Origin: Henricia sp. BOLD:AAB3569
Taxonomy: Eukaryota; Echinodermata; Asteroidea; Spinulosida; Echinasteridae
Reading direction: 5' to 3'
Length of the DNA stretch: 64,000 nucleotides
Assembly: GCA_037783545.1 (NCBI GenBank)
Contig: JBBELK010000058.1
Coordinates: forward strand, 2,356,001-2,420,000
The notes below the pieces were generated by a model. It saw nothing but the letters and a program-made list of their open reading frames with translations, was not told the DNA's origin and did no database searches. Shown here piece after piece: positions 1-64,000 of this stretch. Position 1 is the first letter of the stretch. Each line of letters opens with the position of its first letter. The translations under genes and the position numbers were made by a program.

Positions 1-508
1 GTTTGATGTTTGCAAGAACTGATCGATATTTAATCTCTACTTTTTGAAGGATGCTTGACTCGCATGTTATATGATATGTGATGGCTTCTCAATTTGACTT
101 GACACACAGACCATGGAAAAGGGAACCTTCCTCTAAGCATACACAGACCAAACAGATAACGACAAATAAGAACAGATAAATGCCTTATATCCTTTGCTCA
201 CATAGGAGTCACAGAAAATATACAGTACTCAAAACCATAACTCAAGACCCCGTGTACAAAACCTATGACACTGGCTAAGGGAAATCAAATCTGCATTTTG
301 CGATGGTTATATGGCAAAATATTGGTCGAATACCAAATTCTTTCCAATTAACACGACCATCTAATTCCTCTTTATACTTTTGTTTGTTACCAGAAGAAAA
401 CAACATGTAGGCCTGTCTTAAAATTCTGATTATTTTTGCTTACTGTCTGTAAAGTGAGATTTGTGTCTGTCAGTGGGCAAAGAAAGGAAGGCGGTAGCAC
501 TTTCTTAC

Positions 509-1171
509 CTGTGTGGATGTAGGTGTGTTTCTTCATGTCCGACTTCTGATGGAACCTTTTGCCGCAGTACTCGCAAGGGTACGGCCTGGTGTCCGAATGG
601 ATCAACATATGCGTAGACAGGGTGGACGACCGCTTGAACGTTTTGCCGCATTGCTTGCAGTGGAACGATCTCTCTTGGCTATGTACGGCCCGGTGCTGGC
701 TCAAACTCACGGCGTGTCCGAAGGTTTTATGGCAGAGGTCGCAGGCGTACGGCCTTTTGCCGCTGTGAGATCGCCGGACGTGGACTTCCAGACCATGAGG
801 GGTACTGAAGACCTTATTACAGTCCAGGCACGTGAATGTGCCGTGATGACCAGGGGAATCACAGAGAGAAGGGGAGAGAGAGTAGAGCTTTCTGTCCCCA
901 CTGAGATCTTCGAGGTCCGAGGAGTACCTTCGTTGTGGAGGGTAGTTCATCCCCATGGTACCGTGTTGATGGAGGTTTGAAGCCCCGGGAAGGGTTGCCA
1001 CGTAATGAGGCAGGTTCACCCCCTGCAGCTTAGCTCGGTACCAGTTCAAGTCATCCAGGGAGAACGACTTCAAGAGGTCTTTCTCGATCTGGGCAAAGCG
1101 TGCCCTGTAGACATCCGTGTAGCTCAGGCGGCCATCTTTCAGCAACTCGGATATTTCACGGCTGATAAAAC
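509..1171 (-). CDS. gfi1: gfi1 coding exon 3 (zinc fingers 1-4)
   Basis: The acceptor ACCCTGTAG precedes 1171. The exon opens with [17 protein letters not shown] and ends at the HTG linker after finger 4, with donor G|GTAAGA at 508. All four fingers keep both cysteines and both histidines. Confidence 0.93.
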
Positions 1172-4100
1172 CTACAGGGTGGGAAATATTAAACCATTAA
1201 ATCATGCCGTACATTATTAAATGCCCGAGTGTTGATGTAACCCACAGCATGAAGTGTGAAACGAATTACCCGAGGGGTTTTCATAATATTAACAAGTGAT
1301 GATATTCGGAAACATAATTGCAAAGTGTTTTGATATGAAGATGCAACAATAAAGCGGCATTTCAAAGAATTATTTTTCTTTTCGTCATGTTACGTCTGTG
1401 ACCTTTTACTCAAAACGGATAATATTTATTTGGGTGACACGACTAAAAGAAACCGGTCGAATAGACTTACTAAATTCGTAATCCTGTCCTCAATTTATAA
1501 TTGGTTCTATCTAATGTCCGGAAATAATTTTCAGTCAGACGTTATCGCCGTTCATTAATGAATCTCTTTGGTTGTGCCGCCCTTTGCTTTACCTCAGAAC
1601 TAGACCAATACCATGCACATATAGTCAACCATTTAGAAGGCACAGCTTAATTGTGTCCATCTTCCCATATAAATATCCAAATTCCTGCGGGTTTGTTTTT
1701 TATCGAGAGAGTATCTTAAACTAGTAAATCTAATCGTTGATGTACCGTGCCTTCAGAATAGTAACAGTTTGATCTTTGATTTTACTTTCGCACTTTCAAC
1801 CACCCATCAAGTTGAACCTATACGTATTTTTATAAAGATTTGATCCTGTGTTTGAATATAACTTCACATCCAAATATAATTCCTTCATTAACACATGTTT
1901 TCTCCATCAAAACAGGTGCTTTTTAATGGGTCGTATCGGAGGCAATCACAGTCCAAATACTGACACGCGATTTTCATATAATAAAAACCCGTGCGCGTCT
2001 GAGGAAAGCAAACGAAATCTGTAATTGTTGACCATGCGTGTCCGGCTGTGCCTGGCCGGCTAAGTCGCGCTTTCGTCCCCGTCGACTGCTCAGCCAAGCA
2101 GGGAGAAACCCGGACTTTCATTAGTTGATATTAACAGGCCTTAAAAAGAAAATGCCATCGTGAGATCGTAAGGATATTGTCTGTTAGATTTTAGGAATGT
2201 ATACAGAAAAATTATTGCGCGTTTCAAAACTGCTCGCTTTGCCAACCATGCGTCGGACTCATTGGTTTATTAACATACCGACGTGGCACTGCACATCAAA
2301 GAAAGCGAAACATGATTTAAAACTGCCACGCGTTTTTGATTAATAATCACACCCAGATGGCGCTAAGTAGCCCCACGATTGACCTGCAAACGTTTAGTTT
2401 TCCTTTGTCGATTTAATCACCTCGAGGTGTAAAGATTGCACTGTTTATATTATTAAATTTTAATTATAGTCGGTTAAGATGCACCAAAGAAAACGAAAAT
2501 GCAAGATGCGGTTTTTAGAAGATAAATGATGTTTACTTTTTGGGGATACAAAATAACTGAAAAAGAGTTGAAATTCGCTTGGTATTTCGAAACGACACAT
2601 TAGTGATGAGTAATTGACTGGGTGTCAAATCAATTTTAAATTGAGCAAACAATATTTCACGCGAATGGGATTAAATATAAAACATGCACTTCAGTGCTAT
2701 ATAGGATTTTCCCCATGTATGCCCTCGACTAAGCCAAAAGTTCACGTGACCTCAACAGGAATGGCTGTTGGATTTAGCTAATTGCCTAAGCAATGTGTAA
2801 CGAGTATAATGGCAACTTTGTTAAGTCAGTATCCAAGTCCTAATTGGTTTCCCTGTATGTGCACATAGTGGGTACATAATGCATAATCACCACTGACAAC
2901 TCCAGATATTTCAAACATATACCGGGTAAAACGAGCCGCGGATCGAGCGTGCATCTCAGCGCCATTTGACGGAACAGACCCCAGGGTCCAGTTAACGATA
3001 ATTCAGATTTGTAAAGCACTCAAACCATTACCCCAAACCTCGTCCTGTTTAGCTCGTACCGTGAATTGCGTGATTGCCGTTCGTCTTTCCGAACGACCCG
3101 TGTGGGATTTGAATGTCGGTGATTGCGCACAAACTGTCTGATTTTGGCCCCGATAACTACCCAGGCTTGCTAACATGAAATGAGGAGAAATCACCATAAA
3201 GCAGAGACAATGTGTGGAATTGGGATTGTCGTAATTACCGTTTGCTGGAGGGGAAGGGATATCATAGCTTGAAATCTCACTTGGCCATCGTTGGTTGGGG
3301 CTAGTCATGGGTCTGGGTGGAGGATACCCCAGCGGTAGGGTGCAGGGGAGGATGGTAATGGGGCCTGGTATTGGTCCTCTCCGCTGCCCGCCAGTCATCT
3401 CCACCAAACGTTGATCAATACTGAGGGTCGGGCTGTGCTGTTTACCGGGTACCGCCGACGCCTCGTACGGTCCAATAGGTGCGCTGCGCTCAATCTCCAA
3501 GTCACAGCTAGCCGGTAGCTCTGGGGAGTAAAAAAAAACGTTATTAAAAGGAGTTGGTGAAATGGATTGGCTGTCGACTGAGCAGTCGAGCGAGACGACC
3601 GAAACGGCGGTTTCTTGATGAACACAAACAAGGCGATGGTTTGCAGGCAAACTTCGCCGAATCCACTCACTATTATGACTGTGTGTTTGGTGATCGGCTC
3701 AATACGTCGTGATAAACACACTATTTGGAGATTGCCTGATCGCAATTTGGGGAAGATTGTGTTGATTTGTAATCTTGTATCCCACACAGTGTTGCTATTC
3801 AACATGATTGCACTAAGTAGCATAATAATATTCATGCAGGTTCACTTGTCGTATGTAATACCGCATTTGATGTGTTGTTTTATTTTCAAAAACTGAAGCT
3901 ATGTTTATACAAATAAGCACGATAATGCAATGAATTATAAGCACCATAAGTGGGAAAAATATATTGTAAATTACATAAGAATATTGTGTAGAATATTTAT
4001 TTAACCCTTAGGCCTATATAGTTATTATCCCGCACTTGCAAGTATACATGCACAGTATATAGGCTAAGCATACTGATTTACTATCTTATTTTACGATAAC

Positions 4101-6477
4101 ATGCAGTTTAGAATTTTTGTTTTGTTTTTACAGAACCAGTAAATTATACAAAACACATAAATTAATTCTTTGTTGGCAAACGATGCATGGTTTTACAAGC
4201 GAGTTTTGTTTTTCATGCACTACTGTTCGATATTAACAATCCAGATTGTGCCTCGTGATAAGTGCTTATAGGCTTCGAAACTGATTCTGGTAGAATGTGG
4301 CCAGTTACTAACTTGAACAGTTGATTGGTTTAATTATTAATGAAACAAAGGCCATTATAAATTGTTGCACTCCCGGCTGTTCTCCATAGGCCTACCCCTT
4401 TTTTTTGTAAATTTCTTCTTTATTCTGCGTGTATAGCGTGTAACTGTTTTCATTTCATTAATTTAAAACAGTCGGCGTTAATTGCGTGTTCATAAAGAGT
4501 GCTGGTATGAGCTATAATATGTGAAACATTTGCTGATACACTGATTCTTTGTGCCCGCACCTTTTGTTTTTACCCGCAATTTATTTTCCCGGTCCGATCG
4601 TTTTGTATTTAGTTTTTATTGTAAATTGCATCTTGCAAAATGCAGACGAGATCCGGGAGTCGTAAAAACTCCGTATTGCCTCCGGCCGTGTGAACCAGAT
4701 AACAGACTGATCAACTTTAGCCAGCTATTTTCTTCATGTCTGAATTTGCATAAATACAATTTGTTACCTAAAAATTTAACCATTAAAAAAATACCCAAAT
4801 CGATCTGCTCTGTTGCCACAATAATGTAGGTTTGTTTACAAGAGACGATGGGAACCGACTGGGAAAATATTATTTATTTTAGGCAATATCGCGGTGTCCA
4901 GAACACACATTTTTTTCTATATTCGAGTTATTTTTCATTTCAACAACAGAATTGTTTGCGGAGTGCACATCTGTCGCGTGGATTTATATATGATTTATTA
5001 AAGCTCAAATCTCGCCATACTGTGCAATATTTGCTATCACTGCATGCCAAGCTAAGCCCAAATCGAAACTCCGGAACACAATTATTATAGTTCAACAGTC
5101 CTGAAACAAATTACTGCACGCATTAGACTTTCAGATGTCTATTGAAATTCGGTGTTGTGGTTTTCATGAGTTGTTCCGCCCTCCGTTGTTAGAAGCAGGC
5201 CACACACACCTGCCGCTAAATGCAAGGGGTGTCAACCATGCCATTACAAGATAAGAGAATCAATTAAGTTGTGTTTACGCGGTGTATGTTCCCCTCCCCC
5301 GTACCCACAAATCGTAGCTCGATGCAGGATGGTATTTCCCCGTCGGGGCACCCAAGAACTAGTTCCGCCACTTCGCTGTACCCCTATAGGCCCCCTATCA
5401 CGACCCTCTCTGAGATAACACAAACTAAATACTTCCCCAAAGTTTTGATTTGAACGCGGAATCAGTTTTGGGTTTTGACTATTTTGAGGGAACTGGCTTT
5501 TTAGGAATCGGAGCTACTTCCGCTTTTCCTCCTTTTGTTGGTATACAATTAACTTGGGAGCATGCGTGTTTGGACGTGCAACAACAAAAGCTAAACAGTC
5601 ATGGGATATACTTCCCTTTAGATTAGTTATTAGTAAAAATTAGAAGTTGACCATTACTATCGTTTTCTTAAATTGTCATACCAACTATCTATAGCTATAC
5701 GAAAAAAAGTAAAGATTTCATTAGCCAATCTTGTATGTTTTGTAAACAATGTAATGACCCCCTAAATTACATTTATTAATGAGTATACCTTTTTCACCCG
5801 GCGGCCATGTTGGGGGACAGTTTTTCTTATATGAATGGTGTTACAATGGAAGCACAAAACGTGTGGAAACAAAACATTTGCCCCTGCAAAGAGTTTTTAA
5901 CAACTGGTCTTTGACTGAAATATTACAATAAAGTTTACATGCAACCCCAAAAAATAAGTTATCAAAACACACAAATGATACAGAACGCGATTAACACAAA
6001 TTTAGGGCCTATACCTAAAAATCTGTATATATTTAAATATTATAGCAACACAAAAATTCTACATTTTGTTCATTTTGTTCATGGAAGATTAAATTGACCA
6101 ATTTTGCTTTAGTCAGTTTATACTGTATAAAACGTAATAATCTTCAATTGATTTGATGGTCATGTCTAATCAGCCCTTACCCAAACTAAATTTATTCAAA
6201 ATCAAATGCAAAGTGTAAATTCCGTAGGTACGTTCCATTTGTACAGCGCAGGTTTAGAAATAAACATAATATTACATTTAACCGATAAATCAAATGTTTT
6301 TGGTAGGAGAATGTTCACAAAAGGATGGAATTTAGAAGAAAAGTGGTATAACTCACCCTTGTTCCTTGGTGTAACCGGTGTAAAGGCACTGGCCAACCTT
6401 GCCTCTGCGTCCATGCTGATTGCCGGGGCATAGGTTACCTTCTTCCCCTTTGCTTTCACTAAGAAAGACCGCGGCAT
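509..6477 (-). CDS. gfi1: Gfi1/Senseless-type SNAG zinc-finger repressor (3' end outside window)
   Basis: Partial gene with coding exons 6357-6477, 3239-3520 and 509-1171, all bounded by GT-AG and joining in phase 1. The start gives [13 protein letters not shown], a SNAG motif, which in this family recruits LSD1/CoREST to repress transcription in the nucleus. The linker is proline-rich. Four C2H2 fingers follow at about residues 247-270, 276-298, 304-326 and 332-354. Fingers 3 and 4 carry the family signatures KRSSTLSTH and HQKSDMKKH. Gfi1 proteins have six fingers; the exon stops at the HTG linker after finger 4, and no exon for fingers 5-6 is found in bases 1-508, so the gene continues off the left edge. 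In animals this family acts in sensory-cell and blood-cell fate. Vertebrate Gfi1 and Gfi1b are duplicates, so the orthologue here may be the single ancestral type. Confidence 0.93.
1172..3238 (-). other. gfi1 intron 2
   Basis: AT-rich intron between linker exon and zinc-finger exon. I see no coding exon, RNA gene or clear repeat in it. Confidence 0.75.
3239..3520 (-). CDS. gfi1: gfi1 coding exon 2 (proline-rich linker)
   Basis: The acceptor follows a T-rich tract ending CCCCAG just above 3520. The joined codon is GAG. The donor used here is AAC G|GTAATT (3238). A second donor CCAA|GTGAGA lies inside the exon, at about 3282, and is also phase 1, so both keep the frame into exon 3. The low-complexity linker ([18 protein letters not shown]) has no domain I recognise. 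Confidence 0.8.
3521..6356 (-). other. gfi1 intron 1
   Basis: Intron between the SNAG exon and the linker exon. The acceptor is preceded by a run of nine T (sense strand). No coding exon or strong repeat recognised. Confidence 0.75.
6357..6477 (-). CDS. gfi1: gfi1 coding exon 1 (SNAG motif)
   Basis: Codes for residues 1-40 plus one base. The ATG at 6477-6475 is chosen because the SNAG motif must be at the extreme N terminus. The donor is G|GTGAGT at 6356-6351. Confidence 0.92.
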
Positions 6478-7182
6478 CTTAACTTCATGAAAGTGGTAAC
6501 TCGACGAAAAGTTTGGGTGCTTATGAGGCGCGGATTAAGTCCAGTAATATACCGATATTTTATAATTACACCGACAGTAGCTACACACCCTCTTCACTCC
6601 ACGTAGGTGCACTAGTAATGTAACTGCAGGCGTAGATTATAAAGTTGAAGCTATGTGATGAGTTGGTCCAAACTTATGAAGAGTCTGAAGGTGAACTGAC
6701 ACAGACTGCTAATTTGCCGGGACTAAATACCACATCGCCAGCAAGTTGTGATTATGCCGAGTTGCAAGGCCTTGTCAAAATCTGAAGCTAAATTAGAAGC
6801 CGGGCTTTCCTTATCACAGGTCGTACTTCACGATTATGTAAATGTGTAGTTTGTGATCATAACGGTGATTGTGTTTCGCATTGCCAGCCGGCCAGCGCAT
6901 GTATGTTACGGCATAGAAACCGGTCTTGCTATTCAACGTTCGTGTACATGGCGATCTTGAGTGAAGTGGTGTCATATGCCTAACAAAAGACGCGCTTCCC
7001 CCACCCATCCAGCGAACTGGGGCTGATGATGCGATGGGTGCATTCGAGCGTGAACCAGGCATGCGCCGAGCGGGGATGAGCGACAGCAGTTAAGAGGGAA
7101 GGATTTCATGGGGCGATTGTGCAGGTATCATTATCGGAAAATCAACTTTACGCACAGCGTGACTAGATTAGCGTTTGATGTG

Positions 7183-7257
7183 ATTGGCGGAGTGTCTGTG
7201 ACGTGAGGTTTACGGTGCTCCGGGCAGCCAATCAGTGACGCGGTGGCCTGTGATTGG
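7183..7257 (-). promoter_or_regulatory. Cluster of three CCAAT boxes upstream of gfi1
   Basis: CCAAT or its complement ATTGG occurs at 7183-7187, 7228-7232 and 7253-7257, three sites in 75 bases about 0.7 kb upstream of the gfi1 start codon. An octamer-like ATTTGCAT follows near 7297. Clustered CCAAT boxes are typical NF-Y sites of promoters. The transcription start would lie at about 7000-7150, but no TATA box decides it, and a spliced leader exon elsewhere is possible. Confidence 0.35.
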
Positions 7258-7299
7258 TCGCTAGATAGAGAACTAGGTTGGCAATGATTGACGTTTATT

Positions 7300-10214
7300 T
7301 GCATGCATGATAATTAGCCTTCCCCATCACTGTATAATGACGATAGGATCAGTGCTTAATAGTAATCCAATAAAGTGTCATTACATTGGGGGAAATTCGG
7401 CTCTTGCTAACTTCGGTTTCTGTGTTTTCCTTTTGGGCCCACGGTCATTACAAAGAATTAGAAAGGGTCTCACCGGATTAAAATTATCGTAGATATCAAT
7501 TCTTGTAATTTTATTACAGTGGCCTCACGTATCGATCCTAGCAGAAGGTTTTTCAAAGGCAGAATGACTATAGGACATACAGAAAACAGCACATTAAACA
7601 CGATGCTAAGGCAAACACAAAGGGAGGCAGTCATTTGTAAATCAAATGTGCTTTTTGCATGTTCTGTAGTCATCCTCCCTTTGAAGAAGAATCTGCTGTG
7701 AACGTGAGGTCACGAATTCTACAGTGTGACTTTGCTCAATTGTATTGGAATTATAAGCAATACTTTAAAGAGAAGTCACACCGCTGGCTGTTTTCAAATG
7801 CGCAGCTCTTGAGTTTACATAAATTGCCCAGCAAAAATTTGGCCATTCTTTATAAAAATAAAAAACGTTTAGAATGACAGGACATCGTGGTATTTGGTAC
7901 ACTAGTGTCGATATAACAAAATCCATGCTTTAAGGAAAATGTTGTACAAAGCTTATTGCTGTGTCATTTAAAATCCTGCCTTTTGTACGTGTAGTTCGAA
8001 CATATACTCATGAAATTATTTCCTCGATTGTAATCGGTTTTGTTCTGTCCGGGTACGGGTCGGCATTAAAAGAAAGGCAATTTTGCATCGGTGCGCGGTG
8101 TGCCCGACTGCAGCTGTCGATTTCGAAGTTTTCCCCGTAACTTAAAAAAAAACTAGCTGTTTACAATTGTTCGATCGAGATAAGGGGTAATAGTGATTTG
8201 TCTGAACGAATAGCAGTGCAGTGAGTTCGGACTTTGGCCCATCGATACGGGATTTGGTTTACTCGCAGTCAGTCAAGAGTAAATATGGTAACTTTTTGTC
8301 ACCTCATATTTAGTTTATCTTTGTGCGGCTCGCGCAAGTCGCGTGCGTCGGTTTGGCTGCGCGTGGCTGTCATGGCGCTGTTTCGACTATCCGTACACGT
8401 GCGCGCTGTATATACAAGAAACCGCTTGGTAGAAAACTTTCCATCATCAAATACGTAACCTTGATAATAATATAATAATACAAAATCCTTGGAGGTAGTT
8501 TTTTGCGTTGTTTTGTGTCTGTGATAGAAAACTTCATTATTTGTGGTAGAGCAAGTTCCAGTTCATAAAGTAGTTTATTGGCGGCATGGGTTCAACTTAA
8601 TGCGAGATGTACTTTTTGTACAGAAGACCTATTCTGTAAGCGTTCGCTTCAGTAGTTATTGGAGATTGTTGAGGGTTAGTTCATGAATTGATACTCGCTC
8701 TGTTTAATTGTTGGTTAAGTTCTCCTGTACTGCATATACACAGTGAAATTCTCCAGGTAACTCCAGCTGCGACCATGAATGGCTTAGCCCATCTACGCAC
8801 GAGGCGACGCGTGAGCTTATGAAGCTCTCCTTGCGCGGCTGGCGCGATCCCCATGGCCTGGGTGGGCCGTTTGACCCCGTCTTATACGGCTTGTTAGTTT
8901 GTGACAGTTAAGAAAGGTGATACCCGCGGTCCCTGTTGCCCCGCCCCACCCTCTCCAGCCACTGCGTAATGGTGCAATTTGCCGGCAATATGGATTGTGT
9001 ATGTCTCGTGTTGACGCACGAGAGCCACGCGATCAGACAAAGGCGAGTGGGGGCCGCCCGCCGTTCAGCGGCCGCCTGCACGCCACAAAGCAACCTAAAC
9101 CGAGCGGAAGACACGCAGCGCGTGCACACTTCGACTTCATTGGTCGCGGACAAAAAATCCCCACTATTTTATGGATGTTTCTGCATTATTTGTGGCGATT
9201 GCAGGCAGCTGCAGAACGGCGGTCGACTCGCGATGTGCCCTCACTGACTAGACTGCGAGAAAAGACGCACTGGGGCGAAAACTTCGCCGCATTGTGCGCA
9301 GGGTCATGATGCTGCGCGTACAGACCCCGTGAGCAGAACCACGAGGGGTGCTTTTGTGAGCCATTGGGCTACAAATCGGTGTGATCTTTGCAAGGTGTCG
9401 AGGGGGCCGATTTGTGGCAGTCCCCGTATAACACCGGTTATCAGTCCCATGCTTTGCAAAGTTCCCCTTAGCCAAGTTCATTCATGCCCAACCCCGCGAT
9501 TCGGCAGGTGCGGACCCGATGGGTCGGCGTATCCAACAACCAAAACAAACACTTGTCCCATTCATATCTCGCTTTCAAGAGCATGTTTGGCAAACACTGA
9601 TAAGTTTTTTTTCTCTTCACTTCTTTACCAACGCCAGCACCAATTTCATGTATACAGGTTTTCCCTACCCATAACTTTTTCGAAAAATGTGAACAAAATC
9701 ACAGTCCTGAAAAAGCAAAATAAAGATATAACCTTTTCCCCTTGTGATTATCCCTGGTAGTTGGATGGTTTTGTTAAAACTTTGTTGTTTGTGTGTGTTC
9801 TTTCATGCAAATCTGCGCCGTGTTATCAATAGCTCGTTTGATCCCGTCTCATCAATCACTGCATGTTGCTGTCTGTCCCCAACCTTTGAAGCCACGCGGT
9901 ACACACCGACATCCAATTTCAATTGCTAACAGTTTTGTCTGTTCCAATTACCAAATTTCCATCAAGTGGGAAAGCTGCATGTGTTTATATTCCATCGTTT
10001 TTCCAGTGACTTGTTTGCCGTCCTTATTTGAGACTGTAGACCATAATTTTCGCAAAAGGTAGTCCAAAGCCAACCAAAAACATCCAGCATTAATAGGCCT
10101 ATACATGTACCTTGAAGATCTGTCACTGCAGTATAAAAATATTTCGGAAGCTTAGTAATAATACTTGCTCCAGTGTCATGAGAGTTTTGAAAGCCCACTA
10201 TATCATTTGCAACA
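7300..10214. other. Non-coding stretch, GC-rich island at 8.75-9.3 kb
   Basis: No gene recognised. The part at about 8750-9330 is richer in G+C and CpG than its surroundings, yet its open frames are short and overlap in several frames without a recognisable domain. It could be regulatory DNA or an old element. Confidence 0.4.
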
Positions 10215-10786
10215 TACTACGTGTAACAAAAAAACCTGTCCTACTTTTAATATTGAATAACCTTGTCATTTTAATTCCAACGGATTTAAACCAAAATTTC
10301 ACATCATGTAAACAAGGCCTGACAAATTTAACTGAGTGAGTTTCATCAGTTTTGTTCAAGAGGGTGAAATTTAATGGCCATACGGGAAAAAAAAGTCAAT
10401 TTCAGACTTCGCCTCTTTCGACATCGCCTCTTTCAATGTCAGTACATCGTTGGAGACGGTGGTGGAATGTGTGCTGCAGCCGAAAGCTTATGAAGAAAGG
10501 CAGGATTACTCCAAATGTTATTGCAAACCATCTCGATCTCTTCGAGCATTTCATCAGGAGGTGCAAAGGCAGTTTACTTGAAAATGGCGGATGCCAAGTC
10601 GAAAGTGGCAAATTCTAAAATTTAGCGTTTTATTTTCGTATGGCCATTAAATCTCACCCTCTTGGACAAAACTGATGAAACCCACTCAGTTAAATTAGTC
10701 AGGTCTTGTTTACATGATGTGAAATTTTGGTTTAAATCCGTTGGAAAATGACAAGGTTATTCAAGATTTTGACACGTAGAACTTTG
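10215..10786. repeat. Long terminal-inverted-repeat element (MITE-like)
   Basis: The left arm (10215-10388) and right arm (about 10632-10786) are reverse complements over roughly 150 bases with few mismatches; for example GAGGGTGAAATTTAATGGCC pairs with GGCCATTAAATCTCACCCTC. The unpaired centre is about 240 bases and has no coding frame of note. A non-autonomous DNA transposon is the likely origin. Confidence 0.8.
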
Positions 10787-10861
10787 GTATAGGGAATCCT
10801 GGAATAAGGCAATCACATATCTAAGAATAATGTTAAAATATAGGCTGCAGAAATTTCAGTT

Positions 10862-11110
10862 TCCTATAAAGATGTATCAATGCTTCAGAAAACCTTCAAA
10901 ATCCATGAGCGGTTTTTTGTGTTAAGTTAAACAAATAAATAATAATGTGTGTGCACACACATTTTTAAAAAACTATCTTCAGTTGTTAATTTCTTACTAA
11001 AAGTAACATCTTCGAAAGAAATAAACCTATGTTGCGTTTGCTACTGTTATCGATACTTTGAGTAAGTTTATTTTTCTTGTCAACTTATAAAGTAACATTT
11101 GGGGTCATTA
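10862..11110 (+). repeat. Interspersed repeat family D, copy 1
   Basis: Shares an ordered series of blocks with 13495-13770 and 15040-15325: ATGCAGTAATACTTC-like start, CTTCAGTTGGTAATTTC, and CTTGTCAACTCGTGAAGTAA. Diverged, probably an old transposon fragment. Confidence 0.6.
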
Positions 11111-13494
11111 CAAATAATAATTATAATACGGGCCTTTAATGGTACACTGCAAAGTTTTACTTGTGAATTGGCCATAATCCAAAAGTCTGCCAACTGCTCT
11201 TAGCATTTTTCTGGGTTTGTTTGTAAGTCTGGTTCAACGATGACCACTTAAAAAAAGGCCTGTACAATTATCTGCCCCGTGGATGTAAAGAAAGTAGTGA
11301 ATGGACAGAACTGGACACTGACAGTATAGATTTTGTTTTGATTCTGTACATGCAACAAATTTTCTGATTAACTGACACACAACCCACAATAATATAGGGT
11401 TGGTACAAGCCGGCATTGCTCGCCAGCGTATTTCATGAGAGGTGTGGTATAGAGGGAAAATGGGGACGAGATTAATTAAGAAACTACTGCCTAACGCCGG
11501 CTGAACTGGCCATACAGATGGTTGTTTCTCACAAACTGCCGTCTACGTGATACTAATTATAAACCTTTGCCATAAACTGAAGAGAGAAAAAGACTCTCAA
11601 AGTCCTATGCGGATTTTGAGATACATGATTGCAAATCGATTTATCGAAAAGTCACACAAGTTCAAGACATGGCTGCAATAATTATCAAAGTTATATCAAC
11701 GTAACCAGTTTAGCACATCTAGCTGTCTGTAACTCCCGGATGTGTACTAGGATAGACTGGTTTGCCTCGCGGCTGATCCGATGAGGCCCTATGCCGCGCT
11801 TCACAAAGACCCGGAAAACCACTAAGCGCTCGCGTACGGCTCCAGGCAAATTGTGCGTGAAAATCAAATCTTGCCTCTTGCGGTTTCATCATGTACTAGT
11901 TTTAAAGTCATGATCAAGGTTCATTAAAATGAAATTAAATTTAGTGTGACAAACCCAGCATAGATTACTTGCGATACAGCCACATTTTCCGCCAAGCACT
12001 GAGGAGTTAAGATATATAAAGAATAGTGCCTATAATAAAAGGGGACATTTTAAGATGTACAACTTCAGAAAAAAAAGTAAAGCAGCACAATAGACGCACA
12101 AGGAACGAAACAGATGATAGAGGCAAACACAAAATATTTTATGTCACAAAAATTTAATTACATGCACGCGCCTCATATCAAGCGCAGCAAACTTTGTCAA
12201 AATGAAATTAATGCGAAGAAAATTAGGAAGCTTTTCTGGTTCGTTTTCTATGGACCAAGACCAAGCCTAGATGCTTTGTTGGTGGAAAATGTCAAATTTA
12301 ATGCAAGTTCATTTTCATCAGAACCGGGCGGGAGCTACAAACCCGGGGCGGCGTGTAGGCCCCCGAGGTCATTCGCTCTCTTGTCGGCCTGAATAAAACT
12401 TATTATTAGCTCAAGTATTACGCTCGTATCAAAGCACTCCATCAACAATAATTGGGGTTTTCTTTTGGCCCCCTGCCCAATAAAGGAATCGCTTTTGCGC
12501 CGGGGCCCCCATCAGAGAACCGCCCATGAAACACTCAGTCCCCGCTCAATTCAGAATAAAATACCGAATCATTTGTATAAGGCAGTTCTGTAATCATTCA
12601 TCATACGGTGTTACAAGTGGCTTTGTAACAATAGAATGATGCGAAGCCGGGGCGGCTGAAGGGGAGAAGAGGGAACAAGGGCCGCTTCTCGACGTGAAGA
12701 GCTCTCCCCGGTAATCCAGGCACGAGACAGCACGCGAGTATGCAGCTGCCTGCCCTATACCCTCCCCACTCCCCGTATTATACTCACCTCTGAAGGGCAA
12801 CGTACCGGGTCTTTTTTACGCTCTGACTGGTCTGTAACAAGGCCAGCGCGTGGGTCTGCTCGCGTGGCCGCTTGTTGCCGATATTAGGAGTCAGTATTTT
12901 CTGAATCGGATTTGCGTCTTTATCCGGTAGCTCAACCGGATCTGACATTTACACCATTCAGACGCGCCACGCTACATGCGTTTGGTCTCCCGCGGTGCTT
13001 TTTACTTGTCAAACCAGCTAAACTTGTACAAGTTTGCCATATCTTGGCATAAAATTAATCTCCCCCTCGCCAGCCCCCTCCCTCTTCCCCCAGGTGTTAA
13101 GTGTGCGCACCCTTCCTCCATGGTGCACTGTACGTGCACACGCAGAAACACAGTGCAAATTTTTCAGTATATATCACTTTAGCTTTTTGAGGTACAGCGG
13201 GCACAAACAATTATAGAAGGGCGCACTTTGGGTTAGGTGTGAATTAAAAGTAACTGCGAAATAATTGAATTTGTCACATTATACCGTTTACTAATTGATT
13301 TAAATTAATTCCGACTCCCCAACATAATTAGGCTACAACGGATGAATCAAGTTTTTATAAACAAATAATTTGCACTCTCTCTTTTTGTTTTGCCGAACCT
13401 TAAAGGTCAATAATTATACCATTTACAGATCATGATGATTTTATTTTACGAATTCCCGGAACAACAGCATTATGCATCTCAAGAAGAATGTAAA
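11111..13494. other. Non-coding stretch
   Basis: No gene, RNA gene or clear repeat recognised. Short open frames here show no domain and no splice-bounded coding pattern. Confidence 0.45.
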
Positions 13495-13770
13495 CAAACT
13501 GCCCTGTAGAAATATCAGCCACACAGATACAGTGATACTTAATCAGAAAACCTTTAAAATTCATGCATGGTTTCTGTTCAGTGAATATTTAAACAAAATA
13601 TGTGCACTGTGTGCAGATTTTGTTTAAAGAAACCACCTTCAGTTGGTAATTTCTCCCACAAAGGCACAACTTCACAGAGACCAAAATCGTATCGTGTTTG
13701 TTACCATTGCTATGAACACTTGTATAGGGTTTTCTTGTCAACTCGTGAAGTAACATTTTGGATCACTGCA
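13495..13770 (+). repeat. Interspersed repeat family D, copy 2
   Basis: Same block order as the copies at 10862 and 15040. Blocks include TTTCTCCCACAAAGG and TTTTCTTGTCAACTCGTGAA, then GGATCACTGCAAAT. Confidence 0.6.
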
Positions 13771-14324
13771 AATTTAAAAAGACTATATGCACATTGCACT
13801 TTCACCTTTTAAGACATCTATTTCAGTCACTTGTCCGAGGTTTTGTGTCATTTATTTTGTACGAGAAAATATGAAGCTGCTTCGCTATCACAGGACCCCT
13901 AATTGCTCTCTAAAAGTGTTGAGAGAATAAAAAAAAGTTACTTTTTTTATTTATTCATGCAGCAATGGAGACTATAGCACAGTGCGCGGTGTCGACTTAG
14001 TGACAAAAGATTGCAGTTCTTGGCTCGGTGCTGTGCAAATACAAATATCGACCATGGCTTGGCGCGCAGCCTGCAAAGTTCCCACAGTTTCACCCAGCTT
14101 AATTATGAGCCAAACTCTCATAGTCTCCATATATTTTGTTCGTCCCCGTTTTGTATTGTCTTCATTAAGTTATAAGTGGGTATAGAACAGCATACGTCAG
14201 TTGGGAGATTTGTACTTTTTGAGCAGGGGGTTATTGGATCAAATAAGAACATTTATTTCCATGGAATTCCTTTGTTCGTACCCCTCCCCAAAAAAGCAGA
14301 ACACCCCAGTAATCGTGATTTCGT

Positions 14325-14843
14325 TTAAAGATAGTATACATGATTGGTAAACTGTTACAAATAGTTTTACCCCCCTGTGTAATTGAAGATATTCATGATA
14401 AAAACTAACCTGAGCAAAAACCAGCTCCGTACTTCGTCTAACTTTTGAGAAAACAGTCAAAAAAGGGTTTACAGTCATTTCGCCCCAAAACTACTTCGCC
14501 CTGAACTACTTCGCCCTATGTGCACGAAGTTGTTTTGGGGTGAAGTGGCTGTTGGGCGAAGTAGTGTTTGGACGAAGTGGTTTGGGGGCGAAATGGCACT
14601 TGGGTGAAGTGATTAAGGACGAAGTGGTCCAGGGCGAAATGGTTTTGGGGCAAATTCAATTTACGTCTCGCGAGACGAAAAATAATTGTTTTGCTCATTT
14701 CCTAAAGACTATAGCACTTCAGACAAAATTATTTCAGGGAAATTTTTCTACCTCATCATGTTTATATCGTGTAAGTTATGTGTAAATCTGTGAACATTTC
14801 TGATTCTTCGAGATAGCCTACCAATCATGTGTACTGCCTTTAA
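14325..14843 (-). repeat. TTAA-flanked MITE with internal TTCGCCC minisatellite, copy 1
   Basis: Terminal inverted repeats read AGATAGTATACATGATTGG at the left and CCAATCATGTGTACTGCCT at the right, each next to TTAA. The centre (about 14475-14650) is a degenerate tandem repeat of roughly 10-12 bases built on CACTTCGCCC / GGGCGAAGTGG, which even changes orientation within the array. TTAA target duplications are typical of piggyBac-type DNA transposons, so this is probably a non-autonomous member of that group. Confidence 0.75.
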
Positions 14844-15039
14844 AGTCGCAATGTATAATTTGCAAGATAAAACTTTTTTTTTTACGGATACCTGAATAAG
14901 GGCATATATAAAGTTGCATTAATGTTTCAGCAAACCTTAAGTTCATGCGTGATTTTTGTGTTAAAGAAAGGCCCATTATCATCTGCAGATACTCCAGCAG
15001 GACCAACAGCATGACATAACTAAAGAATAATGTTGATAA

Positions 15040-15325
15040 ACTGCCTTGTAGAAATTTCAGCAACATAGATGCAGTAATACTTCTGAAAACGTTAAAATTC
15101 CATGCATGTTTTTTGTGTGTGCATGTTGAATGAATGGTAAAAGAAGAAAACAAATTAAAGTCGTTTGCAACAAAAATAAGAAAGGCACCTTTCAGCTGGC
15201 ATTTTCTCCCACAAAGGTACCATTCTGGTGTTTATTATCATTGCTATCAACACTTTCAGTGAGTCAGGTTTTTCTTGTCAACTCGTGATTCGTGAAGTAA
15301 AATGTTTGGATCACTGCAAATAATT
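15040..15325 (+). repeat. Interspersed repeat family D, copy 3
   Basis: Contains AACATAGATGCAGTAATACT, TTTCTCCCACAAAGG and CTTGTCAACTCGTGA in the same order as the other family D copies. A reverse-strand copy of part of it is at about 52030-52215. Confidence 0.6.
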
Positions 15326-15329
15326 TAAC

Positions 15330-18099
15330 TCCACACCTTGAACAAAAACCACACCATTTAAGTTCATTCTTACTACTTTCCTAACTCGTATAAATCATAG
15401 TTGTACATTTCGCGTGTTGACGATTGCCTCAAACTCATAAATAATACCCGCGCCATGCATACCCAACGACGCTCAGATATCGACACCGCATATCGTGAAA
15501 CGGAGTCTGATCGATATTATCGACTGGCGAGAATCGATCCTCAACTCTCAATCAAATCTCATATGTTGCTCGAGTGGGTATTATTACTAATTGAAAAACA
15601 TTGCAGCGATTGGGCGTGCACACGTCGCTTGGTTGTCGGGGTATATAATTATACACACTGCGTGGTATGACTGCATGCTCTTTGTCAATTATACCTATAG
15701 GCCCATAGTCCAATAGCTAAGCTATTGGCAAATCTGAATTTATAATTAAAAGAACTGATATTAGTTATCTTGTAATGAGTTGATTTCGCTCAAAGCCAGT
15801 ATTTGGGTTTTTTCTATTACTCGGAATTTTTCCATAGCATGCACAATGATGCTGGGATTTCCACACCACATTTAAAGAAACAGTGTATTAAATTTGCAAA
15901 TTATAATTATAAAAAAGTGGTTTTTTTTCTTCACAATTTCTTCACACTTACGAATGCAGTTGCTGTTTTCAGGTGCAGTCTTCAGAAACGAAAACTGTTG
16001 ACGTTTTTCTTTAGCCACAAACACCTGATTTCATGTTTTCAGTTCGAAGGGTCTGTCAATTTTTAAAACATGAACGAGTTGAGTATGTGCTTGCTATAAC
16101 TTCCCAACTAATTTACTATGTACGGAGTTCTTCTGGCTTTCCTATATTAATGGATGTTTACCAGTTCTCCTTTGTTATTTTATCTGTTTGATATATCAGA
16201 ATCTAGCTCGATTTGCATAGAGAAAAAAATCCAGAAACCCACAATCAATCTGTACACGTTTATAGAATCCCTGCTCTACCATGTCGGCGTGTTTAATTAT
16301 AAAACTTATCTTATCAACAGGAAACTTTGAAAGAAAGTCGTGTGAATTTTGGTGAGTCGGCCACCTGTGGCCGCACTGCTTGGCTTAATGTATTTGCCTT
16401 CGGGTCTGCTGTTGATAAGAGATCGAAGTGGTGGTGGGGAAAAAACCCTCAGTGCTATTACTATAAGAGAAGGAGTTATGATTAATTTATAGATGTAAGC
16501 GCAATGTTTGGTCGTGCAGTAAATATATGGAGGCAAGGCACATGCTTGTTTGAATCAGAATATGTCCACTTGATCTGTAACGATATAGATCATTTTTTCA
16601 TGGGGCAACCATTTTTAATCGTGTCCCCTATATTGGTTGTATGAAATGTAAATTGCTGTTTGGGATGGCGCCAAACTACTTTAGAACGAATGTGGCACCA
16701 TTTATTATGGTGCTATTTTATACAGAGCAATTTTATCTCCTTAATTTAACGCCCCCATGCGAGTTACTCCATGAGGGCGCTATATTCATAATATGAATAC
16801 TCGATTCCAATGCACCAATTGACAAAGAGGAACATTGTCAATATTGCGGCCGAACATAAGCCTTTTGCTCCATTCGCCATAATGACGATTTGATTTTCCG
16901 CCCTCGTTTTTTAGCGCCTGCTCACAAGTCACGCTTGAGTGACATAACAAAGGCCAAAACTGGGGGGAATGCACTTCAGGGAGAACAATAAAATGAATTA
17001 AATTGAGCTTAACATTTAAAATGAACACGGTGTATATAACAAGGTATTAATTAGGCTCACTAATTTTGAGACTTAATAGACATTTTCGTCGTCATAATAT
17101 TGTATATATAAAAAAACACAACGCGTCTGAGAATGCTCAAAACAAGTTGTGTAAAAACGGACTTGGTTTTGTCCTCGTCAACGACCAAAAATACGAACAG
17201 ACAATTGGAAAATTGTTTCTTCTCAGTTGTGTCTTATTAATTGGAGTGAAATGATCCGTGCAAGATGTACCGATCGCTTCAACTCCGTGCACGCTCGTCG
17301 CTGTTTTCTTTTCCAAACTCAAAATAATCTTTCGTTTTCGGCTGTACAACAACAACGCTTGTCGGTGCGTGCCGCGGTGCGCAATCAATTCAAGTGTATA
17401 TTTTCTCACAAGTCGTTGCTCGTGGCAACGGAAACTCACGCGCCCAAAGGAAAAACACAAATTGGACACGATCTCTCGCCAATTTCTGAGCCACCAACAC
17501 GTGGCTGAGCGCCTGCTGCGCAGAACGCGCTGGAATAGCCTCTATTAGTATTACAACATTCATTTGACGAACACAACTACGAATTTGTCGGTTTCAGTGT
17601 CCATTAAGGAAATGAAAAGTGGCATGTGGCAACTGAGGCGGGAATTCAATAAACACTAACTGTTGTATTGGTGATTCAATTTCAGTGTTTGGTACAGGTT
17701 TTGGAGGAGGGGTTTTTTTGTGTTTTTTTTTTTACTATTGTCAGAACGTGATCTGTAGCTTGTACGAAAAGTATAAACAATTTCATATCTGATGCTAAGT
17801 TAGGAACGACTCAATGTCTTTTGTGTAAAGTAAAAACCCCAAACGTTTTCAAATTCTAAGTTAGGGCCTACTTTTTTCTTTACCTACTTTGCTGGAACTC
17901 AAAATGCCAGATGTACCACGGCATGATGCGTTAATTCGTTGAACTGCTCTTTGTATATACGAAAGTATACAGAATTGACGACTCACGTCTCATTCAAGTT
18001 TAATTAATACCATGACTTGTTATGTTTAAAGTCCGCCAATCATGAATACTCTGGTAATCTTTGTGTGTCATGGTTTATCAAATACCACTAGTTTTTAAC
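15330..18099. other. Non-coding stretch
   Basis: No gene or clear repeat recognised; AT-rich with short open frames only. Confidence 0.45.
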
Positions 18100-18420
18100 T
18101 ATAGTTTTGTAGGAAAATTAAAGAAAGATAATAACAAAAAATGTGTACAAGGGAGCCCTCCCTCAGTGAACGAGATTGGGTCCCTACGTACTGTGGCTTT
18201 GTTTTCGTGCAGTATAGCCTGCAGGGAACCAGCCTAAAATGGGACAGTATAGCTTCGCACAATTTCTTGAAAGCATGGACACAAATGTTCATTGTTTTCG
18301 CGAAACGTAGATGAGGTACTGAGCTGACTTACACTAAGTTGGTTTTATCACATACATCCTCAATCACACATGGATATAACGCTGTTTGTCACAGTTTTCC
18401 AATCTTGTAGGCTAATCTGT
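18100..18420 (+). repeat. Interspersed repeat family C, copy 1
   Basis: Blocks AGCCTAAAATGGGAC, TTCGCACAATTTCTTGAAAG and GAGGTACTGAGCT recur in the same order at 54590-54850 and, less fully, at 56140-56320. The end resembles the flanking half of the TTCGCCC elements, so the families may be related. Confidence 0.6.
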
Positions 18421-19473
18421 CTTTAATCACATGTATTTTGTGAGTTGATATTGCGGAAGAAATAAATGCCGAACATTAGCGACTTTGTATAATCGTTGAA
18501 GCAACCAAGTCTCAGTGGTTAGTTGACAATTTGTACTAACTGGCGAGACATGTTACTTGATTTGTACATGACTAGTAGTTTCTCCTGCATACAATGTAGG
18601 CCTATAGTTTTATTGCCAATGGGTGAACTGGACAATAGGCCTAATTGTCAATCGACAACCTATAACTTCAAATTGCGTTTTTGTGCAAACATTTTCATAT
18701 CAATGTTAATACCCTCGGAATAGAGGAGTCCTCGGGGCATTAATGTTTATAGATGCTATTAAAGCATATAAAGTTATAACGAACGCCATCTGCAAGTTTT
18801 TAATTCTTTGTTCAGCGCGTATATGTGGCTGTAGCCCGCGCACGCGTGGTTCAGACGAGAGTAAAATCAGCACGGGTGGAATTTCTGAACCGTGGCCGGT
18901 CGTAACCTTGAAGAGGCATCGGGAGGAAATCAGTGTATGACATTTTCGCTTTGGCGTGGTTGAAGCATGGTTGAAAATAGTCGATATTCCTTCGGTACGA
19001 AAGGTATAATAAAACACGAATACACCGCTGGGTTGCTTCCCCTGCAATCGTCAAGGAACCACGGCTTCAGAAATCGAAGCAACAGATTATTGTTGAGCGA
19101 CGTACATTTCGCTTGAGTTCTCGCACAGGAAATTGGAGGCAATGATGCCGCATAGTTGTCACGTAAGCGACAATTTCCTGGAGTGGAATTCGTGTCTTCA
19201 GACCCAACAAAGGCACGCAGACAATGTGCTATACGGTAACCGTGAATATTGAAAATGGGAAAATATCTCTACAACTAGGAGCTGGCATAATTGATTCGTA
19301 AAGGTTACACCACTCATATCAATGGAAAGAACATAATGAGTAATAAAAATTAATATTGTTTTTGTTTACGAATCTCAACTTGATGACAGACTCAAAGCGC
19401 GAAGATTTGCGGAATTTAAAGATACTTCTGTAATCCGAGCATTTAGTAAGCCCGCCCTCTTTTAGACAGATTA

Positions 19474-19583
19474 CATGGCCCTTTTCCAAATCTCGACTTG
19501 GGCTCAGGCTCCGGCTCCATGTGGTTTACATGGAGCCGGAGCCCGAGCCTGAGCCCAAGTCGAGATTTGGACAAAGGCCCATG
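19474..19583. repeat. Near-perfect hairpin element
   Basis: Two arms of about 50 bases (19474-19523 and 19528-19583) are almost perfect reverse complements around a loop of a few bases. The core AGTCGAGATTTGG pairs with CCAAATCTCGACT. Probably a foldback MITE; transcribed, it would form a long stem. Confidence 0.85.
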
Positions 19584-21998
19584 ATTGGAAACTCTGAAAA
19601 TGGCGTCATGTGTGATTAAGGATGCTAAAAAACAACCTGTGTGTAAGTCAGACTAGAACAACTATACGTGCCGAGAAACATTGAAAAACTGTGTCCATGC
19701 TCTCGAGAAATTGTGCGAAGCCTCCCTCCTTAGGCTGGTTCCATGGTTATACTAGACAGACAGCGGAGCCGTAATACCACGGTAGTCAGGGGGCTAGTTA
19801 CTTTCACATGAGGACGCTCTCGTTAAACAAAATATATGTGCACACATTTATATAAATTCATCAATTATATTTTCTCGGTATCAATTATTTTTTTCACTTG
19901 CATTGGACAATTGAAACCATTCCTTTGAGTAAGGTTTTTCCAGTCAATTGAGGCTACTAAACCCCTGTATAGTTTAGCCAATCCCTATAGCTCCTAACGC
20001 CTTTCCACCCCACACCCTCCCGTTCGCACAACAGTTATCTCTTTTGTCGTTTAATCAAAGGCTACATATACTGTACTTCCTTCTGTCACCGCTTCCTTGT
20101 CCAATCGCAAGACCCCAAGTCGTCTCTACTGGCGGTCTGTGTTATTCGCCATTCATCCCCGGCCCGATCTTTTTTACTTTATACCCCGCCATCTCTCATT
20201 ACATATTAATATACAAGGCACTCTATATACAATCTAGATCATAATTTAGTCATTACGGGAAGGCAACAGGCTGTTTCGCGGTACTCCTTCTTTTACGGTC
20301 GACTTCAGGCGCGCTTGAACTGTTGTACCGCGCTGTCGCATCGCTGCCAAGCGCAAATCATCGAAATTTCATTTTTACTCATAATTTGTGTTGCTGATTT
20401 TATACCGTGTACTTTGCAGATTAAAAAAAAAAGAAATTTCTAAAATAACCATTGCTTTCAACACTGCCCTGGGTTTGTCTCGTAAATTAACTCATGAAGC
20501 TAAATCGTAAAGCTTTATATTGTGATCTATAACATGTTATTGGGAAACATGTTATCATCACTGAAGTTTGACAAATCCATCGTACATTTCTACTTCTTAC
20601 TGATGATTGGTTTACTTAATTCAGTACCTGAACACGTAGACGTTTCCTGCTCCGGGCTGGACATGTTTCTTTACAAAGAGAAAGAAAATGTTGAGGTGGA
20701 ACCCCGTCTGTGTTCAAACCTACAATCGTACGCTTTTATGAAGAGGGGTCGTTGGTAACAAATTTTAATGACAGAGACACAAAACATGGTATGGCTGCTG
20801 GTATATACTGGTGAAGTTTGCCTTTCCCAAGTTAATTATTGGAGATGTTTCCGGCCCTGACAATATTGATTGCAATTCATTCAATTAGAACATGTTTTCC
20901 GTATATAAGACCATGGAGATTCTTCCTCCATTATAAGACAGAGAGATCATAGAAGTTTGTTGATATTGGGGAGTCATTGTGTTCAACTCTTGGTATATAG
21001 ACCTACAAGCAGACTTGTACCAGGGCTGTTTAACAGCATGACCTTCAGCCATGTCAATACTCGATCACTTCATCGTATTACCGACGCGTGCAGCCACGAG
21101 TTAGACAGTACTTGATATGAGTTTTCCCCTATTCAACTTGCCATTGTCTTTTTACACAATGCAAACCCCCAGTTATCAATTTGGAGAAGGATGCGCTATT
21201 AGACAGAAGAAATTTAATTTGTGTTTCCCGAACACGTGTTCGGTTGCCACAAAGCATCCCGGTCACGAAGCGACAATGCAGTATGATGCCATTTCTGCCA
21301 GGAATTCGTGTCTTTTCTCCCGAAATTAATCGTAATCAGTAGCGTGTGTTCCGTCTCGGGATATTGCTTTGCTTTGTTAGTAAAAATCGATTTGTTGTGG
21401 TCAATGAGACGGCAGCTATTTGGTGGCAGGGGCCGGGCCGGGCTTGGGCTCGGCCCGGGTGCGTCCGTTGTGTCGTAGCGAGCGCGGGCCGCGTCAGGCG
21501 GACGGTGAAATCGTGTATTCATGACGGCTGGTAGAGGTTGGTGACGGCCGGTGGCAGGCGATTGCCGGCACGCGATAACACACGCCTGTGTGCACGTGCA
21601 CGAAAAAGAGGTCAACATGCTTCGGACACGCGATGTCTGACCAAAACATGCCACCATGCTCGCCTTACGACTTTCAAACCTCTTGATGACCGCCGACTGG
21701 CATTCCGTTTAAAAACAATTAAGTTATTTTCTGTTGGCCTACTATTTTCCTCCCTCTTGTAAAACTGTACACCTCCTTCGTCATCTCGAATTGCTCTGTA
21801 TTACGGGAATAGAGCACTAAAGTTAAAAATGGTTTTTGGGTCTACACTAAAACCAGTGAACTGTTTTCCTGCGCTAGCAAAGGACGTGTTTGATTACCAG
21901 GGAATGTTTAGACCCAATTACCATGGCAACTGACGTCACACTTAATAACAGACCACTTGACCTAGCGTTATGAACTCTTCTGTAAATATATTAAATGT

Positions 21999-22124
21999 TA
22001 AAGGCACGTCAGCAATGCACGCGCGCCAAATTCGTGCCACGAAATCCGCAACTCCATGCCTTCGCTAAGGAGATGCGTATTTCGTGGCACGCGCGCATTG
22101 CTGACGAGCCTGCATGTGCCTTTT
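21999..22124. repeat. Family A hairpin MITE, copy 1
   Basis: Ends AAAGGCAC...GTGCCTTTT, then GTCAGCAATGC and GCATTGCTGAC, then a central palindrome around CGTGCCACGAAAT. The left end is next to TTAA. Palindromes are nested within palindromes. Confidence 0.8.
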
Positions 22125-22172
22125 ATGGATCACAGCATCCCAATTCAACTTCCAAGCACATTCTGAGGCTGG

Positions 22173-22264
22173 ATCCGAATTAGTGGCTTTGGCGATGGCT
22201 GTTGCTATGCCGTTTCTAAGGACTGTCATTGTCCGCCCATAGCAACAGCCATAGCCACTAATTC
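22173..22264. repeat. Short hairpin element
   Basis: CGAATTAGTGGCT...GATGGCTGTTGCTATG is mirrored by CATAGCAACAGCCATAGCC...ACTAATTCG across about 30 unpaired bases. Confidence 0.7.
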
Positions 22265-22655
22265 GGCCATTTATATGCCAATAGACTACTAAAGTGTGAC
22301 GTCAGTTGCCATAGTAATCTGAAACGCCCATTGGTATAGCGCAGGAAAACAATTCACTGGTTTGAGTGTAGACCCAATAACCATGGCAACACACAAAGGG
22401 TGACGTTTTCACTTTAGTAGTCTATTCCTGTTGTCCTAATTTCTGTATACGCATTGCTAATAAAAAAAGTACGTCCATGAAAGAATGCAAATTGTAAATT
22501 TCTGTATAAATGGACTTTAATTGTATCATGAAGCCTTTTGTGGAAGCAAGTCACATGTACACAAAGCATCTGGTCTTAATAAAATGCTACAGTACATTTA
22601 AAACCAAAATTAAAACCGAATTTGGCGGGCGCGCATTGCTGACGAGCCTGTGCCT

Positions 22656-22800
22656 TTAAAGGCAGAGGCTCTTCAGCAATGAGCGCGCGCGCCAATTTCG
22701 TGGCACGAAATACGCAGCTCCATGCCTTTGCTATATAAAGCTGCGTATTTCGTGGCACGAATTTAGCGCGCGCGCATTGCTGACGAGCCTTGCCTTTAAT
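22656..22800. repeat. Family A hairpin MITE, copy 2
   Basis: AAAGGCAGAGGCTCTTCAGC at the left, GCTGACGAGCCTTGCCTTTA at the right, with a central palindrome built on GTGGCACGAAATACGCAGC. A partial end of another copy abuts it at 22618-22655. Confidence 0.8.
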
Positions 22801-22832
22801 TTCCATAGTAATCTGAAACGCCCATTGGTATA

Positions 22833-23165
22833 CACCAATCCGGTAACTAATATCTCCTCCCTGCATATCCGCCATAGCTGGGGGGCGTCCACTGCATGGG
22901 CTGTGCGTTTTGTGTTGCTGTTAGAACGAAAAGCGCTCATCCATTACATGCACGAACGAGCCTCCTTCGCGTATACGCGACGCGCCCGCCTTTGCGTACA
23001 CGCGACGCGCCCGCCTTCGCGCGCACACAACCCTACAAAGACGCGCAACTTGTTCGAAGTAAACAAATGCAGCTTCAGCGACAACAAAAACATACAGTTC
23101 ATTCAGTGGACGCCCCCCAGCTATGGCGGATGTACAGGGAAGAAGACCTTATTACCGGATTGGTG
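22833..23165 (+). mobile_element. MITE family E with long inverted ends, TATA target duplication, copy 1
   Basis: Begins CACCAATCCGG and ends CCGGATTGGTG; the inverted ends extend inward for about 100 bases, for example CCGCCATAGCTGGGGGGCGT. TATA flanks both sides, and the empty site is visible in unit 1 of the tandem duplication at 22327-22345, so the insertion boundary is well supported. The target duplication is TATA, or TA if the element starts TACACC. No coding frame. Confidence 0.85.
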
Positions 23166-23484
23166 TATAGCGCAGGAAAACAATTCACTGGTTTGAGTGT
23201 AGACCCAATAACCATGGCAACACACAAAGGGTGACGTTTTCACTTTAGTAGTCTATTCCTGTTGTCCTAATTTCTGTATACGCATTGCTAATAAAAAAAG
23301 TACGTCCATGAAAGAATGCAAATTGTAAATTTCTGTATAAATGGACTTTAATTGTATCATGAAGCCTTTTGTGGAAGCAAGTCACATGTACACAAAGCAT
23401 CTGGTCTTAATAAAATGCTACAGTACATTTAAAACCAAAATTAAAACCGAATTTGGCGGGCGCGCATTGCTGACGAGCCTGTGC

Positions 23485-23630
23485 CTTTAAAGGCAGAGGC
23501 TCTTCAGCAATGAGCGCGCGCGCCAATTTCGTGGCACGAAATACGCAGCTCCATGCCTTTGCTATATAAAGCTGCGTATTTCGTGGCACGAATTTAGCGC
23601 GCGCGCATTGCTGACGAGCCTTGCCTTTAA
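23485..23630. repeat. Family A hairpin MITE, copy 3
   Basis: Duplicate of the copy at 22656-22800 produced by the tandem duplication. Confidence 0.8.
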
Positions 23631-24466
23631 TTTCCATGGAACCAACATGAAAATCCATTTTCGTGGTTAACATGAACATCAAAACGGAATGTTAAACTAA
23701 AGGCAGTAAACGAGTATGGTGTTAGGACAGCATCTACATAACCACCAAAAAAGTTCTAAACATGTTCTCTTGAAAATCAAATTTTCAATATCCTAATACA
23801 CACATTAATTGATGCAGTTTTGTTTCTGGCTTCTCAGATATACACATAGGTGTTCATTTATACAAATATGACATGGTTTGAGGGTGGATTGTCAATATTA
23901 GCTCCCTGAGGTATTGGGAGTTGACAAACTAGTTCCCAAGGCAAAACTATCTATACCCTCAAACCATTTTATAATTTTACCATACCTCATAGGCCTACAT
24001 ATTCTTCCCCAGTTCAAAATCAATGACGGCATACGTGACCCACTCTGCAAAAATGAGTGATGTTGCACAGGCCGAGTCGAGTTTTCGCGAACACAACCAG
24101 AAACATGTTGCTGACATTTTACAAAATTGACCAATGATGACCTTTGGGTGAATAAGTGATTACATGTTGTTGTTAAATTTATGGCATCTTCGGCAACTAA
24201 GGCCCTTTTAGATAACTATATACTTTTATTATCAACTTGAGATGACAAAGGAGGAGATGCAGTTTTAGAAGTGGGAGGAAATCCCCAAGAGAAATCCCCT
24301 GGGGGAAAACCCACGCGGTCAAGTAGAGACTGCAAGTGATTACATCAGAAACATATTTCGGGTTATGGTCGCAAAAACGCGGCGATTTTGCAGTAAGTGG
24401 GTCACTTTCTCAACTGGCTCCGCCTCGGGTGTGTGCAGCGCTTGTCGCTATGAGCAAAAACATGTA

Positions 24467-24543
24467 GGCCTACATGTTCATTGTAACCCCATTGTTAGTA
24501 ACAATGGTGTGTGCCCAATTTCCATTGTTAGATGTTCATAGTG
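24467..24543 (+). repeat. Short interspersed repeat, inverted copy at 56627-56703
   Basis: About 75 bases, including GGTGTGTGCCCAATTTCC, recur as a nearly exact reverse complement at 56627-56703. The flank differs by a GGCCTA present here and absent there. Confidence 0.8.
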
Positions 24544-24557
24544 TGTGCAGTGCTGTT

Positions 24558-24655
24558 AAAGGCCAAATTCGTGCCACGAAATACGCAGCTCCGTGCCTTT
24601 GCTATGGAGCTGCGTATTTCGTGGCTCGAATTTGGCCTCACGCGCGCATTGACGA
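24558..24655. repeat. Family A hairpin MITE, copy 4 (truncated)
   Basis: Central palindrome GTGCCACGAAATACGCAGC / GCTGCGTATTTCGTGGC with only part of the outer ends (GCGCGCATTGACGA). Confidence 0.75.
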
Positions 24656-24739
24656 TGTGTATATTACACCCGGAATTTAGTTCTGTGATTGCATTGTAAA
24701 GAGCGTGCCTTGTAAACTAATTCCCAGCTATGTCGGGTA

Positions 24740-27051
24740 TTATTGTACTAGCTTGCTGTTTTACTGACACGTGATTATGAACTGACAAATGGGAATGGGG
24801 CTGTTGTCATGAATATTTATGAGATACAGTAATATACTTTCTGCCAACACAAAGGGTACTGCCTGCAGGCCAGTTTGTTCATTACACCGTTAATGGAAGA
24901 ACGTTTTGTACATTTCACAAATCAATTGCCACAATCTACGAATAACTAGTCCCAGCACATTAATGGTGCTATTAATGTCTAAAACTGCCACTTTTGCCTG
25001 TATTTTACATAAATGTCCATTTGCTAGATTGCCTGTTCTATGATTTTTATTACAAGATATAAATACATTTATCACATATTCCATTTTTAATTTTTGTCTT
25101 TGCTTCACTGAAGAAAGTCAAAAAGCAAAACATGGAGCAAATAGGAAAAACATCTACATGATTTCTGGGTTGGGTACAAATTTGAACTATTTTGGAAACT
25201 GACATTCTGTGCTTCCCAACATTGAAATTGAATTTTTTTTCAGGTTAAGTTTAAAGGCAAAAAGAAATATATTATCTTGTGAGAATTACTTTACAGAGGT
25301 CAGAAATAAAATTGAAAACTTATATCATTTCTGTAACAATTAAAACATTCTATTACTGTACACATTAGTTTCTATTTAGGAGTTGTCCAAGCAACTCTGA
25401 GCGCAAGTCAAGAGGATTAGTTTCTTCCTGTGTTAACTATACCTACATAGTAACATGTCATGGAAAAAAAACACAAACATAGAGAAAAATCCTTTGGAAA
25501 CATTTGTAAGTAGCTTGAAATTTCTGTTTTTTCAAGTTGATTGAGTCATCAAGTTGATTGAGCATTCTTCTACATATATAATGTAATTTTTCCCAATTAC
25601 GTAAACTCTGTGATTTACATACATGTACAAACTAGAAATCAAGAGGGAAAAATTAACAAAATTAATTTTAAAGTGGTTAAAATATATTCCTCTTTATACA
25701 GGAAAATAAACTGTATTTGAGCACTACAGTACAAGTTGTCTTAAAGACCACAAATTGACAAAATTAAAGCGGTTTGCTCCTAACAAGTACATGTAATTGT
25801 GCAGGAATAGGTTTTGGACAAGAATTTAACGGATATGACTTGCTTCGGAAACCCCAATATTACTTTTAAAACTGAAACTTTGGTTAATTTATGGCCATTT
25901 CACCAGGTTCCTGCACTGTCTTTTTATGTGATGGGAAAGAGTCATCGTAAAATATGTTGCATCTGCATGTAGTGTGCACATGTGAACATGACATTTTTTT
26001 GTCTTCCGATATTGTACGCCAATGGGTTAGTCGTATCAATTTTACATGCAATACCTGGAGTAATTTCGATTTGGATAAAAAATGTCTCAAAATTAACCTT
26101 TTGACGTACTTCCACACTCACAGTCCACTTAACCACACTAAATTTGTGTTGCTATGTGGTGCACATGGCAGGTGTGAAGTACAGAATCCATACCGTATTT
26201 ACCGTTGGAGAGAACGGCATAAAGCAACCAGACTGTTGGTTGCTAAGCAATGGCGTGCACCATGTAGCAACAACAGCATAGTATGTGACTTTCTAAGGAA
26301 CACCTCCATTTGAAAGTGAAGGGTTCAGGGTGCCAGCCATTATGTTAATGTTAATTGATATTCTGTTCTTTTCCCAGATTCTTGGATAACATTTGGTCGG
26401 TCTTACGTGGAAGAGGGAATGGGACATTTCAGCAAGAGAAAAAGTACAGCGAAATGTTCCCCAGCGCTACTGGACAAGACTAACCTGAACATGAGTACTG
26501 CTAGGATTTACCAAACTAGGATATGATGGGGTCAGGTGAGTAAAACACAATAAACAAAAATTTACTCGATAAAAGTACATGTAACTGTGTGTGGTCAAGA
26601 TTTCAGGCCATGGCCAAAGGTTGCTGGCACATGCCAAACCTTGAATGTGTGGTTGAAAGAAAGACAGAGGGACACTTTATAAACTTGTGGTGGCAGCATT
26701 AAATACATCATCATGTGTGAGTTAATAATGTGCGCATGCTCAATGTGTTTGAAAGGCGCACAAAGACGAGTTGGAAATCGTGATACAAGTGATGTGGTTA
26801 CATGGTAACGTATGGCACACGTACGTACTGTGTGCATACAACATGTACAAGAGTCACGACTCGACTCGCGAGCCGGCCAGCCGGCTAGCTGGCCGGCTGG
26901 TCGCGGCGGCCTGCCACACAGTTTATGAGGTTCTTTTGTGTTTTCATTCCAAACAAAAATGAGATTTAGTCGCTCAAGTATGTATACATTTTGAACCAAA
27001 AATCCACCTGTCATTTTTAATGCCCATTTGACAAAATTCTACCCTTCATGT
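24740..27051. other. Non-coding stretch beyond the dynamin 3' end
   Basis: No gene recognised. It includes a GC-rich palindromic patch at about 26866-26905 (GCCGGCCAG / CTGGCCGGC). Confidence 0.45.
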
Positions 27052-27057
27052 TTTATT
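27052..27057 (-). terminator. Candidate dynamin polyadenylation signal
   Basis: TTTATT on the + strand reads AATAAA on the gene strand, about 225 bases after the dynamin stop codon. It is the first such signal after the stop; others further left are possible. Confidence 0.4.
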
Positions 27058-27280
27058 GTCCATTTTGCAAAGTGCCCGTCTAAAATCACACACTGCCCGT
27101 CTAAAATCACACACTGCCCGTCCACAAGACGGGTGGACAAGTGGCTAGATGAAACAGTGGCTGGAAGGGCATCAAGGGATGTACTCATATCTTCATAACG
27201 CTTGTCAATCAAAGAATAGTTACTTTGTTTTACATTTCATGGTTACTGGTGATAATCAAGTATGATGAACAGTTGGAAGT

Positions 27281-27347
27281 TTATGTTGGGCGGGCTGGCA
27301 CAGACGGCCGGCCTGGAATGGGCGGTGCTGCAGAACCTGCTGGCCGC
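27281..27347 (-). CDS. dnm: Dynamin exon 19 (C terminus)
   Basis: Residues 823-844, [20 protein letters not shown] then T and stop TAA at 27283-27281. Acceptor TTATTTTTGCAG. Found by phase match to exon 18 and proline-rich content. Confidence 0.88.
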
Positions 27348-30300
27348 CTGCAAAAATAAATAAAATATAAAACAGTGCTTGAAATACCCACTGGACCGAG
27401 GCCAGTAATTTAAGCCTCGGTCTAGTGCTTTCTCTACCGTACTAGACCAGTGGTCCAGTGCATTTTTAAACTAACGAACAGTAAATCCACGTTCTTTGTG
27501 GCTTTGGTCTTGTAAAAATAGCGACGGTCCAGTAAATGATTTAAGCTAATAACCCTGTGGTCTAGCAGATTTGTTCATGAAATTCGAGCCCTGTAAAAGC
27601 TTAATTTGTGTTTAAGTTTAGACATTTCCCAAGCTTCAATGTGCCATCCATATGATCTAATTTACATGGTTCTTGACTTGCAATGGACACTACTATGCAA
27701 GACTAGTTGTCAAAAAAGGTAAAGGTAAAGTTATTTCAGGAGCCTGCTGGCTTTAATGACAATGCAGTACTTATCCTCGGATTGTATGGTATGGAGTGAC
27801 TAGGAGCATTGCTACTCCCCCTGGATGTGATACTAGTCCATCACATGTTTACCCCCAGCAGTTAGTTGGGTTTCCCCAACAGGTCATTAGTTTCCATATC
27901 GTGGAGTGACTAGAAGCATTGCTACTCCCCCTGGATGGGATGCCAGTCCATCATAGGTTTTCCCCAAGTAGTTTCGATGAAGATTAGAATCTCTTCATTC
28001 AATGAGGTCGCTTAACTTCACAAACCAATTTTGCAATGCAAATGCTTGGCAGGCCTAGTCACGCATGTGCATCAAGCTTCTGGTAAGCATTATTTTTTGA
28101 TGTGCTGCTCATATTTGGACATCGTAATTGAAAACCACAGAGAGCACTCGGAGTGTAAGACGCTTAACATTTAACGTTGCATATATGCGACCAGGGGCCA
28201 ATTTCATAAAGCCGTTTAGCACAAAAATTTGCTTAATCCAAAATTTGTTTGCTTCATAAAAATGGGTTTATAGTCAAAATTGTAAGTCAACTTGTGTTCT
28301 TAGCAAGAATAGCCGATATTCTTGTGAAGAACACAAGTTGACACGTAATTTTAACTATTAACCCATTTTTATGAAGTCAACAATATTTTTATTAAGCAAA
28401 TTTTTTGCTAAACAGCTTTATGAATTTGGCCTCAGGCCATCATGGATTCACACAGCTTAATTTGATCTTTGTTGGCGGTTGCCTCAAGTGAACAGTACCA
28501 CTCTTTGTTTGATCTTCGTTAAGTGAGATGTAAATGCACTCTTCATTGATGGGTAGGCCTAATCTTCGTTGAACGTTGTCTCAGAGAATATGAATGAAGG
28601 CTGCATTGATTCCTTACCTTGGGACTGATGGTGCATGCCTTGTTGGCATATCAGGCCTGCTTGGTATCATTGGGATAGGTGAAGCGCGTTGAGCAGCAGA
28701 GGGTGCTGCAGGTCCTGGCCTGGACAGTGGAGCTTGAGGGCCTGGTCTCCTGGATGCAGGAGCACTGCCACTAGATGCTGGTGCCGGCCTGTATAAGGCA
28801 ACAAATAAACACCAAACCATCTAATAATCGTCTTGAATCTTCCTACATGGCAGAACTGTAGACTACTGGTGAGGTGCTTTTGGGCCCTCGAATAGAAAAC
28901 TGTAAGAGGTTGTGAATGTGCCGCGATAATTTTCTTTGGAAATTCAGCATCCCCACTCACTGCAGATGATTTTTCATGGCAAGGTGGGAATTTTCTTGAT
29001 GAAGGGCAGGGTTGTCCACTAGTCGCCGTCTTGTCCGAGCATGCTGCACAGCACCCTCAAATGGCCAACAGTGACCAACCCAAGGTTTGCCATGCGAGGA
29101 TGCTGCTTGAAACGGATGCATATATACAAGGATGCATATGCAACTGGGGTCACCGCTACAATGTGTGCTGAGTGAATGATAATGACGCCAGTGGCTGGTG
29201 GATAATTTCATTTTGAAATGACTCAGCCTTACTTTTAAAGTGTTTCTAGAGGGGAAGATTTATTATTTTTGTCTAGACGGCCAATTGTTTTTGTCCGAAT
29301 GCTAACATCACCTCTATTGATTTTGTGCGGACAAAACAGCGAGTGGAAAATGGACTTCCTTTTAAAAAACATCTATGGGAGGATTGCAGAAGGGCACTTA
29401 GGCCAAGACCAGAGGCCAATTTCACAAGACAATTTGGCGTAGACTTTGTTAACATGTTGATGTCTGTAACTGAATGGAGTGGACTTACCCATTAGCAAAC
29501 AGCTTGATCAAGTCATCGTTGTCGACTGGTGGAGGTAGCGGAACAGACTTTGTTGACATGTTGATGCCTGTGACTGAATGGACCGGACTTACCCATTAGC
29601 AAACAGCTTGATCAAGTCATCGTTGTCGACTGGTGGAGGTAGCGGAACAGCCTTTGTTGAGATGTTGATGTCTGTGACTGAATGGACTGGACTTACCCAT
29701 TAGCAAACAGCTTGATCAAGTCATCGTTGTCGACTGGTGGAGGTAGCGGAACAGCCTTTGTTGAGATGTTGATGTCTGTGACTGAATGGAGTGGACTTAC
29801 CCATTAGCAAACGGCTTGATCAAGTCATCGTTGTCGCCCGGGGGGAGGTAGGGGAACAGACTTTGTTGACATGTTGATGTCTGTGACTGAATGGAGTGGA
29901 CTTACCCATTAGCAAACGGCTTGATCAAGTCATCGTTGTCGACTGGTGGAGGGAGCGGCACAGCCTTTGTTGTGATGTTGATGTCTCCGATGATCTTCAG
30001 AGCTTCCTTGGTGGTAGTGTACATCTTCAGCATTTCTTCTCGTCGCTGAGCTTCTTCCTGGGATTCCTCCATCAATGAATCCTACAAATATGAGGCCGTC
30101 CAAAATTGTCAACATTTTCACGATCATACAAGAGTAGTATTTTTCAAGATAAATCCCTTCCACCGAAAGAGTACTTTTTTTCTGTCAGTTCCAGGAAATG
30201 TCAACTTTTTACAGCACCTCTCTCTCTCCATTTGTACGCTTTGTACAATTTTGGACAGCCCCTAACCAAGTTAATAGTGAGCTTTCGATTGGACGACGGA

Positions 30301-33300
30301 GAGGAACATGACTGTGGAAAATCTGACCGCGACAACGTCGTTGCACGAAATGTTCCGTCCTACTTTGACTTTCACGATGACTTGTGATCAGTCATGTGAT
30401 CATAAAAATGTGTTGTTGAAGGTCAAACGTTGCCACAACATTGATTTGCCCCAACTACCGTCCTAGAAATCAGACGACGACGACATGGCAAAGTCGACGC
30501 ATGCGCAGATGACTTGGGATGGCACTTCACCCGGCGTGGAATCATCCGTCGTGCAAATCGAAAAACTCTCTTATATCACAACTACTGAGCCTTCTGACCA
30601 AAAGTTTGAGGAGGCTGAGAGATTTAACATTTTACTGGTCAGTAACATGTATGAACACCTCTTGTGGCAAGGCCGACTACACCGGCCTCCGTAAGAGCTG
30701 GCGAGGCACGGTGGGCCACTCTGGATGAAGTGCCTTCCTGAACTCCTGCACTTCCAGGGCTGTTTGTGAGATGAACAGCTCTAGAGGTCAGTTCATCCCA
30801 TACAGTTTCTGATTAATTGCAATCTCCGTTGTGAAATTATTCGAACCGGCCATTAAACACCGGCTAGCTCGGTGATCGAGTGGTTAAGACGTCCGTCTTG
30901 TTTGCAGGAGGTCGTGGGTTAGAGTCACACCCGAGCACGCTATGAAGTTTTTCATAGTGTCTCGGGAAAGCACCAAGTATACAGTGTTAATAATTATGTC
31001 GGGTAAGGGCACTAAACAAACCCTAATTAACATTCAGTCTCCCCAACGCAAGCTAAATTAGTTTCAGGTTGAAAACCAAACAAAATTGCTTTTTTAACAG
31101 CCCTTAACTGCAGGATTCTTCCAGAAACAATAACAAATATCACATTATTGTGGTTATCTCTTTGCTCAAATTTGTTCTCTTGGACCTGGATGAAATCACT
31201 GAAGCAGGACTGTCTTGAAAGTGATTCCAAAGTGTTTGGTAATTGCCTTACCTGGTCGCCAGTTGAGTAAAGATGAGCCAGTAATTCACACAGGATGAAG
31301 TCTTTCGCCTGAAAGTACGAACAATCAAATGTTACAAATCATGTTAACTCTAAAAGTGCCAGACTTTTCGCGTTTTTTGTAATTCTTTGAAATTCTGTAA
31401 AAATAAATAAATAAGTTGTACTCATCAAACGTATTGTATATCGTTTTTTTTTATAGATTCTAGAATCGATGGTATTGTTTTATTGAGTGATAAATATCAA
31501 TCTTTTTCACTATCCGAATCCGACAAATACTCAAAAACGTCCTCCGCGGAGAAGCGAATGCATTTTACTATGGGCGCCGCCATCTTAGCTGCTTAGAACT
31601 GCTCCGACTTTGCACCCTCTCGATGAGCTCCGAAGTCGTACCTCGATGATATTGCATATTATGATAGATCAATGCGCCCTCTAGCGATATTTTTAGGTCG
31701 TACGTGTATAGCGTTTGGCGTTTTTGAAGAAAAACATTTTAAAAACGGGATTGTACATGGACGACATTGGCACTTTCAGAGTACATACGAAAGATCGTAC
31801 TAGTACGGCCTTGGCACTGAAAGAGTTAAAACATGCAAGGAAATCAAACCCCGACAGTTTGGTCCCGACAGTATTTCCATTTTTGTTCGCGACTTCTTGG
31901 GACACGTAATATGTGTTCATTGGCAAGCCATGTCCATCGTATAGGCACCTACAAACACAGGGAAAGGCTTTGAATCTTCACAGAGAAAGATTCCCAAAAG
32001 ATAACCGTCATGTTAAATGCCATACTTACGTCATTGATAGTGGTATGCATGCAGGTTTTGGGCACGAGGTCTCGAATCTGTTTGCCAACAATCCTCATGT
32101 AGGAGTCCACAAGATTACGGATGGTTTCAACCTGTCGCTCCAGCTGGGGGTCCATTGAGCACATGTTGTCACCACTCGTCTAGGTGTGAAGGAAGACAAG
32201 TGGGATCTTAAATCTTACTTATGTCGACACTGAGATGTTTTTAGTTCGAATTCAGAAGGATTATTGTGGGAACATGTGTGGTCTAGTGGGTATAGACCAA
32301 TCCGGTAATTAAGGTCTCCTTCCCTGTATATCCGCAATAGCAGGGGGGAATCCACTGCATGGACTGTGCATTTTGTGTTGCTGCTAGAATGAATAGCGCT
32401 CATCCATTACATGCACGCGACGCGCCCTCTTGGCGTACACAATCCTACAAAGACGCGCAACTTGTTCTAAGTAAACAAATGCAATTTCAGCAACAGCAAA
32501 ATACAGTTCATTTAATGGAAGCCCCCCAGCTATGGCTCTCGGATTGGTGTATACAGCCATGCTTATCATTGAGAGGTTGTGCGATCGAGCCTCACAAGTG
32601 CCAACGTGTTTGTGTCTGTGGGTAAGACACTTAATCTTAATTGCCTTGTTAACCTGAGCAATATTTTGGGCACCTGGGAGAATGCCACAATCTAAGTGCT
32701 GATTAACCAGGCAGCCACATAGTTGAAGCGAAATAGTTCTGGTGATTTTCTGATGGCAGCAGTAATAATAGCAACAGTGCCAGGAGTTATTATTATTATC
32801 ATTGTTATGATAAACTTACTCCATCCTCGCTTTCATTTTCATCCTTGATACGCTCTGGGTAGACGCCAGCGCGCAGGAACGACGCTTTCCAACTATCTAT
32901 GTCTTCAGAGGTATCGCATGATAGCTCAAGTTGCTTGAAGTCCTTGTAGACATTCCTGGTAGCACACACAAAGAAGAAAATGGAGATATCAATTATTAAG
33001 TCTCTCAACAAAAAACACAAATTACATTCTGACCAGAACATTGAGGAGGCCAAGAGATGTAACGTTTTATCGGTGTTGTGGTAAGGCCGACTGCATCAAC
33101 ATCCCCAAAGAGCTGCTGAGACAGGGTGTGCCACTCTGCCAAGCACCTCCCCGAGCTCCTGCACTTAGAGGGCTCAGGGCTTCCCCATAACTTTTTTAAC
33201 ACTGGCCACCCGGACCACTGTGGTCACATCTTGACTGGTCAGCCAGCATCTTGAGTGGTCCTCCATTTTTTACATGTAATTTTTACATGTAAAAAATGCC

Positions 33301-36300
33301 ACCCTTGATGCGCTTGTGGGTACTTTGTTTTGAAGAACTGAAGTTCCAGGTTATCTTGACTGGTCCACCCAGACTTTTTGAACAGTGTTTTGACAGGTCC
33401 GCGAGAGTTTTTACTGGCATTTGACCACCGGACCACTGTTGTGTTCGAGCCCTGGGGCTGCTCGGGAGATGTTCAGCTTCAAAGGCCAGCTTATCCTACG
33501 CAAATTTAATTGGGCTGAAACCAAACAAAATGTTTTTTTTTCTGAAAGCCTGGAAGTACAGAATTCTCCCTAAAATAGGAAACGTTGCAGTTCATTGCTG
33601 TGGGAATTGCTTTGTTCAAAAAGGTCCACTTGAACCTGGATGAAATCACTGAAGCAGAACAGTCTTGAAAGCGATTCCAAAGTGATTGGTCGATCAGTGC
33701 CTTGTTAACTACAAGTTCACTGGATTCAACAAAACTGTTCTGATCAAGAATAAATATTTTAAGAAAATTGCATTTATATTTGTGTATCAAACCGCCTACA
33801 TGTAACATGTTGACTTTTTACCTCTGATCCGGTAGGAAGATAGCAAACAGATGTCGTCGCGACATAAAACCCCCCTCTATGTCACGAAGCCTTAAGCCGT
33901 CCAGTTGAAGCATGTATTTTTTGTCTTTTTCCTAAATAAAAAGAAGTACAATCTCTAAGCATTGTCAGAATCACATCTGTCACTTTGTGTCGACTTTTCT
34001 CAATCCACTTTCTTATTTGATTAATTTGTCCAGATTTGTATCAAATTAATTCACCCGGGCTGTCCCTGGGTCATTATCCCTAACAAAATTCACATATTCA
34101 TACTTAATAATTGGAGCAAACCCGGCAGGGGTTTGGGTCATATCTTAAGTGATCTCTGGGAAAAGTGATTATCTCATTTAACGGCTTATCTCTCTGTAGG
34201 GCTTGTTAAGCTCACATGATAGCCAATCCTAATCAGTGAGAAACTGCAGTACCGTGTTTTGAGACCACCCGTTGGATTTGTAGCTTAATTGATCACGTAA
34301 CAAATGACGTCACTTCCTACAAATTGTCACGTGCATCAGGATTTTAAGCGTAATTTTTTGTGACGCTCTCCAGTTGCACCGTATTTCGAACAAATTTCGA
34401 GCAACACGCATGCGTGTTTGTAACATTTTCCCAGGGTGTGCGTGCGAGTACTTGATGGCGTTTAATACGCAGTAGCATTTTTCCTATGAAGATGGCGTAT
34501 GTGAGAGTGTTCAATTGGTAGGGCATCTACACGATAAGCAGAAGGTCTGCAGTTCAAATCCCATTGCAGCCAAGTATTTTTCACTGCATCCAGGTTTCCC
34601 AAACTCAGAAATTTGTCAAAATATCAAATAATTCACATGTATACCTCATTGTCTTTGAACCAGGACAGGCTCTCTGCCGTCAGCACAAACCAATAGTCCT
34701 TGGAGCCTCCCTTCATGAAGCCGATGTTGTGCAAGTTCATGTAGCCTTTGCGGATAACCTTAATGGACACAAATTGAGAAACATTCAGTAAAAAATGCTT
34801 CTGATTAGGCTCAATGACAATATGCATAATTAAAGAACCTGACCATTAATATATGCGACATGTCACGATGAAATGAGCGTAAAGTTGCACTCCGCTATGT
34901 CCTATAACAACCGTTCAGAGTCAAAAATTAAAGGGAGGTCAGTTTTGGTGTTTTGTAATATTTGGAAAGAGTAAGTTTTTAGCGTCATCAAACAATTAAA
35001 AACATCATTTTCAGACCAATTTTGACGCTAACTCTCTACGTGGCTCGTAAGAAATTTTGTTTGAATATTTACCGGTAAAGGTTTGAACACTACCACTTCT
35101 CCAAGCTGTGTTGCATTGGGGAATAGTTTTACCTTATGTATTATACCATTGAAAAGCTCTTTTTTTTGCTAATTTCAAAAATAGCAATATCCAATTTTTG
35201 AAAATTCTGACTGTGTGCTTATTTCGTTGTGACAGGTCACATATAATAAGCACTGTAGACGTATTTCAGAGAAGTAGGATGTTGAAAGCCGACATTTAAT
35301 TTTTCGAAGGGTAAATGGTTTTAGATAGCGGTTTAAGAAAAACATACCAAAAAAACAGTTACACATCACACCACCAAAATAACAATGACCCAAGCAGCAA
35401 CTGAACATTAAAGGCAGTATACAAGATTGGTATCTCTAAAATCAGAAATGTTCACAGATTTACGCCTAACTTAAGCTATTAAAACATGATGACCGTAGAA
35501 AACTTCTTCTGAAGTGCTATAGTCTTTGAGAAATGAGCAAAAGAAATAGTTTTCTTCTCATTAGACGAAAATTAATTCGCCCCAAAATGGTTTTGGGGCG
35601 AAATGACTGCAAACCCTTTTTTGACTGTTTTCTCAAAAGTTAGACGAAGTACGGAGCTGGTTTTTGCTCAGGTTGGTTTTAATCATGCATATCTTCAATC
35701 ACACAGGGGGATGAAACTATTTGTAACAGTTTACCAATCATGTATACTATCTTTAAATGAAAAATAAAGGTGCTCAAACATGTGTACAACATAAATGTAA
35801 GACCTATGCATTGAATCTTGTTAGGATGCAATTTGCTCAGCTTGTTAGTTAGATGTCAATTCACATTACTGTACATCAATTCACATGTAATGTATTTGTA
35901 TGTGGTTTGTCTTGTCAATGAAAATATAGGTCATGCCTGATTTAATCATCCTTTTGCATGTTTCACATTATGCAATGGAAAAAACGTATGGAACAAAATT
36001 GCAGTTAGTGACGTAGCATTTAATTTAAATGAATTAAATATTGAATGACAGGTGACCTACTATCATCCAATCAGATCACAAGGATCTACTTGGGCGTTAT
36101 ACAAAATCAAATATACTTTGGTCCACAAAGGGACTTCAGGAAGAATGAGAAAATGACTGGTATGACTGGGCCAAAAAGATGAAGGAATATAGCTGGTTTA
36201 TTGTTGTGTTTCACTATACAAAAATTGTTAAATTTATTGACCTTATTATAACACAACATATAGATCTATATAGGTCTTTTGGTGATCCAAACAATCTCTA

Positions 36301-39300
36301 GAATGATTCCGTGCACTTTGAAGTTGCTCGATGTGTTTCTACATGGAAAGGGCTGACTGGATTGGTCTATTCAGAAGGTAGCAGTTTTAAGACTATTAAA
36401 CTTAAAGGCACAGGCTTGTCAGCAATGCGCATGCGCCAAATTCGTGCCACGAAATACGCAGCTCCATGCCTTTGCTATGAAGTTGGCACATGCGCATTGC
36501 TGACGAGCTTGTGCCTTTAAGTACGTTTAAGCATGAGCTTTCGTAGCAGCAGCTAATTCATCAGATGCAATGAAAAGTGAAAGGATTTATAACAAAATGA
36601 GTTTTGGAGGACATTGAACATGAAATTGATCTTCGGCAATTTGGTAACATTAAAGGTGTTTCCACAGCTCATTATTTGGTAAGCCTGTTACATTTTCTTC
36701 ACCAGGGTGCTGACAGGATCAACAACATTGGCACAGTGGTTCTCACGGACTTCTCAAAAGCATTTGATACGGTGGACCATAGTTTGCTGATCCAAAAGTT
36801 TGTCAACTTGGGAGTCCGGGGAGCCATCGTGCCATGGTTGTCTGACATTGTCAGTAACAGACAACAGTGTGTAAGGTTTAACGGAGCTCTTTCTAAATAC
36901 AAAGTGTTGTCAGCAGGTTTACCACATGCAGGGTACGAAACTTGGGCCAATTGGCTTTCAAGTTCTCATTAATGATGCAGTCCGGGATAAACAACCAGGT
37001 ATTAGATGTTGGAAATACGTCGACGATCTGACTTTGGCAGAAAATCGTCTCCCGAGTGACCCAGGTTGTATTTGGGAAGAGCTTGATAATTTTGCTACTT
37101 GGTCAAATGATAATAAATTGGCTTTGAACCCAGCTAAATGCCAGGCCCTTCAAATATGTTCTAAGAAACGTATTCCTGCTTGTCCATATATGGTAATTGA
37201 GGATGTATCCCTTCAGGTCTTTACTTATGCTAAAGTTCTTGGTGTTTGGTTGCAGAACGATTTAAAATGGGGCACAAACATCTTAGAAATTGTTAAGAAG
37301 ACAAATCGGAAACTTTACATGCTTCGCACGTTGAACAAGTTTGGATTCAATGCCAATGAGTTGGTAACTGTTTACAAAGGCTATGTTCGCCCTTTGTTAG
37401 AGTACTGTGATGTGGTCTGGCATTCATCCATCTCTGCCGATCAGTGCAATATCTTGGAGCAGCTCCAGAAAAGGACTTGCAAGATAATTCTTGGTGTGAA
37501 TTATTGTAGTTATGTTGAAGCACTTGCAGGTTGTGGGCTTGAGTCTCTGTCTGCTAGGAGGGAGGATCATTGCCGCAAGTTCGCCGCAAGGCTCTCTCAG
37601 TCAGTGCGGACAAGTGACCTAACTCCTGCGAAACAGTAGTAAATTTATGACTTTTTATGCTCGGACTTGTCGGTTTCAACGTTGTTTAATATCATATTTT
37701 ATTCGGTTACTAAATGAATGATTTTAAGTGAGTGTCCGCATATGTATGTGCAATGTTTTATTGTCCTCGTTTTAATTTACTATTATGATATTTAGTGGTT
37801 CTTGGTAATTATTGTTTTAATTTTGGAGTAATTTGGATGTTTGTTTTTGTTTGTAAAAAAAAATCGTAATTTGGCCTTTGGGCTACGAGGATTTTTTATA
37901 ATAAAATGAAATGAAAATGATGAATTTGGTTTCCCAATTAGCTCGCGATTTCAATCCCCGCCATTTAGTACCTGGTTGATCTTTGCAGAAAGAGGATTAG
38001 TACCACGGTTACGCGGTGTTGCAGCGTTAGCACTAACCATTGATGATTGGGTAGAAAGAAAAACAAACTAAACAACCACAGACATATTAACCACTGCTCC
38101 ATAGAAACATTTGGGGAGATTAAAATTCGTTGAAGGTTCTGAGGGTTAATATTGTATTTCATTGATAGCTGTGAAAATCGAAGGTTAGGTATTAATGGTT
38201 ATCGAGTAAACTAACTTTCACAGTCATAAATGAAATTTTGGAAATGTTGGTTTCTAGATTTGAAGACAAATCTTCTATTTTTAATATGTTGCCAAATGTC
38301 CCTGCTATACATTTAATCCATTCCTCAATGCACCCTAAATTGGATATTGAGACGTGTTGCGATGCTCGGACATATTGCAATAATACGACACATCACTGTC
38401 ATGACGCACCACTGTTAGGACACATCTTGTGAGCCATTTCACAAAACATGTCACAAGGGCAATGCATTCATTTCCCAGTTTAGTGTAAATGGAGTTGTTG
38501 TAACATGCCTATTTTATGGCGGTTTTCTGCGCTATTACACAAAGGAAATGGCCATTGAGAACAATGCACAAATATAGCATGCAAACTTAAAGCCAAGTTC
38601 CCATATAATTGTAAAACGGTTGTGATGCGAAGATGCCACTGGCTATGCTAAAAGTTTATTGCAAACAGTTGGCAAAATTGAACTAGCTTCAGATTAAGTA
38701 TTTTTTCATGAAATAACGTACTTGGGCTGGTAAAAGTATTTCAGGGTTTGTGGGATCCATTTAGCAACAAGTAAAACCGTCAGAACCTTCAACGATTTGT
38801 GTCAGTAAACAGCATTAACAAGGTGCATTCCCATGCCAATTTGCCTACTGTCCTGGCATAGGTTACCTGATTGCCTAAATTTTTCTTCTCTCTGTTCACT
38901 GAAAACTGTTTTTCGGACCGGTTTTGAGCGCTGGAAGAGAGACAAGTGGTGACATTAAAAAGACACATTTAGCAAGCTAAATATATTATATGAAATCAGG
39001 GCTTGCATTTAGGCTAAAATTCTACTAGACCATACCTCTTGTGACTAAAACATTTCACTAAAAATCCATAAATGTTTTCAGTAGATCACAGCCATAAAAA
39101 TATACTTTTGCTGTACAATTGTAAAAATAAAAAGGACATGTTTCAAACAATTTGCATTCTTTACCTTTGAGATGTACCATTTTCAGGCGTGAGATTGGAG
39201 GAAAACAAAAATTCCGAAAGAAAAATCGGAAGGGGCGTTGCTTCTTTGGGGGAGAGGGGCGAGGGTGAGACGTAGAGACCACCATCGTACAAATTGCAAT

Positions 39301-42300
39301 GACAAAAACATTTTAACCAGTTTTTTTAAAAATATTTACCTTGTACAAATGTGGATAATATTAAAAAGAATCTAGGCAACATCGATCGTTGAAGACGGTA
39401 AAGTGAAAGCGGAGGGTAAAATCAGTTCATTGCTCACTGCTTGTCGCATCGCGCCAGCCAGGCACTGCACACGTGCACGCATCACATACCACACACAACG
39501 CACGACCGTTGCCAGTTTACGATGCAGGCAAAGATGGCACTTGCTTAGGGATTAGACTTATACACGTCTGCTTCGCTACTCGTTGCAGTCTTGGTCTGCT
39601 CGCCGAGCGGCACAGTACATACATGTACATGGCATACATGCCATGGAACTTGCGTGGCGACTAGACTTGCACAAGTTTGCTTCGCAAAATTACTAAATCA
39701 ATCAAGGGCGCTTGTTGAAAAAAAAAGGCCTGCTGGAAGGGCAAAAAAGCAGAAAAAAAAATGTGGATCGCAGAGCACACAACAAAAAAATGGAAACCCG
39801 CTAAAAATCAGAGATTTCACAATAAAAAATTAAAAAACTCATAACCGGACATGTCGGTAAAATTCCGGAAATCCAGAAAAATCCGGACAAATCTCACCCC
39901 TGCATTTTAATAGCCAATATATTTGTGTTTTTTTCTCCAGATCATCACAAAGCCATAAGTGGGTCTGTGAGGACTCTTCGCCTCAGCTCAGGTACGTTGA
40001 AAATACATTAAACAGTTTTAATAAAACATGGATAGTCAAGACTGGTAATGACCAAGTCACAACTGATCACGAGTCTTTATCAGTTTGTTAAATTTGTGTT
40101 CACACATACGACAGCGAGGCGTGACTATCCATATCCCTAGTCAAGACCACGTCATGACTGAGCGAGACACCCACATTTCGAGTGACTTGGCCAACTTCCT
40201 TAATCAGCTTTAAGCCCGGTTCATACTTCAGGCAAAAGAGAATGCAAACTCAAATCTGACGTCAAACATTTCACGGCGAAGATTTGCGCAAGTGAAAACT
40301 TCGCTAAGACATTCAATTCGTGTTCGTGTTTGCTTTCGCGTAAAATATAAACCGGGCTTTAGTCATGACTCGGCCACTTTTAAAATGCGTTCACACCTGC
40401 ACTTAGTCATGACCGAGCCGTGACTAGTCATGACCAAGGGCTTAAGTGTGAACACATTGTAAGAGCACCAAAAACAGTTTAATTAAAACAAAGATCACCA
40501 CATGTAGCATTTTTAAGCTCATGCCAAAATCCCTTATTGTTCCTGGTAAATCATTTGGATAATTGAATTTCAACTTACTTAGCGAAACCAATGAAATCCT
40601 CATGGTTTGTGTTCATGTAAGCCAGCTGGATGTCAATCAACAGCAGCACCTGCTCTTTGGTTTTCTGCTCTTTGTCTGTGATATGTCTGGTGACAATTCC
40701 TTCCGTTTCCTCCCTCAATCGAGGGTAACTCTGCATCTGTCAAAAATACAATGCCAATGCAAAAAGCTTTTTTTTATTATTGCAATAAGCGGTCTAAGGC
40801 ATTATCCAGCTAATGTAGAGCCCACTAAGAGTACAACCGGCCTATAATTATACTCAGTAAAGAAGAAGTCTTAAAATTTAAACCCCTGTTGAGAGGGTTA
40901 TAATCAGTATATTTAAATTTAGGCACTGTGCTATTTTTTGTATGTATTGATTAAACAAGACTTTTGGACAAAATTTGTGAGGGGGCATGCACCACCAAGT
41001 AGCTTTATGAAAACGTTCGTTTGGTATGAACACCGATTCTTTCCCTTAAACTTGAAATTATGCAAAGCTGATAGTAGTAGCTGGCTGCATCAATTTCTAT
41101 TAAGGAATGTGTTTTCCTGCAGCACAGCCGTACTTCAGTTAAACCGGTTTACTATGCTGGGTTAAACCAGTGACTATGACCCCGTTCTCACTAGAGAAAT
41201 CGCTTCGTTCGACGATGATTCGACGAAGAGTTTTCCTGTTGTGAACGCATGCCTCTTCATTCGACGATGATTAGAACCGCTTCATTCGATAAAGCAAATA
41301 GCTTCATTCGAGGAAGACATCGCTTCATTCGACGAAGACCATTTGTAATGAGAACGCTCCTTTTGTTCGACGAAGCAATTTGGCAGGCCTGGTTGTACAA
41401 GCGCGTTGTGTCAAGTGCCTATCAAGCGTTGTATTTAACGCACCACTGGAAAACCACACAGCGCATCTAGACGCGCGACGTACATGTATGACCTCCCACA
41501 ACTTCATTTGATCTTCATTAGCGGTCGCTTATAATGTGTACGGTACCGCTCTTTATTCGATCTTCGTTCGATCTTTGTTAAGTAATATGTGAATGCACGC
41601 TTCATTAACTAACGATGATTAACTAATCTTCGTCGAAGTTAAGCCCAGCTAAGTTGGTTAGATAGTTCGATTCTTAGACCAGTGGCTAAGTCAGTTTTAT
41701 TGCAATCTGCCTTTTGCGTTCGAACAAAGATTCCGTTATTTGTTGGAACCTTACCTTCTGCCCACATTGCCTGACAACGTTGTGCAACTCGTTGGTCACC
41801 ATATTCACACATTTTACAGCAGGTTCCTTGAGTCTCGAGATCTGTCTTTTGGTGATTGCCTCAAAGGCCATGTCGGGGGTAAATAGGCCCACTCTGAAGT
41901 TTGGATAAGATACAGAAAAATTGTGAATTTAAACACAATCTGACTATCCATGAAAACAAGATGCAAACTATAGCATTTTCATGCATTAGCACAGCCAGCT
42001 TATTAAACAATTCTAACTGGTTCCCCAGCCTTTTTGAAGCATATCTGAATCACTGGTAGCATATCAACTGTGTGAGGTATGCTAATTTCAGTTATATTTA
42101 TCCTTTTTTTAAAACCAATTAATCCATTCATAATCTGGTGCAAAGTTATTTCTTACAGGATTGCTTTGAACCAAATGTACTCAGTCATCCATGAAGGTAC
42201 TCCAAATTTCTTGGTGTCATTATAAGGAGGACACGATGATGTCATTTTTCCAATTCAACAGTAGTTGCCGATTAATTAGCATGTTAATCTCGGTTTCCTT

Positions 42301-45300
42301 CTAGGACACCCTGTAGTTTTCACTAGTAATGCCTGTGCCTGTATGTTCCAGAATGCATTACGCAGGTTAATATTAATTTGTGGCTGGTTTTCTTACTTTA
42401 CACTACGGATGTTCTTGATTATAAAGAGGACACAACGATGTAATCGATAGCGGTTGTCATTTTTCCAATTCAATAGTAGTTGCCAATTAATTAGCATTTT
42501 AATATCGGTTTCCTTCCAGGACACACTGTAGTTTTCACTAGTAATGCCTGTGCCTGTATTTCCAGAATGCATTACACAGGCTAACATTAATTTGTGGCTG
42601 GTTTTCTTACTTGACACCACGGATGTTCTTGATTGCGTAACTGATCTCCCTCCTCAGTTCCTTCTCGTCATACTCCATTTTGACGACTTCAAACGGAAAC
42701 CGTTCGTGGAAGATGCGGTTAATCTTAGCTCCTCCCGATAATTCCATTGTATTGATCTCATCTCCAGAGCCTTCGATGCGTTTCTCAAAGTCTGCTCCAA
42801 ACTGCTGCACCATCCTTCAGAGAAACCAAAAACACATCAAACATGGAAGTGTACGTGGTTTGTGGTAGCACCGTGTGAATATCTCATGTGTATGTGTGGT
42901 TCTGAAAAACGTGTAAAAACCTGCTTACACCTTGTATGTTTGTGACCTCTTCTTGGTCATTTTCATATACATGTACTAGAATCATTCAAGATGCATTGTA
43001 TATGTAATAATAACACTAATAGCTATTTTATATAGTGATTTACCAACAAAGTATCAAAACCCTGTTGCCATTATTATCGCTGCCATCAGGGAATCATCAG
43101 AATCATCTCGCTTCTCATAGGCGTGCTGCCCGGCCATGGCACACAAGCTATCAAAACTTAGATTGTGACATTCCCCCTAGCAGCTTCTCAATTATTGCAT
43201 GGGTCGATGAGGCGATTGGGATTAAGTGTCTTACCCAGGGACACACACACAAACAAGTTGGCCATATACCCTTAAAATTCATACTCACTAGACCACACGC
43301 ATTTTGTAATAAAGAAATTGTGACTTTGATCAGCAATTATTCTCACACAAACAATAGTACATGTAATAATGAATTATGGAGATTTAATCTAGACAATTTG
43401 AACATCACTAAAAGAGCACTAAAAGGCATGATATACAATATAACTTCAATTCTTGAGCCGACAAGAAATCAATGACGCATTACTTACTGCAGCATGTGCT
43501 TGGTCTTGCGTGTCGGGTCTTCATAATCCATATTCTTGAATTCAGCAACATCTTTCTCCAGGGATAGAAGTTGTTGTTGGAGTTTGTTTCTGAGGGCTGG
43601 TAGAGTGTCTTTGATGTGATTGGTCAATTGCTGAAAATAAAAAGGCATGGGATTTGGCAAAACACAATTAAGATAGCGTCTACCGTCATAAACAATTACT
43701 TAATAACAAAATAATATGTGCATTTGATGTGCTGTGGCATCATTCTTGGAAGGTTCTTTCAATCCTGCATAGCATACATGTCTACCCTACAGGACACCCC
43801 GGGCACTGTTGCCATTCTTATTGCTGCCATCAGGGAATCACCAGAACCATTTCGCTTCAACTAGGGAGCTGGCCATCCAAGGCGCACAACCCTATCAGCA
43901 GTTACATTATGGTGCTCCCCACAACAGCTTCCCAAATATCGCTTGTGTTGACGAGGCAATTGAGATTAAGTGTCTACAGACACAAACACATGCGAGGCTC
44001 GAACCTACAGCCTCTGAATCATGAACACGGCAGTGTACCCACTAGTCTACACATGCTCACCTGGTTGAGCACTTTCTGCAGGTATGGTGTCCCCATCTTG
44101 TCTGCCATGTGCCGATAGCTGGGATGACTCAGGAAGAATTTCCGCTCAGCTGCTAGAGCTACCTTGATGTCTTTCTTTCCTTCGATGTCCCGCTGGCTTC
44201 TGTTGACAACTCCAACGTAACCTAGGAGTAACAAAAATCAGTTGGGATCAATGGAATATTCAAGAAATATAATGTGTATCAGTAGAATATTCATGAAATA
44301 TTCACATCAGTTTTACAATTTAGCCAGTTGACCTCAGGATTATTTTTTGCCAAAAAATAACTAATTTTTTAAAAAGGCAAATGTGATTGGCCAAAAGTTA
44401 AGACCACGTCAAGCACCACAAATACTGACTCTTGAGAGTAATTTCTACATTCATTGTATGAATCCTCTCACCAAAATATCATCCTTTGCAAATATCTGAG
44501 CGGGTGCCACTGAGCAAGATTTGCTACACTGACTGGCTGTCCACAGCCATCAAGTTCAAGTTCAAAACACGGTGTGTACAAATGGATGGCGAATAATGGA
44601 CGTGTTTACGAGTCAACCGTGGAAGACAGTGGCAAAGCCCTAGTATAGTTACCTCTCCTGAGTGGAAGTAACCTGTTCTCCAAGATGTTTCTAGCATCCG
44701 TTCCATCATCCATCAAATCAAGCTTTGTGAGCACGCCAATCGTGCGCGAACCTGTCAACAAGATATTTTTATTTAATGCGGTGTCCACCAGAGAAATACG
44801 TTAGAGTTTATGTTGTCAATATGGTACAAATGATAAGATTAGGAAGATGTTATTGTTCAAATCGCTTCGTTTGAAAAAGATTCAATGATGGTTTAAAGAA
44901 GAGATTGCTTATCAAAGCCAATAGGTAATGTTCTACAAAGCGATTTGAAGCCGAACCCTATGTAATTTTGCCACAGGTTCCTCGAGTTGCGATGGATTTG
45001 GTACTTGGGACGCGTCGCAAATCTTTGTGAAATGGACCCCTGGTCACATACATGTGCATCAAACGTCTGGTGAGCATTCCTTTTGATGTGCCACTCATGT
45101 GTGAACAGCATAATTGAAAACCCTAAAAAGCACTTTGAGCATAAGATGCTTGACCTTTGGTCCTATAGAAAATTGCGCACAATTTTGAAAATTTTGTACC
45201 GTTGGGGTTAACTATTCTTCGCCAAACAAAAAACATTTCCCTGATGTGACAAGGGTCATTGCAACTTGGTACTGATTCCACAGCAATTAAGAAAGGCTCT

Positions 45301-48300
45301 GAAACCACAAAAACACATCCCTCTCAAATTCAAACAAATGAATGTAGCTAACCTGATGGATCCATCTCCTTGGCCACTTTGAGGGCGTCCGAGTTGGCCA
45401 AGTCCGAGTTGGCCGGGGAGACAGCTAGAATCAAACAGTTCTCCTTGGAGACAAATTCCATGACCATGTTACGTATCTGCATCTCAATATCGACAGGTTG
45501 GTCGCCCACGGGAATCTTCGTCATCCCCGGTAGGTCAATGAGGGTCAAGCTCAGGACTACAATCAGAAAAGAAATAAATGGGAATTATTTTTAAATTTCT
45601 GCCAAAGTAATCTTATTCAGTTTGCTCATGACCTCGTCACATTCGAGGTGTGATTACTGGCGACAATGTCAGTCGTGCAACTTGGGCCACTCTTGGCACG
45701 ATATTTTCTGCGATGTCATCCTAGCAGTCACAATGCAAGATGTGTCCCCGACTGGTAGCAGACTTGTAGCAGACTGATAGCACGACTGATCGCAACACTA
45801 CTTACAAGTGTAACTGGTAGTGAATGGTCGTGATTGGTTGCGCAACTTATCTCTCTCAAATGATGTCACTTCCTGCAGATTACCACGTACATCAGATTTT
45901 TCAGCTGCGCCATATTTTGAACAAACATTAAGCAACGTGCACTCGGTTCGGAACATTTTTCATGACATACATGCATGTACCCGATGGCATTTAGTACGCA
46001 GCTGTATTTTTAGAAAATGGTCATATGTGAGAGTGGTCATCGTCGGACTGTGGGACGATGAGCAAGTCCCACTTTTAGCCAGGTAAGTCCACTCAAGACT
46101 TAGGTCCCACCATCACACGACCAGAAGACCTGCTTCAAAAGATTAGTCACGACCATTTTTGTCACTGCCAGGTTTTGTGACTACCCAAGACCACATTGTG
46201 ACTACCCAAGACCACCCAAGCTGGTCATAAAATACATGTACTGTGAGTTGTTTTATACATGTACACCAGTGTGACTGTGTCTTTACATCGTGTTTACACT
46301 CGAACCGGCAAAGGTGGATACAGACCCAGCATTTTTATTGCGACCACAAAACTAATTATTTGCCGCGTTTACACTACACCTCGATCCGGCTTCAACTCGC
46401 CTTCAGAAACCGCAAAAGTCACCACTAATTGTAACTGCAGCGCATGCGTGAGCCATTAGGTGTTGCAGAACTGGTGCCAGATTGGTCAATTAAATCTGCC
46501 ACACGGTGGGCACCGCCCCAAGGACACTCAAATTGCCGAATATGTATTCGGGTAGCGTTTACACTACAAGCGACCTTGACAATTGCGGGGTTCAACCCTA
46601 CCCCAAAGGTGAATCAGACCTGGGTCTGATCCGCTTTTTAGCACAATTAGTGCCTACCTGGCTTCAACTCGCCTTTCTGGAAATTGCGGAGTTCGATTCG
46701 GCAAAGGCGAATCGAGTGTAAACAGGCCTTAACTGACTGTTATAAGGTCATCTTGCCAAATGTCAGGAAATATTCTCAACATGTACACACCATGTGGTGA
46801 GTAGACTCGTAGATTGATGGGTATTGGTGAAATGCCCTTGTTGCTACCGGTGATGCGATCCGTCTCAGCTTCAATCTCCTTCCGTATCTCATCAAAATCC
46901 GTAAACTTCTTGCCCCGGCAGTGAAGAAACTCTCCATATTCTAAAAAAGAGAGAAACTTAATGTATTACAATTGCCCAAGGTTACCTTTGAAGATTGTCA
47001 GAAAAAAATAGGTTGTTCATCGTTAATATCTCTTTTTTAAAATTGGAAAAATAATTCAAACAAATTGTTTTTACAAGTTGTTTTTAGACACTTCTGAGCC
47101 AAAAGATTGGACAAAAAGTTACCTACATTTTCTGTACTTTTCCTAATAAAAATAAGTAAAACAATCTCAATCTGCACACAGAAATACACACATGTATGTA
47201 TGTAGATCTTAACCAGAGGCTATAAAGTGGAACAAATATTTTGGAAAATTCACATTCAACAATATTACTTCATGTTATTAGAAAAAAAATGTAAATATTT
47301 TTGTGCCCTTTACTGTTTTGTGTGTGTGTTTGTGTCATGAAGGAATACAGTTATGTGCATCTAAACTGTGTTACTCCAATACAACAGCTGTGTTAGTACG
47401 TAAAATAACACTTGCATGACTAACTCGAGCCAGATTTTGCACATTGCTATGAAAGCTTATGCACTTTAATGTACATAATGTGCTCTACTTCCTCTTACAT
47501 ATTTTATTATGTACATGTACAGTGCAAGAGCAGAACAAATGTCAAACAAGGAAATATTGACCAAATGTTAAAATTATACACATACATGTAAGCCATGTCT
47601 ATAAATACCTACATGTGCATGTGCCACTTACATTTGTTTACATTGAGGGTAGGTCTTAGTCATTACAAAAGAACTGACATTAGATACATGTACCGGTATT
47701 GTGAACATCCTTATTCATTTTACACACTGTGATGTAGTATACAGTAGGCATGCCACACAAAATAACCTTTGCACATGACACAAAACAATGGGCTCTGTAA
47801 GAGATAGATATAAGGCCTTATCACACAAGAGCTTTCAACCCGGGTTGAACTCAACCCCGGGCGAGCCCTGCGACCGCCCCGGGTTGAAACGCAAATTTTC
47901 AACCCCGGGTTCAACCCTGCATCGTTTCACACTTGTTTCGCTCAACCCGCGTTTATCTCGCCCCGGGGCGAGTTCAACCCCGAGATAAACAGTGACGATT
48001 CACACTTGTGCAACGCCAACCCGGGGTGAGCGAAAATTGAGCATTGCGCATGCGTGGGTGCTGTATCCTGTCATGACCTTTTGCACCGACAAGCGGCAAA
48101 ATCTCAACCCGGGGCGAACTCAACCCTGCTTGTTTCACACTACCGTTTTCAACCCGGAGCGAGCGTTTCAACACGGGGCGAAAAATGTCAACCCTGGTCC
48201 CGAGCAGGGTTGAGTTCAACCCGGGTTGAAAGCAATCTCGGGGTTGACGCGGGGTTAAAATTTCTCAAATGTGAATCGTCGCTTTTTTCAACACCGCGCC

Positions 48301-49948
48301 AACCCCGAGATTTTGCAAGTGTGAAAAGGCCTAGAGAGTGGTTTTATGTTACATGTACATGTATTAGGCAGTTTAGGTATACAGGTAACTGGTTACTAAT
48401 AAGTAACATATTTGTTCAAAAAAAATTCCTATTTTAATTAGCCTTTAATTCTGTGCACTGTGCTACAATAAGGCACAACGCTAATCATTGATTTTCATAG
48501 AGATAACAATTTAAGTTTTTCTTTGAAAACACTTTGAACTTTTGTCATGTCCCACAACTGGCAAACTTGTATTTACTTTTTCCCCTTTACAATTTGTAAG
48601 TTACACAAGCGTAGAGAGACAAGCAATACATGTACATACCTGCTTTAGACTGGTTAAGCTGCAATATCAATGGCCTCCTGGTCACAATGCCGGATCCTCG
48701 GGGAAGAAAGTCCCTGTTTGGGAGAAGTGGAATCAGAATTGAATACTTGCATGGGTCTTTCCACGCTAATGGACCTACCGGTATTTGAAAAAAAGTCAAT
48801 AATTCCTTTCAGATGTCTTCAGTTTATCTCAAACTTAAAGAACGTATAAGGGGAAATTTGTACACAAGCTTTTCAGAAATGTATGTTGTGGCAGCATTGT
48901 CTTACCTTTTTGCGCAAAAGTTATCTCCTGAGAACAGGAAAGGGAATTTCTTTAGGTTTGAGATAAACTAAAGACATCTGAAAGGAATTATTTACTTATT
49001 TTTTAAATAGGCTCATTAGCGTGGAAAGACCCACATACATTGGGATCATCATTATACACTGTACAAACAAATTAATCACTGCCTTTAAATATTTGACAAA
49101 AACGACGAGTTACGGTCAACTTACATGTATGTACGTTGAAGATACATGACTTTTACAAACTGAATTCCATATCCGACCACTAAGGAGCAAGTTCGATTCG
49201 TAACTGGAGTTAACCACTGGTCAAACGTCCCGCACACACGCACAAACGTTTACCGGTAAGTGCAAACGCTTTTGCACTTAAACATTGAACAAAGATTTGA
49301 ATGAAATACCTCCTGGAATCAACAGATCATCAAATTCGTGCGTACAGCGCTAGCGACACGGAAAGGACTGCGTACGTGTAAATGTATTTTTTGCCCGATT
49401 AACGATCAGGCTTGATACAGTCTGTCAGCTTTTGGGCATTGGGCAGCCCGGATAACCATTCACGCGCGCGCGCAGCGCCCTCTGTTGTCACGCTTACGCA
49501 CAGACCGCTCGCCACGTCATTTTGTGCATTACTTTATGCAGTAATTTTATCATTTATTTATCTCAGAAATGCAACATTTGCGACAGAAGTGTCAGTGGGA
49601 AGTAGGCCTATATCTTAGAATTGAATAAGCTATCGATTCCAATATATAAATTTACCCAAATCCGTGTTCAATGTATATGAAAAAAATACCGTTTTGTACA
49701 CAAGGTCTGAAGCCATAATCAACTTCTTAATTCTTTCCAACGTTTTTAAGTGTCATCGAGACCTGAAAATACCCAAAATAATATTACCTGCCGACAAAAT
49801 TTTCAAGAACGGAGCTTTTTCCTGCACTCTGCCCGCCCACAACAGCGATTTGCGGCAAGTCGAGAGTGCTACCCAGTCCAATCGAAGCAAAAGCATCTTG
49901 TAATTTATTAACGATGGGTATAAGGTCTTCCATTCCATGGTTACCCAT
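27281..49948 (-). CDS. dnm: Dynamin, complete 19-exon gene, 844 residues
   Basis: Large GTPase that assembles on the necks of clathrin-coated pits and cuts vesicles free. Exons in gene order: 49788-49948, 48640-48713, 46791-46940, 45353-45556, 44653-44751, 44061-44221, 43488-43630, 42611-42814, 41755-41893, 40579-40736, 37972-38032, 34645-34758, 33822-33931, 32820-32955, 32030-32179, 31252-31308, 29906-30081, 28618-28788, 27281-27347. All junctions are GT-AG and all phases agree, giving 845 codons with the stop. Residues 38-46 hold the P-loop GGQSAGKSS with K44; T65, DLPG at 136-139 and TKLD at 205-208 complete the GTPase. Stalk and middle domain follow, then a PH domain at about 515-625, GED at about 645-738, and a short proline-rich tail from about 745 with SH3-ligand runs. 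Length matches the family (about 840-870). It is a classical dynamin, not a Drp1 or Mx type, because PH and proline-rich parts are present. Which vertebrate paralogue is closest cannot be told. Confidence 0.97.
27790..27970. repeat. Two-copy tandem repeat in dynamin intron 18
   Basis: The block GGAGTGACTAGGAGCATTGC...CTACTCCCCCTGGATG recurs after about 111 bases with few changes. Confidence 0.7.
28195..28432. repeat. Hairpin MITE in dynamin intron 18
   Basis: Arms of about 110 bases mirror each other: GGCCAATTTCATAAAGC against GCTTTATGAATTTGGCC at the ends and CAACTTGTGTTCTT against AAGAACACAAGTTG at the centre. Confidence 0.85.
28618..28788 (-). CDS. dnm: Dynamin exon 18 (proline-rich domain)
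   Basis: Residues 766-823, [18 protein letters not shown] to TRHAPSVPR. Several PxRP/RxxP SH3 ligands. Acceptor TTATACAG, donor AG|GTAAGG. Confidence 0.92.
29440..29960 (-). repeat. Five-copy ~104-base array made from the dynamin exon 17/intron 17 boundary
   Basis: The motif CTTACCC (donor on the gene strand) begins at 29484, 29588, 29692, 29796 and 29901, a period of 104-105. The native copy is the last. Each unit holds about 78 bases of exon 17 and 26 of intron. All copies keep GGGTAAGT; the unit at about 29796-29850 is the most diverged. Confidence 0.9.
29906..30081 (-). CDS. dnm: Dynamin exon 17 (GED end, start of proline-rich tail)
   Basis: Residues 708-766, [19 protein letters not shown] to [17 protein letters not shown]. 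Donor GG|GTAAGT. Its last 80 or so bases and the donor are repeated four more times downstream. Confidence 0.95.
30560..31245 (+). repeat. Interspersed repeat family F, copy 1
   Basis: Shares blocks with 33030-33740 and 59095-59370: CCTGGATGAAATCACTGAAG, AGCGATTCCAAAGTG-like, and an upstream GAGGAGGC...AAGGCCGACT block. It surrounds the SINE-like piece and ends beside the exon 16 donor. Confidence 0.65.
30866..31000 (+). repeat. tRNA-derived SINE-like segment in dynamin intron 16
   Basis: GGTGATCGAGTGGTTAAGAC resembles a pol III A box and GTGGGTTAGAGTCAC a B box, at tRNA spacing; the acceptor stem is not convincing, so a SINE head is more likely than a working tRNA. Confidence 0.55.
31252..31308 (-). 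CDS. dnm: Dynamin exon 16 (GED)
   Basis: 57 bases, residues 689-707, [19 protein letters not shown]. Acceptor TACTTTCAG, donor CAG|GTAAGG. Too short to stand out as an open frame; found by homology and splice sites. Confidence 0.94.
32030..32179 (-). CDS. dnm: Dynamin exon 15 (GED start)
   Basis: Residues 639-688, [20 protein letters not shown] and [11 protein letters not shown]. Acceptor ACACCTAG, donor GAC|GTAAGT. Confidence 0.96.
32260..32660 (+). repeat. SINE-like repeat split by a MITE
   Basis: GTCTAGTGGGTATA and, after the insertion, CAGCCATGC...GTGCGATCGAGCC then TGTGGGTAAGACACTTAA. The two halves together look like a tRNA-derived head; related copies in reverse are at 43029-43290 and 43770-44050. 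Confidence 0.6.
32295..32549 (+). mobile_element. MITE family E, copy 2, inside a SINE-like repeat
   Basis: Starts GACCAATCCGGTAAT and ends CGGATTGGTG with TATA on both sides, the same target pattern as the copy at 22833-23165, with which it shares most of its length in diverged form. Confidence 0.8.
32820..32955 (-). CDS. dnm: Dynamin exon 14 (PH domain, part 3)
   Basis: Residues 593-638, [33 protein letters not shown]. Donor GGA|GTAAGT. Confidence 0.96.
33030..33740 (+). repeat. Interspersed repeat family F, copy 2
   Basis: Same blocks as copy 1 in the same order; includes CCTGGATGAAATCACTGAAG and GCGATTCCAAAGTGATTGG. A segment at 33190-33440 with repeated GACTGGTC/GGACCACT words is inserted or extra. 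Confidence 0.65.
33822..33931 (-). CDS. dnm: Dynamin exon 13 (PH domain, part 2)
   Basis: Residues 557-593, [19 protein letters not shown] to FLPDQR. Donor AG|GTAAAA. Confidence 0.95.
34245..34575 (+). repeat. Repeat with tRNA-like end in dynamin intron 12
   Basis: Matches about 45830-46035 in diverged form (ATGACGTCACTTCCT, GATGGCGTTTAATACGCAG). The end TTCAATTGGTAGGGCATC...GCAGTTCAAATCCC resembles tRNA A and B boxes; a 5' acceptor strand to pair with the 3' end is missing. Confidence 0.55.
34645..34758 (-). CDS. dnm: Dynamin exon 12 (PH domain, part 1)
   Basis: Residues 519-556, [18 protein letters not shown] to LSWFKDNE. Acceptor CATTAAG, donor GAG|GTATAC. Confidence 0.96.
35412..35758 (+). 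repeat. TTAA-flanked MITE, copy 2
   Basis: TTAA then AGGCAGTATACAAGATTGG at the left; CCAATCATGTATACTATCT then TTTAA at the right. The TTCGCCC array has shrunk to one or two units here. Confidence 0.75.
36404..36521. repeat. Family A hairpin MITE, copy 5
   Basis: TTAAAGGCACAGGCTTGTC ... GACGAGCTTGTGCCTTTAA with the CGTGCCACGAAATACGCAGC core; TTAA flanks both sides. Confidence 0.8.
36589..37920 (+). pseudogene. 5'-truncated, frameshifted LINE reverse transcriptase (CR1/L2-like)
   Basis: Codes for the reverse-transcriptase part of a non-LTR retrotransposon: [29 protein letters not shown], then YVDDLT and WLQNDLKWG, with the thumb-like [10 protein letters not shown]-type segment [17 protein letters not shown] and stop at 37637-37639. 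The frame breaks at about 36925-36935, in the GLPQG motif, so it cannot make a full protein; the endonuclease and 5' part are absent. The 3' end runs into AATAAAATGAAATGAAAATG, a short-repeat tail typical of CR1/L2 elements. It lies antisense in dynamin intron 11. Confidence 0.88.
37972..38032 (-). CDS. dnm: Dynamin exon 11 (short linker before PH)
   Basis: Only 61 bases, residues 498-518 ([21 protein letters not shown] in pieces), weakly conserved as usual for this linker. Found by phase and position: it restores the frame between exons 10 and 12, has a T/C-rich acceptor tract and donor CAG|GTACTA. A decayed LINE ends only about 50 bases downstream of the donor. Confidence 0.8.
40025..40460. 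repeat. Nested inverted-repeat elements in dynamin intron 10
   Basis: The outer part repeats AGTCATGAC/GTCATGACT words; an inner piece runs from AAGCCCGGTTCATACTTC (about 40212) to TATAAACCGGGCTTTA (about 40363), its ends inverted. Probably one MITE inside another. Confidence 0.55.
40579..40736 (-). CDS. dnm: Dynamin exon 10 (stalk)
   Basis: Residues 446-498, [14 protein letters not shown] to [11 protein letters not shown]. Acceptor TTTTTGACAG, donor AA|GTAAGT. Confidence 0.95.
41180..41360. repeat. Inverted-repeat element with TTCGACGAAG units
   Basis: GTTCTCACTAGAGAAATCGC at the left mirrors ATTTGTAATGAGAAC at the right; several copies of CTTCATTCGACGA lie between. Confidence 0.55.
41755..41893 (-). 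CDS. dnm: Dynamin exon 9 (stalk)
   Basis: Residues 399-445, [17 protein letters not shown] to VRQCGQK. In vertebrates the matching region has two alternative exons; I see only one copy here. Confidence 0.95.
42222..42630 (-). repeat. Tandem duplication including the 3' end of dynamin exon 8
   Basis: Two ~200-214-base units: TATAAGGAGGACAC (42221) to GTTCTTGATT, and TATAAAGAGGACAC (42420) to the native exon 8 end. The copied exon end near 42396-42415 still reads IKNIRSVK with GTAAG on the gene strand. Confidence 0.85.
42611..42814 (-). CDS. dnm: Dynamin exon 8 (stalk)
   Basis: Residues 331-399, [17 protein letters not shown] to AIKNIRGVK. Donor AA|GTAAGA. The last bases of this exon and its donor are copied again 214 bases downstream in the intron, near 42396. 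Confidence 0.96.
43029..43290 (+). repeat. Interspersed repeat family G, copy 1
   Basis: Shares GCTGCCATCAGGGAATCA and GATTAAGTGTCTTACC with 43770-44050 in the next intron. Confidence 0.65.
43488..43630 (-). CDS. dnm: Dynamin exon 7 (stalk)
   Basis: Residues 284-331, [17 protein letters not shown] onward. Acceptor TTATTTTCAG, donor CA|GTAAGT. Confidence 0.95.
43770..44050 (+). repeat. Interspersed repeat family G, copy 2
   Basis: Same blocks as copy 1. On the reverse strand its right part reads CTAGTGGGTACACTG and GGTTCGAGCCTC, resembling tRNA A and B boxes, so a tRNA-derived SINE is likely. It ends close to the exon 6 donor. Confidence 0.65.
44061..44221 (-). CDS. dnm: Dynamin exon 6
   Basis: Residues 230-283, [13 protein letters not shown] to YLQKVLNQ, end of the GTPase domain. 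Donor CAG|GTGAGC. Confidence 0.97.
44653..44751 (-). CDS. dnm: Dynamin exon 5 (TKLD)
   Basis: Residues 197-230, [18 protein letters not shown] and [11 protein letters not shown]4 motif TKLD at 205-208. Confidence 0.97.
45353..45556 (-). CDS. dnm: Dynamin exon 4 (DLPG)
   Basis: Residues 129-197, [18 protein letters not shown] to KEMDPSG. Holds the G3 motif DLPG and the conserved [10 protein letters not shown] segment. Confidence 0.97.
46240..46735. repeat. Repeat-rich MITE-like element in dynamin intron 3
   Basis: CGTTTACACTCGAACCGGC near 46290 mirrors TCGAGTGTAAAC near 46720, with several inner GTTTACACTAC and CTTCAACTCGCCTT words. Confidence 0.55.
46791..46940 (-). CDS. dnm: Dynamin exon 3
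   Basis: Residues 79-129, with [10 protein letters not shown] and [15 protein letters not shown]. Acceptor TTTTTTAG, donor CAT G|GTGTGT. Confidence 0.96.
47808..48332. repeat. MITE-like element rich in CAACCCGGGTTGA
   Basis: Ends GGCCTTATCACACAAGAGC and TTGCAAGTGTGAAAAGGCC are inverted; inside are a dozen or so CAACCCGGG/CCCGGGTTGA units and GC-rich blocks that stand out from the AT-rich intron. Confidence 0.65.
48640..48713 (-). CDS. dnm: Dynamin exon 2 (switch 1)
   Basis: Residues 54-79, [15 protein letters not shown], with catalytic threonine 65. Acceptor CCAAACAG, donor G|GTATGT. Confidence 0.96.
49788..49948 (-). CDS. dnm: Dynamin exon 1 (P-loop)
   Basis: Residues 1-54 ([11 protein letters not shown] to NFVGR). 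The start is the ATG at 49948-49946. The P-loop lysine is residue 44. Donor AG|GTAATA. Confidence 0.97.
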
Positions 49949-50190
49949 CTTAGCTCATTTGTAGCCTGTGGTAATTCAGGAAAAATCTGATTTTGTACGC
50001 GTTTTTGCACTGCAAAATATTTTACGTTGACGTTCCCGTCGACCAGTGTTGACTGGAAAAATGGCCTCCCACTTCCCGAGTTTGCGCAGTGAGCCTACTG
50101 CTCATACTAGTCGGTTGCTCAGAATGTTGGTTGCTTTGAATGCGCATTTACGAACAGGAGACTAGACTAGTCGTAAAGGACGTTATGCAA

Positions 50191-50198
50191 TGACGTCA
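50191..50198. promoter_or_regulatory. CRE palindrome upstream of dynamin
   Basis: TGACGTCA about 245 bases upstream of the dynamin start codon, a full CREB/ATF site in a likely promoter position. Confidence 0.4.
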
Positions 50199-50554
50199 TT
50201 TTTACACGGAACAATGATAAAGTCAACAAAAACAGGCACACGTAGGGGTGGGGCTTTAGCTAGGGCCGGGGAGACGGAGGAGGAGGGGAGGGTGTGGGGT
50301 TAGGGGAGGGGACAGGCCATGGGGACACTTGCTGCAAAGGAGGGCTAAAAGTGGCACGAGAATAAACTTCTATTAATATCATTTTTCCTGGTTATACTTA
50401 TCAGCAATCGTTGCTGTATGACTCGTCAGCATGGAAATAATCAATTATTGATTCAATCATGTCAATGTTCTGCTTCATAATTCAGTCTTTAGAAACAAAA
50501 ACCTATTATTTTAACGGATCCAGTCATGGTTAATGTCGCGAAAACATGCCTCAT

Positions 50555-50803
50555 TTCATAGGCGGATCCAGAACATTTTTTAGGGGGGGTTGGGGGGGGG
50601 GGGGGGGGGGGGGGGTGTGCTGAGAGCCCAAAGTTTTTCAAAACTCCCGTCTCTGGACTACTACCATATGGAAAGGGGAGTGCCTTCTTCCCCCTTTCTT
50701 CCTTCTCTCTGCCTAAGCTTCCTTCTCTATGTTTTTTTAAAAACAATTTTAGGGGGAGGGGAGCTATAGCCCCCTCAGCCCCATCCCCTGGATCAGCCAA
50801 TGC
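50555..50803. repeat. Element with GGCGGATCCAG ends and a G24 run
   Basis: CATAGGCGGATCCAG at the left mirrors CTGGATCAGCCAATG at the right. A run of 24 G occupies 50592-50615, and CCCC/GGGG blocks lie near both ends. Confidence 0.6.
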
Positions 50804-51169
50804 AGTTGCGGCATGGAGCAAGTTGGAGCTGCGAAAATAGACCGTATCGAATAGCCGCCATTTCGTGGGGCACCTTTTGTGACTTAAACCGTTCAACAAT
50901 GGAAGCACAATATGTGCAAACATGTCCTCAAGGAACAAAAAAACTGCCCTACGAAATGGCGACTCGATATACGGTCTATAGACAACTACAGTTCGACTAC
51001 TTTACTTCAAACTTTTTTGAGTGATTTCCCGGAGTAATTTAATCAGTCGAACTTGCTCAATGTTGCACCAAGTGCCCTTGCTTTGTTTGATGCTGGCCAT
51101 TAATTTTGTTTGCAAGCTTTCCATTTTGCCTAAATCGCCTAGGATTTTCTGTTAAGCGCACTTGTGACA

Positions 51170-51652
51170 AAGCGCCTAACTTACACAACATAAACATGAT
51201 GACCGTAGAAAACTTCCCCTGAAATGGTTTTGTCTAAAGTGCTATAGTCTTTGAGAAATGAGTAAAACAATTAGTTTTCGTCTCATGAGACGAAAATTCA
51301 ATTCCCCCCAAAACCCTTTCGCCCAAGTGCCATTTCGCCCCCAAACCACTTCGCCCGAGTGCCATTTCGCCCCAAATCACTTCGTCCAAACACTACATCA
51401 CCCAAATGCTACTTCGTCCCTAAACCACTTCGTGCACAGGCCGTGGTTCAGGGCGAAATGGTTCAGGGCGAAGTGGTTTTGGGGCGAAATGACTGCAAAC
51501 CATTTTTTGACTGTTTTCTCAAAAGTTAGACGAAGTACGTAGCTGGTTTTTGCTCAGGTTGGTTTTAATCATGCATATCTTCAATCACACAGGGGAATAA
51601 AACTATTTGTAACAGTTTACCAATCATGTATAGGCCTACTATCTTTATTAAA
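51170..51652 (+). repeat. TTAA-type MITE, copy 3, with long TTCGCCC array
   Basis: The left terminal repeat is missing; the right end reads CCAATCATGTATA, then an extra GGCCTA, then CTATCTTT. The minisatellite at about 51300-51485 contains CACTTCGCCC units in both orientations. Confidence 0.7.
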
Positions 51653-51659
51653 GCGCCTC

Positions 51660-52860
51660 TATTTTTTATTTCTTTTTCAAAGCGCATTATGGTGCTTTTA
51701 CAGCTAATTAACAACTGTATTAAATTACTAGCAGCGCTCAAAAAAATTAAATGAATACCTTTTGCATAATAAAATTCATCTTTCACCCGGGAGATCGTGC
51801 GTGGCCAGCGCATTTTCTAGCCATCTCTAATGAAGTTTAAGATCCACGGAACCGTCTTGTCACTGAACGAATAAGGTTACAGTTATTTCCCGAAAGCCAC
51901 GGCATCGAAAGGATGTTTGTGAAATGTAGCTTTGGAACATGAAACTTGGAGAATCGTGTGCCAAACTGTAAAATGGGAATACGGAGCCGATAAAGCATCA
52001 ACCCCGTGGCTTAAAGCCCTGCATTTCATCATTTGCAGTGATCACAAATTTTACTTTGACTTTGACTAAAAGTGTTGATAGCGATGGTAACAAACACCAC
52101 AGTATTCTTATCCCGTGAAAATGACACCTTTGTGGGAGAATTACTTTTGTCTATACTGAAGGTGCAAACGATTTTTTTACTATTCATTTAACACAAAAAC
52201 CATGGAGCGTGATCCAAAACTGGTAAACACCGGATAAAAATTTCACAATTTCTTAATGTAATCCATTTGAAAATAATACCTCGAACAGCAAAGAAATATC
52301 CATATCTTACAATCATATTACAAAAATTAACAGAATAAATTTGGCTTGGAACACTGTGCCATCACATTTTCAAGAAATGGTTGAAATTGCATGTAAACAA
52401 ATTATGTTTTATTTTTAAATTTTGTTAATTGCCCGTCCCTCACGCATAAAAACAACCTCTGCATAAAACCGTAAAGTCAATTTCAACGTGATAAGCAGGT
52501 AAACATACAGGTTCACTTTAGTTTTTATTGTTGTATCGACTAAAGAAAGGCATTTGTCTCTTAATTTCCGTCTCTTACGTGAGGGACGGAATTGGATTAC
52601 GCTCTGCATGGTTAAGGTTTTCTGAAGTGGCTGAAATTTCTACAAGGCAGTTTATCAACATTATTCTTTAGTTATGTAATGCTGTTGTCCTGTTTTTCAA
52701 AGTTTTCAAACCATGCATGTAATCTGGCTCTATATGCATTATCCATCGGGACAGTTCCAGGCGAGTTCGGTAGGCGTGGTTTAACTGATTGCACTCGCTG
52801 TGATTGGCAGCATAATTTCGCCTTGAGCTGAGCTAGCTTGAGATACCTGTGTACTACAAC
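51660..52860. other. Spacer before the plus-strand gene
   Basis: No gene recognised. A reverse-strand family D fragment lies at about 52030-52215. An inverted CCAAT box (GATTGGC) near 52801 may belong to the promoter of the following gene. Confidence 0.45.
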
Positions 52861-53051
52861 AGAGCATCTCTTTTCTCATTTCTGCACGCGACGAAACACG
52901 CGATGGATGTATTTTTACGGGATTTCGGCGCCGCGTTTCCATCCCACGCACTGCAATTTTACTCGAACTGATTACGGTTTATCTAGGGTTAAATAACGCC
53001 TCCATTTGCCACACCGATCCGATGAGATGCTCCATTATGATGATAAAAAAG
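52860..53051 (+). other. Probable untranslated first exon of the plus-strand gene
   Basis: Ends with a consensus donor AAAAAG|GTAAGT at 53052. Its start is a guess. It has a 22-codon upstream frame beginning ATGGATG at 52903, so if transcribed it is a leader with an upstream ORF. Confidence 0.35.
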
Positions 53052-53445
53052 GTAAGTCATTTGATTAAGCACACTTTTAATTGACTTGTATAACAGGCCA
53101 CATTAATTTATTAATTTGCAAACGAAAAAAAGTGCAACCAAGTCACAGAAATCACATTTCAGTGTACGTGCCACTTCAATAATTAAATTTCCAGTTCAAT
53201 TATTTCCTTTAAACTCCTTTTATATTTGTGCAAATGTATATACACCAATAATACAAACGTTTCAATTATTATTGTAATGAGTTTTATAATTTAATGTTGT
53301 ATTGTATTCACCAACGAGTAGGCCTACCGTTTAAATACCCTATATGTAGTGCGCCTGCAAAATAATATAAAGTTTATAAAGTAGGCTAAACCAACTATAG
53401 AGCGTGCGATCGAATTTTAAATATATTTAACGTTCTGTCTTTCAG

Positions 53446-53498
53446 GCATGGTAGCTTGCGAGGAACATTTGAAAGCTAAAAAGTAAACATCAGAGGTG
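53446..53498 (+). other. Probable short untranslated leader exon
   Basis: 53 bases between a good acceptor (GTTCTGTCTTTCAG) and donor (GGTG|GTAAGT). It contains only a 12-codon frame that ends in TAA, so it would be leader sequence. Confidence 0.4.
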
Positions 53499-54036
53499 GT
53501 AAGTTTGTTTTGCTTACTTATTTAATTTACTTATAGTTTCTGTAAACTTTGAGCAATCTTCGAGGAGGGGATTCTATAAATTTTGGAATTCCCAAAGCCT
53601 AGCTTTCCCAGGTTATTCAATTACTCCAGGGGGCCTGTGCAAATAACAAGTCATTCCTGAAGAGATTTGAAAATATTTTCTTTTTTAAAAGCTTCTGTAA
53701 GCCAATCTTTAGATATTGACACGGTCACATTTCACAGTGCCACCGTGATTTTTTATGTTCGCTTAAAATTCAATGCACGACAAACGCCAACCAAGTATCT
53801 CGAGATTGTACTCTCACTGACCAACGCTGAGAGATAGCGAAAGTACACGTTCCTCGTTGCTCGGTCTCTCGGCTATGTTCTGTTGTTAAACTCAGGCCAA
53901 CGGCTACCACTGCACTTTAGTCAAGAGTTGAAGTCGGTCGGTTGAGCATTCCACGAAATTCCCCCACCAAGGACAACGAGATTATTTCGAAATTTTGAAG
54001 AGACAACGATTAATTGTAAGCACATCAAACCATTAA

Positions 54037-54362
54037 AGGAGCGTGACCAGATCCCATTTTTGACGCCCCCATTTTCCCCATATCATGTGTCATATTTTTC
54101 TCATTACCATTCTGAAATTTCGCACCCCCCCCCCCCCCCCCCCCCTCCCCACCCCCACCCCCTCCCCCAATCCGTACTATTTCCGGGGATATCGTAAAAG
54201 ATCTACCGAAGTTTAGTAAACTAATGTATCTGGTTCCATAAAGCAGTGCAATGATTACACCAACCTTTTTGCTTCCACATCCAAATTAGAGATAGTATTT
54301 CAGGGATGTATTTTATATGATTGTTAGGTTAGAAACGAGATCCAATTTTTGATCACGCTCCT
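54037..54362 (+). repeat. TTAA-flanked MITE family H, copy 1, with C21 tract
   Basis: TTAA, then AGGAGCGTGACCAGATC ... GATCACGCTCCT, then TTAA: inverted ends with exact target duplication. A run of 21 C lies at 54125-54145. Confidence 0.85.
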
Positions 54363-54387
54363 TTAACGTCCAGCTAGCAACATTCCT

Positions 54388-54860
54388 TTAAAGGCTGTAT
54401 ACAGGATTTGCTGTGTTCCAAAATTTTATTCAACCATTTGACCGAAAATAGAAGTAGTTACAACTGTCCAACTCGAAGTAAAGTGGTTCTAACTGTCCAA
54501 TGTAATAATTCCGCCTGGGATGCTGTCTTTTTTTAGAAAACGGTGATTAAAGATAAATTTACATATATAAGTGTGTGTGCACACGCATGAATTTACAGCC
54601 CCCATGTGAACCAAACTAGGCCACTGACCACCTTGGTATTATGACCCCTCGTTCCGTATACAGTGGAACTAGCCTAAATGGGACGGTGGGTTCGCACAAT
54701 TTCTTGAAAGCATCGCTACAGGTTTTTTTTTTCTCGGAACGTGCAGGTACTGAGCTATCTTATACACAGGTTGGTTTTTATCATACCTCAATCACATGTG
54801 AAGATAATGTCGTTTTTAATACGTTGTAGTTTTCCAATTCTGCAATCTTTCTATAAGAAT
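54388..54860 (+). repeat. Family C repeat, copy 2
   Basis: Begins AAAGGCTGTATACAGGATTT beside TTAA and includes TTCGCACAATTTCTTGAAAG; a partner with the same order of blocks starts at 56050. Confidence 0.6.
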
Positions 54861-55727
54861 GCAATAACATCCACTTTAGTACTTTTAGGTTGTATGACTG
54901 AAAAAGCCATTTTTCGGAAACCGAAGTTGTTTTGTTTGCCCCAATTGCCACTAAAAGTATTTTCTTACACTGCGAGGTTAAAACCTAATTATTTGCTATC
55001 TTGCAATACTGGAATCGACAAGACTGACTGCATGCTTCTAAAAAGAATGAAACAGAGGCACAAACAAGTTAAACTTACAAGTGGTCTAGACATTGTCAAC
55101 AAGTGAATACACTTGTTTTGTACTCGTAAGTGCTTTTCGAGGCTAATCGAGGGACGTTGCGAGGGAACCGTGTTTACTGCAGTAAGAATGGGGAGGGCTC
55201 GTTGAGGAGAGCAGGCTAGGCACGCACGTAATTCACGTTCAGTTTGAAGTGTGCGATGATGTGCACGATAGAGCATCCATGAGAACCTTTATTGAACCAG
55301 AGGATATCTCCATGGCAACCTAAAGCCTTCATTCACAGCAGACGGATGGGAAAAATCCGGGTCTTTTCCCCGAGATATACTTTAAATCACAGTACACCGG
55401 TCATAACGGACAGTGAGTCAGTGACTGCGGAAAACATCCGGTTCGGGCGATATTGTAATCTTTATGATTGATCACGAAGACTTCGTGGACATTTTACAGA
55501 AATTCAATTATTTATGGTCCCTGGAAGCAGTCGGGAATGTATTTTGTAGCAGTTTCTCATGTTCACAGTGGAATTTTATTTTTAAATATTTTTTCCCAGA
55601 CGACGATCTTTCTAATTGTCTTATTCTGTTGGGATACATTCGACAAAATGGACACATGCTTAAACACATGTCGTTATCGGCAAATCGGGAACTCAACACT
55701 TCATTCAGCCCAGATGAAGGAGCGTGA

Positions 55728-56046
55728 CCAGATCAAAAACTGGATTTCGTTCCAACCTAACGATTACGTAAAAAAGATTCCCCAAAATACTATCCATGCA
55801 ATCCCAAATTTGGATGTGAAAGCAAAAATGTTGGTGTAATCACTGCAGCACTGTTTTATGTAACCGGAAACATTAGTTTACTAAACTTCGGTGGCGTGGA
55901 TCTTTGACGATATCCTTGAAAATATACGGATTTAGGGCGCGAAATTTCAGAATGGTAATGAGAAAAATATGACAAATGATATCGTATCAAAAATCTCAAC
56001 ACCCATATAAATGAGGGGGTAAAAAATGTGATCTGGTCACACTCCT
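55728..56046 (-). repeat. MITE family H, copy 2, inverted orientation
   Basis: AGGAGCGTGACCAGATC at the left and GATCTGGTCACACTCCT at the right; the inner sequence is the reverse complement of copy 1, without the long C tract. Confidence 0.8.
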
Positions 56047-56049
56047 TTA

Positions 56050-56330
56050 TAAAGTCTGTATACAGGTTTTGCAATGTCCCACAAATTTGTTCAACCGTTT
56101 GACTAGAAAACCGTACTCAAATGGAAGATAGAAGTGGTTTCAACTTCATGGATAGAACTGCGGCTTCGTACACTTTCTTGAAAGCATGGTCACATTTAAA
56201 AAAATTGTTTTCTCAGAACGTGGATGAGGTACTTGACTGAATTGTACATCTGGTTTTTTGTCATACACATCCCCAACCACACATGAAGATAACGCCATTT
56301 GCAACAGTATTGTTTTTTTCAAACCTGTAA
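56050..56330 (+). repeat. Family C repeat, copy 3
   Basis: Follows family H directly, as copy 2 does at 54388, so the two families may have spread together. Holds GTCTGTATACAGGTTTTGC and ACTTTCTTGAAAGCATGG. Confidence 0.55.
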
Positions 56331-58801
56331 ATAACCGAACACCTACCACCGACATGTATCAGTTCGAGTACCGAACTTGCAGATGGGTTTTTTTCTTTCT
56401 TTCAAACAAGTTTAAAATCGCGAACCTACCTTCTCACAAACGATGATCCCTATAACCAATACCTGATGGTAACGATCACAAATAGTGGCAAATATCCTCA
56501 CCATTATTAAAGGATATTTCCGAGGCAGTGCATGGAAGTAAGTACTCGTTTGGCATGATTTCCACTGGTATTAAATAAAAGCATATAGGTCGAGAAATAC
56601 ACCCTTGTAGACATTTCAGCCACATACACTATGAACATCTAACAATGGAAATTGGGCACACACCATTGTTACTAACAATGGGGTTACAATGAACATGTAC
56701 ATGTTTTTGCTCATAGTGATATGCAGTAATACTTCAGAAAACCTGAAAAATCCAAGTACGGTTTTTGTGCACGAATGAATGGCTCAAAAAATCACATACA
56801 GGCGATCTTTGGAGATTCAAACAATGTTGTAATTTTTCTCATGAATGGGGGCAATTCATACTGCAGAGGAAATAATTTCACAGGATGATTACTACCATTA
56901 CCATCTTGATAACAAGTAAACTTAAAGATGATAATTCAGAATTAGGGTAATTACCAAACAAGTAGACTACCTTTAAATCGCTCCGTTTTATCATTTCCGT
57001 GTTGTAGGCCTATCATCTTTTATAGAAAAGAAATAGATCGTGTATCACTGCTCCTCCCGCCTCTAATTAGCCGCGACGAGGATAAGTCATACTTCACTAA
57101 CCCTGGACTTCGATCACGCATGTAGATGAATTAGTGCGCATAATGTATTAACCTAATTCACGGCAATACAAAAGTATAGGCCTATATACGGAAATCTCGG
57201 ACACAAACTGCAATTATAGTAAAATATAAAGGGATATGGGAGGATAGAGATGGTCTGCTAGTATTCTCTCTTTGCACGGACGGTCATATCGAGGCTAGGC
57301 TCTGCGTGCAAGAACAATGACTCCCTCGCGTCGCCATTAATTTTCGTACTCGAATTATACTCTAAAGTAATGCTGGCGCATACTATTTGTATATTTAAAA
57401 AGAAATACCCGCTTTAGTTTTGTCCAAAGATAAATCCAACTGCACTATACGTGAGGGATTTCTCTTGTATAGGTCTAACGAGTGAAAATTTATTGACATG
57501 ACATAGTCAAGACAGACAATATGGCTTTAAAAGCATCACAAAAATACACGTACAGTATACGCAATAACGCGTGATAAATAAGGTTGTTGAAGTGAAATGA
57601 GTAAAGACGAGAAGTACAAGTAACAAATTTGTACCCACTCTTGACCGTGTTTAAGGTACACTCCTAGCCGGTCGCAAGGCACCGAACAGGTCCCTTTGGG
57701 ACGCCGAGAGTTGCGCTGTCTCTGCACGGTGTGGTAACAGACACGGGTCGCTGAGACAACACGAGACACCGTACGATGTGCATCCAATTCCCATCTGAAT
57801 TTATTCGTTCACCTCCTGAAAAGATACTTTAAAGGATCAGACCTTATTCTCGACAATCCTTAGGTTGATTTTCTTTTGGCTCGGCACTGCAGAAAAAAAT
57901 TGACAACAGCGTCATCGCATGTACCGAGACGAATTACAAATAAAGTGCAATATACGCACGCACTGGGATTTTTTGAGACACATTTATTTAATGTTATTTA
58001 TTAGTATATATAATTATTTTTAGCTCAAATAATCTAACAATTTTTCGGTGTACGAGATGGTGAAAGGAAATAGAAACGGCGTCGGTTTGTCTATACTCTC
58101 TCCAAAACCCATTAATTCCATAAAACTTCCAATAATGGTTACAGAAACCGAATGATTTAATAAAGTATAGGCATTCCTTGTTGTAAAGTGGGACCTAGCA
58201 CGAAACCACTGGGGACATTCGATACGACTAGCCGGAAGATGGCAGTCAACGGCTGTGAAATGGACCACACGCAGCCGCAACCACTCGTTAGTTCCGAGGG
58301 TTCTTATAACCATGTTGCCAAGGAAATTGCAAGGCATGAGTTCAGACGTCGATGTTTCACAGACGGTTCGATGATACCGAACCTTTGCGGCGGTTTTTAA
58401 GGCCTGGCCGCAGGGGGAATTTCAAGGGAAAGATAATGCTTATCCGTCTTCGTGAATAATTTAGCGAGAATTTCTTGAGAGATTTAATCTAGTGCAACGA
58501 ACTGGCACTGCTGATGAGGTTAAGCAACAGGGAACGAAGCTTTAAAAGTAATTTAACCGAGTGACAGTAACTAGTAGATAATGCTCAATAAATGTTACGT
58601 CGGACAAAGAGTGAATAATTTTCAGAAACAAATGCCATATGGATTCTTGAAACAATGCGTATAATATACAATTCGGCGAGCGGACTACTGGTAAACATGT
58701 GAAGCCATAATCATTTTTAACGACCCGATTAAAGGTTTTACGCCGGAAATGGTAGCCAATTAATGCGAAATGCCAATTAGTGCTGTTCCTTGTCTTCGCA
58801 G
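56331..58801. other. Remaining intron before the coding exons
   Basis: Holds the inverted short repeat at 56627-56703 (partner of 24467-24543). Open frames at 57536-57787 and 58542-58934 on the minus strand have no domain I recognise and no splice support. Confidence 0.45.
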
Positions 58802-61800
58802 GGTTTCGCCTCTCAGTCTTCCTGCATTCAGTCACGTAGGACATATAAACTGGTTGCGGTGATCGTCTTTGCAACGACTGAACTGTGCTTACAGTGTCTA
58901 AATATCCAGTCGACATGGGAGCATCGACCAGCACTCGACCGCGACGGGCGAGCAGCGACGTGACGCAGGGTCGCCGACGCGCACAGTTACGGTCGGCCTC
59001 AGGTACCTTCCTGAAGAGTGGTAAGTGGTATTTTTGAAATAAAACACCAGTTGAATACTTTATTTTATCGGTCAGATGTTGTGGCGAAGCTTATTCTCTG
59101 TAAGAGCCGCTGATGTAGGGTGCGACACGTACACTGCCTGAAGTGTTCCCTAAGAGCATGCACTTCTAGAGCCGTTTTTGAGACTGGCGGCTTCAGAGGT
59201 CAGCTCATCCCACGCAGGTTTATTCAGGTCGAGCCCTAAACAGCAAGATGGGAATCACCAACAGGTATACTTGGATCTGGGCGAAATCACTGAACCAGAA
59301 CAGTATTGGAAGCGATTCCAAAGTGATTGGTCGATCAGTGCAGGCCTTGTTATGTACAAGTTTAATGTACATGTATTCAACAAACCTCTGTTCTTATCGA
59401 GAATTAATATATACTATAACTGAGGTATGTGCTGTAATGCCTATAAATTCTCTCATTGTTTTTCGTTGCATGCAGACAGTAATTTCTTGACACCATGGTA
59501 TCCTACGACTCCCGTACAAAGTAGGAGCAGCTCCCCTCGTTCAACGCGCTCATCATTCGGCAGAATTTCAGAGAATCTCCAAGGCATCGAGTGTACAAAC
59601 CAGGAAGAAGGGAGACAGCAACGCGCGAACAGTCGGTCGTTTCTTGGTAGGCTGATACGGAGGAAGAGAACTTGTACATCGTCTTCGTATGGCAGCAATT
59701 CCACGATCGAAGGAACGGACGTAACATCTTCAGATGTAACTCAGGGTAGATCGACGTTAAAAATACAGGAAACGGGGAATGAACTGAGCACCTGTACTAT
59801 TAACGTGGAGCAGGCTCAGAACGATACAGATCACAGTGAGCAAGACGCCACCAAAGATGATGATGACGTCGACGATGTTTTCCTAGATTTTGATCCCAAA
59901 CCCAAGCTAGCCACTGTAGGGAGCAGCTGTAATGAAGAGGAGGCATCGTCTCCCAGGCACTGTAAGTTGACAAAGAAACGCAGGAGCGAGACACTCGTCT
60001 ACAAACCGGCTGTAGCCGAGAAAGCAGTCCAAACGGACGAACTCGAATATTCACAGTTTTGGAGAGGTAACATGACATGTGATCACTGCAGACGCCGTTG
60101 TCGCTGTTACGTGTGTGATCCTTATGATTCGAATTCATCCACACAATCGCTGAAATACAGCACTAAGGAAATGAGTAAGCAGAGACGCAGGCGATGGTCG
60201 CCGCTTATCAGAAAGAGACATCCACCCAAGCAAGCAATGCACAATGTCCAACCTGGTCATGGTTTTGGTTTCTGTGACAGAGCGTTCCAATGGAACCAAG
60301 TACACTTACCGTCATGCGGATCGTTTACTCAGATGTTGGACAACCATCAACCTCATTCGCAGGCGCCAACGCCACCACCGACAAGCGGAGAGCACGCCTC
60401 GAATCGTCCAAACAGACGCTATCGCAGGACCTTCTCTGAGGACAAGCCTGACGAGATGAATTTGCCTTCCAGCTGCCAGTGCGTGTACACCAGCAGTGAC
60501 CCAAGTCTGTGCTCACACAGATCCTTCCCCCAAGAAGACACCAGATTCCCCGATCAACCCAGGCGTGCAAGACTTTACGCACTCTGTCTTCAAAAAGCTA
60601 AGATGCCTCTTGTGAAGAGTTCGTCTTACAGCCCGACTCCACCCTTGAGGAGACAGACATGGTCTGAAAAAAGTCGCCCAGTACCACCTCCCGCAGAGGG
60701 CCCAAAGAAAAACAAAGGTTTCCTGCATATCTTACGAAATTTGCGAAGTTCGTGTAGTGAAACCGACATTGTGATGCGACACATGCACAGACCGTCAGTT
60801 GACAGTCTAGGTTACGTAGATCCCTTATATATCACACGAAACCTCAGCCGCATGAATACAAGACGGCTTTCCTTATCGCATCCCAACCTGACGAGTGGCT
60901 TTAAAGGGAACACTACACCCCCAGGCGGCCTGAGGGAGAGAGTCTCTGCAGCCGTTGGGAGGCTCGAGAAGGCCTTAGCGAGCCGCACATCCATCAATCG
61001 AAGTTATTCTCTCGAATCCCAATCGACTAGTAACGGAGGTAACAGCGACCTTCCAGGAAGTCCAACTGACTCCGATGCCGCTTACTACACGTACAACAAA
61101 GGCAATTTCGGCCATGATACCGAGCACGGCTATATGGTTTTCGATCCGGACTTAAACCCGCCGATCCCCAGGCCAAGACGATTCTTGTCAAGTTCATGCT
61201 CCTCGGTTCCTTCAAGTCCAGGATTCCAAGAAGGCTTTAACGCAGGCTTTGACGAGGTATCTTGTGTCACCTCTCATGACGAGGAAGGACTTTACGAAAG
61301 CCTGGACAATTATTGCCCCAGACGAAGGGCGAGCACCGTCAAGAGTTTGAATTCGTCGGATGGTGAAGCACCTCCAGAGGTGAGGAATCATTGAGCAACT
61401 TAAAGTAAACCTGTTCGGTCCCAAAACCCTACCAATGTTCCTGCAGTAGCCAAATACTTTAATGATGCTGGAGTCTTATATAACTCACAGATACTAGAAC
61501 AAGGTGTTCAGGGTGCTAATAACATTTATCATCATCCCTCATGGTCATTGGGCTCAATTATATTATTCCTTAAGCCTTTTCAGCTCCCTGGGGAGTATAC
61601 AGCCCCGGATGCCGGTTAGGCCGCGATCATGCACGCACATCACATTCACTACCTTCACAAGTACCCATTTACTCCTGGGTGGAGAAAGGTAATTTATGGC
61701 AAAGTGCCTTCAGAATTAACCAGTCTTGAGTACGAGCCACTAGACCGCTCGTCCGTGGCACTCCACGCCGCACGCGCATACATGCAACTTTTCGTGGCGT

Positions 61801-62400
61801 AATTAACAATCATAAGGTTGGTGTTTGACATGCATATAACCTCGCTATTATTAATAGACGGACAATCGGATGTCAAATGATTTATAGGATAGCTTTTAGA
61901 TTGAAGACTTTAGAATGACCAACATTTTATTGCTCCCCTTACAGGTACCCCCACGTCCTCCGTCACATCGAATAAGATATAAAGAACGCATGCTAAGACG
62001 TCAAATGCCCCTCCCACCCATTCCAACTGGCTACGGTACAAGCAAGTTGGAGAACAGCTTCTCACCAATGGCTTCGCTCAGCTCAGTACCAAACGTGAAC
62101 ACAAGCTGTTGCCATCACCAAATCAACGGCGGCGCGAGTTCATCATGTAAAAGCCTGCCCTTTTTGCAAATGTATTCGTCAGAAGAGGACTCCGTTTTTG
62201 AAGCCCATCCCGAGAATGTGCAGCCTGGCTCGAGCGTTAAAGATGACTTGTACACAGAGTTAAGAGACGGGGATAATATTGACCCAAACTGCAGTGATAA
62301 AATCACAGACATGGACAATCTCGAGAACGTGTCGGGAATGAATTTGAGCACCACGTTTTCTGAGGAATTACCGAAAGTCCTCGGAACAATAACTTTGTAA
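58802..62400 (+). CDS. Unrecognised 821-residue, probably myristoylated, disordered protein
   Basis: Coding exons 58915-59020, 59476-61379 and 61945-62400 (stop TAA 62398-62400); leader part 58802-58914 follows acceptor TTGTCTTCGCAG. The phases match, and an in-frame TGA at 58879 precedes the chosen ATG. The protein starts MGASTSTRPRRASS, which fits an N-myristoylation signal followed by basic residues. It is rich in Ser, Arg and Pro, with few hydrophobic stretches and no transmembrane segment. Residues 237-249 form a cysteine cluster, CDHCRRRCRCYVC. Acidic DDDDVDDVFLDFDP is at about residues 160-175. Several SH3-ligand motifs occur, among them PVPPPAEGPKK and PPEVPPRPP, the latter built exactly across the last splice junction (residues 668-676). 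Tyrosines lie in YMVFDPD and YESLDNY. It looks like a membrane-attached scaffold, but I do not recognise the family. Confidence 0.8.
58915..59020 (+). CDS. Unknown gene, coding exon 1
   Basis: Residues 1-35 plus one base, MGASTSTRPRRASSDVTQG onward; donor AGTG|GTAAGT. Exon also carries 113 bases of leader. Confidence 0.75.
59095..59370 (+). repeat. Interspersed repeat family F, copy 3
   Basis: Sits in the first coding intron. Contains TTGGATCTGGGCGAAATCAC and AAGCGATTCCAAAGTGATTG as in the copies at 30560 and 33030. Confidence 0.65.
59476..61379 (+). CDS. Unknown gene, coding exon 2 (main body)
   Basis: 1904 bases, residues 36-670. Acceptor TTGCATGCAG, donor CAGAG|GTGAGG. The open frame extends a little past both ends by chance. 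Confidence 0.85.
61945..62400 (+). CDS. Unknown gene, coding exon 3 (C terminus)
   Basis: Residues 671-821. Opens VPPRPPSHRIRYKERMLRRQ after acceptor CCCCTTACAG and ends KVLGTITL. Ser- and Asp-rich end with no domain. Confidence 0.85.
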   Translation, partial: VPPRPPSHRIRYKERMLRRQMPLPPIPTGYGTSKLENSFSPMASLSSVPNVNTSCCHHQINGGASSSCKSLPFLQMYSSEEDSVFEAHPENVQPGSSVKDDLYTELRDGDNIDPNCSDKITDMDNLENVSGMNLSTTFSEELPKVLGTITL

Positions 62401-62861
62401 AGCACCGAGTCGTGAATTTAAATTCGCTTCTTGCACGGGATGACCATATTGGCTGGACAGCGAGACTGAACATGTAACAAAGGCTCCCTCGGTTACTGTT
62501 TTTATGCTTGTAAAATATGACGTAAATGCACACAGAGCCTCGCTTTTGACACAACCGTGCAAGGGCTGCACACGGACGGAGAAACATTTTAAAATATGTG
62601 TAACTACAGTATTACATATACCGTCGTGAGCATGTATTTATAACACACTGAATTTTGATCAAGATTCAAAACATGATACTGCCAGGTATCGTGATTACTG
62701 TAATGTAAATTATTATTAGTAAGTTTATCCATGCTGCTTAATGCACACATTTTGAGATCAAACGCCACGGGCCCACCGAGATATACCAAAGATACCCCCT
62801 CCATACCGCACTGTGCTCAAACATCCAAATCACGCTGGGTACAAAAGTTACAAAAACTATA

Positions 62862-63083
62862 CTACATGTACTCACAATAAGTTAGGTATATTGATATATG
62901 TTGTTACTTTTGGATTTGTTCTTCTTCAAATGACTGTTGTCACCTACTCCTGCAACAAGGTGTGTCTGTCATGCAGATACAATTGTCTAATTATACAAAA
63001 TCATTCAAGCATACACTCAATAAAATATCTGCGTACACCCCACGATATCCCTAACTTATTGTGAGTAGAGTATATGTACATGT
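62862..63083. repeat. Inverted-repeat element in the 3' untranslated region
   Basis: ACTCACAATAAGTTAGG near 62869 mirrors CCTAACTTATTGTGAGT near 63050, about 150 bases apart. Confidence 0.65.
63019..63024 (+). terminator. Candidate polyadenylation signal
   Basis: First AATAAA after the stop codon, 620 bases downstream, inside the inverted-repeat element at 62862-63083. Others follow near 63414 and 63481. Confidence 0.4.
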
Positions 63084-63673
63084 ACGTCTGACATCATTTT
63101 GTCGCAGTATAAATGTTCTAAATAGCTGGCTAAAACGTCCATATTATCGTTGCAAAAGGACAACCATCGCTTTGTAAACTGATCCAGTGTCGTTTGTCGA
63201 ATACTGCAGCTCCCTGCATAATAGACAAAAGACATGACGTCACACTTTGTTACTTGTGCGCAATTCTACGAGTGTCTGAGGTACTTAGACGGTTCGTAAG
63301 GCCACATGTAAACAAGTCGTAACGTTATGTCGTGTCAATTAATTGTTTGAAGTTTCTTAATTCGTAGTTATTTGCTTTTTACTTCGTTTTGCCTGTAAGC
63401 AAAGATTGCTAACAAATAAATTGCTCCATCTTCTTGAAATGCCGGCAGCATACAATTTGAAACTCGTTATTGTTACCTATAATAAAACCACCCTGATTCA
63501 CTTACACGTACCCCATACTTTGCCGGATGAGATGGTCAAAAGGTCTTGTCTTTACGAAAAGTTTAAACAGTTTGTTCACTACATGGGCGAAAATAAGCTG
63601 CCTCCCAATTACACGGCTACGTTTTGAAATTACAAACGATTCAATAGCAGACGCCGCTTTCCCGCTCCCCTAT

Positions 63674-63962
63674 CCTTGTGGAGACATGGCTTTGTTCTCC
63701 CAACGCAAGGCTAGAATTTGCTAAACATTTTCGACAGGCGCCTCCCGTACGAAGCATAATTTTTTTTCGGAGCCCAAATTTCGTCCCTAATTGCCAAAAT
63801 TCATAATCTAGCGGCGGGCTCGACCAGAATAATTTAGAAAGCCCTCAATTTTCCCTAAAATCCACAAGACTAACCAGAGCCATCCTTGTGGAGACCTTTA
63901 GAATTACCCTGTGGAGACCTTTACAACCCTTTGTGCGCCATAGAACCCATGTCTCCACAAGG
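63674..63962. repeat. MITE-like element with perfect 16-base inverted ends
   Basis: CCTTGTGGAGACATGG (63674-63689) and CCATGTCTCCACAAGG (63947-63962) are exact reverse complements; related CCTTGTGGAGACC words lie inside. Confidence 0.65.
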
Positions 63963-64000
63963 CACCAAATTTCAGTCGCTACATACACGGCTTTATCATT

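Follow-up and report, generated by a model that had tools for sequence, protein, structure and literature searches.

Excision footprints of DNA transposons are already known from several systems. For the Tc1/mariner elements Tc1, Sleeping Beauty, Frog Prince and ZB, published reports describe a short remnant of both element ends that stays between two TA dinucleotides (PMC7827188, PMC7913693, PMC3770610, PMC2874221), and for plant Stowaway/mariner MITEs a report describes a small duplication together with bases of the element end (PMC4561436). As far as these sources go, the scars described here resemble the Tc1/mariner footprints in the duplication of the TA target, the leftover terminal bases and the length heterogeneity expected of end joining; they resemble the Stowaway scars in the remnant, although the host group (plants) is different. 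The Tc1/mariner footprints are known from single-element assays, whereas here three types of scar build up across a genome until they are among its top palindromes, and a pogo-type source is the one that fits the GG scar. The new points are this genome-scale load, the coexistence of several scar types, the chains that they form and the spectrum at a single target. The literature matches listed for the octamers (40 of 182 in the case of TAGGCCTA) were primers, general transposon papers or unrelated work, subscription journals being mostly outside the search.

The window, the whole 64-kb stretch of DNA that was analysed, contains 13 copies of the palindrome TAGGCCTA, compared with a mean of 0.42 and a maximum of 3 in dinucleotide shuffles (0/100 reached 13) and a trinucleotide-based expectation of 0.38. 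A preliminary description of the window had called this octamer over-represented and listed 12 copies; all are correctly placed, and one more had been overlooked (4009-4016). The genome-wide excess on which its reading depended is also found: the whole genome (740.7 Mb) holds 63,297 copies against 2,437 of the reversed word, used as a control, and about 5,208 expected from the dinucleotides of the window. The density is higher in the window (203 per Mb, or 13 per 64 kb) than in the genome on average (85 per Mb). Among the 16 palindromes of the form TA-NNNN-TA, only TAGGCCTA, TACATGTA and TACCGGTA are strongly enriched, with 21, 104 and 21 copies observed in 181 kb of unmasked sequence against 1.04, 5.95 and 1.32 expected. 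TACATGTA is the most frequent of the three in this sample, and the TA scar words belong to the short palindromes with the strongest excess in the DNA examined. TAGGGCCTA occurs twice in the window. Separately, viral contigs were scanned for stretches with paired octamers; there were 120 (80 of them listed), which we take as a count only.

Relatives of the window octamers were sought in a 250-kb sample (Table 1). At three of the 13 sites a relative could be aligned across TAGGCCTA, and at all three it has TA in place of the octamer. Relatives of one TACATGTA site and one TACCGGTA site, both chosen for a known indel, also have TA. What is seen at the three alignable sites and at the CATG and CCGG sites is a derived small insertion at TA, with TA on both sides. 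In two of the three comparisons in which the octamer had been described as extra sequence, alignment agrees: 24465 and 56719 align over 103 columns with a single 6-nt gap, and the octamer at 51631 is absent from the copies at 14326 and 35755. The third comparison, of 28554 with about 41620, fails, since the local alignment ends before the octamer and the global one differs by 2 nt only. At the TACCGGTA site at 48776, a further relative (L133:9252-9335) reads TG, and L123 and L124 align with a 4-nt gap. Not all TAGGCCTA copies are scars. In L123/L124 the octamer lies within a repeat arm whose partner carries TTAGGCCAAAAA, so that it can be explained by a substitution; the sole relative (22 nt) of the copy at 57177 is filled as well.

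Table 1. Scar words and related features of the window, with the state of their relatives
Feature	Position	Strand	Relatives and remarks
TAGGCCTA	4009..4016	.	overlooked in the preliminary description; no relative in 250-kb sample
TAGGCCTA	4387..4394	.	short low-complexity matches only
TAGGCCTA, immediately before TACATGTA (10102-10109); pair of adjoining scar words	10094..10101	.	no relative in 250-kb sample
TAGGCCTA	18597..18604	.	no relative in 250-kb sample
TAGGCCTA	18636..18643	.	39 nt from 18597 copy; no relative in 250-kb sample
TAGGCCTA	23990..23997	.	no relative in 250-kb sample
TAGGCCTA scar within repeat	24465..24472	.	TA in inverted copy 56719-56623
TAGGCCTA	28554..28561	.	earlier comparison unsupported
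TAGGCCTA scar	49603..49610	.	TA in L121:1156-1207
TAGGCCTA scar, end of high-copy repeat	51631..51638	.	TA in 14326-14367, 35714-35755 and L131
TAGGCCTA	53319..53326	.	no relative in 250-kb sample
TAGGCCTA	57005..57012	.	no relative in 250-kb sample
TAGGCCTA	57177..57184	.	sole short match (22 nt, L126:1516-1495, E 0.004) has octamer too
TACATGTA scar	59368..59375	.	TA in L137:506-436; GA in more distant window copy 33689-33757
TACCGGTA scar, inverted-repeat element	48776..48783	.	TA in L133:9686-9601 and other window arm
TACATGTACCGGTA, CATG and CCGG scar words with common TA (nested)	47685..47698	.	
Empty repeat end with TATA target	14326..14367	-	basis of genome-wide spectrum
Second empty copy of TATA-target repeat end	35714..35755	+	
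CA-ended inverted-repeat element, TA-flanked (CACCAATCCGGTAAC...)	22831..23167	.	

From sequence comparisons within one reference genome, most TAGGCCTA copies are very probably excision footprints of TA-inserting transposons with GGG...CCC ends. A DNA transposon with such terminal repeats would enter a TA and duplicate it (TA-GGG...CCC-TA). At excision by the transposase about two terminal bases per end would remain, the cut presumably leaving two, and end joining would fill in the remnant bases to give TA-GG-CC-TA, or sometimes three or more bases per side (GGGCC, GGCCC). Each scar would add six bases and turn one TA into two, so that scars could be struck a second time and grow into chains. 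TACATGTA and TACCGGTA would be the equivalent scars of CA...TG-ended and CC...GG-ended elements, and the 10 of 13 window sites without alignable relatives presumably have the same origin as the others. The preliminary description had offered either a TA-duplicating insertion of four bases or an excision footprint, and the footprint is the supported one.

An element with fitting ends exists in this genome. At L250 (581-4063), TA followed by GGGTAACATGGGG... and the inverted GGGTAGAATGGGG... followed by TA enclose a 663-aa ORF with DDE_1 (PF03184, E 2.1e-24) and HTH_psq (PF05225, E 9.6e-9) domains; the two ends match over 24 nt with 3 differences, and TA lies outside them. The combination of a DDE_1 transposase, a helix-turn-helix and TA-flanked terminal inverted repeats is that of the pogo superfamily. 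Genome-wide, TA precedes 41 of 43 such GGG ends, and TA plus an extra G the other two. TA-flanked elements with GG and CC termini had been predicted together with a Tc1/mariner-type source; the elements and the footprint reading hold up, and the best-matching source is pogo-type. The base before TA is A or G at 31 of 41 element ends (background 0.52), and the scars share this target preference, with the R-TA bias (Y after the scar) at 47 of 58 flanks (Fisher p 0.62). The core GGCC consists of the terminal bases of both GGG ends, and the variants GGGCC, GGCCC and GGGGCC extend it. The same R-TA-Y preference is described for Passer (DD35D), a member of the pogo superfamily that favours TA in AAGTACTT (PMC9976928). 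Passer is also like the L250 element in its pogo-type transposase, short terminal repeats and TA duplications, although its transposases have 400-500 aa (PMC9976928). The lineage of the L250 element presumably made the GG scars; with 43 recognised GGG ends against 63,297 octamers, most of them must stem from older relatives or from deletion derivatives. No convincing TA-flanked ends were found at three other pogo-type loci (L251-L253).

An unlikely alternative source of the GG scars is a Tc1/mariner-type family whose ends read TATA followed by GGTTTTCCCGG... (L149, L150, L152, L212). Its four copies have a DDE_3 transposase match, and GG adjoins TA at all eight ends. However, TATA precedes GG at 8/8 ends, whereas 7 of the 26 scar flanks in the window have TA at +1,+2 (hand count); the third base is T, whereas the scar length variants have G or C there (GGGCC, GGCCC); and the terminal repeat may actually begin with TAGG.

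For a genome-wide view of insertion we used one repeat end with a TATA target, which has about 5,069 matches. Extra bases are present in 351 of them, and about 93% are without. Among 100 listed variants of the 351, 41 are exactly TA changed to TAGGCCTA (21), TACATGTA (15) or TACCGGTA (5), and all three cores occur at both TAs of the target (GGCC 6:15, CATG 11:4, CCGG 2:3). GG and CA scars favour different TAs (Fisher p 0.017), as expected of different transposases. Length variants among the 100 are GGCCC (twice), GGCCCC, GGGGCC, CCGGG, CACGTG and a double CATG; GGGCC is found in three copies fetched at the target. A simple gain of TA accounts for 12 of the 100, and many others match no scar type exactly. 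It is very improbable that these insertions arose without a transposon, where untemplated or hairpin synthesis filled breaks at TA. Six-base TA insertions made in this way would look alike, and three different cores are present; but if the two ends received bases independently, no self-complementary inserts would be expected, yet the cores GGCC, CATG and CCGG make up 41 of the 100 variants; the length variants extend the bases predicted by GGG, CCC and CAC ends, and the genome does contain elements that have GGG or CAC ends next to TA. Still less probable is a functional motif under selection, such as a palindromic protein-binding site. The octamer is a perfect palindrome in strong excess, but in dispersed repeats whose flanks are unrelated it is a derived gain of 6 nt at TA, and two other palindromes and the length variants appear at the same TA.

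The insertion at the TATA target is derived and recurrent. No two of the 20 filled copies fetched have the same outer flank, and together these copies form no clade (nearest neighbour with the same label in 18 of 40, p 0.73), and the filled state needs at least 10 changes on the tree. Some gains may be shared, since the tree shows slight clustering of the filled copies (values as low as observed arose in 14 of 300 shuffles) and their divergence (0.070) is below that of the empty copies (0.138). That every repeat originally carried the octamer and lost it through 6-nt deletions, which would have overturned the original reading, is hardly credible: we found no support for it, and it is refuted for this repeat, the one tested in depth, where extra bases are the minority state and the inserts differ and occupy two TAs.

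Sources of the other scars were also sought. TACATGTA is the scar of Tc1. CA-ended Tc1-like elements fit as its source here: L145 has CACTACAAAAAAAAGTTA ends adjoining TA with HTH_Tnp_Tc3_2 and DDE_3, and CA ends recur at L131 (ends only), L211 and L213. The CAC starts at the TATA target number 69, of which 20 were read; most are T-to-C substitutions, one is a CA-ended element (L230), and several are unclassed. By eye, an end of the window element at 22831 also lies at the target in L230. No CC-ended, TA-flanked source of TACCGGTA was recognised in the 250-kb sample or at any transposase locus that was read; TATACCA was seen at the target and may be a substitution. Shared 12-mers gave two CC words, of which one lies at a tRNA-like repeat, and no GG word for TA-bounded repeats, and a TA-anchored search for inverted repeats found no abundant family with GG or CC ends. 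In L132, a repeat that looked GGG-ended was set aside, its matching ends running past TA (CTGTTAGGG). The PF01359 profile gave a single weak match, and clear element ends were not found at L146, L148 and L210. GG starts occur at 71 places at the TATA target, and the 31 fetched are mostly scar variants (GGGCC, GGGGCC, CCGGG, GGTC, GG alone), one-sided deletions or chains. The others are CAGGG (three), TAGGGCTTGGGAATG (two copies, which may be hAT-like or another GGG-ended element), a GGGTA start at the second TA (L193, read from this end only) and a few unclassed (L194, L216, L218).

Since each scar would create new TA sites, the process may be self-feeding in some regions, where chains would form; after masking, 10 kb of L130 holds 35 TACATGTA, 11 TACCGGTA and 2 TAGGCCTA. 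It is possible, if short of probable, that transposons of which some now have tens of recognised copies have made scars a major source of small insertions, regionally in self-feeding chains, and that the palindrome excess could count past transposition of vanished families. The scar words make excision, usually invisible in a genome sequence, countable, and they allow the terminal bases of rare or lost transposons to be inferred. One repeat end provides a single target in thousands of copies, so that three scar types can be compared there in their hit rate and repair spectrum. As a caution, a palindrome in strong excess in an animal genome may be a repair scar, not a regulatory motif.

The octamer TAGGCCTA, in which GGCC lies between two TA dinucleotides, is present in 13 copies in the window, versus 0.42 expected from dinucleotide shuffles, and none of 100 shuffles reaches that number. 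A preliminary description of the sequence had claimed this over-representation from at least 12 copies; its list of positions stands with the addition of an overlooked copy at 4009. The excess extends to the whole assembly (740.7 Mb in 2,104 contigs; the window is G000:C58:2356001-2420000), where 63,297 copies are found versus 2,437 of the reversed word and about 5,208 expected using the dinucleotides of the window. At 13 copies per 64 kb versus 63,297 per 740.7 Mb, the window is richer than the genome mean.

Among the 16 palindromes of the form TA-NN-N'N'-TA, three stand far above the rest in the window: TAGGCCTA (13 observed, 0.45 expected), TACATGTA, with a CATG core (23 and 1.33), and TACCGGTA, with a CCGG core (4 and 0.45). 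Other contigs supplied a sample of 15 stretches, each about 10 kb long (149.7 kb in all; 20 were requested and 5 contigs were too short), with 8, 86 and 18 copies, respectively. When window and sample are taken together and tandem repeats are masked (181 kb), the counts are 21, 104 and 21 against 1.04, 5.95 and 1.32 from a trinucleotide-based model, and the three are the top three among all TA-4-TA words. In the masked 181 kb, words fused to one another, for example TACATGTACATGTA and TACATGTACCGGTA, likewise exceed expectation, and no chain with TAGGCCTA was seen apart from TAGGCCTATA. The excess of further palindromes (GCGCGCGC, and in the sample also ACGGCCGT and others) is probably due in part to tandem arrays. 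TACATGTA is absent or single in about four to five of the 15 stretches (lowest five counts 0, 0, 0, 1 and 1); the extreme stretch, L130, has 35 TACATGTA, 11 TACCGGTA and 2 TAGGCCTA in 10 kb, many of them chained. Across L130 1-8300 (G000:C2:300001-308300), TACATGTA, TACCGGTA and shorter forms are heaped up, often in chains, and the other sampled stretches differ in this respect.

Relatives of the sequence around all 13 window copies of TAGGCCTA and two other sites were sought in 250 kb. Three copies could be aligned across (24465, 49603 and 51631), and in all three TA-GGCC-TA corresponds to TA in the relatives, as had been proposed for 24465 and 51631; the comparison offered earlier for 28554 was unsupported on alignment. 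For the remaining copies, the 250 kb yielded no relative or short matches only, and a 22-nt match to 57177 likewise contains the octamer. The two other sites, 59368 (TACATGTA) and 48776 (TACCGGTA), were chosen because an indel had already been seen there; their nearest relatives have TA, and more distant ones show GA, TG or a 4-nt gap at that position. When 250.6 kb were compared all against all, 37 distinct 6-nt insertions emerged, nine of them xxxxTA following TA: GGCC in three, CCGG in two and CATG in one, the remaining three lying in loci rich in repeats. Some octamers come from substitution (loci L123/L124).

The high-copy repeat end at 51631, CAGTTTACCAATCATG-TA-TA-CTATCTTTA, has 5,069 exact matches in the genome when up to 14 bases are permitted after the first TA, and the plain TATA form is the majority of the first 100 listed. 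Requiring one or more added bases (gap 3 to 22) gives 351 matches. Among 100 of these listed, exact TAGGCCTA occurs in 21 (at the first TA in 6 and the second in 15), TACATGTA in 15 (11 and 4), TACCGGTA in 5 (2 and 3) and a simple additional TA in 12, rates that are approximate because exact anchors lose diverged copies and the variable gap can count one copy twice. The other inserts listed are mostly singletons and include GGCCC (2), GGCCCC, GGGGCC, CCGGG, CACGTG, CAGTG, CTAG, CTG and double CATG. GG and CA scars, the probable footprints left at TA by excision, differ in which TA is chosen within the target (Fisher p 0.017).

At this target the octamer was gained independently many times, some gains perhaps being shared. 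We compared 20 of the 21 listed copies with the octamer (the remaining one is that of the window) with 20 empty copies from contig C1. That gain was recurrent follows from the outer flanks, which are different in all 20 filled copies, from the mixing of labels (18 of the 40 copies have a nearest neighbor of their own kind; permutation p 0.73) and from a quick, poorly resolved tree with at least 10 changes (shuffle mean 13.5; 14 of 300 shuffles equally low). Divergence is lower among filled copies (0.070) than among empty ones (0.138).

The excision scar of Tc1 is TACATGTA. Matches to DDE_3 transposase are abundant (150 scored of 1,537 candidates), and ends were examined at 14 such loci and at the sample loci. 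TA-flanked elements with CA ends, from which TACATGTA is predicted as the scar, are L145, L211, L213, the related copy L147 and, from its ends only, L131; at the target repeat, the end of L230 matches by eye the CA-ended window element at 22831-23167. We conclude that TACATGTA would be the footprint of such CA-ended, Tc1-like elements. Other TA-flanked elements have AA ends (L144, L215) or possibly TACTCTCC (L151, L214), and clear ends were sought but not found at the transposase loci L146 and L210. A family with GGTTTTCYCGG ends following TATA (L149, L150, L152, L212) is an unlikely source of the GG scars: TATA precedes all eight of its ends, and its third base is T, in contrast to the GGG-type variants of the scars. 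This family is of Tc1/mariner type, its sites are AT-rich and its terminal repeat may begin with TAGG. For TACCGGTA, we conclude in favor of a putative CC-ended source, which was not found at the sample and transposase loci.

A genome search gave 51 matches to DDE_1 (pogo type). The near-identical scores of 19 of these (89.0-90.9 bits, 16 identical) and their open frames of 635-681 aa suggest that a pogo-type element spread recently. One copy, L250, consists of TA, GGGTAACATGGGGTATCTGGGACA, an interior, inverted GGGTAGAATGGGGTAACTGGGACA and TA; it spans 3,479 nt from GGG to CCC, encodes 663 aa with HTH_psq and DDE_1, and thus supplies the TA-flanked transposon with GG and CC termini that had been predicted. 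The C-terminus of the 663-aa protein (L250 1667-3658) is cysteine-rich and PHD-finger-like by eye, with no PHD finger in the Pfam results. A genome-wide search with A, C or T as the sixth base upstream found 43 ends of this type, 41 with TA before GGG and two with TAG or TAGG, that is, TA plus extra Gs. Neighboring ends form 14 pairs, nine spanning 3,444-3,481 nt and five 2,059-2,339 nt. A or G precedes TA at 31 of 41 ends (p 0.003 versus 0.52), and scar flanks have the same bias (47 of 58; difference p 0.62). This R-TA-Y bias of elements and scars agrees with the pogo element Passer, which prefers TA within AAGTACTT (PMC9976928).

At the target repeat, L193 has a sequence starting with GGGTA at the second TA (one end read). 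Since L193 and L230 are single cases, recognized retained elements of the GGG and CA types are rare there relative to scars, several fetched starts being unclassed. Starts with CAGGG or TAGGG at the same TATA (L205, L206, L207, L196 and L197) are presumably hAT-like; L196 and L197 share TAGGGCTTGGGAATG and could be another GGG-ended element.

Other features of the window are tabulated below. Judged by sequence, the duplication is very recent and local; the zinc-finger frame may resemble Gfi1.

Further features in the window
Feature	Position	Strand	Remarks
Direct duplication, 473 bp	22334-22806 and 23165-23637		100% identical; starts 831 nt apart, amid inverted repeats
Tandem repeat, 104-bp unit x 5.2	29441-29986		93% matches
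Reverse-transcriptase-like fragment	36601-37639		two overlapping frames, the second matching RVT_1
Open frame coding for multiple C2H2 zinc fingers	387-1196	minus	

With Tc1/mariner-type transposases, a few terminal bases persist where the element has left, and repair by end joining turns them into a footprint (PMC7827188, PMC7913693, PMC3770610, PMC2874221). Within one assembly, and with three of 13 window copies alignable across, TAGGCCTA is very probably, in the main, a transposon footprint of some kind. Even with 63,297 octamers set against tens of recognized pogo ends, there is a good probability that it is mainly the footprint of the GGG-ended pogo-type lineage.
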